A stretch of 64,000 nt of DNA from Acidovorax sp. 1608163. Its GTDB lineage: Bacteria > Pseudomonadota > Gammaproteobacteria > Burkholderiales > Burkholderiaceae_C. Shown one piece after another: positions 1 to 64,000 of the stretch. Position numbers and translations under genes: made by a program. Under the pieces are notes generated by a model. It saw only the letters and a program-made list of their open reading frames with translations. It searched no databases and was not told where the DNA came from. The number at the start of each line of letters is the position of its first letter. The first letter of the stretch is position 1. The stretch lies in the NCBI RefSeq assembly GCF_003669015.1, contig NZ_CP033069.1, forward strand, positions 1,119,001-1,183,000, given 5' to 3'.

Positions 1-377
1 TGCGGTAATGGCTTCGCCCTCACCGAACTCTAGTTCGGCTGCGATACGGACCAGGCCCGGATAGGCAAACCAATATTGTCTGCGCACGGCGTCTTTGACG
101 AATGTTGCGCCCCACCACTCGGCATATTGGCGCTCCTCTGCGGGGCTGAGTAGATCACGGTCAATTCGAAGTAGTTCTTTGCGGTGCTTGATCATCAGCC
201 GCTGGAATTTGCCCAGCGTTGTGATGCCAAATTTGGCAAGCTCAGGTACAAGCTCCTCGAACGAGCCTTGGCCATAGTCGTTGCGGCGTGGAAATGTGTT
301 TGCCATGACGCGATGGATCATTTCGCCTGAGAGGAGCTCCTCTCTACGCTTTGCGCGTGCGGACAAATGTTTGGTCA
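1..377 (-). CDS. Hypothetical protein, 3' end beyond window edge
   Basis: Reading the minus strand from an ATG at 377 gives an uninterrupted frame of 125 codons that runs off the left edge, so the C-terminus is missing. The visible part is charged at the N-terminus ([16 protein letters not shown]) and then mixed, with aromatic residues near the cut ([17 protein letters not shown]). I see no signal peptide, membrane segment or family motif and do not recognise it. It starts 55 bases after the stop of the 129-residue gene on the same strand, so the two are probably one transcription unit. The stretch is visibly less GC-rich than the following 60 kb, which suggests an accessory region. The start is not backed by a clear ribosome binding site; internal ATGs exist. 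Confidence 0.55.
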
Positions 378-432
378 TTGGTTTTCAGGTTCGAAATGTG
401 CGATGGCACGACGACCATGCTCAATGGAGTAA

Positions 433-822
433 TCAGGTCTCATCGCGTAAACCCCGTTTGACCAAAGCCAGAACTACCTCTGGGTCCTCGAATGCGTGTA
501 AGGCTTCATAAACTGCTTCGCATGGATCTCCACTGTCCGCGAGGCCAACTGCAGCCGCTGCTCTCGCGAGCTCGAAGGCTGCCAAGCACTGGTTATCGCC
601 CGCGTCCTGAAGCGCGAAGTAGTGAGTGTCCATTTCATCCGAAAACGCAACTGCCAAGTCGGCCCGATTCGGGACGTCCGTACGTAAGCGCTTCGCGAGC
701 GCTGGGAACTGTGCAAGTAGCAGCGCCGCTAACTCTTGCGCAAGTTGTTGCTGCGAGGCAGGCTCAAGCGCTTTGATTGAATTTGCCAAGGCTGGACGTT
801 CAGCAGAAAGGCGATCAGTCAT
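433..822 (-). CDS. Hypothetical protein, 129 aa, acidic and alanine-rich
   Basis: A complete frame of 129 residues, acidic and rich in Ala and Leu (for example LAQELAALLLAQFPALAKRL), so probably all-helical and cytoplasmic; no signal peptide or membrane helix. No family is recognised. It lies just upstream of the truncated gene at 1-377 on the same strand. A small acidic partner in front of another small gene fits a toxin-antitoxin or effector-immunity pair, but nothing in either sequence proves it. Codon use is less GC-biased than in the neighbouring exporter genes, consistent with a horizontally acquired patch. The 246 bases between it and the permease gene hold no recognisable gene. Confidence 0.5.
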   Translation of the reverse strand: MTDRLSAERPALANSIKALEPASQQQLAQELAALLLAQFPALAKRLRTDVPNRADLAVAFSDEMDTHYFALQDAGDNQCLAAFELARAAAAVGLADSGDPCEAVYEALHAFEDPEVVLALVKRGLRDET

Positions 823-1068
823 TCCGAGGGCTTAAAAATGTGTCTCGCAGAGCCTGCGAAAAAATGAACCGTGCGAGGCATGTTGTGTATCTCACGCCTG
901 TGAGAACAGGCATGCAGTCTGGGTTGCCGTATGGGAGCTATGCATGTGTAGAGCTAAAAACTCGGATGGACCCTGCAAGCCTTACCTGGACGAACTGTAG
1001 CTGGCGAGTGGGGCGGTTTCATCTTAGCGAAGGTAATGTGATTGGCTGCGTCAAACCCCCAATGCACC

Positions 1069-3783
1069 TCACCAATCCTCCTTCACCGCCATCACCGCAT
1101 CCCTCCCCGCAGCCGCCCGCCCAGCCAGCCACGCGGTCACCGTCCCTGACACCACCACCGCCGCGCACAGCGCCCACAAGCGCGGCACAGGGATGTTCAT
1201 CTCCATCGTCCAGTGAAAGCTTTGCGGGTTGACGACGTGCACCAGCACCACGGACACGGCCAGGCCCAGCAGCACGCCAGCGATGGCGCCAATGCCCGTC
1301 CATGCCGCGCCTTCGCCTGCCACCACGGCCAGGATCTGGCGGCGGGTGAGGCCCAGGTGGGCGAGCAGGCCGAATTCTTTGCGGCGGGCCAGCACCTGGG
1401 CGCTGAAGCTGGCGGCCACGCCGAAGAGGCCGATGCCGATGGCCACGGCCTGCAGCCAGTAGGTGACGGCGAAGCTGCGGTCGAAGATTTGCAGGGAGCG
1501 TTCGCGGATGGATTGGGCGGAGACAAATTCGATGAGGCTAGGGGATGGGCTGGCCGCGCCGTTGGGGTGGTCGCTGCTTGTGCCGTTTGGCCGCGCTCCA
1601 TCGGCTGCTGCGGACGAGGCTTGGGGCGATGTGTCGGCCCTTTCCCCTGGGGGCGCAACGGGTGGCGAAGCCGATGGCTGGGCCAAGTGGCGAATGTTCG
1701 CCTGCAGCACGGCCAAGTCCACCCCCTCGGCAGGCCACAGGGCCAGGTCGCTGATGCGGGTGTCGCCCGTCAGGCGCTGGTAGGCGGCGCTGTCGAGGGT
1801 GATGGCCCCGGTCTGGCGCACATAGTCGCGCCACACGCCTGCTATAAAAAACGTAGCTGCTTGCGCTTGATTATCAAGCGCTACAGGTACAAAAGCCTTT
1901 GAAAGCTCGGGCCACGCCTGGCCGGTGCGCACGCCATACAGGTCCACCACCGCCTCGCTCACATACACGCCGATGTGCCCGGCGGGCACGGGCAGGGCGG
2001 GGCCGGTGAGGGGCAGCACCTGGGCGGGGTCTGTGCCCAGCGGGCGGCTCAGCACGGTGAGGGCGGGGCGGGCGGCGCTCAGCTGCAGGGGGCTGGTGCG
2101 CAGGGGCGATACCTTGTCCACGCCCGGCAGGCGGGCCACTGCTTCGGCAAAGCCGGGGGGCAGCAGGGCGGCGTCGCCGCCCGCAGCTTGTAGGGCCGAG
2201 CGCACGTACAGCGGCGAGGGCAGCACCGCGTCCAGCCACTGGATGACCGAGCCGCGAAAACTGGCCACCATCACCGTCAGCGCTACGGCCAGGCTCAGGC
2301 TGGCCACCACGCCGCCCACGGCAATGGCGGCGGTGCCACGCATGCGGCGGGCGCGCTCCAGCGCCAGCAGGGTGAGCGGGTGGCGCACGGCCAGCGGCTG
2401 CAGGCGATGCAGCAGCCAGGCCACGCCCCAGGGCAGCAGCGCAATGCCGCCCACCAGCAGCAGGCCAATCGCCACATAGGCCGCCAGTGGAATGCCAAAA
2501 ACGGGCGGAAGCGCCGCCAAACCAGCGCTGGCAGCTATCAAAACCATACCAACCCAACCCCGCCCAGCGCGCCCGCTGGCACTGCCCATGCCCTTCAGGG
2601 TCTGGGCCGGGGGCAGGGCCTGCGCGGCGCGGGCGGGCCACCAGCCGCCAGCCACCGCAGCGGCCACGCCCAGGCTGCCGTAGAGCAGGGCGGCGCTCAA
2701 ACTCCATTGCAGGCGGGGCTGCACCCCGGCAAAGTAGCCACCGCCCAGGTCACCGCCCAGCAACTGCAACGCCGCGCTGGCCAGGGCCGTGCCCAGCGCC
2801 AGCCCGGCCAGGCTGCCCACCACGCCCAGCAGGGCCGATTCGGCCAGCACCAGCGCCAGCCGCTGGCGCGGCGTGGCTCCCAGCACGGCCAGCAGCGCAA
2901 ACTGCGGCCCGCGCTGCGCCACGCTGAGGGCCAGCACTGAGAACACCAAAAACGCCCCGGTGAACAGCGCCACCAGCGCCAGCACCGTCAGGTTGACGCG
3001 GTACGCGCGCGAGAGGTTGCTCACCCGCTGCGCCGCATCGCCCGGCTCGGCCAGCGTGGCCTGGGCGGGCCAGCCGGGCAGGGCTTGCAGCGCAGGCATG
3101 ACGGCGCTGCGGTTGGTGCCGGGCTGCAGTTGCAGGTCGATGCGGGTGAGGTGGCCCACGCGGCCCAGCAGGTCTTGCGCGGCGCCAATGTCCATCACCG
3201 CCAGTGGGGCGCCCGGCGCACTCACGGTGCCTGCCACCTGCACGGTCAGGGTTTGCAGGCCGGTTTGCAGTTGCAGGGTGGGGCGGGGCTGGGTGCCCTC
3301 GGGCGGCACGCCCAGCGCCTGCAGCGCAGCGGGGTTGAGGTAGACAGTGGCGGGGGCAAAGAGGGCATCGCGCGCAGCGCCTTCCCACGGCCGGGGCATG
3401 AGGGCCGGGGCCATGGCGGGCAGCAGCAGGGCATCGGCCCCCAGCAGGCGCAGGGGGATGGGGGCATTGCCTGGGGCCTGTGCCGCAGGGCGGGCCATGG
3501 CTGTGGCTTCCAGCACGGGGTTGGCGCGGGCCACGTCGGGGTGGTTGGCGATCTGGGCAAACAGGTCTTCGCCCAACGTGCCCTGCATGGCGCGCACTTC
3601 CAGATCGGGCTGGCCGTTGACGGCGCGCACGGCCTGCGAAAACTCGTCCAGCGCCGATGCGTTGATGACGTGCACGGCAAACGCCAGCGCCACGCCCAGC
3701 ATGACGGCAGCCACGGCGGCGGCGCTGCGCCAGGGGTGGTGGCGAAGGTCTTGCCACGAGAAGGTGCGAAGCAGTGCGAGCAT
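1069..3783 (-). CDS. ABC exporter permease with two FtsX domains
   Basis: Integral membrane subunit of an FtsX/MacB-type ABC system of the YbbP/LolC class, which moves lipids or envelope proteins or transmits mechanical force rather than importing solutes. After a short cytoplasmic start (MLALLRTFSWQDLRHH) there is one helix, a large periplasmic part, a first FtsX block of three helices (about residues 265-395), further helices, a second periplasmic part, and a final FtsX block of three helices whose cytoplasmic loop carries the typical ARRKEFGLLAHLG segment. I start at 3783 rather than the longer frame to 3831 because the extra 16 residues are proline/arginine-rich and precede a standard N-terminus. 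Its ATPase is most likely the gene at 4651-5391, separated by a divergent Hsp20 gene. Two palindromic repeats lie inside it in frame (about residues 412-430 and 632-648). Confidence 0.85.
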   Translation of the reverse strand: MLALLRTFSWQDLRHHPWRSAAAVAAVMLGVALAFAVHVINASALDEFSQAVRAVNGQPDLEVRAMQGTLGEDLFAQIANHPDVARANPVLEATAMARPAAQAPGNAPIPLRLLGADALLLPAMAPALMPRPWEGAARDALFAPATVYLNPAALQALGVPPEGTQPRPTLQLQTGLQTLTVQVAGTVSAPGAPLAVMDIGAAQDLLGRVGHLTRIDLQLQPGTNRSAVMPALQALPGWPAQATLAEPGDAAQRVSNLSRAYRVNLTVLALVALFTGAFLVFSVLALSVAQRGPQFALLAVLGATPRQRLALVLAESALLGVVGSLAGLALGTALASAALQLLGGDLGGGYFAGVQPRLQWSLSAALLYGSLGVAAAVAGGWWPARAAQALPPAQTLKGMGSASGRAGRGWVGMVLIAASAGLAALPPVFGIPLAAYVAIGLLLVGGIALLPWGVAWLLHRLQPLAVRHPLTLLALERARRMRGTAAIAVGGVVASLSLAVALTVMVASFRGSVIQWLDAVLPSPLYVRSALQAAGGDAALLPPGFAEAVARLPGVDKVSPLRTSPLQLSAARPALTVLSRPLGTDPAQVLPLTGPALPVPAGHIGVYVSEAVVDLYGVRTGQAWPELSKAFVPVALDNQAQAATFFIAGVWRDYVRQTGAITLDSAAYQRLTGDTRISDLALWPAEGVDLAVLQANIRHLAQPSASPPVAPPGERADTSPQASSAAADGARPNGTSSDHPNGAASPSPSLIEFVSAQSIRERSLQIFDRSFAVTYWLQAVAIGIGLFGVAASFSAQVLARRKEFGLLAHLGLTRRQILAVVAGEGAAWTGIGAIAGVLLGLAVSVVLVHVVNPQSFHWTMEMNIPVPRLWALCAAVVVSGTVTAWLAGRAAAGRDAVMAVKEDW
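1841..1895 (+). repeat. Palindromic element copy A, inside the ABC permease gene
   Basis: Core GTAGCTGCTTGCGCTT at about 1853-1868, a short spacer, then AAGCGCTACAGG, with AT-rich flanks. Read on the gene strand it encodes VALDNQAQAATFF in the second periplasmic part of the permease. The AT-rich codons (AAT, GAT, ACG, TTT) contrast with the surrounding gene. Confidence 0.75.
2491..2547 (-). repeat. Palindromic element copy K, inside the ABC permease gene
   Basis: Reverse orientation: an imperfect left arm, then CAGCGCTGGCAGCTATC at about 2523-2539. On the gene strand it encodes a hydrophobic stretch with the IAASAG core seen in the comEC and miaA copies. The left arm is more diverged than in other copies, so it may be an old insertion. 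Confidence 0.6.
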
Positions 3784-3862
3784 GCGGGCATTGTGCCGCC
3801 GGGGTGGTGCTGGGCGGGCGGCGGGGGCCATTTGAGAAGGATCAAAAGCCTTCTCGCTACCT

Positions 3863-3890
3863 CTTGAAATGGTGGAGGGCGCGCCGTAAT
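3863..3890 (+). promoter_or_regulatory. Candidate heat-shock (sigma-32) promoter for hsp20
   Basis: CTTGAAA at about 3863-3869 is followed, after about 14 bases, by CCGTAAT. The first box equals the sigma-32 -35 consensus; the second matches CCCCATT only partly. It lies about 135 bases before the Hsp20 start, in the right direction. Inference from position and one good box. Confidence 0.35.
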
Positions 3891-4026
3891 TTGCGAGAGG
3901 TGAGTGCGTGAAGGCGTGCCGTGATCTTTGGGATGCCTTGCTGCACTCTGTGGTCTGGCACGCATGCGGGGCTCAGCCCATGCGCCAGGAGGTTTGTTTC
4001 ACTGACTTTCTTCAAGGAGCATCACC

Positions 4027-4458
4027 ATGAGTTCTCTGATTCCCCGTGGCGGCAGTTTGCTGGACGAGTTCTTCAAAGATGTGGCGCCGGGCTTTTACGT
4101 GCGCCCGCTGCACGGCGACGGCCTGCCCTCGCCTGCACAGATCAAAGTGGATGTGAAAGAGTCAGACGGCGGCTACACCGTGCACGCCGAGGTGCCCGGC
4201 GTGGCCAAGGAGGACATCCATGTCTCGCTCGAAGGCAACGTAGTGAGTCTGCGTGCCGAGGTGCGCCAGCACGATGCGCAAAAGGATGGCGAAAAGCTGC
4301 TGCGGTCTGAGCGTTACTTTGGCTCGGTGGCCCGCAGCTTTGCACTGCCTGCTGACGTGGACGCCAGCCAGGCCAAGGCCAAGTACGACAACGGGGTGTT
4401 GACGCTGACCCTGCCCAAGAAGCAGGCGAGCAACGCGCAGCGGCTGCATATTGAGTGA
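4027..4458 (+). CDS. Small heat-shock protein, Hsp20 family
   Basis: ATP-independent holdase chaperone that binds unfolding proteins during heat or oxidative stress and hands them to DnaK/ClpB. The 143 residues are the normal length. An alpha-crystallin domain spans about residues 38-130 with the conserved pieces KVDVKESDGGY, EVPGVAKEDI and a final DNGVLTLTLPKK strand; the C-terminus (NAQRLHIE) lacks a clear I-x-I/V motif. The start is fixed by AAGGAG a few bases upstream. It is transcribed alone, divergent from the permease, with a sigma-32-like promoter. It interrupts an otherwise minus-strand transporter cluster, suggesting insertion of a single gene. Confidence 0.93.
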   Translation: MSSLIPRGGSLLDEFFKDVAPGFYVRPLHGDGLPSPAQIKVDVKESDGGYTVHAEVPGVAKEDIHVSLEGNVVSLRAEVRQHDAQKDGEKLLRSERYFGSVARSFALPADVDASQAKAKYDNGVLTLTLPKKQASNAQRLHIE

Positions 4459-4518
4459 GGGCGGGTGGTGTGAGGGCCCTGGCTTCGGCGGACTCAGCCT
4501 GAACGGGTAGGTTGCTGT

Positions 4519-4617
4519 GTAGGTCGGGTTAGCGCAGCGTAACCCGACGCCCATACGGCTGAACGCGGTGTGCCCTGTGGGTGTCGGGTTACGCTCTTTT
4601 GGGCTAACCCGACCTAC
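4519..4617. repeat. REP-like repeat doublet in inverted orientation
   Basis: One hairpin unit, beginning GTAGGTCGGGTTAGC and closing with GTAACCCGAC, lies at about 4519-4550. A second unit in opposite orientation lies at about 4581-4617 and closes with GGCTAACCCGACCTAC. Each unit folds by itself and the two also pair with each other. This is the layout of a REP doublet (BIME). It lies just downstream of hsp20 and downstream of the convergent ATPase gene, where it could stabilise both mRNA ends. Confidence 0.75.
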
Positions 4618-4650
4618 GGGGTCTGGGGGGGTTTACCAGCTTCGGCTGGC

Positions 4651-5387
<737 letters not shown>

Positions 5388-5391
<4 letters not shown>

Positions 5392-6422
5392 GCGGCGGCG
5401 GGGTTGGGGTTGGTGGACTGGGGCTGGTCAAGCCGCTGCAGCACGGCCTGCACCAGGGAGGCCACGGCGGTGGGGTGGTCGCAGGCGATGGCGTGGCGCT
5501 CGGGCATGCTGCGCAGCCAGGTCACCTGGCGCTTGGCCAGCTGGCGCGTGGCAACGATGCCGCGCTCGCGGAAGTGGGCGATGTTCAGCGGCGCGTCGGG
5601 GCCTTTGCGGGCCTGGTAGTCCAGCTCGTCCCACGCTTGGCGGTAGCCCACGCAGCGCATCGATGGCAGGTCGGCATGCAGGTCGCCGCGTGCGCGCAGG
5701 GCGCGCACCTCGTCCATAAAGCCTGCGGCCAGCATGGCGTCAAACCGCTGGGCTATGCGCTCGTGCAGCCAGGCACGGTTGTCGGGTTCTAAAGAAAAAA
5801 GGGCTGTAGCGCTTGCTGCGCTTGCGCTGGCAGCTCCTTTTTTTGTAGTGTGAAAGCTCGACAGCGGCTGGCCCGACACATGCCACACCTCCAGCGCACG
5901 CTGGATGCGCTGGCTGTCGCCCGGCGCCAGGCGCGCGGCGGTGGTGGGGTCTACCTTGGCCAGCTCGGCGTGCATGCCGGGCCAGCCAATGGCCTGGGCC
6001 TGGGCTTCGAGCTGGGCGCGCACCTCGGGGTCGGCGGCGGGCATGTCGTCAATGCCGTCGATCAGCGCCTTGAAGTACAGCATGGTGCCGCCCACCAGCA
6101 GGGGCAGGGCACCGCGTGCGCGGATCTCGGCGATGAGGCGGGTGGCGTCTTGCACAAACTCGGCGGCGCTGTAGGCCTGCAGCGGGTCGCGGATGTCGAT
6201 GAGGTGGTGGGGCACGGCGGCACGCTCTGCCGCCGTGGGCTTGGCGGTGCCAATGTCCATGCCCCGATAGACCAGGGCCGAGTCCACGCTGATGATCTCG
6301 ACCGGCATGCGCCGCCCCAGCACCGCTGCCAGTGCCAGTGCCCCAGCGGTTTTGCCCGAGGCGGTGGGGCCTGCCAGCGCAATGTTGGGCAGGTGTTCAG
6401 GCAGCATGTCGCGGTTCTCCAA
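5388..6422 (-). CDS. miaA: tRNA dimethylallyltransferase
   Basis: Transfers a dimethylallyl group to N6 of adenosine 37 in tRNAs that read UNN codons, the first step of ms2i6A formation. The P-loop GPTASGKT is at residues 18-25, followed by [18 protein letters not shown] and, later, [13 protein letters not shown], all standard for MiaA. The 344 residues are slightly longer than usual because a palindromic element (copy B) adds a low-complexity Ala/Ser segment at about residues 192-211. The start overlaps the end of the upstream MFS gene by 26 bases; an ATG at 6407 is a possible alternative. Its stop overlaps the start of the ABC ATPase. An exporter-miaA-ATPase operon is likely. Confidence 0.95.
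5790..5847 (-). repeat. Palindromic element copy B, inside miaA
   Basis: Reverse orientation on the plus strand, with TGTAGCGCTTGCTG at about 5805-5818 and GCGCTGGCAGCTCC after it. On the miaA strand it reads [14 protein letters not shown] between the conserved SSFHTT and the LEPDNR segment, in frame and without a stop. Confidence 0.8.
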
Positions 6423-7650
6423 ATTTTTGTACCAAAGTCCAGGACGTGGCGCCCAGCACCACCGACCAAAACAGCACGCCGTAGATCAGCGGCCAGATGG
6501 TGCCGTTGAGGTGGGCGCCAATCCAGCCGCCCGTGGCAAAGGCGGCGATCATCATCACAAAACCATTGAGGGCCGAGGCCACACCCGCCGCCTGCGGAAA
6601 CGGCCCGACCGAGCCCGTTTGCCCGCAGGGCTGGTGGATGCCGTGGCCCAGCATGAACAGGTAAAACGGCGCCAGCAGTGCCACTGGCTGGTGCCAGCCC
6701 GCCAGTGCCACCAGTGCCATGCCGCAGCCCCCCAGCAGGCTCATGCCCCCGGCCACCGCCACGGTGCGGCGCAGCCCCAGGCGCGCGAGCAGATAGCGGC
6801 ACAAGAAGGTGCCCACAAAATACGCCGCGCTGGTGGACAGCAGCATCCAGCCATATTCGGTGCGCGTGAGCTGCAGCACCTCGATGAACACAAACGACGA
6901 TGCGGCCAAAAAGGTGAACAGCCCGCCATAGGTGGCGCTGGTGAGCAGCGAAAACGCCCAGAACGTGGGGTGCCCCAGCACCTGCCGCCAGGTGCGCAGC
7001 AGGGTGGCGGGCTGCAGTGCCTGCGGGTTTTTGTGCTGCACGGTTTCGGGCATGCGCAGGGCCACCAGGGCCAGCGTGCCCACGGCGTAGGCCGTGAGGG
7101 CCAGCAGCGCGGCGCGCCAGCCCAGCCACTGCGCCAGCATGCCGCCCAGAGGCGCGCACAGGCAGGCCACCACGCCCAGCCCCGTCAGGGCTTTGGACAT
7201 GGCGCGTGCCCCGGTCAGCGGCGTGTACAGGTCGCGCACGATGGCGCGGGCGCACATCACCACCGCGCCCATGGCCGCGCCTTGCAGCACGCGCCACACG
7301 ATCAACATGCCCATGCTGGGCGCCAGGGCGCTGGCCACCGAGGCGGCGGTGTAAATGCCCAGGCCTGCCAGCAGCACCGGGCGGCGGCCAAAGCGGTCAG
7401 ACAGTGGGCCCCACACCAGTTGCGAGCAGCCAAAGGCCAGCAGCAGCGCGCTCAGCGTGAGCTGGCCTGCGGCCACAGCGGCCCCCAGGTCGCGGGTGAG
7501 GGCGGGCAGCGCGGGCAGGTACAGGTCGGTGGTGACGGGCTGGATGCTCAGCAGCAGGGCCAGCACCAGAATGGCCAGGCCGGGTGTGGGCGAAGGCGGT
7601 GTGGCAGGCGTGAGCGGCGCAGCGCCTGCGGTGGCAGAAGGGGCAGACAT
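6397..7650 (-). CDS. Multidrug efflux MFS transporter, Bcr/CflA family
   Basis: Proton-driven exporter of the drug:H+ antiporter group with 12 helices, in the inner membrane. Seen directly: helix 1 with the Bcr/CflA hallmark [10 protein letters not shown], motif A as [14 protein letters not shown] between helices 2 and 3, and an [11 protein letters not shown] segment in helix 4 as in Bcr. Length 417 is normal. A proline-rich, 23-residue N-terminal tail is unusual but not unique. It heads the likely operon with miaA and the ABC ATPase. Substrate is unknown; E. coli Bcr exports bicyclomycin and sulfonamides, which cannot be assumed here. Confidence 0.9.
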
Positions 7651-7718
7651 AACCGGCTGAGGGTACCAGATGGGGAGGCTGGAGAGCCCCTCTGCGCAAG
7701 GGTGGATGCCCGCTGGAT

Positions 7719-8558
7719 TCAGGGGGCTTTGATCTGAAACAGCGAGGCCAGCGCCTGCCGGTATTGCCCCTGGCCCACGGCGTTGGTGTTGTGGTGCGAG
7801 CCGCCTTCGACCAGGATGAACTGTTTGGGCTCCTGGGCGGCTTCAAACAGCTTGCGGCCCAGGGCGGGCTGGATGAGGGTGTCCTCGCTGCCGTGCACCA
7901 CCAGCAGGGGCGAGCCAATGTCTGCCACCTTGCGCACCGATTCAAAGCGCTGGGTGATGAGGGGCGACACCGGCAGCCAGCCCCAACGGAAGGTGCTCAC
8001 CACATCGGCGATGCTGGTGAAGGTGCCCTCCACCAGGGTGCCCCGTTCGTCGTCCACACTGCGGGCCAGCTCGATGGCGATGGCGCCGCCCAGCGAGTGG
8101 CCGAAGATGTAGCGGGGCGCATCGGGGTGCTGTTGCGCCAGCCACTGCCAAGCGGCGCGGGCGTCTTCGGCGGCGGTCACCTCAGAGGGCAGACCTGCGC
8201 TGCTTTTGCCAAAGCCCCGGTAGTCAATCGCCAGCACCGAAAAGCCCAGCTCGTGCATGCGCCGGATGCGGCCGGACGAGCCCGCCACGTTCCAGCGTGC
8301 ACCGTGCAGGTACAGCAGCACGGGGGCGCCGGCGCGCGGCTGCGGCATCCACAGGCTGTGCAGGCGCTCGGCCCGGCCAGTGGTGGCCGACTGGAATTCG
8401 ATCCACACGTCCTGCATGTCTTCGGTGGACTGGGCGCCGCCCCAGCTGCGGTCGCTGGGCTGGAAGATCCATTCGCGCTGCTTGGCGTCCAGCGTGGCGC
8501 AACCAGCGGTGATGGCCACGGCGGCGGCAAGGGCGATGAAGAGGGGCGTGCGTCTCAT
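7719..8558 (-). CDS. Lipoprotein alpha/beta hydrolase
   Basis: A 279-residue serine hydrolase anchored in the envelope. The start at 8558 gives a clean lipoprotein signal, MRRTPLFIALAAAVAITAGC, with the lipid-bearing Cys20; the longer frame to 8672 would bury it. The catalytic triad is visible: Ser155 in GHSLGG, Asp226 in HGSEDT and His255/256 in GGSHHN. The oxyanion region is YLHGARWN. It resembles the BEM46/AB-hydrolase group, which acts on small esters or lipids; the substrate is unknown. It sits alone between the MFS gene and pilU, all on the same strand, with 60-70 bases on each side. Confidence 0.85.
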   Translation of the reverse strand: MRRTPLFIALAAAVAITAGCATLDAKQREWIFQPSDRSWGGAQSTEDMQDVWIEFQSATTGRAERLHSLWMPQPRAGAPVLLYLHGARWNVAGSSGRIRRMHELGFSVLAIDYRGFGKSSAGLPSEVTAAEDARAAWQWLAQQHPDAPRYIFGHSLGGAIAIELARSVDDERGTLVEGTFTSIADVVSTFRWGWLPVSPLITQRFESVRKVADIGSPLLVVHGSEDTLIQPALGRKLFEAAQEPKQFILVEGGSHHNTNAVGQGQYRQALASLFQIKAP

Positions 8559-8628
8559 GAAAGCGACTGAGTCGGCCCGGGGGCAGAAAGTTCTGCCACG
8601 AAGGTTCTCAGGATCAGGCCGCAACGTA

Positions 8629-9762
8629 TCAAAAATGCTGTGACGCCCGGTGCTGGGGCGATGTGGGCTCAATGGTCAAATCCCCGGCATCCGAGGTATT
8701 TACCCCTGCCGCCAGGCGCACGCGCAGCGCCAGGTCGGTGCGCGAGTCGGCGTTGTGCAGGGCCTCATCCAGCGCAATGCGGCCTTCGGTGTAGAGCTTG
8801 TACAGCGCCTGGTCAAAGGTGCACATGCCAATTTCGGTGCTGTGGCCCATGGCCTCCTTGATGCCCGAGAACTCGCCCTTGCCGATCAGGTCGGCAATGT
8901 AGGGCGAGGTGAGCATGACCTCGACCGCAGGCACCAGCTTTTCTTGCAGGCCGGGGATGAGCCGCTGCGACACCACGCCCGCCAGGTTCAGGCTCAGGTC
9001 CATCAGCAGTTGGTGGTGTGCGTCTTCCGGGAAGAAGTTGATCACCCGCTCCATGGCCTGGTTGGCGTTGTTGGCGTGTAGGGTCGACAGACACAGGTGC
9101 CCGGTCTCGGCATAGGCAATGGCCTGCTTCATGGTGTTGCGGTCGCGGATCTCGCCAATCATGATCACGTCGGGCGCCTCGCGCAGAGCGTTCTTGAGGG
9201 CCTCTTCGTACGACTGGGTGTCAATGCCGACCTCGCGCTGGTCGACCACCGAGAGCTTGTGCGAGTGCAGAAACTCCAGCGGGTCTTCGATGGTGAGGAT
9301 GTGGCCCGTGGTGTTCTCGTTGCGGAAGTTGAGCATGGACGCCAGCGTGGTGGACTTGCCCGAGCCCGTGGCGCCCGTCACCAGCACCAGCCCGCGCTTG
9401 AGCATGACCAGCTTCTCCAGCACCGGGGGCAGGCCCAGTGCGGCCAGCGGCGGGATTTTGTTCTTGATATAGCGCACCACCATGCCGGTCTCGCCGCGCT
9501 GCACAAACACATTCACCCGAAAGCGCCCCAGGTTCTCGGCCGAGATGGACAGGTTCATCTCCTGCTTGGCCTCGAACTCGCTGATCTGGCGCTCGTTCAT
9601 GATCGAGTACGCCAGCTGCTTGACCTGGCCCGGCAACAGCGCGGGCATCTTGAGCGGGTGGGTGATGCCCTCGATCTTCACGTTAACGGGCGCGCCCACG
9701 CTGAAGAACAGGTCCGAGCCCGCCTTCTCGACCATGAGGTTCAGGAAGTTGAAGATTTCCAT
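8629..9762 (-). CDS. pilU: Type IV pilus retraction ATPase, PilU
   Basis: Hexameric motor that works with PilT to depolymerise pili for twitching and DNA uptake. Walker A GATGSGKST is at residues 130-138, Walker B APDVIMIGEIRD at 196-207 and the His box ETGHLCLSTLHAN at 219-231. The opening MEIFNFLNLMVEKAGSDLFF and the length of 377 are those of PilU rather than PilT (about 345). In many betaproteobacteria pilT lies directly upstream; here the upstream 170 bases hold only a terminator region and gdhA follows, so pilT must be elsewhere. Together with comEC in this window it supports a capacity for natural transformation. Confidence 0.9.
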   Translation of the reverse strand: MEIFNFLNLMVEKAGSDLFFSVGAPVNVKIEGITHPLKMPALLPGQVKQLAYSIMNERQISEFEAKQEMNLSISAENLGRFRVNVFVQRGETGMVVRYIKNKIPPLAALGLPPVLEKLVMLKRGLVLVTGATGSGKSTTLASMLNFRNENTTGHILTIEDPLEFLHSHKLSVVDQREVGIDTQSYEEALKNALREAPDVIMIGEIRDRNTMKQAIAYAETGHLCLSTLHANNANQAMERVINFFPEDAHHQLLMDLSLNLAGVVSQRLIPGLQEKLVPAVEVMLTSPYIADLIGKGEFSGIKEAMGHSTEIGMCTFDQALYKLYTEGRIALDEALHNADSRTDLALRVRLAAGVNTSDAGDLTIEPTSPQHRASQHF

Positions 9763-9868
9763 GCGCTGTGTTCCTTCACGGGTTGCACCGCCGGGGCCTT
9801 GAAGGTGTTCTTGGCCTCAGGCGGGAGACTGTCGGCCAGCATACTGGCATTGGAGTGGTCGGCCAAAT

Positions 9869-9907
9869 GAAAAAAGGGGGCTTGGAACAGGTTCCTGTAG
9901 CCCCCTT
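9869..9907 (-). terminator. Rho-independent terminator of gdhA
   Basis: On the minus strand a GGGGGCT...AGCCCCC hairpin with an inner AGGAACCTGTTCC-like palindrome is followed by six T. It lies 27 bases after the gdhA stop. Confidence 0.85.
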
Positions 9908-9933
9908 GCTTGGCGGCCCTGAGGGCCTGCGCC

Positions 9934-11277
9934 TTACACCACGCCCTGGGCCAGCATGGCGTCGGCCACCTTCACAAAGCCTGCCACGTTGGCGCCGTCG
10001 ATGTAGCTCACGCTGCCATCGGCGCGCTGGCCGTAGCGCAGGCAGGCGGTGTGAATGCCCTGCATGATCTGCAGCAGGCGGGCGTCCACTTCTTCGCGCG
10101 GCCACGACAGGCGGGCCGCGTTCTGGCTCATCTCCAGGCCTGAGGTGGCCACGCCGCCTGCGTTGCTGGCCTTGCCGGGCGCATACAGCACGCCTGCGGC
10201 TTCAAAGGCCTTGGCCGCTTCGATGGTCGAGGGCATGTTGGCGCCTTCGGCCACGCACAGCACGCCGTTTTGGATGAGCAGCTTGGCGTCGTGGGCGTCC
10301 AGCTCATTTTGGGTGGCGCAGGGCAGGGCCACATCCACCTTCACATGCCAGGGGCGCACACCCGCTTCAAACTTCACTCCCGTACGCTCTGCGTAGTCGC
10401 TCACGCGGCCATAGTGGTGGTTCTTCACGTCCATCAAGATGGCCAGCTTCTCGGGGGTGAAGCCGTCTTCGTCCACGATGGTGCCGCTCGAATCCGACAC
10501 CGTGATCACCTTGGCGCCCAGCTCCATGGCCTTTTCCACTGCGTATTGCGCCACATTGCCCGAGCCAGAGACGGACACGCGCAGCCCATCAAACGAGCGG
10601 CCACGGGTTTTGAGCATTTCTTGCGCAAAGTACACCGTGCCGTAGCCCGTGGCCTCGGGGCGGATCAGTGAGCCGCCAAACGACAGGCCCTTGCCGGTGA
10701 ACACGCTGGCCGCGTTGTTGGCCAGCTTTTTGTACATGCCTGCCATGAAGCCCACCTCGCGGCCGCCCACGCCGATGTCGCCTGCGGGCACATCGGTGTC
10801 GGGGCCCACATGGCGGTACAGCTCGGTCACAAAGGCCTGGCAAAACCGCATCACCTCGCCCGCGCTCTTGCCCTTGGGGTCAAAGTCGCTGCCGCCCTTG
10901 CCGCCGCCCATGGGCAGGGTGGTCAGTGCGTTCTTGAAGGTCTGCTCAAACGCCAAAAACTTCAGCACCGACAGGTTCACCGAGGGGTGAAAACGCAGCC
11001 CGCCCTTGTAGGGGCCAATCGCCATGCTGTGCTGGATGCGGTAGCCCCGGTTGACCTGCACGCTGCCGTGGTCGTCCACCCACGACACGCGAAACATCAC
11101 CGTGCGCTCGGGCTCCACCAGGCGCTCCAGCAGGCCGTGCTCAGCGTAGCGGGGGTTCTTCTGGATGAAAGGCCACAGGCTTTCCATCACCTCTGTGACA
11201 GCTTGCAGAAACTCGGGCTGACCCGGATTGCGAAGAGAGACCTGGGAGAGGAAGCTGTCCACGGATTCGTATTTCAT
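9934..11277 (-). CDS. gdhA: NADP-specific glutamate dehydrogenase
   Basis: Reductive amination of 2-oxoglutarate with ammonia and NADPH, the low-affinity route of ammonium assimilation. Starting at the ATG at 11277 gives 447 residues, exactly the length of E. coli GdhA; the frame to 11328 adds 17 unlikely residues. Substrate lysines are visible in GPYKGGLRFHP (Lys91) and GGGKGGSDF (catalytic Lys127); the Rossmann loop is SGSGNVAQYA. The opening KYESVDSFLSQV is typical of the hexameric bacterial enzyme. Monocistronic, with its own terminator and 267 bases shared with the divergent glycerophosphodiesterase gene. Confidence 0.96.
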   Translation of the reverse strand: MKYESVDSFLSQVSLRNPGQPEFLQAVTEVMESLWPFIQKNPRYAEHGLLERLVEPERTVMFRVSWVDDHGSVQVNRGYRIQHSMAIGPYKGGLRFHPSVNLSVLKFLAFEQTFKNALTTLPMGGGKGGSDFDPKGKSAGEVMRFCQAFVTELYRHVGPDTDVPAGDIGVGGREVGFMAGMYKKLANNAASVFTGKGLSFGGSLIRPEATGYGTVYFAQEMLKTRGRSFDGLRVSVSGSGNVAQYAVEKAMELGAKVITVSDSSGTIVDEDGFTPEKLAILMDVKNHHYGRVSDYAERTGVKFEAGVRPWHVKVDVALPCATQNELDAHDAKLLIQNGVLCVAEGANMPSTIEAAKAFEAAGVLYAPGKASNAGGVATSGLEMSQNAARLSWPREEVDARLLQIMQGIHTACLRYGQRADGSVSYIDGANVAGFVKVADAMLAQGVV

Positions 11278-11474
11278 GTCGGAAAAGGCTTTCTGCATCA
11301 AAACAACAGGCAAGGCGCTGCGCACCAAATTATGTCAAACCGTCATAAGGTAATGCACAAACTTGGTGATTCGATAGGCCAATTGCATTGTTTTGGTGCT
11401 TTTGTCTTCTGTTTTTGCTCTGTTTTGGTGCTTTGATGCTGTGGGTATGTCTGGCACATGACACGGCTGGCACA

Positions 11475-11492
11475 CCGTCATGGCGCTGTCAC
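11475..11492 (+). promoter_or_regulatory. Candidate Pho box upstream of the glycerophosphodiesterase gene
   Basis: Two 7-base direct repeats, CCGTCAT and CTGTCAC, are separated by 4 bases, the exact spacing of a PhoB site (consensus CTGTCAT, 4 bases, CTGTCAY). It ends about 50 bases before the start codon of a gene that releases phosphate-containing glycerol 3-phosphate. No good -10 box was recognised. Confidence 0.6.
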
Positions 11493-11544
11493 AAGGCGGG
11501 CCCACAGTGCGCCGCTGGGATCACATACAACGAGGAGAACCGCA

Positions 11545-12756
11545 ATGCACACCTATATCGATCGCATTTCCAAAGACATTGCCCGGGGCATTCCCCATGG
11601 CATTCGGCCCGCTGCGCTGGCCCTGGCCGCCGCGCTGGCCCTGGCGGCCTGCGGCGGCAACGACAGCCCCAGCTACCCCACACTCAATGGCGAAACCCCG
11701 CTGGTGATTGGCCACCGGGGCACGGCCGGTTACCGGCCTGATCACACGCTGGAGGGCTACAAGCTCGCCATCGACATGGGCGCCGACTTCATCGAACCCG
11801 ACCTGGTCGCCACCAAGGACGGCGTGCTGGTCGCCCGCCACGAGCCCAACATCACGGGCACCACCGATGTCTCCACCCGCGCTGAATTTGCCAGCCGCAA
11901 GACCAAGAAGGTGGTCGACGGTGTGGAGGAAGAAGGCTGGTTTGTTTCGGATTTCACCCTGGCCGAAATCAAGACCCTGCGCGCCGTGCAGCCCCTGTCG
12001 GACCGCGACCAGTCGTACAACGGCAAATTCTCGATTCCGACCCTGGAAGAAGTGCTGGACCTGGCCAAGACCGAAGGCGCCAAAGCGGGCCGCACCGTGG
12101 GCGTGTACCCTGAGACCAAGCACCCCACCTTCCACGCCAAGCTGGGCCTGCCGCTGGAAGACCGCCTGCTCACCATCCTGGCCAAATATGGCTACACCAC
12201 CAAGGCTTCGCCAGTGATCGTGCAGTCGTTTGAGGTGTCCAACCTCAAGTACCTGCGCACCAAGACACAAATCCGCCTGGTGCAACTGGTCGATGCCGAT
12301 GATGTGAACCCCAATGGCACCATGTCGCTGGTGGCCCCGTACGACAAGCCCTACGACTTTGCGGTGGCCGGTGATGCCCGCACCTTCGCCAGCCTGCTCA
12401 CCCCCGCAGGCCTCAAGGAAGTCAAGACCTACGCTGACGGCATTGGCCCCTGGAAGCCGTACCTGATCCCCTCCAAGCAAGTGGACGCCAACAACGATGG
12501 CAAGGCCGACGACCTGAACGGCGACGGCAAGATCGACGAGCGTGACCGCGTGATGATGCCCGCCACCTCGGTGGTGAAGGATGCCCACGCCGCCGGCCTG
12601 TTTGTGCACGCCTACACCTTCCGCAACGAAGCCAAGCGCCTGGCCTCGGACTTCAAGGGCGACCCCAAGGCCGAGTACAAGCTGTTCTTCAACCTGGGGG
12701 TGGACGGCGTGTTCAGCGACTTTGCCGACACGGCCAAGGCGGCGCGGGACAACTGA
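11545..12756 (+). CDS. Glycerophosphodiester phosphodiesterase lipoprotein, GlpQ type
   Basis: Hydrolyses glycerophosphodiesters (deacylated phospholipids) to glycerol 3-phosphate and an alcohol, outside the cytoplasm. The ATG at 11545 follows CGAGGAG and gives a lipoprotein signal ending LALAAC (Cys36). GDPD motifs follow: [18 protein letters not shown] with His57 and Arg58, [19 protein letters not shown] with the E-x-D pair 84/86 and His99. A calcium-loop-like stretch ([10 protein letters not shown], then DGKIDERD) lies near residues 315-335, as in periplasmic GlpQ-like enzymes that need calcium. 403 residues. It stands alone between gdhA (divergent) and a LysR gene (convergent). A Pho box suggests induction by phosphate starvation. 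Confidence 0.9.
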
Positions 12757-12801
12757 TACCGGGCACCGGATGAGCGCGTGCCGCAGCGCGGCACGCAGCA
12801 C

Positions 12802-12844
12802 CAACGGCCATGCAAGCCCATCGCCTGCATGGCCGTTGTGTTTG
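12802..12844 (+). terminator. Terminator of the glycerophosphodiesterase gene
   Basis: Perfect 13-base arms CAACGGCCATGCA and TGCATGGCCGTTG with an 11-base loop, followed by the weak T-rich TGTGTTTG. It lies between two convergent genes and may act for both. Confidence 0.7.
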
Positions 12845-12853
12845 AGCAGGTTC

Positions 12854-13810
12854 CTAATCCAGCACGTCGATCGAGCGGAAAACCCGCTGCAACTGCGGGT
12901 CGGCCGTGTGCTGGCAGGCATGCACCTGTTGCAGCAGGTGCGCCACAAACCGCTGCGCTGCAAAGGGCAGGGGGCCGTGGCCGCGCTGTAGCACCCCGGC
13001 GGTGTGGGGCTCAAAGGGTTCCTGCAGCCGCAGCGGCGTGATGCGGCCGTGGGGGCCTTCGGTCTCTATCAGCGGCCAGGGGCAAAACGACACCATGTCG
13101 CTGTGCGCCACCAGGTGCAGCAGCAGCGATGCCGAGTGCACCAGGTGGATGCGCCGGGTGGGCACCGCGATGCCGTGCCGCAAAAACAGCTTTTCGAAAA
13201 TGGCGCTTTCTTCGCTGGGCGTGTAGTTCAGCAGCCAGTCGCAGTCGTGCAAATCGTGCAGCGACCGTGCTTGCACCAACGGGTGCCTGGTGCGCGCCAC
13301 CACGGCCGCCTCGTAGCGAAACAGCGGCGTGGCATGCAGGTCTTGTGCGGCGCTGCCAGTGGGCACGCGGCCAATCAGCAGGTCAATGCTGCCCTCGCGC
13401 AGGCGGGGCAGGGCCACGGCCGACAGGCCTTCAAACAGCTCCAGCCGCACCTGGGGCAGCTCGGCACGGAAGCTGGCCAGCACGGGGGGTAGCAGGCTGT
13501 GGGCAATCCATGGGGTGACGGCCACAGACAGGCGGATGTGGGCCTGTGGGTCGCGCAGCGCGGCCATCTCGGCCTCGGCTTGCTCCAGCTGGCCGGTAAC
13601 GAGCTGGGCGTGCCGCAGCAGCACTTGCCCCGCAGCCGTGAGCACCATGCCACTGCTGTGGCGCTGGAACAGGGGCAGACGGTGGGCCTCTTCCAGCTCG
13701 CGCAGGCCCTGGGTCACGGCGGCTTGCGTCACGCCCAGGGTGCGCGCTGCGGCCCGCACGCTGCCGTACTCGGCCAGCGCCACCAGGTAGCGGATCTGGT
13801 GCAGCTTCAT
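12854..13810 (-). CDS. LysR-family transcriptional regulator
   Basis: DNA-binding regulator with an N-terminal winged helix-turn-helix (residues 1-60: MKLHQIRYLVALAEYGSVRAAARTLGVTQAAVTQ) and a C-terminal ligand domain. The ATG at 13810 gives 318 residues, the usual size; the much longer frame to 14077 begins inside the opposite gene and is an artefact, though an ATG 33 bases further up (13843) is possible. It is divergent from an M20 amidohydrolase followed by a Bug receptor, so it probably controls those genes in response to their substrate, perhaps an N-acyl amino acid. That link is by position only. Confidence 0.88.
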   Translation of the reverse strand: MKLHQIRYLVALAEYGSVRAAARTLGVTQAAVTQGLRELEEAHRLPLFQRHSSGMVLTAAGQVLLRHAQLVTGQLEQAEAEMAALRDPQAHIRLSVAVTPWIAHSLLPPVLASFRAELPQVRLELFEGLSAVALPRLREGSIDLLIGRVPTGSAAQDLHATPLFRYEAAVVARTRHPLVQARSLHDLHDCDWLLNYTPSEESAIFEKLFLRHGIAVPTRRIHLVHSASLLLHLVAHSDMVSFCPWPLIETEGPHGRITPLRLQEPFEPHTAGVLQRGHGPLPFAAQRFVAHLLQQVHACQHTADPQLQRVFRSIDVLD

Positions 13811-13955
13811 CGACAGGTGAGGGGGCGTGCGCGCGGCGTCCATGCCTGGGATGATGCACTTTCTGTGCCTTGGGTCTGCAGGGGCATGGCGCAGCTTGTC
13901 GGGCCAAGCAATGCTGGTCTTCTGCCGCTGCCAGGCGCTGCCTAGACTGCGCCGC

Positions 13956-15167
13956 ATGACCCAAGACCTTTTGCAAACCGCCGTGCTGCCCGGCATCCGC
14001 GCGCTGGAGACCGAGATGGTGGCCCTGCGCCACCACATCCACGCCCACCCCGAGCTGGCTTTTGAAGAATTTGCCACCAGCGACCTGGTGGCCGAGCGCC
14101 TGACCGCCTGGGGCTACGAGGTGCACCGGGGCCTGGGCGGCACGGGCGTGGTGGGCACGCTGCGTGTGGGCCAGGGCAGCAAGCGCCTGGGCCTGCGGGC
14201 CGACATGGACGCGCTGCCCATCCACGAGGCCACGGGCCTGCCCTACGCCAGCCGCCACGCGGGCAAGATGCACGCCTGCGGGCACGATGGGCACACCGCC
14301 ACGCTGCTGGCCGCAGCGCGCCACCTGGCCCAGACGCGGTCTTTTGATGGCACGCTGCACCTGATCTTCCAGCCCGCCGAAGAGGGCCTGGGCGGGGGGC
14401 GCAAGATGGTGGAAGACGGCCTGTTTCAGCTGTTTCCGTGCGATGCCATCTTTGCGCTGCACAACATGCCGGGCTTCCCCGCAGGGCAGTTTGGCTTCAT
14501 GCCAGGCTCGTTCATGGCGTCGTCTGACACCGTCATTATCAAGGTGCGCGGCAAGGGCGGGCACGGCTCGGCGCCCCATTTGTCGTGGGACCCGGTCGTG
14601 GCCTCGGCCCATTTGATTCTGGCGCTGCAAACCGTGGTGTCGCGCAATGTGGATCCGCGCGACATGGCCGTGGTCACCGTGGGCGCCATCCATGCGGGCG
14701 ATGCGCCCAACGTGATTCCGAACGAAGTGGAACTGCGCCTGTCGGTGCGCGCCTACCGGCCCGAGGTGCGCCAGCAGCTGCGTGAGCGCATCACCGCGCT
14801 GGCCCATGCCCAGGCCGCTGCGCTGGGGGCCGAGGCCGAGGTGGAGTACCGCTGGCGCTACCCCGCGCTGGTCAACGACCCCGCCTGCACCGCCATCGCC
14901 CGCCAGGTGGTGGTGGACTGGCTTGGGGAGGAGGCCCTCATCCCCAAACTGCAACCCCTGACGGGCAGTGAAGACTTCTCTTTCATGCTCGAAGCCTGCC
15001 CGGGCAGCTACCTCATCGTGGGCAACGGCGTGGGCGAGACGCATGGCACGGGCGGCTGCATGGTGCACAACCCGGGCTACGACTTCAATGACCGCATCCT
15101 GCCCGTGGCGGCTTCGTACTGGGTGCAGCTCACCGAGCACTTCCTGGCGGCCAACGCGGCGGCCTGA
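13956..15167 (+). CDS. M20 family metal-dependent amidohydrolase
   Basis: Hippurate hydrolase / N-acyl-L-amino-acid amidohydrolase type, releasing an amino acid from an N-acyl or N-benzoyl conjugate in the cytoplasm. Dinuclear metal motifs are visible: GLRADMDALP, HACGHDGHTA (Cys108, His110, His113), QPAEEG (Glu142/143) and GSEDFSFML near the C-terminus. Starting at ATG 13956 gives 403 residues, normal for the family; the earlier GTG frame overlaps the LysR gene. It is followed after 36 bases by a Bug receptor, which suggests that receptor may deliver the conjugated substrate, and is divergent from the LysR gene. Confidence 0.9.
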   Translation: MTQDLLQTAVLPGIRALETEMVALRHHIHAHPELAFEEFATSDLVAERLTAWGYEVHRGLGGTGVVGTLRVGQGSKRLGLRADMDALPIHEATGLPYASRHAGKMHACGHDGHTATLLAAARHLAQTRSFDGTLHLIFQPAEEGLGGGRKMVEDGLFQLFPCDAIFALHNMPGFPAGQFGFMPGSFMASSDTVIIKVRGKGGHGSAPHLSWDPVVASAHLILALQTVVSRNVDPRDMAVVTVGAIHAGDAPNVIPNEVELRLSVRAYRPEVRQQLRERITALAHAQAAALGAEAEVEYRWRYPALVNDPACTAIARQVVVDWLGEEALIPKLQPLTGSEDFSFMLEACPGSYLIVGNGVGETHGTGGCMVHNPGYDFNDRILPVAASYWVQLTEHFLAANAAA

Positions 15168-15203
15168 CGCTCTTTTTCATCCCCTCTTCTGCGAGCCACG
15201 ACC

Positions 15204-16223
15204 ATGAACGATTTCCTCACCTCTGCCGACGCACTCCATGGCACCTCTTCATCCCGCCGTGACGTGCTGCGCGCGCTGGCTGCCCTGGGCACCGCCGGGC
15301 TGGCCCTGCCGGGGCATGCGCAGGCCTACCCCTCCAAGCCCATCAAGCTGGTGGTGGGCTACCCCGCCGGGGGCTCGGTGGACCTGATTGGCCGCGTGCT
15401 GGCCGATGCCATGGCCCCGCGCATCAAGGCCACGGCCGTGGTGGACAACCAGGGCGGCGCTGCGGGCGCGATTGCCGCGCAGCGCGTGGCCACCTCCGCG
15501 CCCGATGGGTACACGCTGCTGGTCGGCTCCAGCAACGAACTGGTGGGCACGCGCATGGTCAACCCCGCGCAGCGCTACGACGGGCTCAAGGACTTCACCC
15601 CCATCGGCATGATGGCCACCGCCCCGGTGGTGCTCACGGCGGCGCCGCACACGGGCATCAAGTCCATCCCTGAGCTGCTGGATCTGCTGCGGCGCAACCC
15701 GGGCAAATACAGCTACGGCAGCTCGGGCGTGGGCTCCACGCTGCACTTTGCGGGCGAGCTGTTCAAGCAAAAGGCGGGCGTGTACATGACGCACATTCCC
15801 TACCGGGGCGTGGCGCCGCTCACCAGCGACCTGGCCGGTGGCAGCCTGGACTTTGCCGTGCTGTCGCCCAGCTCGGCCATGCCCTTCATCCGCAGCGGCC
15901 GCATCACCGCGCTGGCCGTGAGCAGCACCCAGCGCCTGGGCAGCCTGCCCCAGGTGCCCGCGATGACGGAGTTTGCGCCCCTCAAGGGCTATGAGCTGGT
16001 GGGCTGGTACGCCCTGATGGCCCCCAAGGGCCTGCCCGCCGACGTGACCGCGCTGTTGGCGAGCCACCTGCAAGCCACGCTGCAAGACCCCGCCGTGCGC
16101 AAGAAACTGGAAGACGCCGGCATGGTGCTGGCCACTGGGCGCGAAGACATCGGCCGCTTCATGGCCGAAGAGAGCGGCAAGTACGAGAAGCTGGCGGCCT
16201 TCGCGAAGATGCGCGAATCCTGA
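15204..16223 (+). CDS. Bug/TctC-family periplasmic solute receptor, Tat-type signal
   Basis: Extracytoplasmic substrate-binding protein of the tripartite tricarboxylate group. A twin-arginine signal (SRRDVLRALAAL, arginines 18-19) ends at GHAQA, after which YPSKPIKLVVGYPAGGSVDLIGR is the family hallmark. Further family pieces: DNQGGAAGAIAAQRVA and HIPYRGVAPLTSDL. 339 residues. No TctA/TctB membrane genes are near, as is common for Bug receptors in Burkholderiales, which may share one transporter or act as sensors. Directly downstream of the amidohydrolase and likely co-transcribed with it. Ligand unknown. Confidence 0.9.
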   Translation: MNDFLTSADALHGTSSSRRDVLRALAALGTAGLALPGHAQAYPSKPIKLVVGYPAGGSVDLIGRVLADAMAPRIKATAVVDNQGGAAGAIAAQRVATSAPDGYTLLVGSSNELVGTRMVNPAQRYDGLKDFTPIGMMATAPVVLTAAPHTGIKSIPELLDLLRRNPGKYSYGSSGVGSTLHFAGELFKQKAGVYMTHIPYRGVAPLTSDLAGGSLDFAVLSPSSAMPFIRSGRITALAVSSTQRLGSLPQVPAMTEFAPLKGYELVGWYALMAPKGLPADVTALLASHLQATLQDPAVRKKLEDAGMVLATGREDIGRFMAEESGKYEKLAAFAKMRES

Positions 16224-16265
16224 GCTGGCTAACTGGTGCGGACAGGACTGCGCCGGTGCGCCGCC

Positions 16266-18311
16266 TCAGCGCCCGCGCAAAAACAGCCCGTCCAGCTCTT
16301 TCATCGACAACTGCCGCCAGGTGGGGCGGCCGTGGTTGCACTGGTCCGATCGGTCGGTGGTTTCCATCTGCCGCAGCAGGGCGTTCATCTCGTCCAGCGT
16401 GAGCTTGCGGTTGGCGCGCACGGCGCCGTGGCAGGCCATGGTGCCCAGGATTTCATTGCGGGCGCGTTGCACCACGGTGGTGGCGTCGTGTGCGGCCAGC
16501 TCGGCCAGCACGCTGCGGGCCAGCTCCACGGCATCACCCTGCGCCAGCGTGGTGGGCACGGCGCGTACGGCCAGGGTCTTGGGCGAGAAGGGCACCACCT
16601 CCAGCCCCAGCGTGGCCAGCACCTCGACAGACTCTTCGGCCGTGGCCACTTCCTGCGGCGTGGCGGCAAAGGTGGCGGGGATCAACAGCGGCTGGCTGGC
16701 AATGCGGGCGCCGCTGTCCACTTGAGATTTCAGGCGTTCGTAGACGATGCGCTCGTGGGCGGCGTGCATGTCCACAATCACCATGCCCTGGGCGTTCTCG
16801 GCCAGGATGTAGACGCCGTGCAGCTGCGCCACGGCGCGGCCCAGCGGCCAGGCAGATGCGTTGTCGCCGCGCTGCTCGGGCCACACCATGGCCTCGCTGG
16901 GGGACGCATCGCCTGAGGCATTGTTCACGGCCCCACCCGCTGAGCTGGGGGGCAGAGCCATTGAGGCTGCGGCGGTGCCATGGGCCGTGGCCTCGCCGGG
17001 CTGCACGGCCGCAGGCTGCGCCGAGGGCGCCCACAGACCGCCCAGCGCAGCATCTGGTGCCGCTGCTGGAGGGGTTTCGCGCGGCGCCCACAGGGCCTGC
17101 AGGTCTTGCACACGGTGGCCGCGTTCTTCAAATTTCATAGCTGCTTGCGCTTGCCAGGCGGGCGCTAGAGGCCTTTTTTGTTCTAAGTCTGCAGTGTGGG
17201 CCGCAGGTGCCGCACCTTCGCCAGCGGCTTGTGCGGCGTTGGCGGCTGCCAATGCCGCAGCGCGGGGCGCGGCCAGGGCGTTTTCCACTGCGTGGCGCAC
17301 GGCCTGGTGCACCTCTCGGCTGTCCCGAAAGCGCACCTCGATCTTGGTGGGGTGCACGTTCACGTCCACGCGGGCGGGGTCGATCTCGACATACAGCGCG
17401 TAGATGGGCTGTTTGTGGCCATGCAGCACGTCCTCGTACGCGGCGCGGGCGGCGTGGGTGAGCACCTTGTCGCGCACAAAGCGGCCGTTCACGTAGCAGT
17501 ACTGGTGGTCGGGCCGCGAGCGGGCGGCGTCGGGCAGGCCTGCGCGGCCAGTGACGGTGACGGGCCCCACGCGGTGCTGCACGGTGACGGACTGCTGCAC
17601 AAAGTCTTCGCCCAGCACGTCTGAGAGGCGGCGGGCCAGCGCGTCTTGCGGGTTACCCTCGCCGGGCACAAAGGTGGCACGCCACTGCTCCACCAGCTTG
17701 CCCTCGTGCCAGATGGCAAAGCCCACATCGGGCCGTGCCAGCGCGTGGCGGCGCACCGATTCAATGCAGTGCGCCAGCTCGGTGGCGTCGGTCTTCAAGA
17801 ACTTGCGGCGGGCGGGGGTGGAGAAGAACAGCTCTTTGACCTCAATGGTCGTGCCCTGGCTTCGGGCGGCTGGGCGCAGCTCGCCGCTGCGGGCGTCCAG
17901 CAAAAAGGCGCTGGCCTGCGTGGGCGGGCGCGAGAGCAGGGCCATCTCCGACACCGAGCTGATGGCCGCCAGCGCCTCGCCCCGAAAACCCATGGTGGCC
18001 ACGGTTTCCAGGTCGTGCAGGTTGGTGATCTTGCTGGTGGCATGGCGGCGCAGCGCCACGGGCAGCTCTTCGGGCGGAATGCCCAGGCCGTCGTCCTCGA
18101 CCGATATCAACCGCACCCCACCGGCCAGCAGCCGCACGGTGATTTGCGTGGCCCCGGCGTCCAGGGCGTTGTCCACCAGCTCGCGCACCACCGAGGCGGG
18201 GCGCTCCACCACTTCACCGGCCGCAATCTGGCTGATGAGTTCGTCGGGCAGGTCACGGATGGGACGGCGCGAGGCCAGGGGGGCGTCGGTGGTGGAGTCG
18301 GTTGGGTTCAC
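16266..18311 (-). CDS. mutL: DNA mismatch repair protein MutL
   Basis: Couples MutS mismatch recognition to strand nicking and excision. The N-terminal GHKL ATPase shows Glu44 and Asn48 in RELVDNALDAG, DDGLGI at 73-78 and GFRGEAL at 108-114; the C-terminal dimerisation domain ends with ACHGAVRAN and CNHGRPTW. Both ends are intact and 681 residues is within the family range. The linker (about 340-480) is long, Ala/Pro-rich and variable, and contains palindromic copy C at about residues 376-393. No DQHA(X)2E(X)4E endonuclease motif was seen. That position reads VDMHAAHERIVYE, a close variant, so nicking activity should be checked rather than assumed. Confidence 0.96.
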   Translation of the reverse strand: MNPTDSTTDAPLASRRPIRDLPDELISQIAAGEVVERPASVVRELVDNALDAGATQITVRLLAGGVRLISVEDDGLGIPPEELPVALRRHATSKITNLHDLETVATMGFRGEALAAISSVSEMALLSRPPTQASAFLLDARSGELRPAARSQGTTIEVKELFFSTPARRKFLKTDATELAHCIESVRRHALARPDVGFAIWHEGKLVEQWRATFVPGEGNPQDALARRLSDVLGEDFVQQSVTVQHRVGPVTVTGRAGLPDAARSRPDHQYCYVNGRFVRDKVLTHAARAAYEDVLHGHKQPIYALYVEIDPARVDVNVHPTKIEVRFRDSREVHQAVRHAVENALAAPRAAALAAANAAQAAGEGAAPAAHTADLEQKRPLAPAWQAQAAMKFEERGHRVQDLQALWAPRETPPAAAPDAALGGLWAPSAQPAAVQPGEATAHGTAAASMALPPSSAGGAVNNASGDASPSEAMVWPEQRGDNASAWPLGRAVAQLHGVYILAENAQGMVIVDMHAAHERIVYERLKSQVDSGARIASQPLLIPATFAATPQEVATAEESVEVLATLGLEVVPFSPKTLAVRAVPTTLAQGDAVELARSVLAELAAHDATTVVQRARNEILGTMACHGAVRANRKLTLDEMNALLRQMETTDRSDQCNHGRPTWRQLSMKELDGLFLRGR
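17131..17184 (+). repeat. Palindromic element copy C, inside the mutL linker
   Basis: ATAGCTGCTTGCGCTT at about 17137-17152 and GGCGCTAGAGGCC at about 17160-17172, ending in a T tract. On the mutL strand it encodes PLAPAWQAQAAMKF in the disordered linker, the same frame as copies A and F. Confidence 0.75.
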
Positions 18312-18412
18312 CGGACGGATTTTAGGCGTCGCTCTGGTGGGGATTTGGTTACAGGGCGATAGCGATAATGCGCCCTGCTTTTTATTGAGCAGATTCTTAG
18401 AACTTGAAATAT

Positions 18413-18470
18413 CCGTTCGGGTTGAGCTTGTCGAAACCTTGCGCAGTCGCTTCGACTGCTCTCAGTGAAC
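18413..18470. repeat. Dispersed repeat of the TTCGGGTTGAGCTTGTCGAA type
   Basis: CCGTTCGGGTTGAGCTTG followed by TCGAAACC at about 18413-18438, then GCTTCGACTGCTCTCAGTG in roughly inverse orientation at 18449-18467. This hairpin is known to me as a frequent intergenic repeat in Burkholderiales. It lies between mutL and the divergent DedA gene, upstream of both starts. Confidence 0.6.
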
Positions 18471-18536
18471 AGTTCATTGGGATGCATGCTGAACCCAAAG
18501 CCCGCTCAACCCGCTCAAAGCCCTCAAGGCCAGCCC

Positions 18537-19187
18537 ATGGAAATAGTGACCTTTCTGATCGACTTCATCCTGCACGTGGACAAGCACCTGGAGGCCTTTG
18601 TGCAGACCTACGGCATGTGGGTGTATGCGCTGCTGTTCCTGATCGTGTTTGTGGAGACCGGCGTGGTGGTGATGCCGTTTTTGCCGGGCGATTCGCTGCT
18701 GTTCATCGTGGGCGCACTGTGCGGCGCAGGGATGATGAGCTTTCCGCTGGCGTGTGCCGTGCTGGTGGCCGCCGCCATTTTGGGCGACCAGTGCAACTAC
18801 TCCATCGGGCGTTACTTTGGCCCCAAGGTGTTCCAGTGGGAAGACTCGCGCTGGTTCAACCGCAAGGCGTTTGACCAGGCCCACGCGTTTTATGAACGCT
18901 ATGGCGGCATCACCATCGTGATCGCGCGCTTCATGCCCTTTATCCGCACGTTTGCGCCTTTTGTGGCGGGCGTGGCCGAGATGGGCCGTGCCAAGTTCAC
19001 GGCCTTCAATGTGGGCGGCGCGCTGCTGTGGGTGCTGGGCATTGCCACGGCGGGCTACTTCTTCGGCAACTTTGCCTGGGTGAAGGAGAACCTGGACAAG
19101 ATCATCTGGGCGATGATTTTTGTGCCTGGACTGATTGCCATCTTTGGTGCCTGGCGTGCGGGCCGCACATCCAAGGCAACGGTCTGA
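18537..19187 (+). CDS. DedA family membrane protein
   Basis: Inner-membrane protein of the DedA/VTT superfamily, members of which flip undecaprenyl phosphate or phospholipids and maintain the proton motive force. Visible family marks: ETGVVVMPFLPGDSLLF (re-entrant segment), GDQCNYSIGRYFG, and RFMPFIRTFAPFVAGVAEM, with the arginines needed in E. coli DedA proteins. The ATG at 18537 gives 216 residues with N-terminus MEIVTFLIDFILHVDKHLEAF, the normal form; the extra 24 residues of the longer frame are unlikely. Single-gene unit ending at a palindromic element shaped like a terminator. Confidence 0.92.
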   Translation: MEIVTFLIDFILHVDKHLEAFVQTYGMWVYALLFLIVFVETGVVVMPFLPGDSLLFIVGALCGAGMMSFPLACAVLVAAAILGDQCNYSIGRYFGPKVFQWEDSRWFNRKAFDQAHAFYERYGGITIVIARFMPFIRTFAPFVAGVAEMGRAKFTAFNVGGALLWVLGIATAGYFFGNFAWVKENLDKIIWAMIFVPGLIAIFGAWRAGRTSKATV

Positions 19188-19194
19188 TTGATTT

Positions 19195-19258
19195 TGCTAT
19201 CAATTGAATAGCTGCTAGCGCTTTCTAATCAAGAGCTAGCAGCTATTTTTTAGATTTT
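19195..19258 (+). repeat. Palindromic element copy D, also terminator-shaped
   Basis: ATAGCTGCTAGCGCTTT at about 19208-19224 pairs with AAGAGCTAGCAGCTAT at about 19231-19246, followed by a run of six T. It lies between two convergent genes (DedA, plus; OsmB-like lipoprotein, minus), where it can end both transcripts. It is the most symmetric copy of the family here. Confidence 0.85.
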
Positions 19259-19264
19259 TTGGGA

Positions 19265-19504
19265 TCAGCGGCGTCTTTGGCGCTGGTCCTTGTCTTCCCC
19301 AATCTCATGGCCCACCAGGGCGCCCGCTGCGGCCCCGCCAATGGTGCCCAGGGGGCCGCCCAGCAGCACATGGCCTGCCACGCCGCCTGCGGCTGCCCCT
19401 ACGCCGGTGCCGATTTGTGCATTGGTGGGGTTCGATGCGCAGCCGCCCAGGGCCAGGGCGGCGGTGAGGGCGGTCAGCCCGATCCAGTGACGAGATTGCA
19501 GCAT
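19265..19504 (-). CDS. Small glycine-zipper lipoprotein, OsmB-like
   Basis: A 79-residue outer-membrane-type lipoprotein. AAAGGAG before the ATG at 19504 fixes the start. The signal ends LALGGC (Cys22). The mature part is a glycine zipper, GTGVGAAAGGVAGHVLLGGPLGTIGGAAAGALVGHEIG, that would form a two-helix membrane hairpin, followed by a short charged tail (EDKDQRQRRR). OsmB-like proteins are induced by osmotic stress and mark the envelope; the exact role is unknown. Convergent with the DedA gene and separated from it by palindromic copy D. Confidence 0.85.
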   Translation of the reverse strand: MLQSRHWIGLTALTAALALGGCASNPTNAQIGTGVGAAAGGVAGHVLLGGPLGTIGGAAAGALVGHEIGEDKDQRQRRR

Positions 19505-19690
19505 GGTGTGCTCCTTTGGCATGGGGTTGGGTGAGAACCTTTTTCTTGAGCCGCTGCGGTGCAGCAGCCCATGCCTAGACTGTGGCGCAGGCACGGCGTT
19601 TGCCGCGTCGGCCAACGGAATGGGAGCTTGTAGGAAGACAGGCCTGAAGCGCGACAGGCTCCTCAGGCTGTGCCCCCAGGCCAGGGAGCG

Positions 19691-21157
19691 TTACACCGAC
19701 CGGCTGCGCGCCAGCGGCGGGTTCTTGGCGAAGTAGCGGGTGATGCCGCGCATGAGCGCATCCGCCAGCTCCTGCTGGTAGGTGCTGCTGCGCAGGCGGG
19801 CCTCTTCTTCGGGGTTGCTGATGAAGGCGGTCTCCACCAGCACGCTGGGAATGTCGGGGGCCTTGAGCACGGCAAACCCGGCTTGCTCCACGCGGGGCTT
19901 GTGCAGCTTGCCGATGTTGCCAATCTCACCCAGCAGCACGGTGCCGAGCTTGAGGCTGTCGTTGATCTGCGCGGTGGTGCTCATGTCCAGCAGGGCGCGT
20001 TGCACATGCTGGTCTTTGCTTTGCACGTTCAGCCCGCCCACCAGGTCGGCCTGGTTTTCTTTGTTGGCGAGCCAGCGGGCGGCGGTGCTCGATGCCCCGC
20101 TTTGGCTCAGCGCAAACACGCTGGCGCCGCGTGCGGCCGGGGTGGTGAAGGCATCGGCGTGGATGCTGACGAACAGGTCGGCCTGCACGCGGCGGGCTTT
20201 TTCCACCCGCGTGCCCAGGGGCACGAAGAAGTCGCCGTCGCGGGTGAGGAATGCGCGCATGGGGTTGCCGCCCACGGTGGTGGCGTTGATGCGGTCGCGC
20301 AGCAGGTGGGCCACGCGCAGCACCACGTCTTTTTCACGTGTGCCTGCGGGGCCGATGGCGCCGGGGTCTTCGCCGCCGTGGCCGGGGTCCAGCGCCACGA
20401 TGATGATGCGGTCGGTCTGCGTGGCCGTGGCGCGCCCGCCAGCGCGGTTGGTCGCGACGCTGGAAGGGGCGGGGGCTGCGGCGGTGGTGGTCGCAGGCTC
20501 GGCAGGAGAGGGCGCTGCGCTGGGGCCGGGGCGGTTGCTGCGCTGTGCGATCAGGTCGCCCAGCGGGTCGGCGGGCTCTGCCGCCTTGGCAGGCGCTGGC
20601 GCAGGTGCTGCGGCGGTCTTGTCGCCGCCGTGGCCTGGGGTGCCCGCGTCGCGCAGCCGCTCGGCAATCAGCGCTTCCAGTGGGTCCACGGGCTCTGCGG
20701 GGTACAGGTCAAACACCAGGCGGTGCTGGTAGGCCGCAATGGGCGGCAGGGTGAACACCTGGGGCTGCGCGGCCTGCTTCAAATCGACCACCAGGCGCAC
20801 CACGCCAGGGGCGTTCTGGCCCACGCGGATGCCCGCGATGTTCGGGTCGTCGGGCTTGACCTTGGCCACCAGCTCGCGCAGCTCGGGGCTCAGGTCAATG
20901 CCTTCAATGTCCACCGCCAGGCGCGGCGGGGTGGTCACAAAGAACTGCTTGGCCACCAGCTTGGTGTCCGATTCGATGGTGACGCGCGAATACTCGGGCG
21001 CGGGCCACACGCGCACCGCCACGATGGTGGCGCCGCGCGCAATCTGCTGGGTGCCCAGCAGCAGCACCAGGCTGCCCGCCTGCAGCAGGTGGCGGCGGTT
21101 GGGGGTGTAGGCGTTGTCCGTCTTGGCGGGGTGGTCCATGCTTGCGTCAGCGGTCAT
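19691..21157 (-). CDS. amiC: N-acetylmuramoyl-L-alanine amidase, AmiC type
   Basis: Splits the amide bond between MurNAc and the stem peptide to separate daughter cells. A Tat-type signal (NRRHLLQAGSLVLLLG) is followed by an AMIN domain (about residues 45-150, septal targeting), a Pro/Ala-rich linker and an Amidase_3 zinc domain beginning IIIVALDPGHGGEDPGAIG, with a second metal ligand in FVSIHADAF and the catalytic VLVETAFISN. I chose the start at 21157 because its ATGA overlaps the tsaE stop. 488 residues, normal. The tsaE-amidase order is the common one in gammaproteobacteria and betaproteobacteria. Confidence 0.92.
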   Translation of the reverse strand: MTADASMDHPAKTDNAYTPNRRHLLQAGSLVLLLGTQQIARGATIVAVRVWPAPEYSRVTIESDTKLVAKQFFVTTPPRLAVDIEGIDLSPELRELVAKVKPDDPNIAGIRVGQNAPGVVRLVVDLKQAAQPQVFTLPPIAAYQHRLVFDLYPAEPVDPLEALIAERLRDAGTPGHGGDKTAAAPAPAPAKAAEPADPLGDLIAQRSNRPGPSAAPSPAEPATTTAAAPAPSSVATNRAGGRATATQTDRIIIVALDPGHGGEDPGAIGPAGTREKDVVLRVAHLLRDRINATTVGGNPMRAFLTRDGDFFVPLGTRVEKARRVQADLFVSIHADAFTTPAARGASVFALSQSGASSTAARWLANKENQADLVGGLNVQSKDQHVQRALLDMSTTAQINDSLKLGTVLLGEIGNIGKLHKPRVEQAGFAVLKAPDIPSVLVETAFISNPEEEARLRSSTYQQELADALMRGITRYFAKNPPLARSRSV

Positions 21158-21714
21158 GCGCTCGGTCCTTGGCTCCGTCCTGGGCTGCTGCCTTGGCTGC
21201 ATCCGTGGGTCAGGCCTTGCACCAGGCTGCGCCCGGTGGCGGTGCCTGCGTGCAGGGTGACTTTCCTTTCGGTCTCGTCCATTGCTTCAATGGTGATAGC
21301 AAGGTCCGCAGTCGGGGTCAGCGCTGCAGCCTTTTCAGGCCATTCTGCCAGCTTGAGGCCCGGGCTGGCAAAGATGTCTCTGAACCCCGCGTCTTCCCAC
21401 TCGCGCGGGTCGTCAAAGCGGTAGAAGTCAAAGTGCCAGATGGCCAGCTGCGCTGTCTCGTGGGGTTCCACCACGGCGTAGGTGGGGCTTTTGATGCGGC
21501 CTTGCACGCCCAGGGCGCGCAGCAGGTGGCGCACCAGCGTGGTCTTGCCTGCGCCCAGGTCGCCGTGCAGGGTGACGAAGGCATGGGCCAGCGCAGGCTG
21601 CGCGGCCAGCTGCTGGGCCCAGGCGGCGGTGTCTTCTTCGCTGCGCCAAACGAATGTGGCTGGGCCAGGGCTGGGGCTTTCTACAATCTGGCCGGTATGT
21701 GGTGCAACAGTCAA
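21154..21714 (-). CDS. tsaE: tRNA threonylcarbamoyladenosine biosynthesis ATPase TsaE
   Basis: P-loop protein that recycles the TsaB-TsaD-TsaE complex making t6A37 in tRNA. Walker A is GDLGAGKTT, followed by IKSPTYAVVEPHE, HFDFYRFDDPREWEDAGFRD and the Walker-like LKLAEWPEKA, all standard. Every possible start is TTG; I take 21714 because GAGGAA sits just before it, giving 186 residues; 21726 and 21762 are alternatives. The C-terminal tail after LTHGCSQG is an SQG/SPG-rich extension. The stop is coupled to the amidase by an ATGA overlap. Its 5' end overlaps that of the divergent queG head to head. Confidence 0.92.
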   Translation of the reverse strand: MTVAPHTGQIVESPSPGPATFVWRSEEDTAAWAQQLAAQPALAHAFVTLHGDLGAGKTTLVRHLLRALGVQGRIKSPTYAVVEPHETAQLAIWHFDFYRFDDPREWEDAGFRDIFASPGLKLAEWPEKAAALTPTADLAITIEAMDETERKVTLHAGTATGRSLVQGLTHGCSQGSSPGRSQGPSA

Positions 21715-22788
21715 CTCGTTCCTCAAATGCAGGAGTGGGCCCGCGAGCTGGGATTTTCCCAAATCGGCGTGGCGGGGGTGGATTTGTCCGCGTCAGAGCC
21801 TGGGTTGATGCAATGGCTGGCGCAAGGGTTCCATGGTGACATGCATTACATGGCCGCACATGGCTTAAAGCGTGCGAGGCCCGCAGAGCTGGTGCCCGGC
21901 ACCGTGAGCGTGATCACCGCGCGCATGGACTACCTGCCCCAGGGGCGCGACCACAACCCGGCCGTGGCCCAGGCGGGCGGCTGGCAGGCGATGGAGTTGC
22001 AGCGCCTGCAGCAGCCCGGTGAGGGCATTGTCTCGATGTACGCCAGGGGGCGCGATTATCACAAGGTATTGCGTGCCCGGCTGCAAAAGCTGAGCGACCG
22101 CATCGCTGAGGCCGTGGGCCCGTTCGGCCACCGCGTGTTCACCGACTCAGCCCCCGTGCTGGAGGCCGAGCTGGCCGCCCGCAGCGGCCAGGGCTGGCGC
22201 GGCAAGCACACGCTGGTGCTCAACCGCGAAGCGGGCTCGACCTTCTTTCTGGGCGAGATCTATGTGGACATGCCTTTGCCCGCCACAGAGCCCGTCAGCG
22301 CCCACTGCGGCAGTTGCAGCGCTTGCATCGATGCCTGCCCCACGCAGGCCATCGTGGCGCCGCACCGGGTGGATGCGCGGCGTTGCATTTCGTACCTGAC
22401 CATCGAACACGCGGGCGCCATCCCGCTGGAGCTGCGCCCGCTCATGGGCAACCGCATCTATGGCTGTGACGACTGCCAGCTGGTGTGCCCGTGGAACAAG
22501 TTCGCCCAGGTCAGCCGCCTGCCCGATTTTGACGAGCGCAAGGGCCTGTCGGGCCAGCAACTGGTGCACCTGTTTGCTTGGGACGAGCCCACCTTTTTGC
22601 GCCTGACCGAGGGCGGCCCCATTCGCCGCATTGGCCACGAGCGTTGGCTGCGCAACGTGGCCGTGGCCCTGGGCAATGCCCTGCGCCAGACCGGGGCGGA
22701 AGACCTGCGTGCCGCCCTGGCGCTGCGCGCGCAAGACCCCAGCGCGCTGGTGCGCGAGCATGTGGCCTGGGCGCTGGCGCAGGCGTGA
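21697..22788 (+). CDS. queG: Epoxyqueuosine reductase QueG
   Basis: Cobalamin- and iron-sulfur-dependent enzyme that performs the last step of queuosine synthesis in tRNA. Two [4Fe-4S] motifs are visible, CGSCSACIDACP and CDDCQLVCPWNKF. The family segment YARGRDYHKVLRARLQ precedes them, with DSAPVLEAELAARSG, and a HEAT-like helical tail ends the protein. The ATG at 21697 gives 363 residues, normal; 21727 is an alternative. It is divergent from tsaE with starts that overlap, so two tRNA-modification genes share one regulatory region. Confidence 0.94.
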   Translation: MWCNSQLVPQMQEWARELGFSQIGVAGVDLSASEPGLMQWLAQGFHGDMHYMAAHGLKRARPAELVPGTVSVITARMDYLPQGRDHNPAVAQAGGWQAMELQRLQQPGEGIVSMYARGRDYHKVLRARLQKLSDRIAEAVGPFGHRVFTDSAPVLEAELAARSGQGWRGKHTLVLNREAGSTFFLGEIYVDMPLPATEPVSAHCGSCSACIDACPTQAIVAPHRVDARRCISYLTIEHAGAIPLELRPLMGNRIYGCDDCQLVCPWNKFAQVSRLPDFDERKGLSGQQLVHLFAWDEPTFLRLTEGGPIRRIGHERWLRNVAVALGNALRQTGAEDLRAALALRAQDPSALVREHVAWALAQA

Positions 22789-22807
22789 TGTCAAATTTTT
22801 TTAAGTG

Positions 22808-22857
22808 TTTTATGCCTCTAGCGCTTATCTAATAAGCGCTAGCAGCTATCAAATAAG
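22808..22857 (-). repeat. Palindromic element copy E, intergenic
   Basis: CTCTAGCGCTTATCT at 22816-22830 and AATAAGCGCTAGCAGCTATC after it. The 37 bases 22816-22852 are identical to copy G at 35376-35412. Lies between the convergent queG and AEC-transporter genes and can fold as a transcription stop. Confidence 0.85.
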
Positions 22858-22904
22858 TAGCGTTTTGCGCTGGGGCTGCCGATGGGCCCCGCGCCGCTGC
22901 GGGT

Positions 22905-23810
22905 TCAGCGCAAAAAGCCCAGCGCAAACGGCAGGCTCACCACCCCCAGCACGGTCGACAGCGTGACCAGCCCCGCCACATACGGCCCGTTGTAGCCCAT
23001 GCGGGCGGCCAGCACATAGCAGGTGGACGCTGTGGGCAGGGCCGAGAAGGCCAGCAGCACCGTGGTCTGCACAGCGTTGAGGCCAAACAGCAGCGCCAGG
23101 CCCCAGGCGATCAGCGGCTGCAGCCAATGCCGGATGGCCAGCACCGAGGCTGTGAGCACCTTGCCCCGGCTGAGCAGGCCAAACTGCATGCCCGCACCCG
23201 CCGCCATCAAGCCCAGCGCGAGTGACGCTGCGCTGATGCGGCTCACCGTGGGCTCCAGCCAGCCGGGGATGCGAAACCCCAGCAAATTGGCCACCAGCCC
23301 CGAGGCCGTGGCGAGGATGAGCGGGTTGCGCAGCAGCTCGCGCACAAAGCCCTGGCCACCATGGCGCGCCATGGGCCACACGGCGGCCACGTTGAACAGC
23401 GGCACGCACACGCCAATGAGCACCGCAATCATCAGCAGGCCCTGCGTGCCCGCCAGCCGCTCGGCAATCGCCAGGCCAATGAAAGAGTTGAAGCGAAACG
23501 CAATCTGCGCGCTGGCCGCGTGGTCGCGCTGGTCGACGAAGCGGCCCAGCCAGGGCCAGTGGGGCAGCGAATACGCCAGCGCAATGCCTGCCACGCCCGA
23601 CAGCAGCCCCGCCGCGATCAGGCTGGAGGCCGCGCCCACATCGATGGGGCTTTTGACGATGGACTGGAACAGCAGCACCGGAAACAGCAGGTAGTACACC
23701 AGGCTCTCTACCGGCTGCCAGATGGAGCGATTGAGGGCGGTGTACCTGCACAGCAGGTAGCCAAACAGGATGAGCGAAAAATCGGGGATCAGGAGCTGGG
23801 CGTAGTTCAC
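22905..23810 (-). CDS. AEC family transporter (auxin efflux carrier type)
   Basis: Ten-helix inner-membrane carrier of the AEC/BART superfamily; bacterial members move malate, malonate or other small acids. Seen: an N-terminal helix LLIPDFSLILFGYLLCRY, repeated pseudo-symmetric helices, and the conserved LAFSALPTASTCYVLAARMGYN segment in the C-terminal half, where the crossover proline-rich motif lies. 301 residues, typical. It stands alone, divergent from a Bug receptor gene, with a shared 152-base promoter region, so the receptor's ligand and this carrier may be related; that is only inference. Confidence 0.85.
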   Translation of the reverse strand: MNYAQLLIPDFSLILFGYLLCRYTALNRSIWQPVESLVYYLLFPVLLFQSIVKSPIDVGAASSLIAAGLLSGVAGIALAYSLPHWPWLGRFVDQRDHAASAQIAFRFNSFIGLAIAERLAGTQGLLMIAVLIGVCVPLFNVAAVWPMARHGGQGFVRELLRNPLILATASGLVANLLGFRIPGWLEPTVSRISAASLALGLMAAGAGMQFGLLSRGKVLTASVLAIRHWLQPLIAWGLALLFGLNAVQTTVLLAFSALPTASTCYVLAARMGYNGPYVAGLVTLSTVLGVVSLPFALGFLR

Positions 23811-23962
23811 GTTTCGAGAATAACTGAAGCCGCCTGCGCCCGTGGGCGGCAGGCAGCGTGGCCGTCAGATGGCTCGGGCGCTTGTGCGTAATCCCCAGGC
23901 GGTGGGGGGATTCATTGCGCATAACATCGCAGGTGTTTGAAAACCTCACAAAGGAGCATGCA

Positions 23963-24925
23963 ATGAACCGTCGCCACTGGATGGCCCTGGCGCTGGCCGC
24001 TGCCGCAGGATCTGCCGCAGCGCAAGGCTACCCCAACAAGATCATCAAGCTGCAGGTGCCCTTCGCCCCCGGCGGCACCACCGACATCATTGCCCGCGTG
24101 ATCGCTGACCCGCTGGGCAAGGCCCTGGGCCAGAGCGTCATCGTGGAAAACAAGGCGGGTGGCGGCGGCATCGTGGGTGCCAACGAAACGGCCAAGTCGG
24201 CCCCTGATGGCTACACCCTGGGCATTGCCACGGTGTCGACCACGGCCGCCAATCCGGCCATCAACCCCAAGACGCCCTACAACCCGCTGACCGACTTCAC
24301 CCCCATCGTGAACATCGCGGCCACGCCCAACATCATTGCGGTGCACCCCAGCTTTCCGGCCAAGGACTACAAGGCCTTCATTGCCGAGCTGAAGAAATCG
24401 GCAGGCAAGTATTCGTACTCTTCGTCGGGCACCGGGGGCATTGGCCACTTGCAGATGGAGCTGTACAAGAGCCTGACCAACACCTTCGTGACGCACATTC
24501 CCTACCGCGGCGCAGGCCCGGCCTTGAACGACACGGTGGCGGGCCAGGTGCCCATGATTTTTGACAACCTGCCCTCCGCGCTGCCCTTCATCAAGGAAAA
24601 CCGCCTGGTGCCCATCGTGGTGGCCGCGCCCCAGCGCGTGGCAGCCTTGCCCAATGTGCCGACCTTCAAGGAAGTGGGGCTGGAGCCAGTGAACCGCATG
24701 GCCTACTACGGCATCCTGGGCCCCAAGGGCTTGCCCAAGGAAGTGGTGGACAAGGTGAATGCCGCCGTGCGCAAGGCGCTGGAAGACCCGGCCGTGCGAA
24801 AGCGCATCGAAGACACCGGCTCTTTGGTGGTGGGCAACACGCCAGAGCAGTTTGCCGAGCAAATCAAGGCCGAGTACAGCGTGTACAAGGAAGTGGTTGC
24901 CAAGCAGAAGCTGACGCTCGACTGA
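23963..24925 (+). CDS. Bug/TctC-family periplasmic solute receptor
   Basis: Second Bug receptor of the window, 320 residues. AAAGGAG before the ATG at 23963 fixes the start. A Sec signal [21 protein letters not shown] is followed by the family hallmark [43 protein letters not shown] and [17 protein letters not shown]. No TctA/TctB genes nearby. Divergent from the AEC carrier and ending in its own terminator, so it is a single-gene unit. Carboxylate ligands are typical of the family; the specific ligand is unknown. Confidence 0.9.
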
Positions 24926-24949
24926 TCGGCCTGATGGGTCCTCTTCTAC

Positions 24950-24983
24950 AAAGCCGCGCTGGCCATGCCTGCGCGGCTTTTTT
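24950..24983 (+). terminator. Terminator of the Bug receptor gene
   Basis: AAAGCCGCGC and GCGCGGCTTT form a perfect 10-base stem with an 11-base loop, followed by TTT. It lies 24 bases after the stop codon. Confidence 0.9.
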
Positions 24984-24991
24984 CATGGGAG

Positions 24992-25157
24992 AGGGATGTC
25001 CTGCATAACTCCCTGCGGACGGTGACAGCACGGCTTCGGGCGGTCCACTGCGTTGCTTTTCTCGCCAATAGCTCGGCTATTGGCTGCAAAAAGACGCCTT
25101 GTGGCCCATCCCGAACCGCGCTATCACCGCCTCGCGAGGGTTATGCAGGACATCCCT
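24992..25157. repeat. Large imperfect palindrome (about 166 bp), MITE-like
   Basis: The outer ends are exact inverse copies of 17 bases: AGGGATGTCCTGCATAA at 24992-25008 and its complement at 25141-25157. The arms continue imperfectly inward (CGGTGACAGCACGG against CGGTGATAGCGCGG). The centre holds a second perfect hairpin, GCCAATAGC / GCTATTGGC, at 25064-25084. No gene. The end lies 27 bases before the xerD start, so the element carries or replaces the xerD promoter. Confidence 0.8.
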
Positions 25158-25184
25158 TGCCGCTTCGCGTGCTATCGTTTTCAG

Positions 25185-26084
25185 ATGCTTGACGACAGCC
25201 TGAGTGCCATCGATACCTTTGTGGACGCCCTATGGCTGGAAGACGGCCTTTCGCGCAACACCCTGGCGGCCTACCGCCGCGACCTGACGCTGTACGCCCA
25301 ATGGCTGGCGCAGCAGCAGCCCCCGCTGGCGCTGGACGCTACCGAAGAGGCGCACCTGAACGGCTACTTTGCCGCGCGCCACGAGCAGACGCGGGCCACC
25401 TCGGCCAACCGGCGGCTCACGGTGCTGCGCCGGTACTTTCACTGGGCGCTGCGCGAGCGGCGCATCACCCAAGACCCCACACTGCGTCTGCAGGCCGCCC
25501 GCCAGCCCCTGCGGGTGCCCAAGACCTTGTCGCAAGCGCATGTGGAGGCGCTGCTGAACGCCCCCGACCTGGGCAACCCCCTGGGCCTGCGCGACCGCAC
25601 CATGCTGGAGCTGATGTACGCCAGCGGCCTGCGCGTGACAGAGCTGGTGACGCTCAAGACCTTTCAACTGGGGCTCAACGAAGGTGTGCTGCGCGTGATG
25701 GGCAAGGGCAGCAAAGAGCGGCTGGTGCCCTTTGGTGAAGAAGCACGCAGCTGGCTGCAGCGCTACCTGCACGAGGCGCGTGGCGCCATTCTGGGCGGGC
25801 AGCAGACCGAAGACCTGTTTGTGACCCAGCGCGGCGAGGGCATGACCCGCGTGATGTTCTGGGTGATCGTCAAAAAGTGGGCGCAGGTGGCGGGCATCAC
25901 CGTGCCGCTGTCGCCGCACACGCTGCGCCACGCGTTTGCCACCCACTTGCTCAACCACGGCGCCGATTTGCGGGTGGTGCAGCTGCTGCTGGGGCATGCC
26001 GATATTTCGACCACCACCATCTACACCCATGTGGCACGTGAGCGCCTCAAGGCGCTGCATGCGCAGCACCATCCGCGCGGCTGA
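25185..26084 (+). CDS. xerD: Tyrosine recombinase XerD
   Basis: Acts with XerC at dif to resolve chromosome dimers at division. An N-terminal SAM-like core-binding domain (residues 1-110, VDALWLEDGLSRNTLAAYRRDL) precedes the catalytic domain with Arg in YASGLRVTEL, Lys in GKGSKERLVPF, HTLRHAFATHLL (His-x-x-Arg), and GHADISTTTIYTHV with the nucleophile Tyr. The ATG at 25185 gives 299 residues, the standard length; the longer frame starts inside the palindrome. Followed, 55 bases on, by a third Bug receptor. Confidence 0.94.
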   Translation: MLDDSLSAIDTFVDALWLEDGLSRNTLAAYRRDLTLYAQWLAQQQPPLALDATEEAHLNGYFAARHEQTRATSANRRLTVLRRYFHWALRERRITQDPTLRLQAARQPLRVPKTLSQAHVEALLNAPDLGNPLGLRDRTMLELMYASGLRVTELVTLKTFQLGLNEGVLRVMGKGSKERLVPFGEEARSWLQRYLHEARGAILGGQQTEDLFVTQRGEGMTRVMFWVIVKKWAQVAGITVPLSPHTLRHAFATHLLNHGADLRVVQLLLGHADISTTTIYTHVARERLKALHAQHHPRG

Positions 26085-26139
26085 GCGTGTGGCGCTGCCT
26101 GCGGTGTTTCTCGTTTTCTCTTCCTCTATTTCTCTGACC

Positions 26140-27102
26140 ATGAAAAAACTGTTGACGGGCCTTTTTCTTCTGGGTGCCTGCACCTGGGCTGCGGCCCAGG
26201 CCTGGCCCACTGCCAAACCCATTCGCATCGTGGTGGCCTACCCCGCAGGGGGCGTGAGCGACAACGTGGCGCGTGCCCTGGCCGACAAACTGGCGGCGCA
26301 ATTGGGCACGCCCGTGGTGATCGAAAACAAGGCCGGTGCCAGCGGTAGCCTGGGCATGGACGCGGTGGCCAAGGCCGCGCCAGACGGCTACACACTGGGT
26401 TTTGCGGCCGTGAGCCCGCTGGCGCTGAACCCGCACCTGGGCAAGTCGCCGTTTGATCCGCAAAAGGACATTGCCCCGGTGGTGAGCGTGATGTATTCGC
26501 CCGTGCTGCTGCTGGGCACCTCTGCCAGCAAGGCGGTTGATTTCAATGCCCTGGTGGCCGCAGCGCGGGCACAGCCGGGCAGTGTGCGCTGGGCTACTTC
26601 GGGCCAGGCGTCCCTTGGGCACATCATGCTGGAGCAAATTCAGGCCGTGGCCAAGGTGCAGATCACGCACATCCCCTACAAGGGCGGTGGCCAGCAGATG
26701 AACGATGCGCTGGGCGGGCAGTTTGAAGTGCTCTCCACCAACGCGGGCCCGGCGGTGCTGCAACACATCAAGGCAGGCAAGCTCAAGCCGCTGGCGGTGG
26801 GCGCGCCTGCACGGCTGGATTCGCTGCCCGATGTGCCCACCCTGGCGGAGCTGAAGCACCCGGCGGCCAACCTGTCCTCGTTGTTTGGCATTTTTGCCCC
26901 GGCGCAGACCCCTGCTGCCGTGGTGGCGCGCCTGAATGCAGAGGTGAACAAGGCCCTGGCCCAGACGGACCTGCGCGCCAAGCTGGACGCGACCGACAAC
27001 GTGCCCACCGGCGGCACCACCGCCGACTTTGCCCGCCAGATTGCGCAGGAGTCAGAGAACAACGCCCGCATCATCCGCGCGGCGCGCATCCAGGGGGACT
27101 GA
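26140..27102 (+). CDS. Bug/TctC-family periplasmic solute receptor
   Basis: Third Bug receptor, 320 residues. The ATG at 26140 gives a clear Sec signal, MKKLLTGLFLLGACTWAAAQ; the longer frame overlaps xerD. Family marks: AKPIRIVVAYPAGGVSDNVAR, VIENKAGASGSLGMDAVAKA and HIPYKGGGQQMNDALGG. It is only distantly similar to the two other receptors, so they are not recent duplicates. Again without membrane partners. It ends at a strong symmetric terminator shared with the convergent EAL-HDOD locus. Confidence 0.9.
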   Translation: MKKLLTGLFLLGACTWAAAQAWPTAKPIRIVVAYPAGGVSDNVARALADKLAAQLGTPVVIENKAGASGSLGMDAVAKAAPDGYTLGFAAVSPLALNPHLGKSPFDPQKDIAPVVSVMYSPVLLLGTSASKAVDFNALVAAARAQPGSVRWATSGQASLGHIMLEQIQAVAKVQITHIPYKGGGQQMNDALGGQFEVLSTNAGPAVLQHIKAGKLKPLAVGAPARLDSLPDVPTLAELKHPAANLSSLFGIFAPAQTPAAVVARLNAEVNKALAQTDLRAKLDATDNVPTGGTTADFARQIAQESENNARIIRAARIQGD

Positions 27103-27129
27103 GCCGGGCCGATGCACTGAGCGCGATGT

Positions 27130-27159
27130 AAAAAGGGCTCCACCATGGGAGCCCTTTTT
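27130..27159. terminator. Bidirectional terminator
   Basis: AAAAAGGGCTCC and GGAGCCCTTTTT flank a short loop, so both strands end in a T run after the stem. It separates the convergent Bug receptor and EAL-HDOD genes. Confidence 0.92.
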
Positions 27160-27188
27160 GACGGGGTCATCGGTATGCCGACGACCGC

Positions 27189-28471
27189 TCAGTCCATGCT
27201 CAGGCTTTCGGCCCAGGTCAGGGCTTGCAAGTGAGCCCAGTTCACTTGGCGGTTGGACAGGTGCAGCTCGTCGGCCATCTTGGCAAACATGGCGTCGTCG
27301 CCGCTTTCGCAGGCCTTGGTCAGTGCCAGGAACGGTGCAAACACGCCAGTGCCGTGCAGCAGCGCATCGGTCACGGGCTGGGGCAGGGCCACCGATTCCA
27401 GGGCTTTCTCCATCGTGACGTTGAGCATCGAGTCCAGCAGCGAGAAAACACCCACCACGAAGGCGTTGTCGCACTCTTCGGGGGCAGCATTTCGGCGGCC
27501 AGCAGCTCCATCAGGCGCCCGCGCACCACGGCGGTCTGGCCCACGGCGGGTGGGGCTCCATCGCGTGACGTGGTCATGAGCAGCGCCGCCCAGCGGAACA
27601 GCTTTTTCAGGCCCAGGATCATCACGGCGTGGCGGAAGGAGGTCACCTCACACGACAAGCCAAAGCCCGACGAATTGATGAAGCGCAGCAGGTTGAAGGA
27701 CAGCGTGGGGTCCTTCTTGAGCAGGTCTTCGATCTCGCTCGTGTCGGCCTGTTTGCGCACCAGGTTGATGAGCTGGATGATGGTGGCCTGCGAGGGGCGG
27801 ATGGTGGTGGCCTTGACCAGCGAAGGCTTGGCAAACCAGAAGCCCTGGAACAGTTTCACGCCCAGGTCGGACATGAGCTTGAACTGCTCGGCCGTCTCCA
27901 CTTTTTCGGCCACCAGCTTGGCTTTGGCGAATTGGCTTGCAAACTTCACCAGCGGGCCTGCCAGCTCGGGCTTGAAGGCCTGCAAGTCCAGCTTAATGAA
28001 GGAGGCCAGAGGCATCCAACTGGCGTAAGGCTTGCGCAGCGCATTCTGGTTCAGCGCCAGGCGAAAGCCGCGCTCGCACAGCGCCTGCAGTGCGGGCACG
28101 CGCTGATCGATCTGCTCTTGGGTGGCCGTGTCGGGCAGGGGAGGCACTTCCAGCACCACCTTCTCGGGGTGGATCAGCTCCAGGTGGCCGCCAGCCAGGC
28201 TCTCGTGCGTGCAGTTGATGAACACGGTTTTCTTGCCCACCAGCGCCTCAGTGCCCGCGTAGGACAGGGCGTTGAAGAGCAGCGCTGCATCGCTGGCTGC
28301 TGTGTGGGCGTCTGCGGCGGTAGAGCGGTCAAACAGCTCGTAGCCATAGACCATGCGGTTGTGGTCCACGATGGCCTGACGGGCAATGATCGCCAGGTTG
28401 CTGGCATCAACGTCTTCCTGTGGGGCTGCGGTCTCGACGTCGGGGGTGTCTTGGTCTGGGGTACTCGACAT
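27189..28471 (-). pseudogene. Degenerate EAL-HDOD signalling protein, frameshifted
   Basis: One gene in two frames: residues 1 to about 329 are read to 27484, then the reading frame changes at a run of five C (gene strand) and the rest, FVVGVFSLLDSML to WAESLSMD, continues in another frame to 27189. The paralogue at 28596 is intact across this point. Domains: an EAL-like half (YELFDR at 44-49, IKLDL 159-163, AEKVET 188-193, QGFWFAKP 209-216) and an HDOD half. The aspartate pair of active EAL enzymes is replaced by LALNQNA (138-144), so c-di-GMP hydrolysis is unlikely; a scaffold or sensor role as in YuxH-like proteins is more probable. One lost C, a sequencing error or a real mutation would all explain the shift. 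Confidence 0.8.
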
Positions 28472-28595
28472 GGTGCGGCTAAAGAATGGGTTGAGCGAAG
28501 CGCTTCACAAGATTCTAGGGCCTGCCGGGCCGGCCCATGCGCCTGTGGCCGTGCCAGGTGGCGCAGCGCACACACCCGAGCGCATGGCGCGTCCC

Positions 28596-29864
28596 TCAGT
28601 CGGCCATCTGATCGGCCCAGGCCAGTGCCTGCAGGTGGGCCAGGTTGATTTGCTGGCTGGTGAGGTGCAGGGTGCCCGCCGCCTTGTGGAACACCGCGTC
28701 GTCGCTGGATTCACAGGCTTCGGCCAGGGTCAGCAGATCGCCCAGCACGCCCTCGCGGCGCAACAGGGCTGCGGCCACGGCATCGGGCACGGTCAGCAGG
28801 CCCAGGGCCGATTCCATGGGGATGGAGAGCATCACATCCAGCAGCGAGAAGATGCCCACCACGAAGGCCTGATCGGCTTCTTCCGCAGGCATGCTCTCCA
28901 GGGCCAGCAATTCCATCAAGCGGCCGCGCACCACGGCCGTTTGGCCCACCGACGAGGGTGCGCCGCCCGTGCGTGCAGCAGTGAGCAGCAGCGCCGCCCA
29001 GCGGAACAGTTTTTTGAGCCCCAGCAGCATGACGGCCTGGCGAAAGGAGGTGATCTCGCGGTTCAGCCCAAAGCCTGCGGAGTTGATCAGGCGCATCAGG
29101 TTGAAGGCCAGGCCTGCGTCTTTCTTCAGCACCTCTTCGATGTCGTCGGTGCTGGCCTGTTTGCGCACCAGGTTGATGAGTTGCACGATGCTGGTCTGCG
29201 CGGGGGACAGCAGCTTGGTCTCGACCAGCGAGGGGCGCGCAAACCAGTAGCCCTGGAACAGCTGCACGCCCTGGCTGGAGACCATGTCGTACTGCTGCGC
29301 GGTCTCCACTTTCTCCGCAATCAGCTCGGCCTGGGTGTGGCGGGCCGCGTAACGGATGAGCACCGTCAGCTGGTCCGCTGCCAGCACCGACAAGTCCAGC
29401 TTGATGTAGTCCGCCAGGGGCAGCCAGGCCGCGTAGGCCGATTCGAGCACGGTGTGGTTGAACGCGAGATGGAAACCGCGTTCGCGCAGGCCCATCAGGA
29501 TGGGCAGGCGGGTTTCCACTTCCTGTGCCGCAGCATGGCCCAGGGGGGGGATCTCCAGCACGACCTTGTCAGGGTCCAGCAATTCCAGGTGGCCGCCCGA
29601 GAGGCTCTCGTGCGTGCAGTTCACAAAAATCAGCTTCTTGCCCACCAGCTCTTCGGTGCCTGCGTGCGACAGCGCTGTGAACACCAGGGTGACGTCTGTG
29701 GCCGCCGTGTGCCCAATGCCCGTGCGTGATCGGTTGAACAGCTCATAGCCAATGACCGCTTGCTGCGCATTGACGATGGCCTGGCGAGCAATCATGGCCA
29801 CAGCGGATTGCCCCGGTGTGGCGCTTGCAGGGTAGGCTGCTGCAGGGGCTGGTGTGTTGGACAT
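28596..29864 (-). CDS. Degenerate EAL-HDOD domain protein (intact paralogue)
   Basis: 422-residue signalling protein of the YuxH/HDOD type. EAL-like half: YELFNR, IKLDLSVL, AEKVETAQQY and QGYWFARP are kept, but the catalytic Asp-Asp segment is replaced by LAFNHTV, so enzymatic activity on c-di-GMP is not expected. The HDOD half (from about residue 215, QLINLVRKQASTDDIEEVLKKD) shows FNLMRLINSAGFGL and the helix-rich core. HDOD proteins integrate signals for motility, biofilm or division. It lies 124 bases upstream of its frameshifted tandem copy, on the same strand, so the pair probably arose by duplication and may be one operon. Confidence 0.85.
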   Translation of the reverse strand: MSNTPAPAAAYPASATPGQSAVAMIARQAIVNAQQAVIGYELFNRSRTGIGHTAATDVTLVFTALSHAGTEELVGKKLIFVNCTHESLSGGHLELLDPDKVVLEIPPLGHAAAQEVETRLPILMGLRERGFHLAFNHTVLESAYAAWLPLADYIKLDLSVLAADQLTVLIRYAARHTQAELIAEKVETAQQYDMVSSQGVQLFQGYWFARPSLVETKLLSPAQTSIVQLINLVRKQASTDDIEEVLKKDAGLAFNLMRLINSAGFGLNREITSFRQAVMLLGLKKLFRWAALLLTAARTGGAPSSVGQTAVVRGRLMELLALESMPAEEADQAFVVGIFSLLDVMLSIPMESALGLLTVPDAVAAALLRREGVLGDLLTLAEACESSDDAVFHKAAGTLHLTSQQINLAHLQALAWADQMAD

Positions 29865-29949
29865 GGTGAGTTACTCACGGGTGGACGGTTCATGAAAGGC
29901 ATCTGGCAGGGCCATCGATTGTAGGTAACGCGCAATTCCGACAGGCTTT

Positions 29950-30753
29950 TCAGCCCTGCTGTAGCCACTGCAACTCTGCCTCGGTAAAGCCTGCCTGGCG
30001 GCGGGCTGCGTTGTTGAACGGGGGCTTGAGCCGGGGGGCTTCGTACTTTTTGACCAGTTCGGCGTAGTGCGTCTCGGGGTTGATCCCCTGGCGCTCGCAC
30101 AGCCAGCGGTACCAGTGGTTGCCTATGGCGACATGCCCGACCTCGTCGCGCAAGATGATGTTCAAAATCTCAACCGCTGCCAGGGCGTCGGGCGTGCCCA
30201 CTTGCCGCAGTTTGTTCTGGATCTGTGGGGTGGCGTCCAGGCCCCGCGCTTCCATGGTGCGGGGCACCAGCGCCATGCGCGCCACGATGTCGTGCTGGGT
30301 TTTCTCGCACATGGTCCACAGGCCCTGGTGCGCGGGAAAGTCGCCATAGTCATGCCCCTGGGCCCGCAGGTGGTCGCGCAGCAGGCCAAAGTGCATGGCT
30401 TCTTCTGCCGCCACTTGCACCCAGTTCCGGTAATAGTCAGCGGGCATGGCGTCAAAGCGCCATACGGCGTCCAGCGCCAGGTTGATGGCGTTGAACTCAA
30501 TGTGCGCAATGGCGTGGATCAGGATGGCGCGGCCTTGCGCCGTAGCGGGTGAGCGTCGGGCCACTTCGGTGTGGCGCATCAGCGCGGGGCGGGCCGGGTG
30601 GCCTGGCAAGCAGGCCGGGTCTACGGTGTCGGTGGGGAATGTGTTTGCTATCGAATATGTAGCTAGTTGCGCTTGTAGATCAAGCGCTGCGGCCGCTTTT
30701 TGGTCTGGGTCTGTCAGGCATAAAACCTGCAGTGCACGTTGGCGAAGCTCCAT
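29950..30753 (-). CDS. DUF455 family ferritin-like protein
   Basis: Di-iron-type four-helix protein of unknown reaction. Candidate metal ligands are in HAIAHIEFNAINLALDAVW, QVAAEEAMHFGLLRDHL and IILRDEVGHVAIGNHWYRWL, the three helices that carry the E/H pattern in this family. The ATG at 30753 gives 267 residues with N-terminus MELRQRALQVL; the ATG at 30777 adds eight unconserved residues. Palindromic copy F lies in frame at about residues 17-36, in a segment before the conserved core. Divergent from the gamma carbonic anhydrase gene with 111 bases between starts. Confidence 0.85.
   Translation of the reverse strand: MELRQRALQVLCLTDPDQKAAAALDLQAQLATYSIANTFPTDTVDPACLPGHPARPALMRHTEVARRSPATAQGRAILIHAIAHIEFNAINLALDAVWRFDAMPADYYRNWVQVAAEEAMHFGLLRDHLRAQGHDYGDFPAHQGLWTMCEKTQHDIVARMALVPRTMEARGLDATPQIQNKLRQVGTPDALAAVEILNIILRDEVGHVAIGNHWYRWLCERQGINPETHYAELVKKYEAPRLKPPFNNAARRQAGFTEAELQWLQQG
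30646..30703 (+). repeat. Palindromic element copy F, inside the DUF455 gene
   Basis: TGTAGCTAGTTGCGCTTG at about 30659-30676 and CAAGCGCTGCGGCC at 30681-30694. On the gene strand it encodes AAALDLQAQLATYS, closely matching the peptides of copies A and C, in the same frame. Confidence 0.75.
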
Positions 30754-30864
30754 CCTTACAATTCTAGGCCCTGCCACCTACCGCACTGCTCACGCTTTGT
30801 AAACAATTGGCAGCCATTTGTTTCTTGATGGGTTTCTTTCTTTACCTCAACCGGAGTGTGTGGC

Positions 30865-31389
30865 ATGGCTTTGTATGAACTGGATGGTGTGGCCCCCCAG
30901 GTGCCCGCATCGGCCTGGGTGGCAGACAGCGCCCAGGTGATGGGGCGGGTGGCGTTGGGTGAAGACGCCAGCGTGTGGTTTGGTGCGGTGGTGCGGGGCG
31001 ACACCGACAGCATCACCATCGGTGCGGGCACCAACATCCAGGACGCCAGCGTGCTGCATGCCGACTTTGGCAAACCCCTGGTGGTGGGGGCGCGCGTGAC
31101 GGTGGGCCACCAGGTCATGCTGCACGGCTGCACGATTGGGGACGAATCGCTGATCGGCATTGGCGCTGTGGTGCTCAACGGCGCCAAGATCGGCAAGAAC
31201 TGCTTGGTGGGTGCCGGGGCCCTGGTGACCGAGGGCAAAGAGTTTCCCGATGGCTCCATGATCATCGGCAGCCCGGCCAAGGCGGTGCGCGAGCTGACGC
31301 CCGAGCAGATCGAGGGCCTTCGCCAAAGTGCGCTGCACTACATCGAGAACGCCCGCCGCTTCAAGGCGGGCTTGCGCCGCATCGACTGA
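30865..31389 (+). CDS. Gamma carbonic anhydrase family protein
   Basis: Left-handed beta-helix trimer of the gamma-class carbonic anhydrase / YrdA-PaaY group. Hexapeptide repeats run from about residue 15 to 130 (GRVALGEDASVWFGAVVRGDTDSITIG). The three zinc histidines are His65 (LHADFG), His82 and His87 (GHQVMLHGC). GGAG lies before the ATG at 30865, giving 174 residues. Several members lack detectable anhydrase activity or act as thioesterases, so the activity is not certain. Single gene upstream of hslO, 58 bases apart and possibly co-transcribed. Confidence 0.92.
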   Translation: MALYELDGVAPQVPASAWVADSAQVMGRVALGEDASVWFGAVVRGDTDSITIGAGTNIQDASVLHADFGKPLVVGARVTVGHQVMLHGCTIGDESLIGIGAVVLNGAKIGKNCLVGAGALVTEGKEFPDGSMIIGSPAKAVRELTPEQIEGLRQSALHYIENARRFKAGLRRID

Positions 31390-31447
31390 CGCGCAGCAGC
31401 CCCGCTGGTTGTGCGTCTCCTTTTTTACGTTTTTCTGGAATCCCTGA

Positions 31448-32440
31448 GTGTCTGAACTCCACAAGTTTCTTTTCGAAGGCCAGCCTGTGCGCGGCATGAT
31501 CGTGCGCCTGACCGATGCCTGGACCGATGTGTTGCAGCGCCGTGCCAGCAACTCAGCCACGGGCGCCTATGCGGCCCCGGTGCAGGAGCTGCTGGGCGAG
31601 ATGGCTGCGGCTGGTGTGCTGATGCAGTCCAACATCAAGTTCAATGGGGCGCTGGTGCTGCAGGTCTTTGGTGATGGCCCCGTCAAGGTGGCCGTGGCCG
31701 AGGTGCAGTCAGACCTGAGCCTGCGGGCCACCGCCACGGTCAATGGCGAGGTGCCGCCAGATGCCAAGCTGAGCCAGATGGTGAACGTGGGCGGCGGTGG
31801 GCGCTGCGCCATCACCCTGGACCCCAAGGACCGCCACCCAGGCCAACAGCCCTACCAGGGCGTGGTGCCTTTGCATGGCGACCACCATGAGAAGCTCGAT
31901 CGCCTGTCGGACGTGCTGCAGCACTACATGCTGCAGTCCGAGCAGCTCGATACGGTGCTGGTGTTGGCTGCCAACAGCCAGGTTGCCGCCGGGCTGCTGA
32001 TCCAGCGCATGCCGCTCAAGGGCGAAGGCAATCTGGCGCAGGGGCTGACGCACCGTGAGAACGAAGACCAGATCGGCCACAACGAAGACTACAACCGCAT
32101 TGCGCACCTGGCCTCCAGCCTGACCCGCGATGAGCTGCTGACGCTGGATGTGGACACCATCCTGCGCCGCCTGTTCTGGGAAGAAAAGCTGCTGCGCTTT
32201 GAGCCGCAGCAAGGGGAGTCGGGCCCCCGTTTTGCCTGCACCTGCAGCCGAGAGCGCGTGGCCAACATGCTGCGCAGCCTGGGGGCGGAAGAAGCCGAGA
32301 GCATCCTGGCCGAGCGCAACGAGATCGAAGTGGGTTGCGAGTTTTGCGGCCAGCAGTACCGCTTTGACGCCGTGGATGCTGCCCAGATCTTTGTGCCCCC
32401 CACGGTGGCGCAACCGCCCGCACCTTCAGGGGTGCAGTAA
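31448..32440 (+). CDS. hslO: Redox-regulated chaperone Hsp33
   Basis: Holdase chaperone switched on by peroxide plus heat or by hypochlorous acid through loss of zinc. The four zinc cysteines are present: Cys264 and Cys266 (CTC) and Cys297 and Cys300 (CEFC), with the usual spacing. The N-terminal domain carries MIVRLTDAWTDVLQRR and the GGGGRCAITLDPKDRHPGQQPYQGVVPL segment. The start is GTG. 330 residues, slightly longer than E. coli Hsp33 because of an N-terminal extension and a Pro-rich tail. Followed by a gene for a CZB-domain protein. Confidence 0.95.
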   Translation: MSELHKFLFEGQPVRGMIVRLTDAWTDVLQRRASNSATGAYAAPVQELLGEMAAAGVLMQSNIKFNGALVLQVFGDGPVKVAVAEVQSDLSLRATATVNGEVPPDAKLSQMVNVGGGGRCAITLDPKDRHPGQQPYQGVVPLHGDHHEKLDRLSDVLQHYMLQSEQLDTVLVLAANSQVAAGLLIQRMPLKGEGNLAQGLTHRENEDQIGHNEDYNRIAHLASSLTRDELLTLDVDTILRRLFWEEKLLRFEPQQGESGPRFACTCSRERVANMLRSLGAEEAESILAERNEIEVGCEFCGQQYRFDAVDAAQIFVPPTVAQPPAPSGVQ

Positions 32441-32581
32441 CGGCGGCGGCGCCCTGGCTTGGGGCGCCGATCTGTTGCTTTGCTTCTGATTCCCAGCCAA
32501 AACGCGCACCTTGAATGCTGCCCATGGCGGGCTGCGGCCTGTCGCTGGCCCCTGGAAACCGCTCCCCGTATGTGACGATTG

Positions 32582-32614
32582 TTGACACATTGGCGACAAG
32601 TCCTCACATAAGAT
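32582..32614 (+). promoter_or_regulatory. Candidate promoter of the CZB-domain gene
   Basis: A perfect TTGACA at 32582-32587, then CATAAG at about 32607-32612 after 19 bases (or TAAGAT after 21). The -35 is excellent, the -10 and spacing are imperfect. It lies 25 bases before the ATG at 32639. Confidence 0.4.
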
Positions 32615-32638
32615 TCGCCCCCATAAGGGAGGGTTTTC

Positions 32639-33118
32639 ATGGATTTTCTTCGCCGATTTTTGGGGGCGTCGGCCCAGAATTCCGTGTCGTCAACCGCACC
32701 AGTCGATGGCCTGCTGGCATTGGCCTCGCCCCCTGTTGATTCTGTGCCCGCCGAGCTGGATGTGGATGCCGCCATCAATGCCCATGAGCGCTGGAAAGTG
32801 CGGCTGATGGACTATCTGGAAGGGCGCTCTCAGGTGGGGCTGGACCCCGAAGTGATTCGGCGCGACAACTACAGTGCCTTGGGCCGCTGGCTGCACGGCG
32901 TCGGGCGCGAAATGCTGGGACACCACCCCGAATACCCCATGCTGCTGGCGCGGCACCGCTACTTTCACGAGCAAGCCGCCGAGATCGTGGAGCTGGCCCA
33001 GCAAGGGGAGTGGGAGCGTGTGGTGGCCATTCTCAACGGCGGTTACCGTTTTGCCTCCAACCAGATCGTCATCCTGCTCAAGTCCATTCGGCACAGCGTG
33101 AGCCAGGAGAGTGCCTAA
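32639..33118 (+). CDS. Chemoreceptor zinc-binding (CZB) domain protein lacking the cysteine
   Basis: A stand-alone CZB domain (about residues 42-130) with a 40-residue low-complexity leader. CZB domains hold zinc with three His and one Cys, and sense hypochlorite or zinc. The histidines are visible: His49 (AHERW), His106 and His110 (RHRYFH). The cysteine of the D-x-x-C-x-L-G-x-W motif is replaced: here DNYSALGRWL, with Ser79. So zinc binding by the usual four ligands, and thiol-based sensing, should be weakened or altered. No signalling domain is attached, suggesting a soluble partner of another protein. It follows hslO and has its own promoter candidate. Confidence 0.8.
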   Translation: MDFLRRFLGASAQNSVSSTAPVDGLLALASPPVDSVPAELDVDAAINAHERWKVRLMDYLEGRSQVGLDPEVIRRDNYSALGRWLHGVGREMLGHHPEYPMLLARHRYFHEQAAEIVELAQQGEWERVVAILNGGYRFASNQIVILLKSIRHSVSQESA

Positions 33119-33139
33119 GGCCAGGCCCCAAGGCTGCGC

Positions 33140-33628
33140 CTAGGCTGGCGGCGCCAGTTTCAAAGACGTAAAGAGCCGGTGCTCGCACACCGGATCGCTG
33201 CATTTCTCGCATCCCCATGCGCGCAGCCTGGCTCGGGTGTCTGGGTTGCTTTCACTGTCTGGCGCGGTGGGCGCCGATGCCGCCATGGCGGGCTGTGGCG
33301 GTTTGGTCTTGCCCTCGTCCAGGGATGCTAAAACACTGGACAACCTGCGCTCCAGTGGGCCGTACAACACACGGTAGGCGATGCCGCGCAATGCCAGCCC
33401 TTGGCGCAGCTGGGCATCCTGTTCGGCGCGCTGGGGCTGTTCCGCAGCGGAGCAGGGCCAGTCCAGGCCCATCAGCACCACCAGGGCGGGCAGAGTCAGG
33501 GCGGGCGCCTCATCGGGCATGGCCCCTGGTGGATGCAAGCGCCCAGCTAAGGGCCCCAGCCGCTCGGCCAAGGCCTGCCAGAGCGCTTCTGCGCCCGTGT
33601 GGGCGGCACCCAGGATGTGGACGGTCAT
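33140..33628 (-). CDS. Hypothetical protein with C-terminal Cys motif
   Basis: 162 residues, not recognised. It begins MTVHILGAAHTGAEAL and contains an Ala/Leu-rich helical part, an arginine-rich middle (GIAYRVLYGPLERRLSSVLASL) and a C-terminal cysteine cluster, CEKCSDPVCEHRLF, which could bind zinc or iron (C-x2-C, x4, C-x-H). No signal peptide or helix. It is the last gene of the minus-strand row pyrG-kdsA-DUF1330-eno-ftsB, 54 bases after ftsB, so it is probably co-transcribed. It might serve in redox or metal handling, but there is no real evidence. Confidence 0.6.
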   Translation of the reverse strand: MTVHILGAAHTGAEALWQALAERLGPLAGRLHPPGAMPDEAPALTLPALVVLMGLDWPCSAAEQPQRAEQDAQLRQGLALRGIAYRVLYGPLERRLSSVLASLDEGKTKPPQPAMAASAPTAPDSESNPDTRARLRAWGCEKCSDPVCEHRLFTSLKLAPPA

Positions 33629-33682
33629 GTGAGGAGAGGGCTGGCAGATGCCAACCTGAGGGGCGCACTCGCTTGCGAGCGA

Positions 33683-33961
33683 TCAGCGCGGCGTGAACTG
33701 AACGTACACCTCGTTGGGCTTGACCATGCCCAGCTCGTTGCGGGCCTTTTCTTCCACCATGTCCAGCCCTTCCTTGAGGTCATGGACTTCAGAGGCCAGA
33801 CGCTCATTGGTCTGGCGCACTTGGGCATTGGCGGTCTTTTGCTCGTCGATCTTCTGCTGCATCGCAGTCACCTGCGGCAAGCTGCCGCGCCCCAGCCAAA
33901 GCTGGGCGTGCACTGCGGCCAGCAAGGCCAGCAGGATCACAGGGACAAGGCGGGTGCTCAT
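33683..33961 (-). CDS. ftsB: Cell division protein FtsB
   Basis: Small bitopic divisome protein that joins FtsL and FtsQ and activates septal peptidoglycan synthesis by FtsWI. 92 residues: a short cytoplasmic start, one membrane helix (LVPVILLALLAAVHAQLWLG) and a periplasmic coiled coil (QQKIDEQKTANAQVRQTNERLASEVHDLKEGLDMVEEKARNELG) ending VKPNEVYVQF, the typical FtsB tail. The gene is 91 bases after eno, the usual order in proteobacteria. Confidence 0.93.
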   Translation of the reverse strand: MSTRLVPVILLALLAAVHAQLWLGRGSLPQVTAMQQKIDEQKTANAQVRQTNERLASEVHDLKEGLDMVEEKARNELGMVKPNEVYVQFTPR

Positions 33962-34052
33962 GAAATCGGTGAAGGGTGCGAGGGATCGAGGACTTGGTCA
34001 GTTGGTGCCGTTCAGCCGGGCGGTGCACTGCGGCGCACCGCCCGTGGTGGCA

Positions 34053-35360
<1,308 letters not shown>

Positions 35361-35365
35361 TTAAA

Positions 35366-35414
35366 TCAAATCGGGCTCTAGCGCTTATCTAATAAGCGCT
35401 AGCAGCTATCAATT
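35366..35414 (-). repeat. Palindromic element copy G, intergenic
   Basis: CTCTAGCGCTTATCT at 35376-35390 and AATAAGCGCTAGCAGCTATC after it; 37 bases identical to copy E. It sits between the DUF1330 gene and eno, all on the minus strand, 26-75 bases before the eno start, so it lies in the eno leader. Confidence 0.85.
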
Positions 35415-35439
35415 AGTGAGCGATCAGGTGCGAAGGCGG

Positions 35440-35730
35440 TCAAACGCCTTCGACACACACCATGCGCATGATGGCCGCACCTTCGCGCGCGGCCTTGGCC
35501 TTTTGGTACTCGGGCGTGTCGTAGAACGCGCGGGCTGCGTCAAAGCTGGCGAACTTCAGGATGACGGTGCGGCCGGGGTTCCAGTCGCCCTCCAGCACTT
35601 CCACCTTGCCGCCGCGCACGCACACTTCGGCGCCGTGGGCTTGCATGGCCAGGGTGCTCCACTTGCGGTACTCCTCGTACTGCGTGGGGTTGGTGACGGT
35701 GACGGATGCGATGACGTAACCACTGCTCAT
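35440..35730 (-). CDS. DUF1330 domain protein
   Basis: A 96-residue member of the DUF1330 dimeric alpha/beta-barrel family (related to the EthD/antibiotic monooxygenase fold); function unknown. Family marks are GYVIASVTVTNPTQYEEYRKW at the start, VEVLEGDWNPGRTVILKFASFDAARAFYDTPEYQKAKAAR in the middle. Cytoplasmic, no signal. It is placed between kdsA and eno (4 bases after kdsA), as in related Burkholderiales, so it belongs to the same operon. Confidence 0.9.
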   Translation of the reverse strand: MSSGYVIASVTVTNPTQYEEYRKWSTLAMQAHGAEVCVRGGKVEVLEGDWNPGRTVILKFASFDAARAFYDTPEYQKAKAAREGAAIMRMVCVEGV

Positions 35731-35733
35731 GTC

Positions 35734-36591
35734 TCAGGCTCCAAAGTTGTTTTCGAGGAATCCGTTTTTCTTGGTGACATCGTCCAGCGCCACCAAGGTC
35801 TCCAGCAGCGCCTTCATATGCTTGAGCGGCACGGCGTTGGGGCCGTCCGACCAGGCTTCGGCGGGCTTGGGGTGGGTCTCCATGAAGAGGCCCGCCACAC
35901 CCACCGCCACACCTGCGCGGGCCAGTACGGGCACCATGTCACGGGCGCCGCCACTCACTGCGCCCAGGCCGCCGGGCTTTTGCACCGAGTGGGTCACGTC
36001 AAACACCACCGGCGCGCCCGAGTTGCGCATCTCGGCCAGGCTGGTCATGTCGGCCACGAGGTTGTTGTAGCCAAAGCTCACACCACGCTCGCAGGCCAGA
36101 AAGCGGTCTTCCGACAGGCCGGCTTCCTTGGTGGCAGCGCGGGCCTTGTCGATGACGTTTTTCATGTCCCAGGGCGCGAGGAACTGCCCCTTCTTGATAT
36201 TCACCGGTTTGCCACTTTGCGCCACCGCGCGGATGAAGTCCGTCTGGCGGCAGAGGAAGGCAGGCGTTTGCAGCACATCGACCACGCTGGCCACTTCGGC
36301 CACGTGGGAGGTGTCGTGCACATCGGTCAGGATGGGTAACTGCAACTGGCGGCGCACTTCATCGAGGATCTTCAGGCCCGCATCGATGCCCACGCCGCGC
36401 TGGCTGGTGCCGGACGAGCGGTTGGCCTTGTCAAACGAGCCCTTGTAGATCAAGGGAATGCCCAAGGCCGTGCAGGCTTCCTTGAGCTGCCCCGCGACGT
36501 CGAGCGACATCTCCAGGCCTTCGATGGAGCAAGTACCTGCGATCAGGAAAAAGCGCTGCTGCAGGCCAACGTCAAATCCGCACAGTTGCAT
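35734..36591 (-). CDS. kdsA: KDO-8-phosphate synthase
   Basis: Condenses arabinose 5-phosphate and phosphoenolpyruvate to 3-deoxy-D-manno-octulosonate 8-phosphate, the first committed step towards the lipopolysaccharide core. 285 residues, normal. Visible: [63 protein letters not shown] and [12 protein letters not shown]. The sugar-sensing histidine and metal Asp residues are in the conserved segments. It lies 12 bases after pyrG and 4 bases before DUF1330. Confidence 0.97.
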
Positions 36592-36602
36592 AGCCGTTTT
36601 CC

Positions 36603-38267
<1,665 letters not shown>

Positions 38268-38354
38268 TTATGGTGGTGGGAAATTGGGATTATAGATGGG
38301 GCATGAAAGCAGCTGCCGGCTGAGCCCTGGTCGGGGTCTGCTAAATTCGCGCCC

Positions 38355-39569
38355 ATGAATGAGCTTGCTGGCAAACACATTGTTCTGGGTCTGAGTGGGG
38401 GCGTGGCTTGCTACAAGGCGGCCGATTTTTGCCGCCAGCTCATCAAGGCCGGGGCCACCGTGCAGGTGGTGATGACCGAAGCGGCCGGGCAGTTCATCAC
38501 GCCTGTCACCATGCAAGCCCTGTCAGGCCGCCCCGTGTACGGATCGCAGTGGGACGCGCGCGAGCCCAACAACATGCCGCACATCAACCTCAGCCGCGAG
38601 GCCGATGCCATCGTGGTTGCGCCTTGCAGTGCCGATTTCATCGCCCGCCTGGTGCAGGGCCGCGCGGACGAACTGCTGAGCCTGATGTGCCTGGCCCGCC
38701 CCATCGACCGCGTGCCCCTGTTGCTGGCGCCTGCCATGAACCGCGAAATGTGGGCACACCCTGCCACCCAGCGCAACTTGGCCCAGGTGGCAGCAGATGG
38801 CGCCACGGTGCTGGGGGTGGGCAATGGCGACCAGGCCTGCGGTGAGACCGGCGATGGCCGCATGCTGGAGCCCAGCGAGTTGCTGGAAGAATTGATCGCT
38901 TTTTTTGCACCCAAGGTGCTGGCCGGGCAGAGGGTGCTGATCACCGCCGGTCCCACGTTTGAGGCCATCGACCCGGTGCGGGGCATTACCAACCTCTCCA
39001 GCGGAAAAATGGGCTTTGCCATTGCCCGTGCGGCGCGTGAGGCTGGGGCCGACGTGACCCTGGTGGCTGGGCCTGTGCACTTGCCCACCCCCCGCGGGGT
39101 GCGGCGCGTGGATGTGAGATCTGCACAAAATATGCTGCAAGCGGTTGAGGAACAAGCGCAAGTTGCTACTGTATTCATAGCAACTGCGGCGGTGGCCGAT
39201 TGGCGCGTGGCGGCGCAGTCGACCGAGAAAATAAAGAAAGACGGCTCGGGCCAGCCCCCCGCGCTGCATTTTGTGGAGAACCCCGACATCCTCGCCCGCG
39301 TGGCCCAGTCGCCCCAGGCCCAGTCGGGGGCGCTGTACTGCGTGGGCTTTGCCGCAGAAAGCCACGACCTTCTGGCGCACGCCACGGCCAAGCGTGCCCG
39401 CAAGGGTGTGCCGCTGCTGGTGGGCAACATTGGCCCGGCCACGTTTGGGCAGGATGACAATGCCTTGTTGTTGGTGGATGCGCAGGGGCACAGCGAACTG
39501 CCGCGCGCCTCCAAGCGCGCCTTGGCCCAGCAACTGGTGGGCGAAATCGCCCGGCGTCTGCAGCGCTGA
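38355..39569 (+). CDS. coaBC: Bifunctional CoaBC (phosphopantothenoylcysteine synthetase/decarboxylase)
   Basis: Two steps of coenzyme A synthesis. The N-terminal flavin decarboxylase shows [43 protein letters not shown] and the active-site [12 protein letters not shown]; the C-terminal synthetase shows [31 protein letters not shown] and the [13 protein letters not shown] region. 404 residues, normal. A diverged palindromic element (copy H) occupies about residues 257-275, where codon use becomes suddenly AT-rich while the protein keeps its length. Divergent from pyrG. Confidence 0.96.
39127..39184 (-). repeat. Diverged palindromic element copy H, inside coaBC (tentative)
   Basis: Reverse orientation: CTGCAAGCGGTTGAGG at about 39135-39150 and AACAAGCGCAAGTTGCTAC after it. 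It encodes [15 protein letters not shown], which matches the peptide of copy A (ALDNQAQAATFFIA) in the same frame. The arms no longer pair well, so it is tentative. Confidence 0.5.
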
Positions 39570-39617
39570 GAGCGCGGTAAGCAACCAGTACCACCGGTCC
39601 CTCCTTTTCTACGCACC

Positions 39618-39656
39618 GCCTTCTGCCGGGCCATGCCAGCGCAGAGGGCTTTTTTT
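39618..39656 (+). terminator. Terminator of coaBC
   Basis: GCCTTCTGC and GCAGAGGGC pair (one G-U) around a GC-rich loop, followed by seven T. It lies 48 bases after the coaBC stop. Confidence 0.85.
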
Positions 39657-39694
39657 ATGGCATTGCGCCTGGTTTTATTTCGAGAGCGAACCTT

Positions 39695-40141
39695 ATGAAG
39701 ATTGACGTCAAGATCCTGGACCCCCGCATGGCCGAGCAACTTCCGGCTTACGCAACCCCTGGCAGCGCGGGGCTGGACCTGCGCGCCTGCCTGGATGCCC
39801 CCCTGACCCTGCAACCCAATGCCTGGCAACTGGTGCCCACGGGCATTGCTGTGTACCTGAAGGACCCCGGTTACGCCGCGCTGATCCTGCCCCGCTCGGG
39901 CCTGGGGCACAAGCATGGCATCGTGTTGGGCAACTTGGTCGGGTTGATCGACAGCGACTACCAGGGCCAGTTGATGGTCAGTGCCTGGAACCGCAGCGAT
40001 GTCGCCTTCACCATCGAGCCCATGGAGCGCTTGGCCCAGATGGTCATCGTGCCCGTGGTGCAGGCCGAGTTCAACGTGGTGACGGACTTTGTGGCCACCG
40101 AGCGTGGTGCGGGCGGGTACGGTTCTACAGGCAAGGCCTGA
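39695..40141 (+). CDS. dut: dUTP diphosphatase
   Basis: Trimeric dUTPase that hydrolyses dUTP to dUMP to keep uracil out of DNA and feed thymidylate synthesis. All five motifs are visible: GSAGLDLRA (1), [10 protein letters not shown] (2), [11 protein letters not shown] (3, with the catalytic Asp), ERLAQM (4) and the P-loop-like [11 protein letters not shown] (5). 148 residues. The ATG at 39695 follows GAGAGCGAAC and is 39 bases after a terminator, so it has its own promoter. Next gene is a lipoprotein. Confidence 0.97.
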
Positions 40142-40339
40142 TCGCTGCGGTGCCTCTGGCGCGCCGCCAGCATGGGCGTCGGTCGATTCTTACGTTTCGT
40201 TGGGCTTTTTACCGACGCTTCATCAGGGGGCTGTGCACTGGGCGCATCCTTGGCGCGTTGGTGTAATTTGTACCTGATACCCGTGCGGGGCCCTTGCAAT
40301 CCACAGGGCCTTCGGCACATCCTCTCAAGGAGACCTTTT

Positions 40340-40846
40340 ATGCCCCAATTCAATCGCTCTGCCGTCGTGGCTTGCTCCATCGCCGCAGTGCTGGCCCTGT
40401 CCGCCTGCGGCCACAACCGGCCCGACCCATACTACGGCGGCGGTTATGGCGGTGGTTACCAAGGGGCCGCACCGTCCTATCCCGTGAACAACCCCCGTGG
40501 TACGGAGTTTGGGCGTGTCTCCAACATCGAAGTGCTGCAAAGCCGTGGCTCTGGCCAGACATCGGGCGGCGGCGCCGTGCTGGGGGCCGTGGTGGGTGGT
40601 TTGCTGGGCAACCAGGTGGGCAAGGGCAGTGGGCGCGCTGCCGCCACTGCGGTGGGGGTGATCGGCGGTGCCGTGGCGGGCAACGCCATCGAGGGCCGCA
40701 ACAGCTCTGGCGACTACGTCGAGGGCTACCGGATTTCCGTCCAGCTGGACCATGGCGGTTACCGCGTGTATGACGTGGGTTCGCCGGGCGATCTGCGCAT
40801 CGGAGACCGCGTGCGCCTCTACAACGGGCAAATCTCCCGCCAGTAA
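40340..40846 (+). CDS. Outer-membrane lipoprotein, SlyB/Pcp (17 kDa antigen) type
   Basis: 168-residue lipoprotein with glycine-zipper. AAGGAG before the ATG at 40340 fixes the start; the frame beginning 168 bases upstream is non-coding. The signal ends LALSAC (Cys23). Then a Gly/Tyr-rich stretch, a glycine zipper (AVLGAVVGGLLGNQVGKGSGRAAATAVGVIGGAVAGNAIEG) and a C-terminal beta-rich part, GYRISVQLDHGGYRVYDV. Like SlyB, it probably stiffens the outer membrane under stress. Single gene, upstream of the convergent slyD. Confidence 0.88.
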   Translation: MPQFNRSAVVACSIAAVLALSACGHNRPDPYYGGGYGGGYQGAAPSYPVNNPRGTEFGRVSNIEVLQSRGSGQTSGGGAVLGAVVGGLLGNQVGKGSGRAAATAVGVIGGAVAGNAIEGRNSSGDYVEGYRISVQLDHGGYRVYDVGSPGDLRIGDRVRLYNGQISRQ

Positions 40847-40862
40847 GCCGAACACAGCGGCG

Positions 40863-40900
40863 GCACCCACGCCCACCGGGCACTGACGGGCGTGGGGTGC
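40863..40900. terminator. Hairpin between convergent lipoprotein and slyD genes
   Basis: GCACCCACGCCC and GGGCGTGGGGTGC form a 12-base stem with one bulged G and a 13-base loop. There is no T tract, so it is a weaker candidate terminator. Confidence 0.45.
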
Positions 40901-40903
40901 GGG

Positions 40904-41428
40904 TCAGTGCAGCAGTTGACTGCCGGGGGCTTGGGCTTCAATGCGGAAGAAGCCCGTGCCTGTGGTGCCCCGGCCCACTTCTTCTTCGGTGGCCTCGCGC
41001 ACCGATTCCACTTTCAGCTGCAGGCGCAGCGCAATGCCTGCCAGCGGGTGGTTGCCGTCCAGCACCACATGCTCGGGGTAGATTTCGGTCACGGTGTACA
41101 GGCCGCTGCGGGGCGCAGCCGGATTGCATTCGGCGGGCAGGGCGGAGCCCTCGAAGGTCATGCCTTCCTCGATCTCGGCCGGGAACAGCTGGCGCGGCTC
41201 CAAAAAAAGCAATTGGTCGTTGAAGTCGCCAAAGGCATCCTCAGGCTCCAGGTGCAGCGCCAGCTTGGCGCCTGCGCTGTGGCCTTGCAGGGCTTCTTCG
41301 ATGCGGGGCAAAAGATCGTTGCCGCCGAGCAGGAACTCCACCGGCTCATCCAGCACGTCCAGCTCTTCTCCGAGGGTGTCTTTGAGGGTCCAGGTCAGTG
41401 CGACCACACATTGTTGGGTAATTTCCAT
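40904..41428 (-). CDS. slyD: FKBP-type peptidyl-prolyl isomerase, SlyD-like
   Basis: Folding enzyme with an FKBP domain and an IF (insert-in-flap) chaperone domain. The sequence starts MEITQQCVVALTWTLKDTLGEEL and shows VEFLLGGNDLLPRIEEALQGHSAGAKL, LEPEDAFGDFND and NHPLAGIALRLQLKV. E. coli SlyD has a His/Cys-rich metal tail; here the tail after about residue 150 lacks it (EVGRGTTGTGFFRIEAQAPGSQLLH), so nickel delivery to hydrogenase is not expected. 174 residues. Divergent from roxA, 54 bases between starts. Confidence 0.9.
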   Translation of the reverse strand: MEITQQCVVALTWTLKDTLGEELDVLDEPVEFLLGGNDLLPRIEEALQGHSAGAKLALHLEPEDAFGDFNDQLLFLEPRQLFPAEIEEGMTFEGSALPAECNPAAPRSGLYTVTEIYPEHVVLDGNHPLAGIALRLQLKVESVREATEEEVGRGTTGTGFFRIEAQAPGSQLLH

Positions 41429-41481
41429 AGGAGAATTGTCGCAGTTTGACCAACAGCCCCGCCAGGGGCAGGTGCCTTTTC

Positions 41482-42621
41482 ATGGATATCCAACAACCTT
41501 TGTCCCTGCTGGGCGGGCTTACACCCGAGCAGTTCATGCGCCGCCATTGGCACAAAAAGCCTTTGCTGGTGCGCCAGGCGATCCCGAATTTTCAGCCCCC
41601 GGTGCTGCGCGCCGAAATGTTTGCGCTGGCGGCGCAAGAGTCTGTGGAGTCCCGTCTGGTGCAGCAAGTCAAGGGTGGCTGGAAGCTGCGCCACGGCCCA
41701 TTTTCGCGCCGAGCCCTGCCAGCGCTGAACCAGCGCGAATGGACTTTGCTGGTGCAGGGCGTGGACTTGCACGACGACGCTGTGCACCGCCTGATGCAGC
41801 AGTTTCGCTTTGTGCCTGAGGCCCGGCTGGACGATCTCATGATCAGCTACGCTACCGATGGTGGCGGGGTGGGGCCGCACTTTGACAGCTATGACGTGTT
41901 TCTGCTGCAAGCCCATGGCCGCCGCCGTTGGCGCATTGGCCGCCAGAAGGACCTGACCCTCAAGGAGGGCATTCCCCTGAAGGTGCTGGCCGAGTTTGAA
42001 CCCGAGGAAGAGTTTGTGCTGGAGCCAGGCGACATGCTGTACCTGCCGCCCCGCTACGCGCACGACGGCATCGCCGAAGGCGAGTGCATGACGTATTCCA
42101 TCGGCTTTCGCTCTCCAGCCCGAGCCGAGCTGGCGCAGGAGCTGCTGGTGCGCTTGTCGGAAGACGCGGCCGACGACGAGCAGGTGCAGATGTACCGCGA
42201 CGCCAAGCAAGAGGCCGTGGCCGAGCCTGGTGCCATCCCTGCCACCCTGCAGGCCTTTGCCCGCGAAGCGCTGGAGCGTGCCTTGTCGCAGCCCTTGGCT
42301 CTGGAGCGCGCGCTGGGTGAGTACCTTACTGACCCCAAGCCCAGCGTCTGGTTTGACGCCAGTGGCAAAGGCGCCATGATGGAGGCGGTGCGCCTGGACC
42401 GCCGCACCCGCATGATGTACGACGCCCAGCATGTCTTCATCAATGGTGAAAGCTACCGTGCGGCAGGCAAGGATGCCACCTTGATGCGCCGCCTGGCCAA
42501 CCAGCGTTACCTCAGTGCCAAAGAGGTCCAGCGCGCCAGCGACGATGCGCTGGAGCTGCTGTCCATCTGGTGCGATGACGGCTGGGCACACGCCTGCACC
42601 GACGACGAAGCCACCCCATGA
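41482..42621 (+). CDS. roxA: Cupin-type ribosomal protein oxygenase, RoxA
   Basis: Fe(II)/2-oxoglutarate dioxygenase of the YcfD family; E. coli RoxA hydroxylates an arginine of ribosomal protein L16. 379 residues. Iron ligands are visible as His133 and Asp135 (PHFDSYDVF) and His194 (YAHDG); the start MDIQQPLSLLGGLTPEQFMRRHWHKKPLLVRQA is typical. Start at ATG 41482; a longer frame to 41446 is less likely. It overlaps the next gene by ATGA, so translation is coupled. Divergent from slyD. Confidence 0.92.
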   Translation: MDIQQPLSLLGGLTPEQFMRRHWHKKPLLVRQAIPNFQPPVLRAEMFALAAQESVESRLVQQVKGGWKLRHGPFSRRALPALNQREWTLLVQGVDLHDDAVHRLMQQFRFVPEARLDDLMISYATDGGGVGPHFDSYDVFLLQAHGRRRWRIGRQKDLTLKEGIPLKVLAEFEPEEEFVLEPGDMLYLPPRYAHDGIAEGECMTYSIGFRSPARAELAQELLVRLSEDAADDEQVQMYRDAKQEAVAEPGAIPATLQAFAREALERALSQPLALERALGEYLTDPKPSVWFDASGKGAMMEAVRLDRRTRMMYDAQHVFINGESYRAAGKDATLMRRLANQRYLSAKEVQRASDDALELLSIWCDDGWAHACTDDEATP

Positions 42622-43145
42622 CCTCCACAGACCACCCCGTAAATGGCTCACCCGATCAGCCCGGCTTGCCAGAGGGCCGCTTCAGCGGGCGAGAGGCGTT
42701 TCAGCAAATGGTGCGCGATGCCTTTGCCACGGCGGCGCGCGAGGGGTGGCCTGAAATCTGGATCAGCGACGCGCACTTTCACGATTGGCCGCTGGGTGAA
42801 CGGGCGGTGGTGGAGTCGCTCCAGGCCTGGGCGCGGAGCGGGCGCCGTTTCAGCATGCTGGCAGTGAACTACGACGAGGTCATCCGGCGCCATGCCCGCT
42901 TTGTGCAGTGGCGTGGCACTTGGGACCACATCATCACTTGCCGCAAGAGCCCCTCGGCAGACCCCCTGGACCTGCCCAGCGTGCTGTGGTCGCCTGCCTG
43001 GGTGATGCAGCGGCTTGACCCAGAACGGTGCGTGGGCGTGGCGGGCCCCGAGTCGGATCGCCGCGTTCTGGTGCGTGAGTCGTTGAACGAGTGGGTGCGC
43101 AGCAAGAGCTCCCCAGGTTTTCCGTCCACCACACTGGGGCTTTGA
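42618..43145 (+). CDS. Hypothetical protein, 175 aa, coupled to roxA
   Basis: 175 residues, not recognised with certainty. It holds a hydrophilic start, then REAFQQMVRDAFATAAREGWPEIWISDAHFHDWPLGERAVVESLQAWARSGRRFSMLAVNYDEVIRRH, ending in a basic part. The IWISDAHFHDWPLG segment looks like a nucleotide or metal-binding strand. No signal peptide or helix. Start codon overlaps the roxA stop, so they are one operon. The pairing with a protein hydroxylase makes a role in translation or ribosome maturation possible, but this is only context. Confidence 0.7.
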   Translation: MTSTDHPVNGSPDQPGLPEGRFSGREAFQQMVRDAFATAAREGWPEIWISDAHFHDWPLGERAVVESLQAWARSGRRFSMLAVNYDEVIRRHARFVQWRGTWDHIITCRKSPSADPLDLPSVLWSPAWVMQRLDPERCVGVAGPESDRRVLVRESLNEWVRSKSSPGFPSTTLGL

Positions 43146-43243
43146 TCCGAATCAAGGGGCTGTGGCTTGGCCTGAGGGGCTGCCACGCGCGGCGGTGTTG
43201 CGTCTGTGCCTATGTCAACTTGCCGTAAACCTTTTTTCGGTGT

Positions 43244-43273
43244 TAGTCACTATTGACTAAATACCAATATAAT
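43244..43273 (+). promoter_or_regulatory. Candidate promoter with dyad upstream of the Ala/Pro-rich lipoprotein
   Basis: A perfect palindrome, TAGTCACTATTGACTA, at about 43244-43259, followed by a perfect -10 box, TATAAT, at about 43268-43273. No -35 with normal spacing was seen; TTGACT within the dyad is only 9 bases away from the -10. The dyad may bind a regulator. It lies 122 bases before the start. Confidence 0.4.
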
Positions 43274-43394
43274 TTATGGCTGCGCCTGAAAATGGTGCAA
43301 CCCTCAAGTGCATTGCGCCAATGCGTACCAGGGCTTTAACCGGCCGGTCGCCGTGGCTTTTCAAGCTTTTTGTCTGTCCAACTAGGAAATTGAA

Positions 43395-43658
43395 ATGAAG
43401 AACTCCGTCGTTCTGGCCGCCCTGATCGCTGCTGCTGCCCTGGCCGCTTGCGGTAAAAAAGAAGAACCAGCTGCAGCACCAGCTCCCGTGGCAGCACCCG
43501 CTCCAGCTCCAGCACCCGCCGCTTCTGAAGCTGCTCCTGCTGCCTCCGAAGCCGCTCCTGCTGCTTCCGCTGAAGCCGCTCCTGCTGCTGACGCTGCCAA
43601 GGCTGCTGCTGACACTGCTGCCGCTGCTGCCACCGGCGCTGCTTCGCAAGCCAAGTAA
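43395..43658 (+). CDS. Ala/Pro-rich small lipoprotein
   Basis: 87-residue lipoprotein: signal MKNSVVLAALIAAAALAAC with Cys19, then GKKEEP and a low-complexity tail made of Ala, Pro, Ser and Glu with repeated units of the form AAPAASE. No enzymatic domain. It is probably a flexible periplasmic or outer-membrane spacer. An AT-rich promoter with a dyad lies upstream and a strong terminator lies 50 bases after the stop, so it is monocistronic and probably well expressed. Function unknown. Confidence 0.8.
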   Translation: MKNSVVLAALIAAAALAACGKKEEPAAAPAPVAAPAPAPAPAASEAAPAASEAAPAASAEAAPAADAAKAAADTAAAAATGAASQAK

Positions 43659-43708
43659 TTCGTGGAGGGGTCGTAGCCTCCCGCAAGGGACGGCTTGAAC
43701 CACACACC

Positions 43709-43741
43709 AAAGCCCTGCTTTTGCAAAAAAGCGGGGCTTTT
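43709..43741 (+). terminator. Terminator of the Ala/Pro-rich lipoprotein gene
   Basis: AAAGCCCTGCTTTT and AAAAGCGGGGCTTT pair with one G-U and a short loop, with a T run after the stem on both strands. It could also end the convergent MBL gene. Confidence 0.88.
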
Positions 43742-43811
43742 GCATTGGGGCGTCCATTTTTCGGAAGCGCTGGCTGTTCCGGCCCCATGTGCACTCGGTG
43801 GCCCCTTGTGG

Positions 43812-44597
43812 CTATGCGGCCCCGACGGTGATCCAGGGCGTTCCATTGGCCGGGCTGGCCACGGTGATGCGCTCGGTGGGCCAGCCCAATGCAGCCCCCA
43901 GCGCCTGCTGGGCCAGCGCCGGGGTGTTGTTCTGTGCGCTGAGGTGGGCCGCAATCACACAGGCCAAACCGGGGTGTTGCAAGGCACGGAGCAGTTCGGC
44001 CGCTGCAGTGTTGGCCAGGTGGCCGTATTTGCCACTGATGCGGCGCTTGAGGAAGGCCGGGTAGCGCGACGCCTCCAGCATCTGCGGATCGTGGTTGGCC
44101 TCCAGCATCAGGGTGTGGCAGCCCGCCAATTGCTCTTTGACATGCGCGCTGGCGTGCCCCAGGTCCGTCAGCACCCCCAGGCGTGTGGCGCCATCGGTGC
44201 AGTGCAATTGCAGGGGCTCCCTGGCGTCGTGCGGCACCGTGAAGGGGGTGGCTTGCCAACTGCCCAGATCAATGGGCTCCAGATCGTGTGCGGTGCGCAG
44301 CAGGCCGTCCAGGTCAGGGGAGCCCAGGGCGGCATGGGTGCCATGGCTCATCCAGACGGGAATGCGGTGTTTCAGTGCCAACGAGCGGGCGCAACCAATG
44401 TGGTCGGAATGCTCGTGGGTGATGAAGATGGCGTCAATCTGGGCCAGTGCCAGCCCGGCCTCTGCCAAGCGGGCCTCCAGCTGGCGTATGCCCAGGCCGC
44501 AATCGACCAGCAGACGCCGTGTGTGCAGGCCATCGCTGCCTTCAATCAGGGTGGCATTGCCCGAGCTGCCGCTGCCAAGGTTTTTGAGGCGCAGCAT
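43812..44597 (-). CDS. MBL-fold metallo-hydrolase, YycJ/WalJ-like
   Basis: Zinc-dependent hydrolase of the metallo-beta-lactamase fold. Ligand motifs are HEHSDH (in FITHEHSDHIGC), His in VPHDAREP, and Asp in LTDLGHAS. The N-terminus LKNLGSGSSGNATLIEG is the WalJ/YycJ signature. The ATG at 44597 gives 261 residues; the longer frame to 44690 lacks support. Members of this group act as 5'-to-3' exonucleases or DNA-repair nucleases in Gram-positive bacteria. It is the third gene of the dapA-bamC-MBL row, 101 bases after bamC. Confidence 0.9.
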   Translation of the reverse strand: MLRLKNLGSGSSGNATLIEGSDGLHTRRLLVDCGLGIRQLEARLAEAGLALAQIDAIFITHEHSDHIGCARSLALKHRIPVWMSHGTHAALGSPDLDGLLRTAHDLEPIDLGSWQATPFTVPHDAREPLQLHCTDGATRLGVLTDLGHASAHVKEQLAGCHTLMLEANHDPQMLEASRYPAFLKRRISGKYGHLANTAAAELLRALQHPGLACVIAAHLSAQNNTPALAQQALGAALGWPTERITVASPANGTPWITVGAA

Positions 44598-44698
44598 GTC
44601 CAGCGTCCCGTGTTGTCCATTAAAAAAGCCCCGCAGCTCCTGTGTGGGGCTGCGGGGCGGGATGGGGGCACGGTGCTCTGTGCCCCGCATTGGGCTGG

Positions 44699-45799
44699 TT
44701 ACTTCAGTTCGTCTGCAATCACGCGCACGATGCGCTCGGCATTGGCCGACGTTTCCGGGGCGCCAGCTTCATTGAGCACGGACACGGTGGAGGCGTTGCC
44801 CTCGCTGCGCACGGCGATGCGGTACTTCAGTGGAGGAATGGCTGCCGACGATCCGCCAAACAGCTTGCCGAAGAAGCCAGGCTCCTTCTTGTCTGCGTTG
44901 GGGGCGACGTAGCGCACAAAGTACAGGCCGTCCTTGCGGTTGCGGTCTTCCACGGTGAAACCGGTGCGGTCCAGTGCCAAGCCTACGCGGCGCCAGGCGC
45001 GGTCAAAGTTCTCAGCCAACTGCACAGCGGGTGCGTTGTTCACCGTGGCGATACGGGCTGCGGGTGCCACTTGCACTGGGGTGGCGGTGGCTGCAATCGC
45101 TTTGGATTGCTCTTGGCTCACACCCAGCTTGACCATGAGGCGGCGCAAGAATTCGGTTTCCAGCTCGGGGTCGGCGGCGCGGGGCTGCCAGATGGTCTGG
45201 TCTTTTTGCGTGTTGGTGTACACCTCGATCATGCCGCGGTGGCTGATGTAGATGTCGGTGCCGCCATTGGCATTGCGCTCCAGGCGAGTGCGGAACTTGT
45301 CGCGCTCGCCAGTCGAATACAGCGATTCAAACACCTTGCCCAGGGTCGAACGCACGATGTCCTGGGGCAGCTTGGCGCGGTTTTCGGCCCAGTCGGTTTC
45401 CAGAATGCCGAGGTTGGACTGGTCTTGGGTGAAGATGAATCCGCTCTCCAGCCAGAACTCACGCACAGGCTCCCACAGCTTGTCGGCGGGGCGGTTTATC
45501 ACCAGCCAGCGTTGGTTGCCGTCTCGCTCAATGCGCACGTCACCAATGGTTGTCGCGGCTGCCTGGCTGGCTGCGGAGGGCTGTGCAGCCTGTTGGCTGG
45601 CCTGCAGTGCGGCGGCAGACACGGCGCCGCCGGGCACGGCGTAGCGCGAGTCTTTGGAGAGCTGGGTCAGATCCGGGGGCACTTCCAGGGTCGAGCCCTT
45701 GGTTGCGCTTTTGTAGTCGATCTTGTCGCCCTCAAGGGTCGAGCAGGCTGACAGGGCAGCAACAAGGGCCAGCAGGCCCAGACGGGTATTTGCTTTCAC
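44699..45799 (-). CDS. bamC: Outer-membrane assembly lipoprotein BamC
   Basis: Component of the BAM complex that inserts beta-barrel proteins into the outer membrane. The start is a GTG at 45799 preceded by AAGGAT; it gives MKANTRLGLLALVAALSAC with lipid-bearing Cys19, and 366 residues. The N-terminal unstructured part is followed by two helix-grip domains (TDIYISHRGMIEV, RAWRRVGLALDRTGFTVEDRNRKDGLYFVRYV). The ORF could begin further upstream but this region overlaps dapA. The dapA-bamC order is conserved in proteobacteria. Confidence 0.93.
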   Translation of the reverse strand: MKANTRLGLLALVAALSACSTLEGDKIDYKSATKGSTLEVPPDLTQLSKDSRYAVPGGAVSAAALQASQQAAQPSAASQAAATTIGDVRIERDGNQRWLVINRPADKLWEPVREFWLESGFIFTQDQSNLGILETDWAENRAKLPQDIVRSTLGKVFESLYSTGERDKFRTRLERNANGGTDIYISHRGMIEVYTNTQKDQTIWQPRAADPELETEFLRRLMVKLGVSQEQSKAIAATATPVQVAPAARIATVNNAPAVQLAENFDRAWRRVGLALDRTGFTVEDRNRKDGLYFVRYVAPNADKKEPGFFGKLFGGSSAAIPPLKYRIAVRSEGNASTVSVLNEAGAPETSANAERIVRVIADELK

Positions 45800-45837
45800 T
45801 CGGAAATCCTTGGAATGTCGGTGAGGGGTGGGCAGGC

Positions 45838-46734
45838 TCAAAGCAGGCCGCTGCTGCGCAGGGCGCCTTCGACCACGGCTTCGTTGCCCTGGGTCAATGG
45901 AGTCATGGGCAGGCGCATGGTTCCGCCGCACAAGCCCATGCGGGCCATGGCCCACTTGACGGGGATGGGGTTGGCTTCGACGAACAGGTGCTTGTGCACG
46001 GGCATCAGCTTGAACTGGATTTCCATGGCGCGGCGCGCGTCGCCCGCAATGGCGGCCACGCACAGCTCGTGCATCAGCTTGGGCGCCACGTTGGCTGTGA
46101 CGCTCACGTTGCCGTGGCCGCCGCACAGCATCAGTGCCACAGCGGTCGGGTCATCACCTGAGTAGATGCCAAAGCCCTTGGGGGCTTCGCGGATGAGCCA
46201 CTGCGCGCGCTCGATGTTGCCCGTGGCTTCCTTGATGCCGATGATGCCGGGCACCTGGGCCAGGCGCAGCACGGTGTCGTGCTGCATATCGGCCACCGAG
46301 CGGCCGGGCACGTTGTAGAGGACGGTGGGCAGATCGCCCACGGCCTCGGCAATCGCCTTGAAGTGCAGGTACTGGCCTTCTTGGGTGGGCTTGTTGTAGT
46401 AAGGCACGACCTGCAGCTGCGTGTCGGCACCGACCTTCTTGGCAAACTTGGCCAGCTCGATCGCTTCGGCGGTGGAGTTGGCACCGCAGCCCGCCATGAT
46501 GGGCACGCGCTTGGCGGCTTGCTCCACGGCCACGCGGATGATCTCGCAGTGTTCTTCGACATTCACCGTGGGCGATTCGCCCGTGGTGCCCACCACGCCG
46601 ATGCAGTCTGTGCCCTCGGCGATGTGCCAGTCGATCAGTTTGCGCAGGGTGGGGTAGTCCACGCTACCGTCCTCGTGCATGGGGGTGACGAGGGCGACGA
46701 TGCTGCCGGTAAGAGGCACGGAGGAAGAGGTCAT
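45838..46734 (-). CDS. dapA: 4-hydroxy-tetrahydrodipicolinate synthase
   Basis: Condenses pyruvate and aspartate semialdehyde in lysine and diaminopimelate synthesis. The Schiff-base lysine is Lys168 in GIKEATG, Tyr140 in LYNVPGRS and the threonine pair at 50-51 in VVGTTGES complete the catalytic set. 298 residues, within the usual range. 38 bases before bamC. Upstream lies the methyltransferase gene, 30 bases before dapA, so they may share a transcript. Confidence 0.97.
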
Positions 46735-46764
46735 GTCCGCAGATGAAAACGGTAAAAGGGCATT

Positions 46765-47319
46765 CTAACTAGACGCGGGCTGCGGCCCATGGCGCGCGGG
46801 GGCCTCTGGGTGAGGTGTTTCCCGTACCGCCGCGATTCGCTGCACGAACCGGGCCGGGTTTTCGAGGTAGCCGTCCTCGTAGGCCACCGTGCGCAGCGCC
46901 CCAAAAGCCTGCAGCAACTCGCCCGGGCGCAGCAGAAAGTCGGCCCGGCTGGGGCGCCCCACGGTTTCGTGCCCTTGCGCAAAGGTTTCGTAAATCAGTA
47001 CACCACCGGGCGCCAGGCTGGCGAGCAAGGTGGGCAGCAGCGGGCGCCACAGGTAATTGGTCACCACCACGGCGCCAAACTGCTGGCCTTGCAGGGGCCA
47101 GGGGCCGTTTTCGAGGTCGGCGCAAATCAACTCACCCAACCCGGCGCAGGCGGCGATGGCCTCGGGCGAACGGTCTACGCCCGTGACGGGATGGCCCTGG
47201 GCTTGCAGCCAGCGCATGTGGCGGCCCGCGCCACAGGCCACGTCCAGAACATGGGCGTGCGGTGGGACCAGGTGCGTCCATTGCTGAACCCAGGCAGAGG
47301 GGGCTTCCGTGCCGTGCAT
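46765..47319 (-). CDS. Class I SAM-dependent methyltransferase
   Basis: 184 residues, with the SAM-binding motif LDVACGAGRHMRWLQAQGHPVTGVDRS, ICADLENGPWPLQGQQFGAVVVTNYLWRPLLP and LLIYETFAQGHE; target unknown (it resembles the TehB/UbiE-like group). I start at ATG 47319 (MHGTEAPSAWVQQW); the apparent longer frame to 47388 is simply a translation of palindromic copy I, which lies immediately upstream. Its leader therefore contains the element. Close upstream of dapA on the same strand. Confidence 0.82.
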   Translation of the reverse strand: MHGTEAPSAWVQQWTHLVPPHAHVLDVACGAGRHMRWLQAQGHPVTGVDRSPEAIAACAGLGELICADLENGPWPLQGQQFGAVVVTNYLWRPLLPTLLASLAPGGVLIYETFAQGHETVGRPSRADFLLRPGELLQAFGALRTVAYEDGYLENPARFVQRIAAVRETPHPEAPARHGPQPASS

Positions 47320-47325
47320 GTGTTG

Positions 47326-47386
47326 TTTGCTATTAAATTGGTAGCTGCTTGCGCTTATATAGCAAGCGCTAGAGGCCGAAAATACC
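47326..47386 (+). repeat. Palindromic element copy I, upstream of the methyltransferase gene
   Basis: GTAGCTGCTTGCGCTT at about 47341-47356 and AGCAAGCGCTAGAGGCC at about 47361-47377, with AT-rich flanks. It lies between the small membrane protein and the methyltransferase, within 10 bases of the latter's start codon. Confidence 0.85.
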
Positions 47387-47391
47387 ACAAA

Positions 47392-47565
47392 TCAAAAGCA
47401 CGACCAGACTTTGTCTGCCACCATGACCATGAAGTCTGGCACGGTGTACATCGCAAACACCCCAAGGCAAACGGCCACGGCCGCTAGCCAGCCCAGCGCC
47501 CGCAGCCAGCTGCGCCGCGCGCGGGGGGCGTGCAGTGATGGGGTGGTGGGCTGGGAGGGGTTCAC
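47392..47565 (-). CDS. Small single-helix membrane protein, 57 aa
   Basis: A GTG at 47565, preceded by AAAGAGG, opens a frame of 57 residues: a basic proline-rich start (MNPSQPTTPSLHAPRARRSW), one hydrophobic helix (LRALGWLAAVAVCLGVFAMY) and the end TVPDFMVMVADKVWSCF. The last part is, to my memory, shared by small proteins of unknown function in Comamonadaceae. It would sit in the inner membrane. It lies between the MFS carrier and the methyltransferase, all on the minus strand, 32 bases after the carrier's stop, so they are likely co-transcribed. Confidence 0.7.
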   Translation of the reverse strand: MNPSQPTTPSLHAPRARRSWLRALGWLAAVAVCLGVFAMYTVPDFMVMVADKVWSCF

Positions 47566-47597
47566 GGCAGGCCTCTTTCAATACGGTCTTTAAGGTG

Positions 47598-48815
47598 TCA
47601 GGCCGCGTGGGGTTGCGCCCGCTGGATGGGGGCTTCCTTGATCGGCAGGTTCACCAGCCCCGCCAGCACGCCCAGCGCAATGGCGATGTACCAGACGATG
47701 TCGTAGCTGCCCGTGGCGTCATACAGATAGCCACCCAGCCACACGCCCAGGAAGCTGCCGATCTGGTGGCTGAAGAACACAAAGCCGCCCAGCATGGACA
47801 GATGCTGCACCCCAAAAATCTGGGCAATGGTGGCATTGGTGGGCGGCACCGTGGACAGCCACAGCGCACCCATCACGGCCGAAAACACATACACCGACAG
47901 CGGTGACAGCGGCACCAGCAAGAAGATGGTGATGACCACGGCGCGGGCCAGGTAGATGAACGACAGGATGAACCGCTTGGGCATGCGCTGCCCCAGCGTG
48001 CCTGCGATGTAGGTGCCAAACACGTTGAACAGCCCGATCAGTGCCAGTGCATAGCTGGCCACCTGGGGCGACAGGCCGTGGTCCTTGAGGTAGCTGGGCA
48101 TGTGCACCCCGATGAACACCACCTGGAAGCCGCACACAAAGTAGCCCGCCATCAGCAGATTGAAGCTGGGGTAACTGAAGGCTTCCTTGAGCGCGTGGCC
48201 AATGGTTTGCTCACGCTTGGGCGCCGCTGCGCCCTGAAACCCGGGCTCGCGCAGGCCAAAGGCCAGCGGCACGATCATCAGCACCGCCATCGACAGCACC
48301 AGCAGCGCCTGCTGCCAGCCCAGCCCGGTGATCAGCCAGCCCTCCACAGGCACCATCAAAAACTGCCCGAACGAGCCAGCCGCCGCCGCCACGCCCATGG
48401 CCCAGGAGCGTTTTTCGGGCGCAATCTGGCGGCCCAGCACGCCGTAGATCACCGCATAGGTGGTGCCCGCCTGCGCCGCGCCAATCAGCAGCCCGGTGGT
48501 CAGCGCAAACAGCAGCGGGGTGGGCGACAGCGCCATGCCCGCCAGTCCCAGCCCATAGAGCACAGCGCCCCCCATCAACACCCGGAAGGCACCAAACCGG
48601 TCGGCCGCCATGCCCGCAAAAATGCCCATCACCCCCCACGACAGGTTTTGCAGCGCAATCGCAAAGGCAAATGACTGCCTGGTCCAGCCCATCTCTTGGG
48701 TGATGGGTTGCAACCACAGGCCAAAGCCATGGCGAATGCCCATCGACAAAGTGACGATGGCCGCGCCGCAGGCCAGCACCTGGAGCATGGATAGTTTGGG
48801 AGGATTCATATGCAT
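47598..48815 (-). CDS. MFS transporter, 12 helices
   Basis: Major facilitator with 405 residues. Motif A is FAGMAADRFGAFRVLM after helix 2, and helix 1 runs VLACGAAIVTLSMGIRHGFGLWL, as in monocarboxylate or OFA-type bacterial carriers (GFGLWLQPITQEMGWTRQSFAFAIALQNL). The substrate is probably a small organic acid. A second motif-A-like loop is TLGQRMPKRF. No regulator next to it. The start MHMNPPKLSM could also be the third residue. It is followed by the 57-residue membrane protein. Confidence 0.88.
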   Translation of the reverse strand: MHMNPPKLSMLQVLACGAAIVTLSMGIRHGFGLWLQPITQEMGWTRQSFAFAIALQNLSWGVMGIFAGMAADRFGAFRVLMGGAVLYGLGLAGMALSPTPLLFALTTGLLIGAAQAGTTYAVIYGVLGRQIAPEKRSWAMGVAAAAGSFGQFLMVPVEGWLITGLGWQQALLVLSMAVLMIVPLAFGLREPGFQGAAAPKREQTIGHALKEAFSYPSFNLLMAGYFVCGFQVVFIGVHMPSYLKDHGLSPQVASYALALIGLFNVFGTYIAGTLGQRMPKRFILSFIYLARAVVITIFLLVPLSPLSVYVFSAVMGALWLSTVPPTNATIAQIFGVQHLSMLGGFVFFSHQIGSFLGVWLGGYLYDATGSYDIVWYIAIALGVLAGLVNLPIKEAPIQRAQPHAA

Positions 48816-48970
48816 GCGGGGGAATGTAGCCAGATTGAGGGAAATGCGCTGGTACAGAGGCGACCAATACAGTTGGCAGCAGGGGCGGGGCTGCGGGAGG
48901 AGGGCCGCTGAGGCGTTTGGGCTGTTGTTTTATCCAGCCTTTGTTGCGCTGCCGCACTACAATCCGCGCC

Positions 48971-50953
<1,983 letters not shown>

Positions 50954-50986
50954 CGGGCTGAGCCACAGGCGCCCACGCTGCTTGCC

Positions 50987-51832
50987 ATGACACCACTTCG
51001 CAAAATAGGCCTCTTGCGCTGGTCTGCATTGGGTTTGCTGCTCTGCTTTTTGCAGCAGCATGCCCATGCCGACCTGTGGGCGCATGTGGACGAGCGCGGG
51101 GTGACGCACTTTGCCGCCGAGCAGCTCGATGCGCGGTACCAGCTCTTCTTTCGGGGCACCGAGTTCGATTCGACCCGTGACATGCCTGCAGGCACACCCG
51201 CCACCCCGCACGGCATGCCCAGTGCAGGTGCGCGCCTGCTGGCGTTTTTTGACATCGCTCCCGGCTACAAAAGCATCAAGCACCACCTGCGCGCCGCCGC
51301 AGAGCAGCAGGCGGTGGACTACGAACTGCTGCAAGCGCTGATTGCCACAGAGTCGGGTTTTGATGCGCAGGCCGTCTCGCCCAAGGGTGCGGTGGGCCTG
51401 ATGCAGCTCATGCCCGCCACGGCCAGCCGCTTTGGCGTGCGGGCCGATGCCAAGCGCTCGTTGGAGCAAAAGCTGACCGACCCCGCCGTGAACGTGCCCA
51501 CGGGCACGCGCTACCTGCGTTACCTGCTCGACCTGTTCCCCGGCCGCATGGATCTGGCCCTGGCGGCCTACAACGCGGGCGAGGGGGCGGTGCAAAAAGC
51601 CGGTAACCAGATACCTGCCTTCAAAGAAACCCAGAACTACGTGCGCACGGTGCTGGCGCTGTACACCCAGCTCAAGCCGCCCGCCCCCGTGCTGGCCCAG
51701 CGCGCAGCGCCGGGGCGGGTGCGCATGCAATTGCAGGGCGGCGCCCAAGGCCGTGGCAACCTGCCGCCCGACACTTTGGTGGCGCACACCCGCGCCAGCA
51801 ACGAACCTCTACCGACGATTCCGAACGAATGA
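50987..51832 (+). CDS. Lytic transglycosylase (SLT) with N-terminal DUF4124
   Basis: Periplasmic enzyme that cleaves peptidoglycan between MurNAc and GlcNAc to give 1,6-anhydro ends. A signal (LLRWSALGLLLCFLQQHAHA) is followed by a short DUF4124-like segment (DLWAHVDERGVTHFAAEQ) and the SLT domain with catalytic Glu in LIATESGFDAQAVSPKGAVGLMQLMPATA and the AYNAGEGAV motif. 281 residues. Ten bases before the parC start, between the two topoisomerase IV genes, so the three should be one operon. Confidence 0.92.
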   Translation: MTPLRKIGLLRWSALGLLLCFLQQHAHADLWAHVDERGVTHFAAEQLDARYQLFFRGTEFDSTRDMPAGTPATPHGMPSAGARLLAFFDIAPGYKSIKHHLRAAAEQQAVDYELLQALIATESGFDAQAVSPKGAVGLMQLMPATASRFGVRADAKRSLEQKLTDPAVNVPTGTRYLRYLLDLFPGRMDLALAAYNAGEGAVQKAGNQIPAFKETQNYVRTVLALYTQLKPPAPVLAQRAAPGRVRMQLQGGAQGRGNLPPDTLVAHTRASNEPLPTIPNE

Positions 51833-51842
51833 GCGCTAACGA

Positions 51843-54200
51843 ATGAGCGACCAACCCACTTTAGATTTCACCACCGCAGGCGACGACGGGGGCGACTCCC
51901 TGGGCCTTGCGGGCTATGCCCAGCGCGCCTACCTGGAATACGCGCTGTCGGTCGTCAAGGGCCGTGCGCTGCCCGATGTGTGCGATGGCCTCAAGCCCGT
52001 GCAGCGGCGCATTCTGTATTCGATGGACCGCATGGGCCTGGGCTACAGCGGCCCCACGCGCAGTGCAGCGGCCAAGCCCGTCAAGAGCGCCCGTGTGGTG
52101 GGCGATGTGCTGGGCCGCTTCCACCCGCACGGCGACCAGTCGGCCTACGACGCGCTGGTGCGCATGGCGCAGGACTTTGCCCAGCGCTACCCGCTGATCG
52201 ACGGCCAAGGTAACTTCGGCAGCCGCGACGGCGACGGCGCAGCCGCCATGCGCTACACCGAGGCGCGCCTGTCGCGTATCACCAGCCTGCTGCTGGATGA
52301 GATCGACGAAGGCACCGTGGATTTCATGCCCAACTACGACGGCAGTACGGAAGAGCCGCGCCAGCTGCCCGCACGCCTGCCGTTCGCGCTGCTCAACGGC
52401 GCCAGCGGCATTGCCGTGGGCTTGGCCACCGAGATCCCGAGCCACAACCTGCGCGAGATCGCCGACGCCTGCGTTGCGCTCATCAAGACGCCGTCGCTCA
52501 GCCAGGAAGAACTGCTGGCCCTGGTGCCCGGCCCGGACTACCCCGGTGGCGGCCAGATCATCAGCAGCGCGGGCGACATTGCCGATGCCTACCGCACGGG
52601 CCGGGGCAGCCTCAAGGTGCGCGCGCGCTGGAAGATCGAAGACATGGCGCGTGGCCAGTGGCAGCTGGTGGTCAACGAGTTGCCACCCGGCGTGAGCACG
52701 CAAAAGGTGCTCGAAGAGATCGAGGAAATCACCAACCCCAAGGTCAAGGCGGGCAAGAAGGCACTCTCGCAAGACCAGACCCAACTCAAGGCCAGCATGC
52801 TGGCCGTGCTGGACGTGGTGCGTGACGAGTCGAGCAAAGACGCCCCCGTGCGTTTGGTGTTCGAGCCCAAGACGGGCAAGACTCCGCAGCAGGAACTGAT
52901 CACCGCGCTGCTGGCCCACACCAGCCTCGAATCCTCGGCCCCCATCAACCTCACGATGGTGGGGCTGGATGGCCGACCCACCCAAAAATCCCTGCGACAG
53001 ATGCTGGAAGAGTGGATTGCCTTCCGCCAGACCACCATCACCCGCCGCACGCAGCACCGTTTAAACAAGGTGCTGGAGCGCATCCACATCCTCGAAGGGC
53101 GGCAGCTGGTGCTGCTCAACATCGACGAGGTGATCGCCATCATCCGCCACGCCGAGGAGCCCAAGGCGGCGCTGATTGCGCGCTTCAACCTGAGCGACCG
53201 GCAGGCCGAAGACATTCTTGAAATCCGCCTGCGCCAGTTGGCGCGCCTAGAAGCGATCAAGATCGAGCAGGAGCTGAAAGAACTGCGCGAAAGCCAGGGC
53301 AAGCTTGAAGACATCCTGAACAACCCCGGCTCGCTGCGCCGCACCATGGTCAAAGAGATCGAGGCGGACGCCAAGACCTTTGCCGACGCCCGCCGCACCC
53401 TCATCCAGGCCGAGAAAAAGGCCGTGGCCGAGGTGAAGGTGGTGGACGAGCCTGTGACCGTGGTCGTCTCGCAAAAGGGCTGGGTGCGCGCCCGCACCGG
53501 CCATGGCCACGAGGCCGCGAGCTTTGCCTTCAAGGCGGGCGACGGGCTGTATGGCACGTTCGAGTGCCGCACGGTCGACACCCTGCTGGCCTTTGGCAGC
53601 AATGGCCGCGTGTACTCGGTGGCCGTGTCGCTGCTGCCCGGTGCACGCGGTGACGGCCAGCCGGTGACCACGCTCATCGAGCTGGAAACTGGCACGCAGG
53701 TGCTGCACTACTTTGCAGGGCCCGCCAACGCCACGCTGCTGCTGTCCAACTCGGGTGGCTACGGCTTTCTGGCGGCGGTCGAGAACATGGTGTCGCGCCA
53801 AAAGGGCGGCAAGGCCTTCCTCACGCTGGGCGAGGGCGAAACCGTGTGTGTGCCGTCGCACGCCACAGGCACCACGGGCAGCAAGCCGGTGCTGCCCGCT
53901 ACGCATGTGGCCTGTGCCTCCACGGGCGGGCGCATCCTCACGTTCGAGATCACCGAGCTGAAAACCATGGCCAACGGCGGCCGGGGCCTGATGCTGATCG
54001 ACTTGGAAGACAAAGACCAGCTCGCAGGCGCTGCAGCCTACACGCGCAGCATTCGCCTCGATGGCATTGGCCGGGGCGGCAAGGTGCGCGATGAAACGCT
54101 GGAGATTCGCAGCCTGAACAACGCCCGTGCCGCGCGCGGCCGCAAGGGCAAGGCGGCAGACCTGGGCTTCAAGCCCAACGCGGTGACCCGCGTGGAGTGA
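51843..54200 (+). CDS. parC: DNA topoisomerase IV subunit A
   Basis: DNA breakage-reunion subunit, partner of ParE. The catalytic tyrosine is Tyr138 in [12 protein letters not shown]; the quinolone-determining helix reads [26 protein letters not shown]; the DNA gate [17 protein letters not shown] and the long coiled coil [27 protein letters not shown] follow, then a beta-propeller C-terminal domain. 785 residues, usual for ParC. Ends in a strong terminator. Confidence 0.97.
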
Positions 54201-54219
54201 CACCCGCTGGCCTGAAAGT

Positions 54220-54251
54220 AAAAAAGCCAACCGGCGACGGTTGGCTTTTTT
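54220..54251. terminator. Bidirectional terminator after parC
   Basis: AAAAAAGCCAACC and GGTTGGCTTTTTT with a 6-base loop. T runs follow the stem on both strands, so it ends the parC transcript and the convergent ridA-like transcript. Confidence 0.93.
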
Positions 54252-54272
54252 GTTGTGCGCAGTAGCTCGGTA

Positions 54273-54731
54273 TCAAGCCAGCTCGGCAATCAGTTCAATC
54301 TCCACGCAAGCGCCCATGGGCACTTGGGCCACGCCAAAGGCGCTGCGGGCGTGCACGCCCTTGTCGCCAAACACCTGGCCCAGCAGCTCGCTGGCACCGT
54401 TGGTCACCAGGTGCTGCTCGGTGAAGTCGCCGGTCGAGTTGACCAGGCTCATCACCTTGACGATGCGCTGAATGCGGTTGAGGTCACCGCCCGTGGCCGC
54501 GTGCAGTGTGCCCATCAGGTCAATGGCCACGGCGCGGGCGGCCAGCTTGCCTTCTTCGGTGGTGATGTTCTTGCCAAACTGCGCGGCCCAGGGCTTGCCG
54601 TCCTTGCGGGCGATGTGGCCGGAGAGGAACACCAGGTTGCCCGTTTGCACATAAGGCACGTAGGCGGCGGCGGGGGCCGACACGGGGGGCAGGGTGATGT
54701 TGAGTTCGCTCAGTTTGTCGTAAACGCTCAT
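54273..54731 (-). CDS. RidA family protein (YjgF/UK114)
   Basis: Trimeric RidA-fold protein, 152 residues from the ATG at 54731 (MSVYDKLSELNITLPPV); the longer frame upstream is non-coding. Canonical RidA removes reactive 2-aminoacrylate and relies on Arg105 within VARLP. The equivalent segment here is GVAQVPMGACVEIELIAEL, with Gln at that place, so it belongs to a RidA subgroup that lacks the deaminase arginine and whose function is not settled. A terminator-like hairpin lies in its leader. Confidence 0.88.
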   Translation of the reverse strand: MSVYDKLSELNITLPPVSAPAAAYVPYVQTGNLVFLSGHIARKDGKPWAAQFGKNITTEEGKLAARAVAIDLMGTLHAATGGDLNRIQRIVKVMSLVNSTGDFTEQHLVTNGASELLGQVFGDKGVHARSAFGVAQVPMGACVEIELIAELA

Positions 54732-54785
54732 GGTTGGCTTCCTTGGTTGATGTGCGCCATCGGCGCGGGAAAACGGTGCGAGAAA

Positions 54786-54819
54786 TAAAGGCCCGGTGCT
54801 GGCAATGCCTGCACCGGGC
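54786..54819 (-). promoter_or_regulatory. Hairpin in the ridA-like leader, possible attenuator
   Basis: On the minus strand GCCCGGTGC and GCACCGGGC form a perfect 9-base stem followed by CTTTATTTC. It lies about 55-90 bases before the start codon and after no other minus-strand gene, so it may be an attenuator or a block to antisense transcription from the divergent comEC promoter. Confidence 0.35.
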
Positions 54820-54896
54820 TGCGGCGCCAAGTGTTACACAGCCGGGGCTGTGCACTGCGCGCGCAGGGCTGCTGCAAGGCGCATTAGCATCAGCCC

Positions 54897-57623
54897 ATGT
54901 TTGCCATAAGTCCTTCTAATGTCCCGCCGCCGCTGCCCCGTGAGGTGGGGGAGGGCGATGGCGGCGCCACGGGGCAAGGGGCGCACGGCGGGCATGGAGA
55001 GCATGAGGGCCACGATGATTCGCGCCAGCCTTGGCGCTTGCCTGCGGTGCTCATGGGTGTGGTGGTGGGGTCGGCCCTGCAACTGTGGCAACCCGTACTG
55101 TGGCCTGTGGCGGTGTATGGCTGGGCTTTGCTGGGGGCCTTGGGGGCGGGCGCCGCCGTGGTGTGGCGCAAATCCTTGCGCAGGCGATGGCTTGACAGGG
55201 CTTTGCGCCCAGGGCCTGCAGGGGCTTTGGGGGCTGTGGGGGCGGCGCCCAGGTGGCAGGCGGGGTGGTGGGTGGCTGCCCTGGCTTGGGGGTTGGTGGC
55301 TGCCTTTGCCCTGTGTGGCTTGCGGGCCAGCTTGTTTGCCGCGCAGGGCCTGCCTGCGGCCCTGGAGGGGCAGGACCTGCGCATCACCGCAGTGGTGGCG
55401 GCCATGCCCCAGCGCAGCGAGGCCGGTGTGCGCCTGCGGCTGGAGGTGGAGTCGGCCGAATGGGCGACGGTGCCAGGGACGCCGGGCAAGGCCCGTCCAC
55501 CCGATCGGCAGAGCGCCGCGCCGCAGGTGCCCGCATTGATCGATGTGTCTTGGTACGGCCGCGCGCTGCGTGACGCACAGGGCCTGGCCGATTTGCAGCG
55601 CCAGCCGCCCGAGTTGCGCGCGGGCGAGCGCTGGCGCATGACGGTGCGCCTGAAGGCCCCCCACGGCCTGCGCAACCCGCACGGTTTTGACTACGAGCTG
55701 TGGCTGTGGGAGCAGGGCGTGCAGGCCACAGGCTACGTCCGTGCTGGGCCTAAGGACCCGCCTCCAGAGCGGTTGGCCAGCACCTGGCGCCACCCGGTGG
55801 AGCAGTGGCGCCAGTCGGTGCGCGATGCCATCGTGCAGCGCCTGGCAGGCAGCCCCGTGGGGGACGAGGATGCCCCGAGTGCGCTGGGTGCGCCTGCCGC
55901 AGCGCGTGTGTCTGGCGTGGTGGCCGCGTTGGTCACTGGCGACCAGCGGGCCATTGACCGTGCCGATTGGGACATCTTCCGCGCCACGGGCGTGGCCCAT
56001 TTGATGAGCATCTCGGGCCTGCACATCACCTTGTTTGCCTGGCTGGCGGCGGCCGTGGTGGGGGCGCTGTGGCGGCGTTCGCGGCGCCTGTGCCTGGCTG
56101 TGCCTGCCCCTACGGCGGCCCTGGTGTGTGGCGTGGTGCTGGCGGGCGGCTACGCCTTGTTCAGCGGCTGGGGTGTGCCTGCCCAGCGCACGGTGACCAT
56201 GCTGGCCGTGGTGGCGGCCCTGCAGCTTAGCGGCCGCCGCTGGCCCTGGCCGCAGGTGTGGCTGCTGGCCTGCGCTGCCGTGGTGCTGACGGACCCCTGG
56301 GCGCTGTGGCAGGCGGGGTTTTGGCTGAGCTTTGTGGCGGTGGGGGTGTTGTTTGCTACTGATTTTGTAGCTGCTAGCGCTTATCAGAAAAGCGCTAGAG
56401 GCCATTTTTATGCATTATTGCGAGAGCAGTGGGTGGTGACGCTGGCGCTCACGCCGCTGAGCCTGCTGCTGTTTGGCCAGGTGTCGGTGGTGGGGTTTGC
56501 GGCCAATTTGCTGGCCATACCGTGGGTCACGCTGGTGGTCACGCCCCTGGCGCTGGCCGGGGTGGTGTGGGCGCCGCTGTGGTCGCTGGCGGCGTGGGCC
56601 TTGCAGCCCCTGGCGGCCGGGCTGCAGTGGCTGGCCAGTTGGCCCTGGGCCGTGGTGTTCTTGCCTGCTGCGCCGTTATGGGCCGGCGCTTTGGCTTTGC
56701 TGGGTGGCTGTTTGTTGGCCATGCGCCTGCCCTGGCCGTTGCGTCTGTGGGCGGTGCCCTTGCTGGTGCCGCTGCTGTGCTGGCAGGCGCCCCGGCCTGC
56801 GGTGGGCCAGTTTGAGCTGCTGGCGCCCGACATTGGCCAGGGCAACGCGGTGCTGGTGCGCACGGCCACGCACACCTTGCTGTACGACGCCGGCCCGCGC
56901 TTCAGCCGCGAGAGCGATGCGGGCCACCGCGTGCTGGTGCCACTGCTGCGGGCACTGGGCGAGCGGGTGGATGTGCTCATGCTCAGTCACCGCGACGCCG
57001 ACCACACCGGAGGCGCGGCGGCCGTGCTGGCCCAGCAGCCCGCAGCGGCTTTGACGGGCTCGATCGAAGCCGAGCATGCGCTGCAGGCCCTGCGCCCGGC
57101 CACCCCTTGTGTGGCCGGGCAGCGCTGGGAGTGGGATGGCGTGGCGTTGGAGGTACTGCACCCCACGGGCGCTGAGCTGGACCGCAGCGACCACCTTGAT
57201 CGCCCTGTTCGCCCCAACACCATGAGCTGTGTGCTGCGGGTGGCCAGCGCCGCAGGCATGCCTGGCACGCAGGCCGTGGCCTTGCTGGTGGGCGACATCG
57301 AAGCCCCGCAAGAGCAGGCCCTGCTGGCCCGCGCGGCGCCCCTGAAGGCCGATGTGCTGCTGGTGCCGCACCACGGCAGCAAAACCTCGTCCAGCGGCGC
57401 GTTCCTGGATGCCGTCCAGCCTCGCACTGCTTTGGTGCAGTCTGGCTACCGCAACCGCTTTGGCCACCCCGCGCCCGAAGTGCTGCAGCGCTATGCCCAG
57501 CGCAATGTGCCGGTGGTGGAGTCTGCCCGCTGCGGCGCGGCGAGCTGGTCGTCTGCGCAGCCCCAGGCCGTGGCCTGTGAGCGCGACACCGGGCGCCGGT
57601 ATTGGCAGCACGCGGTGCCCTGA
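54897..57623 (+). CDS. comEC: Competence protein ComEC/Rec2
   Basis: Inner-membrane channel and nuclease for DNA uptake. 908 residues. It shows an N-terminal helix pair and DUF4131 OB-fold (about 55-260), the Competence membrane block (FRATGVAHLMSISGLHITLFAWLAAAVVGALW, GWGVPAQRTVTMLAVVAALQL) and a C-terminal metallo-beta-lactamase domain (LLAPDIGQGNAVLVRTATHTLLYDAGPR, LMLSHRDADHTGGAAA, LVPHHGSKTSSSGAF). Palindromic copy J is inserted in frame at about residues 486-505, between membrane helices. Together with pilU, it supports natural transformation. Confidence 0.93.
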   Translation: MFAISPSNVPPPLPREVGEGDGGATGQGAHGGHGEHEGHDDSRQPWRLPAVLMGVVVGSALQLWQPVLWPVAVYGWALLGALGAGAAVVWRKSLRRRWLDRALRPGPAGALGAVGAAPRWQAGWWVAALAWGLVAAFALCGLRASLFAAQGLPAALEGQDLRITAVVAAMPQRSEAGVRLRLEVESAEWATVPGTPGKARPPDRQSAAPQVPALIDVSWYGRALRDAQGLADLQRQPPELRAGERWRMTVRLKAPHGLRNPHGFDYELWLWEQGVQATGYVRAGPKDPPPERLASTWRHPVEQWRQSVRDAIVQRLAGSPVGDEDAPSALGAPAAARVSGVVAALVTGDQRAIDRADWDIFRATGVAHLMSISGLHITLFAWLAAAVVGALWRRSRRLCLAVPAPTAALVCGVVLAGGYALFSGWGVPAQRTVTMLAVVAALQLSGRRWPWPQVWLLACAAVVLTDPWALWQAGFWLSFVAVGVLFATDFVAASAYQKSARGHFYALLREQWVVTLALTPLSLLLFGQVSVVGFAANLLAIPWVTLVVTPLALAGVVWAPLWSLAAWALQPLAAGLQWLASWPWAVVFLPAAPLWAGALALLGGCLLAMRLPWPLRLWAVPLLVPLLCWQAPRPAVGQFELLAPDIGQGNAVLVRTATHTLLYDAGPRFSRESDAGHRVLVPLLRALGERVDVLMLSHRDADHTGGAAAVLAQQPAAALTGSIEAEHALQALRPATPCVAGQRWEWDGVALEVLHPTGAELDRSDHLDRPVRPNTMSCVLRVASAAGMPGTQAVALLVGDIEAPQEQALLARAAPLKADVLLVPHHGSKTSSSGAFLDAVQPRTALVQSGYRNRFGHPAPEVLQRYAQRNVPVVESARCGAASWSSAQPQAVACERDTGRRYWQHAVP
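56352..56412 (+). repeat. Palindromic element copy J, inside comEC
   Basis: GTAGCTGCTAGCGCTT at about 56367-56382, AAGCGCTAGAGGCC at about 56390-56403 and an AT-rich tail. It encodes FVAASAYQKSARGHF in a loop between membrane helices. The frame is kept open, and the peptide matches that of copies B and K. Confidence 0.85.
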
Positions 57624-57765
57624 GAGCAGGTTCTGAGAGATCCCCGAAGGATGGGGCGCGCAACGGCGTTCGCCTTCGACCCTTGTCAGGGTTTGTGCTG
57701 GTTTCGGGGCATCCAGCCGAGAGTCGGGCGCACAACTTGCTATCCTGACCGCAGGAGGCCAGTTC

Positions 57766-59229
57766 ATGCAGAAATTTGACGAGATGTACGCCACGCTTCC
57801 TTATGCAGGCAGCGATGTGCGCGAACACTACAAGCGCTATGCGCAGTGGTTGTCCCAACAGCCCCCTGACGTGATGCAGGCTCGCCGGGCCGAAGCCGAA
57901 ATGATCTTCCGGCGCGTGGGCATCACCTTCGCCGTCTATGGCGCCAAGGACGAGGGCGGCGCGGGCAACGAACGGCTCATCCCGTTCGACCTCATCCCCC
58001 GCATCATTCCTGCGCACGAATGGAGCAGCATGCAGCAGGGCCTGGTGCAGCGGGTCACGGCGCTCAACCGCTTCATCCATGACGTCTACCACGGGCAAGA
58101 CATCATCCGCGCGGGCATCGTTCCTGCCGACCTGATCCTCAACAACGCCCAATACCGCCCCGAAATGGCCGGTGTGCAGGTGCCGCAGAACATCTACGCG
58201 CACATTGCAGGCATCGACATCGTGCGTGCGCCCGATGCCCAGGGCAAGGGCGAGTACTACGTGCTCGAAGACAACCTGCGCGTGCCCAGCGGCGTGAGCT
58301 ACATGCTCGAAAACCGCAAGATGATGATGCGGCTGTTCCCCGAGCTGTTCAGCCAGTACAAAGTGGCGCCGGTGGCGCATTACCCCGACATGCTGCTGGA
58401 CACCCTGCGCGCCAGCGCCCCCGCCACGGCGGACGACCCCACCGTGGTGGTGCTCACGCCGGGCATGCACAACAGCGCGTACTTTGAGCACGCCTTCCTG
58501 GCCCAGCAAATGGGCGTGGAGCTGGTGGAAGGGCAAGACCTGGTGGTGCGCGACAAGTTCGTCTACATGCGCACCACGCGCGGCCTGCAGCGGGTGGACG
58601 TGATCTACCGCCGTGTGGACGACGACTTCCTTGACCCTCAGGTCTTCCGGCCCAAGTCCACCCTGGGCTGCTACGGCCTGATGGAGGCCTATCGCGCAGG
58701 CAACGTGGCCATCTGCAACGCCGTGGGCACCGGCGTGGCTGACGACAAATCGGTCTACCCCTATGTGCCCGAGATGATTCGCTTCTACCTGGGCCAGGAG
58801 CCCATCCTGAAAAACGTGCCCACCTGGATGTGCCGCAAGCAGGACGACCTGCAGTACGTGCTGGCAAACCTCAAAGACCTGGTGGTCAAGGAAGTGCACG
58901 GCGCGGGCGGCTACGGCATGCTCATCGGCCCTGCCGCCACGCAGGCCGAGATCGAAGCCTTTCGCGGTGCCCTGCTGGCCAACCCAGCGGGCTACATCGC
59001 GCAGCCCACGCTCAGCCTGTCGAGCTGCCCCACCTTTGTGGACAGTGGCATTGCCCCACGCCACATCGACCTGCGCCCCTTCGTGCTCAGCGGGCGTGAA
59101 GTGCAGATGGTGGCCGGTGGCCTCACGCGCGTGGCCCTGCAAGAGGGCTCACTCGTGGTCAATTCGTCACAAGGCGGCGGCACCAAAGACACCTGGGTGC
59201 TGGGAAATGGAGGGACCGAATCATGCTGA
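57766..59229 (+). CDS. Circularly permuted type 2 ATP-grasp protein
   Basis: Predicted carboxylate-amine ligase of the CP_ATPgrasp_2 (DUF404/407) family, 487 residues. Recognised by the start YAGSDVREHYKRYAQWL, the segment RRVGITFAVYGAKDEGGAGNERLIPFDLIPRIIPAHEW, VLEDNLRVPSGVSYMLENR and the grasp-like ends VKEVHGAGGYGMLIGP and RHIDLRPFVLSG. Its partners in other genomes are alpha-E proteins, transglutaminase-like proteins and the Anbu protease, which suggests peptide ligation or tagging; substrates are unknown. It overlaps the next gene by 7 bases. Confidence 0.92.
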   Translation: MQKFDEMYATLPYAGSDVREHYKRYAQWLSQQPPDVMQARRAEAEMIFRRVGITFAVYGAKDEGGAGNERLIPFDLIPRIIPAHEWSSMQQGLVQRVTALNRFIHDVYHGQDIIRAGIVPADLILNNAQYRPEMAGVQVPQNIYAHIAGIDIVRAPDAQGKGEYYVLEDNLRVPSGVSYMLENRKMMMRLFPELFSQYKVAPVAHYPDMLLDTLRASAPATADDPTVVVLTPGMHNSAYFEHAFLAQQMGVELVEGQDLVVRDKFVYMRTTRGLQRVDVIYRRVDDDFLDPQVFRPKSTLGCYGLMEAYRAGNVAICNAVGTGVADDKSVYPYVPEMIRFYLGQEPILKNVPTWMCRKQDDLQYVLANLKDLVVKEVHGAGGYGMLIGPAATQAEIEAFRGALLANPAGYIAQPTLSLSSCPTFVDSGIAPRHIDLRPFVLSGREVQMVAGGLTRVALQEGSLVVNSSQGGGTKDTWVLGNGGTESC

Positions 59230-60182
59230 GCCGCACTGCCGACCATCTGTTCTGGATGTCTCGCTACACAGAGCGGGCAGAGAACACCGCCCGCATGCTC
59301 AACGTGAGCTACGACACCTCGCTGTTGCCCCAGGCTGCCGAGGCCGCGCAAGAGGGGTGGGAGGGCTTGCTGTCCATCAGCGAACTGATCCCTGCCTACA
59401 CCACCAAGCATGGCGAGGTGACGCCCGAGCGTGTGCTGGAGTTCATGGTGCGTGATGGCAACAACCCATCGTCCATCGTGTCGTGCCTGCGCGCAGCGCG
59501 CGAAAACGCACGGGCCGTGCGCGGTGCCTTGACCACCGAGGTCTGGGAAACCATCAACCAGACCTGGCTGGAGCTGCACCGCCAGCTGGAAGGCAATGCG
59601 TTTGAGCGCGACCCGGGGCAGTTTTTTGAATGGGTCAAATACCGCTCGCACCTCTCACGCGGCGTGACGCTGGGCACCATGCTGCAAGACGAGGCGTTTC
59701 ACTTTCTGCGCATGGGCACGTTCCTGGAGCGGGCCGACAACACGGCGCGTTTGCTGGATGTGAAATTCCATGCTGTGCAGAACGACTTCTTTGGCCGCGC
59801 CAGCGAGCGCAACCAGGAGAACGACTTCTACCACTGGAGCGCTATCTTGCGCAGCGTCTCGGCGTTTGAGGTTTACCGCAAGGTGTACCGCGACGTGATC
59901 ACGCCCGGGCGGGTGGCGGATTTGCTGATCTTGCGGCGCGACATGCCCCGCTCGTTGCATGCCAGCTTGCACGAAGTGGTGGAGAACCTGAGCGTGCTGG
60001 CCAACGACCACTCTTCAGAAACCCAGCGCCGCGCAGGTCGTCTGCTGGCCGATCTGCAATATGGCCGCATCGACGAGATCCTGTCGCAGGGCCTGCATGC
60101 CTTCCTGACCCAGTTCCTGGACAAGGTGAACGAGTTGGGCGCGGGCATCAGCCGCGACTTTTTGGTGGCGGTCAGCGACTGA
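59223..60182 (+). CDS. Alpha-E domain-containing protein (DUF403)
   Basis: 319-residue all-helical protein of the alpha-E family, which always occurs with the circularly permuted ATP-grasp. Family marks: MLSRTADHLFWMSRYTERAENTARMLNVSYDT, AARENARAVRGALTTEVWETINQTWLEL, and LRMGTFLERADNTARLLDVKFHAV. No enzymatic motif known. It starts within the last codons of the upstream gene, so the two proteins are probably made together and act as a complex. No transglutaminase-like or Anbu gene follows in this window; the next gene is on the other strand. Confidence 0.93.
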   Translation: MLSRTADHLFWMSRYTERAENTARMLNVSYDTSLLPQAAEAAQEGWEGLLSISELIPAYTTKHGEVTPERVLEFMVRDGNNPSSIVSCLRAARENARAVRGALTTEVWETINQTWLELHRQLEGNAFERDPGQFFEWVKYRSHLSRGVTLGTMLQDEAFHFLRMGTFLERADNTARLLDVKFHAVQNDFFGRASERNQENDFYHWSAILRSVSAFEVYRKVYRDVITPGRVADLLILRRDMPRSLHASLHEVVENLSVLANDHSSETQRRAGRLLADLQYGRIDEILSQGLHAFLTQFLDKVNELGAGISRDFLVAVSD

Positions 60183-60207
60183 GGCTGACCACTGCGCCAG
60201 GCGCGGT

Positions 60208-60561
60208 TTACCCGTTGCGCCGTTGCTGGCGCAGCATGAAAAGGTAGAGGCTCTCTACCTTTTCGCGCGCCCACGGCGTCTTGCGCAAAAACTTCAGGCT
60301 GGAGCTGACGCTGGGGTCGCTTTGAAAGCAGCGCACCGGCACCAGTCGGCCCAGCTCTGCCCAGCCATAGTGGTCTGACAGTGCCACCACGATGGCCTCC
60401 AGCGTGATGCCATGCAAGGGATTGCGCGCCTGCTTGGCGGGTGGGGCAGGGGCGGCCACCGTGGGCTTGGGGGTGGTGGAGGGGGCGGCCACGGGGCTGG
60501 TGCCGTTTGGCGCGTCAGTGCTGTGGGGCTGCGGCCCCTGGGGCGCTTGGGGTGTGTTCAT
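60208..60561 (-). CDS. VF530-family DNA-binding protein
   Basis: 117 residues from the ATG at 60561. The C-terminal half, [64 protein letters not shown], is a VF530 (DUF2132) domain, thought to bind DNA; the N-terminal half is Pro/Ala/Thr-rich and disordered. Function unknown. The longer frame to 60867 overlaps the LysR gene and is not used. It converges with the alpha-E gene, 25 bases apart. Confidence 0.85.
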
Positions 60562-60616
60562 AGGTCCAGAGCATAAAGCGACTGGATGCTGTGGGCACCG
60601 GCCTTTGAACAGGTTC

Positions 60617-61546
60617 TCACGCCGAAGGCGATTCGGTGCGCTGCATGTAAGGTTCGCGCTGAAACAGCTCTGCGGCCCAGTCCACAAACGCGCGCACCTT
60701 GGCGCTGAGGTGTCGGTTGGGCGGGTACACCACATAGACGGGCAGCAAGGGCTGGGTCCACTCAGGCAGCAGCTGTACCAGCGCACCGCTTTGCAAGTGC
60801 CGCTGCGCCTGAAAGCTGGTGATCTGCGCGATGCCCAGGCCTTGCACCGCTGCAGACACATAGGCATTGGCCTCGTTCACGCTGACCTGGTACGGCCCGT
60901 GGATGTCGATGGACTCGGTGCCCTTGCGGAACTCCAGCGGGTAGTGCCGCCCAGACTGGGGCGAGAAATACAGCAGGCTGGAGTGCTTTTCTTCGACTTC
61001 CAGGGGGTGCGCGGGCGTGCCTTTGCGCGCCAGGTAGTCGGGCGACGCTACGGTGAGGAACTCCAGGTTGCCGATGCGCCGCGCCACCAGCGACTGGTCG
61101 CTCAGCGCCCCGCCGCGAATGACGCAGTCCACGTTGTCACCAATCAGGTCCACCGTGCGGTCGCTCACGCCCAGGTCCAGCTGGATGTCGGGGTAGCGGG
61201 CCTGGAACTCGGCCAGGTGCGGAATGATGAGCAACTGCGCCACCGAGGTGCCCACGTCCACCCGCAACCGCCCCAGCGGGTTGGCGCGGGCGTTGGTCAT
61301 GCTGGCTTCGATGTCGTCCAGGTCGGCCAGCAGGCGCACCGTACGTTCGTAGTAAGCGGCGCCGTCGGCCGTCACGGTCACGCGGCGCGTGGTGCGGTTG
61401 AGCAGCTTCACGCGCAGTCGCTCCTCCAGCGCCTGCACATGCTTGGTGACGGTGGCTTTGGGCAGCGACAAAGAGTCGGCTGCCCGCGTGAATGTGCCTG
61501 CTTCTACGACACGGGTGAATATGCGCATGGCCTGAATTTGGTCCAT
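60617..61546 (-). CDS. LysR-family transcriptional regulator
   Basis: 309 residues from the ATG at 61546, preceded by GAGGAGGGGCC. N-terminal winged helix ([44 protein letters not shown]) and a C-terminal ligand domain, in the CrgA/AphB subgroup by its [33 protein letters not shown] segment. It is divergent from an alpha/beta-hydrolase-like gene and likely regulates it or itself. A perfect 33-base hairpin lies in its leader. Confidence 0.9.
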
Positions 61547-61570
61547 GGCCCCTCCTCGAAACGGGTTGAT

Positions 61571-61603
61571 CAGCCCCCGCAGAACTTTGTTCTGCGGGGG
61601 CTG
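61571..61603. repeat. Perfect 15-bp inverted repeat in the LysR leader
   Basis: CAGCCCCCGCAGAAC and its exact complement GTTCTGCGGGGGCTG with a 3-base loop, no T tract. It lies 24 bases upstream of the LysR ATG. It may be an RNA hairpin that limits translation, a protein site, or a fossil terminator. Confidence 0.8.
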
Positions 61604-61745
61604 AAGAATTCTCACACGCAACCTATGGCTTGATTGTTGAGCTTTTGGAAACACTGCGGTGGTGTTTGCCGGGTTTATCAGGTGCTGCTGTGTCGGTACA
61701 TTTCAACCATCCCAAGATTTAGGGTCCCCTTTCCGGGGCCATGCC

Positions 61746-62618
61746 ATGCAACCCGACGCCCCCCGTCCCGCCCCGCAGTCCAAGCCAGCCGCCGCACCCA
61801 AGGTGCAGCCAGCCGCAGCGCGTTGTGTCGATAGCGCCATTGAACTGGCTGCCGGCCAAAGCGTGGCGGTGCGCATGTACGGCCGCAAGAAGACGGGCCA
61901 GACCTCGCCAGTGGTGGTGCACTTTCATGGCGGCGCCTTTGTGTCGGGTGACCTGGACAATGGCTGCACCGTGGGTGGCTTGCTGGAAGGCGCTGGCGCC
62001 GTGGTGGTGTCGGTGGCTTACCCGCTCACTCCGTTTCCACAACCCGTGGACACCGGCTACGACGTACTCAAGTGGGTGCACCGCAACCGCACGAAGCTGG
62101 GCGGACAGGGCGCGCTGGTGTACCTGGCGGGCGAAGAGGCTGGTGGCAACCTGGCTGCCGCCGTGGCCCTGATGGCGCGTGACCAGTCCCACCCTCCGCT
62201 GGCTGGGAAAATTTTGCTCTCGCCCATGCTCGACCCCTGCGTGGGCACAGCCTCGCAGCGGCAGGTGACAGGTGACGCGGTGGACTGCAAGTGGGTGGAG
62301 GGCTGGCGCAACTTCCTGCGCTGCCCACGCGATGCCGAGCACCCCTACGCGGTACCGGCTTCTGCGCACCGCCTGGCAGGCTTGCCCCCCACGCTGATTT
62401 TGGTGGGTGACACCGACCCCATGCACGACGAGGCCCTGGCCTATGCCGCCCGGCTGCGTGCCGCAGGCTTGGTGGTGACGCAGCATGTGTTTGCCAAGGC
62501 CGAGAAATGGCCAGAGCCTTTGCTGGAGACTGGCCCGCACGAATGCCCTTGCGCCGGTGCGGTGCAAGAGGAGTTCCGGCGGTTTTTTGAAGCCACCCGA
62601 TGTCGGGCCCCGTCCTGA
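61746..62618 (+). CDS. Alpha/beta hydrolase-fold protein with Glu in place of the catalytic Ser
   Basis: 290-residue member of the hormone-sensitive-lipase type (Abhydrolase_3). The oxyanion motif HGG is at 61-63 (VHFHGGAFVSGD). The nucleophile elbow of the family is GDSAGGN; here it is GEEAGGN with Glu131 where Ser should be. A candidate Asp (222/224, GDTDPM) and His265 (ETGPHEC) remain. Ordinary serine esterase activity is thus not expected. The start at 61746 is chosen because the upstream frame is cysteine-rich and unlikely; it contains no signal. Divergent from the LysR gene; the following RND adaptor gene is 310 bases further. Confidence 0.8.
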   Translation: MQPDAPRPAPQSKPAAAPKVQPAAARCVDSAIELAAGQSVAVRMYGRKKTGQTSPVVVHFHGGAFVSGDLDNGCTVGGLLEGAGAVVVSVAYPLTPFPQPVDTGYDVLKWVHRNRTKLGGQGALVYLAGEEAGGNLAAAVALMARDQSHPPLAGKILLSPMLDPCVGTASQRQVTGDAVDCKWVEGWRNFLRCPRDAEHPYAVPASAHRLAGLPPTLILVGDTDPMHDEALAYAARLRAAGLVVTQHVFAKAEKWPEPLLETGPHECPCAGAVQEEFRRFFEATRCRAPS

Positions 62619-62928
62619 CACAGATCGCACCGATGACTTGACCCCTGGACCGGCGCTTGATCGCCGCTGGCCCAGCCTGCTTGCAGAGCTGGCTGGGCGC
62701 AGCCTTGCCCTTGGATTTCGCAACCTATTTTGAATCTGGCCCGAAGTGCCGGAGGGATGTGCTTTGCCTGGATTTTTGTGCTTTGCACCGCGCTCCTGTA
62801 TGGGGCGTTTGAGACAGCTCCGAATGGCGCTGAGAGCCTTTTGAGCCCTGCGGGCCCGCCACCAGCGGCATGCCCGGCAGACCTGGACAGACCTGATGAA
62901 CCGAATCAATGACACGGAGGAAAACACC
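62619..62928. other. Gene-free stretch between the hydrolase-like gene and the RND adaptor
   Basis: 310 bases without a convincing gene. A GCCCAGCC/GGCTGGGC hairpin at 62670-62698 could end the upstream gene, though no T run follows. A 60-residue frame at 62730-62912 was judged non-coding. The last part holds GGAGG for the RND adaptor start. No regulator gene was found for the efflux system here. Confidence 0.5.
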
Positions 62929-64000
62929 ATGAACAACGCACTTCTCTCTTCGCCCCGCCGCCGCTGGTGGGCCACGGCAGGCGCCATTGCGGCGGCTGTG
63001 GCTGTGGGGGGCACGGCCTTGGGCCTGCAAGACTCGCACGCTGAATCGCCCACGGCAGGGGCCGCCCCGCAGGGCGTACCCGTGTCGGTGGCCGCTGTGC
63101 TGCAAAAAGACATAGCCCTGTGGGACGAGTTCTCGGGCCGCCTGGAGGCCGTGCAGCGCGTAGAGGTGCGCCCCCGCGTTGCGGGTGCGCTGCAGGCCGT
63201 GCACTTCAAGGAGGGTGCCCTCGTCAAGCAGGGCGACCTGCTGGTGACGGTGGACCCCGCCCCCTACGCCGCCGAGGTGGACCGCGCCGAAGCCCAGGTG
63301 GCCGCCGCGCAGGCCCGGGTGTCATACACCCGCAGTGAGCTGGACCGCTCCACCCGTCTGCTGCAAGAAAGCGCCATCGCCCAGCGCGAGCACGACGAAC
63401 GCCAGAACGCCCACCGCGAGGCCGATGCCAACCTGCGCGCTGCGCAGGCCGCATTGCAAACCGCACGCCTGAACCTGTCGTACACCCAGGTGCGCGCGCC
63501 GGTGGCGGGCCGCGTGGGGCGCGCCGAAGTCACGGTGGGCAACCTGGTGTCCGCCGGTGCGGGCGCGCCGGTGCTGACATCGCTCGTCTCTGTCAGCCCC
63601 ATCTACGCGAGCTTTGACACCGACGAGCAGATCGTGGTGAAGGCCCTGCAAGACCTGGGCAGCGGCTCCAAGGGGCAAAGTGCGCGCCAGTTGCTGGAGC
63701 GTATCCCTGTGCAAATGGGCACGGGCACCAGCACCAGTGGCGGCACGCCGCACGCCGGCCACCTGCAGCTGATTGACAACCAGGTGGACGCCAAGAGCGG
63801 CACCGTGCGCGTGCGTGCGGTGTTTGACAACGCCGACGGCGCACTCATCCCCGGCCAGTTTGCACGCATCCGCATGGGCCAGGCCCGCAACACGCAGGCG
63901 GTGCTCATCAACGAGCGTGCCGTGGGCACCGACCAGAGCAAGAAGTTTGTGATGGTGGTGGCCGAAGGCAACAAGGCCGAGTACCGCGAGGTGACGCTGG
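62929..64000 (+). CDS. Efflux RND transporter periplasmic adaptor (AcrA/MexE type), truncated at window end
   Basis: Membrane fusion protein linking an RND pump to its outer-membrane channel. GGAGG lies just before the ATG at 62929. A signal region (RRRWWATAGAIAAAVAVGGTALG) is followed by a beta-barrel/lipoyl half (WDEFSGRLEAVQRVEVRPRVAGALQAVHFKEGALVKQGDLLVTVDPAPY), a helical hairpin rich in Ala/Glu/Arg, and RAPVAGRVGRAEVTVGNLV. 357 codons are seen; the frame is open at the end. The pump gene should follow outside the window. Confidence 0.92.
   Translation, partial: MNNALLSSPRRRWWATAGAIAAAVAVGGTALGLQDSHAESPTAGAAPQGVPVSVAAVLQKDIALWDEFSGRLEAVQRVEVRPRVAGALQAVHFKEGALVKQGDLLVTVDPAPYAAEVDRAEAQVAAAQARVSYTRSELDRSTRLLQESAIAQREHDERQNAHREADANLRAAQAALQTARLNLSYTQVRAPVAGRVGRAEVTVGNLVSAGAGAPVLTSLVSVSPIYASFDTDEQIVVKALQDLGSGSKGQSARQLLERIPVQMGTGTSTSGGTPHAGHLQLIDNQVDAKSGTVRVRAVFDNADGALIPGQFARIRMGQARNTQAVLINERAVGTDQSKKFVMVVAEGNKAEYREVTL

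Follow-up and report, generated by a model that had tools for sequence, protein, structure and literature searches.

The window analysed here, a stretch of 64,000 nucleotides from Acidovorax sp. 1608163, carries a family of palindromic elements (Table 1). A preliminary description of this DNA had counted eleven copies, one of them tentative. Ten of these were recovered with a weight matrix of 69 columns, which was built from 155 copies, most of them from other genomes and a few from this window, and their scores ranged from 24.7 to 89.2 bits. The tentative copy, probably 2485..2553, reached only -27 bits. It is possibly a decayed copy because it is the second-best window position outside the matches and contains, at 2534-2550, a dyad with a single mismatch. 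The copies clearly exceeded expectation: 12 matches to GTAGCTGCTWGCGCTT with up to three mismatches were found in the window compared with 1.39 expected in shuffles, and the reversed window sequence, used as a control, gave no weight-matrix match of at least 8 bits. As noted in the preliminary description, 37 bases are common to two intergenic copies, and those at 22796 and 35356 share them without a mismatch. Pfam upheld the proposed gene names, namely FtsX-type permease, MiaA, MutL, DUF455, CoaBC and ComEC. The ORF next to the 35356 copy is presumably enolase-like, judging from its first residues. At 47326 the copy extends over the initial codons of a methyltransferase ORF, whose true start may be further downstream, so that the copy would precede it.

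Table 1. Copies of the palindromic element in the window. Scores are those of the 69-column weight matrix; strands of the genes are given in brackets.
Position	Strand	Location	Score (bits)	Pfam
1838..1906	+	inside FtsX-type permease gene (1069-3831, -)	50.9	FtsX
2485..2553	-	same permease gene (1069-3831, -); possible decayed copy, tentative	-27	
5784..5852	-	inside miaA (5388-6422, -)	29.5	
17122..17190	+	in MutL linker (16266-18311, -)	61.2	MutL_C and others
19193..19261	+	intergenic, between convergent genes	71.7	
22796..22864	-	intergenic	86.0	
30644..30712	+	inside DUF455 gene (29950-30777, -)	24.7	
35356..35424	-	intergenic, 16 bp upstream of ATG of ORF 34053-35339 (-)	89.2	
39116..39184	-	inside coaBC (38355-39569, +)	38.7	
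47326..47394	+	at 5' end of methyltransferase ORF (46765-47388, -)	81.6	methyltransferases
56352..56420	+	inside comEC (54897-57623, +)	85.1	

Structure and abundance of the element

The unit comprises 69 bp and combines a 17-bp dyad, GCTAY-N7-RTAGC, with an inner palindrome, GCTAGCGCTT-N7-AAGCGCTAG. The dyad with its AT-rich spacer is followed, at 23 bp centre to centre, by the inner dyad-symmetric block, which has a 7-base centre of its own, and then by AT tracts. The inner palindrome possesses an RTAG foot, in which A is commoner than G at the position R. The earlier outline of a palindrome between AT-rich flanks had captured a real family but not the full 69-bp unit with a second dyad in its left flank.

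In a chromosome sample of 400 kb the matrix detected 51 copies. This corresponds to one copy per 7.8 kb, in place of the one per about 6 kb estimated from the window, and extrapolates to ~640 copies per genome. The exact dyad GCTAY-N7-RTAGC was found 366 times in the genome of Acidovorax sp. 1608163. The preliminary description was thus right in proposing a palindromic family that is spread over the whole genome, in genes as well as in spacers. The spacing of the dyad is fixed, since 664 kb contained 50 dyads with a spacer of 7 and only two with any other spacer of 4-10. The 51 matches are spread evenly (20 windows of 20 kb, mean 2.55, variance 0.89, P = 0.004), and the scarcity in low-GC windows was not significant (3/51 matches in 3/20 windows, P = 0.076). 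Exact copies showed a weak orientation bias with respect to the two halves of the chromosome (55/88, P 0.025); this count assumed the origin at base 1, dropped symmetric copies and covered 100 of 114 places.

According to a rough custom ORF caller that covered 0.758 of the sequence, the 81 copies in 664 kb divide into 60 intergenic copies, 16 within ORFs and 5 across ORF ends. The window is richer in genic copies than this sample. Eleven of the 16 copies within ORFs run against the direction of the gene and five along it. The intergenic copies lie mostly between tandem or convergent genes, with 17 of the 60 between convergent ones. Rfam gave no match at the gathering threshold within the window. 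One element copy used as query (E 1e-3) retrieved no match from 50,697 phage records and one from 72,556 plasmid records, a search which diverged copies would escape.

Origin and conservation of individual copies

The coaBC copy is located in a conserved protein stretch that aligns without gaps to 6tgv, 1u7u and 5int. Among ten congeners with equal length at this site two carry the element, while the other eight have ordinary codons. Because ordinary codons of equal length are present in these eight, the element arose by substitution. Judged from these alignments, the coaBC copy was formed in place by point changes and without insertion, and it is the one copy for which such formation is demonstrated.

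The miaA site has 69 bp in 10/10 congeners with matrix scores from -29.9 to 54.4; in other families an unrelated loop of similar length is found, and MiaA is four residues longer than one solved chain and seven shorter than another. The DUF455 site has 69-70 bp in 10/10 congeners. The comEC segment is of equal length at 30 loci (this genome and 29 congeners), and ComEC loops of equal length without the element occur in several genera. An amplification of the family, as suggested in the preliminary description, is unsupported for genic copies if it means copying and insertion, since coaBC, comEC and miaA contain no net insertion of 69 bp; the intergenic copies may have been amplified by copying and insertion. 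Orthologues from other genera carrying the same segments had been named as an observation that would speak against the family. This is partly the case at comEC, where relatives of the segment with the same length occur in several other genera of the family. We read these relatives as old sites and not as the absence of a family.

Length differences were observed at some intergenic sites. The 35356 site measures only 14 bp in genome G034 and 9 bp in G010. The spacer that holds a 39-bit copy in G021 (64802) is ~80-90 bp longer than in 5/5 genomes compared, and among all copies this one is the prime candidate for an insertional gain. Such coming and going with indels speaks against an uptake signal and for a REP/REPIN-type family, both discussed below.

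The nearest relative, G033, contained 34 matches in the compared regions. Of these, 28 lie at places with a match of at least 14 bits in this genome, one lies at a 3-bit remnant and two have no match in the aligned block. Three further copies fall at places that the alignment does not span, and no counterpart was seen here. The own copies alignable to G033 yielded no clean pair of a filled and an empty site. Several apparent misses in G033 were retained copies on closer alignment, and the own copies 1028043 and 1039819 have no homologous flank for this comparison. Substitutions relative to G033 affected 0/140 positions of RTAGC, 6/140 of GCTAY, 32/196 of the loop and 258/3169 of the flank. When the sites were chosen in the outgroup G035, 1/159 dyad positions differed. 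Changes toward the matrix amounted to 11/26 in the lineage of this genome compared with a neutral expectation of 0.19 (P = 0.005). The corresponding 6/27 in G033 is the neutral level, i.e. the excess is confined to this genome's lineage.

Distribution in the family and alternative explanations

The dyad occurs at least 40 times in 59/200 family genomes, and the inner block on this common dyad differs by lineage. In a set of 47 genomes, 41 possess 62-366 dyads, while 13-44 were counted in G002, G005, G030, G031, G063 and G327. ComEC was detected in 59/60 family genomes whatever their dyad count; the occurrence of this competence gene therefore does not follow that of the dyad, which speaks against an uptake signal.

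The copy at 19193 looks like a bidirectional terminator. Its RNA fold has a z of -4.27, and in ten relatives the site shows, as judged by eye, compensatory changes in a stem-loop as well as A/T tracts. A transcription terminator or RNA element recurring at gene ends would also agree with the intergenic copies between convergent genes and with a weak pairing excess over shuffles (P 0.023 for all 81 copies, P 0.006 for the 60 intergenic ones). Nevertheless, as an explanation of the family it is quite improbable. The pairing excess is absent in the 16 genic copies (P 0.89), which lie in both orientations within their ORFs. Of eight folded window copies five had a z of -1.98 or below, but the other three ranged between -1.76 and -0.88. 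A terminator scan marked a stem resembling a terminator in one genic copy (30644) but none of the three intergenic copies in the scanned stretch. The 19193 copy was not flagged. We did not retain a general RNA function, as the copies lie in mixed orientation relative to genes and those in genes do not maintain the pairing.

A REP/REPIN-type family, i.e. RTAG-foot hairpins which owe their dispersal and maintenance to a RAYT (Y1_Tnp) nuclease and some of which were later modified in genes, appears unlikely to us. REP/REPIN sequences are described as palindromes with a GTAG-type foot, present in hundreds, mainly intergenic and in part genic (PMC3116915, PMC3733652), and the element resembles them in its palindromic form, its copy number, its preference for spacers and perhaps its RTAG foot. 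A Y1_Tnp gene, mostly single-copy, is present in 37/40 congeners, and such genes were found in 54/59 dyad-rich versus 93/141 other family genomes (Fisher P 1e-4, uncorrected for phylogeny). However, five of the 59 dyad-rich genomes gave no Y1_Tnp match. Three of these are G148 (100% complete, 420 dyads), G267 (99%, 309) and G196 (96%, 117); the remaining two are 70-74% complete. This genome has two Y1_Tnp (RAYT-like) loci. The better match, L003, is without a copy in 3.3 kb, and L004 has one copy ~1.4 kb from the gene; therefore no mobile gene is closely linked, in agreement with the preliminary description. The arrangement of REP/REPIN systems, in which the carriers possess a RAYT gene with the repeat on its flanks, was thus not found. 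The element further differs from these systems by its in-place formation in coding sequence without insertion (coaBC), the constraint on the RTAGC block of single copies, the fixed 7-base spacer and the lack of maintained base pairing in genic copies.

A putative chromosomal DNA-binding protein might also read the dyad, either in nucleoid or genome maintenance or in a HIP1-like connection with methylation and repair. Host selection or a bias of repair, and not DNA uptake, would then maintain the sites. This explanation fits equally the constraint, the spacing, the formation in place and the lineage-specific forms, and exact copies of the inner part were found along the whole chromosome. Selection on hundreds of single sites would, however, be a heavy burden, and the spread over all regions is unlike that of macrodomain-specific sites. 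We consider this explanation doubtful. Its precedent is the cyanobacterial HIP1, an iterated palindrome with alternates by lineage that is tied to methyltransferases and whose role is described as unsettled (PMC4390886). HIP1 has 8 bp, whereas the element consists of a 17-bp gapped dyad and an inner block.

A possible DNA uptake signal

The element better fits a recognition signal, possibly for DNA uptake, than a jumping element. From the sequence data we assign a probability of roughly 0.39 to the reading that it is a DNA uptake-type signal. According to this proposal the family would represent sequence-specific double-stranded DNA sites, and a type IV pilus or competence receptor would prefer DNA carrying the element. 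Fragments with better matches would be taken up and recombined more frequently. Consequently, point substitutions could create hundreds of sites and repair them in place as far as constraints on protein and regulation permit, and the inner block would be a lineage-specific dialect. The abundance, the fixed spacing, the constraint in place, the in-place formation at coaBC and the lineage-specific inner blocks are seen in the sequences themselves. The even spread, the missing pairing excess in genic copies and the outcome of the phage and plasmid searches also favour the scheme; the neutral level of changes toward the matrix in G033 and the non-significant scarcity in low-GC windows speak against it. 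We infer the uptake machinery as the reader of the sites and uptake bias as the force, and suppose that the intergenic copies arose in place like the coaBC copy.

Uptake signals are named for two families in PMC4212676, and the Comamonadaceae are outside both. The same source reports competence for Acidovorax temperans and A. facilis, transformation of A. temperans with conspecific DNA only, and an apparently selective uptake in Verminephrobacter eiseniae that needs type IV pili; its passages on the competence of these genera name no uptake signal. We tentatively suggest that the gapped dyad GCTAY-N7-RTAGC could be the uptake signal of the Comamonadaceae and the fast-changing inner palindrome a species dialect, which would explain the species-restricted transformation of Acidovorax. 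Such a restriction could also result from homology or restriction.

The uptake reading, if true, would provide a large environmental family with a defined, testable code of gene-exchange preference, and the selective competence published for Acidovorax and Verminephrobacter with a candidate signal. If another factor reads the element, the family possesses a binding system whose reader, with hundreds of sites in each genome, is yet to be found. With either reading, coaBC provides a 69-bp "repeat" that arose without insertion inside a conserved gene, and it cautions that an abundant palindrome need not be a mobile element.

DUS and USS evolve in place by substitution, and AT tracts lie beside the USS core. 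The element shares with the DUS of Neisseriaceae and the USS of Pasteurellaceae the high copy number, the dialects and the location in permissive parts of core genes and in terminators (PMC3630211). The established signals are shorter and denser, with thousands per genome, which argues against an uptake signal, and they are mostly not dyads, although dyad pairs occur in Simonsiella and Kingella (PMC3630211). DUS and USS comprise 9-11 bp (PMC4212676) and have an experimentally proven function, whereas the element is a 69-bp composite known from sequence. Thus, hundreds of copies, substitution in place (coaBC) and lineage dialects on a common core are found here as in DUS and USS, but the short, usually asymmetric signal is replaced by a 17-bp dyad within a larger unit.

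Rickettsia palindromic elements (RPE) are palindromes within reading frames that entered as in-frame insertions. The element resembles these RPE, which are named in PMC3733652, in its location within reading frames. Unlike RPE it provides no example of an in-frame insertion that lengthens a protein: the CoaBC alignment is free of gaps, and the ComEC loops are of equal length in element-free genera. The betaproteobacterial repeat element (BRE), a repeat of Bordetella and Comamonadaceae with some genic copies, appears to be set apart by its description, with a length of ~90 bp, a GC content of 69% in Bordetella, a tandem arrangement and no more than 29 copies (PMC3110155).

A text search of the literature with the core strings of the element gave no match, and a search directed at the family and genus for such a palindrome, repeat or uptake signal found nothing. 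Fragments of the element are nevertheless already in print as unexplained motifs from 2017 (PMC5217627). The motif section of this source lists pairs only; it gives neither the full unit nor the dyad core, analyses neither orthologues nor a family, and proposes no role in uptake for them. Its uncharacterised spaced motif GCTTAT(N)5AAGCG from Acidovorax ebreus TPSY (114 copies, 107 intergenic) matches the inner palindrome of the element. The motif ATAGCT(N)22CAAAAG from Polaromonas naphthalenivorans CJ2 (125 copies, 101 intergenic) begins with the ATAGCT of the element and may be another dialect.

Copy number and anatomy of the element

The preliminary description had proposed a family of palindromic elements in the window, and its motif was indeed found to be enriched (12 matches versus 1.39 expected). 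An alignment of 258 copies, drawn from 146 sequences, revealed a conserved stretch of approximately 69 bp. A weight matrix was built on 155 of these copies, a few of them from the window, with 0 or 1 core mismatches and the left arm TAGCTGC. This matrix detected 10 copies in the window, every one scoring at least 24.7 bits, and no match of at least 8 bits in the reversed window. Twenty 20-kb stretches sampled across the chromosome of Acidovorax sp. 1608163 (G000) yielded 51 copies of at least 14 bits, and the reversed control yielded none. Extrapolation from this sample corresponds to about 640 copies per genome. The stretches contained 0 to 4 copies each, an under-dispersed distribution (P 0.004), and the sole stretch without a copy was the one with the lowest GC content (0.540). 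Of the exact copies on this chromosome, 55 of 88 lean one way per half chromosome when the origin is assumed at base 1.

On its left, the element carries the dyad GCTAY-N7-RTAGC, which is 17 bp long and has an AT-rich spacer. This dyad was missing from the outline in the preliminary description, the motif of which stood. Dyad counts on both strands of 664 kb of G000 were 0, 2, 2, 100, 0, 0 and 0 for spacers of 4 to 10, that is, 50 sites at spacer 7 versus 2 at the others; 47 of the 50 fall within elements scoring at least 0. The inner part is GCTAGCGCTT-N7-AAGCGCTAG. With 4 to 12 bases allowed, its centre measured 7 bases in all 100 listed of 114 places. At the right end, either GGCC or a mirrored left arm precedes AT tracts in the 258-copy alignment.

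The passages covered of PMC5217627 present two potential novel motifs without function: one from A. ebreus, GCTTAT(N)5AAGCG, with 114 copies of which 107 are intergenic, and one from P. naphthalenivorans, ATAGCT(N)22CAAAAG, with 125 copies. The former matches the inner palindrome of the element. Among the matches listed from the open-licence literature, neither the full unit, the dyad core and the family range nor an in-place origin or uptake role was found.

According to a rough ORF caller, 60 of 81 copies in G000 are intergenic, 16 lie inside ORFs and 5 over ORF ends. The intergenic copies are located between tandem (35), convergent (17) or divergent (6) gene pairs or at stretch edges (2). 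The inner symmetry of the 81 copies contains standing mismatches. Pairing was weakly above shuffles for all 81 copies (P 0.023) and for the 60 intergenic ones (P 0.006); the 16 genic copies showed no excess (P 0.89), and none was seen in the left dyad (P 0.86) or in the outer arm (P 0.65). The genic copies keep letters and not pairing, which suggests that they are read as DNA by a protein.

Positions of individual copies and loci
Feature	Location	Observation
Intergenic copy, convergent genes	window, from 19193	stem-loop with compensatory changes in 10 relatives (judged by eye)
Intergenic copy	window, from 35356	14 bp at this place in congener G034 and 9 bp in congener G010, in lieu of the element
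Top matrix position besides the 10 copies	window, 50991-51059	-14 bits; perhaps another decayed copy
Copy in congener G021	64802 of joined block L281-L284	39 bits, in a 121-bp spacer; spacer 31-41 bp in five genomes compared, G000 included (about 80-90 bp shorter)
Copy-free low-GC stretch (L313)	G000:C1:2290001-2310000	20 kb; perhaps a recently acquired island
Y1_Tnp (RAYT-like) gene (L003)	G000:C1:815730-816014	mostly single-copy; no repeat in surrounding 3.3 kb
Tandem array including the element (L331)	G143:C1:1000001-1020000, about 18213-18612	three near-identical copies in 165-bp steps
Y1_Tnp matches in genome G143		twenty, some pieces, several scoring identically, as would be expected for an IS200-type element active in the recent past

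Conservation and origin of the sites

In the comparison with the nearest relative (G033), 28 of 30 copies of G000 were alignable (264 kb). Of 34 G033 matches, 28 lie at a G000 match and one at a 3-bit remnant; for three the alignment does not cross the site, and two found no counterpart in the block compared. Substitutions amounted to 0/140 in RTAGC, 6/140 in GCTAY, 57/588 in the inner part, 18/196 in the left spacer, 60/520 in the outer AT part, 32/196 in the loop and 258/3169 in the flanks. Hence, the dyad is slower than the flanks, and the outer and inner parts overall are not. Intergenic copies alone gave 0/95 for RTAGC and 205/2090 for the flank, and the outgroup G035 (17 of 30 copies alignable) gave 4/85 and 290/1717. 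Sites were also chosen in G035, and 16 of 27 mapped in both G000 and G033. Dyad positions differed in 1/159 cases. Changes toward the matrix were 11/26 in the G000 lineage (neutral 0.19, P 0.005) and 6/27, the neutral level, in G033. These counts indicate constraint on the dyad in the G000 and the G033 lineage alike; the non-dyad parts would be actively kept at most in that of G000.

The coaBC element spans a stretch where the protein aligns without gaps to 6tgv, 5int and the E. coli structure 1u7u. This stretch has equal length in 10/10 congeners examined, and on both grounds an insertion origin was ruled out. The element with its dyad is present in G033 (24.9 bits) and G035 (46.0 bits). In the other eight congeners, which lack the dyad and score -52 to -89 bits, ordinary codons specify largely the same residues, and ATAAVAD is kept in all ten. 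As judged from these alignments, the difference arose by substitution, be it gain in the three carriers or loss elsewhere. In comEC all 30 loci examined contain a same-length segment, some perfect elements and some decayed. Among 28 alignable other genera, several carry a same-length relative of the element, some same-length unrelated GC-rich codons and others longer or shorter loops. MiaA of other families has an unrelated loop of similar length at the element site; of two solved chains compared, one is 4 residues shorter and one 7 longer.

Candidate forces maintaining the sites

Sites that can form by substitution, are constrained in place and have lineage forms require a force that acts persistently. 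The known force of this kind, as for USS, is uptake bias combined with recombination. We favour, at a probability of roughly 0.4, a DNA-uptake-type signal, for which uptake bias and recombination would make and keep the sites. Published competence in Acidovorax would fit this proposal. According to the passages covered of PMC4212676, both A. temperans and A. facilis are competent, A. temperans was transformed solely by DNA of its own species, and V. eiseniae takes up DNA selectively and depends on pili to do so. These passages name uptake sequences for other families only, and the words "motif" and "repeat" are absent from the main text. The stem-loop at 19193 resembles an arrangement that PMC3630211 mentions for Neisseriaceae, in which uptake sequences form inverted pairs within terminators.

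Rival forces on the sites would be host selection for a binding protein or methylation-linked repair, the latter as proposed for HIP1 in the part of PMC4390886 covered. We consider a REP family driven by a RAYT less probable, since no match to the RAYT-like family Y1_Tnp was found in five dyad-rich genomes, of which three are at least 96% complete, and since neither of the two Y1_Tnp loci of G000 has a close copy (no copy at one, and a single copy at a distance of about 1.4 kb from the other). Nevertheless, Y1_Tnp is common (37/40 congeners) and occurs in 54/59 dyad-rich versus 93/141 other family genomes. Either a gain by insertion or a loss could account for the indel differences at 35356 and at the G021 site, the latter perhaps a recent event; these differences leave the REP family in contention.

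Distribution and genome-specific forms

The exact inner pattern was detected in 30/36 genomes of the genus, G000 included, in 13/200 family genomes and in 0/24 genomes of other families. The dyad is more widespread: 59 of 200 family genomes contain at least 40 copies (maximum 708), 3 contain 20-39 and 138 at most 19. Within the genus, 41/47 genomes have 62-366 dyads and 6/47 have 13-44. Carriers among the matches listed include members of Acidovorax, Simplicispira, Giesbergeria, Extensimonas, Comamonas, Rhodoferax and Polaromonas. The inner blocks vary by genome, with CTCGCGCTTG..CAAGCGCTGGAGGCC forms in G143 and a GTGACCGTC..GGGCTACAGCCC form plus one matrix match in G175. Matrix matches of at least 14 bits per 100 kb numbered 26 in G143 and 10 in G132; genome G002, with 35 dyads, gave none in 100 kb. 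With one copy as query, no match was obtained among 50,697 phage records and a single match among 72,556 plasmid records. Seventeen stretches of IMG/VR virus-labelled contigs (L129-L145) contain the exact inner pattern.
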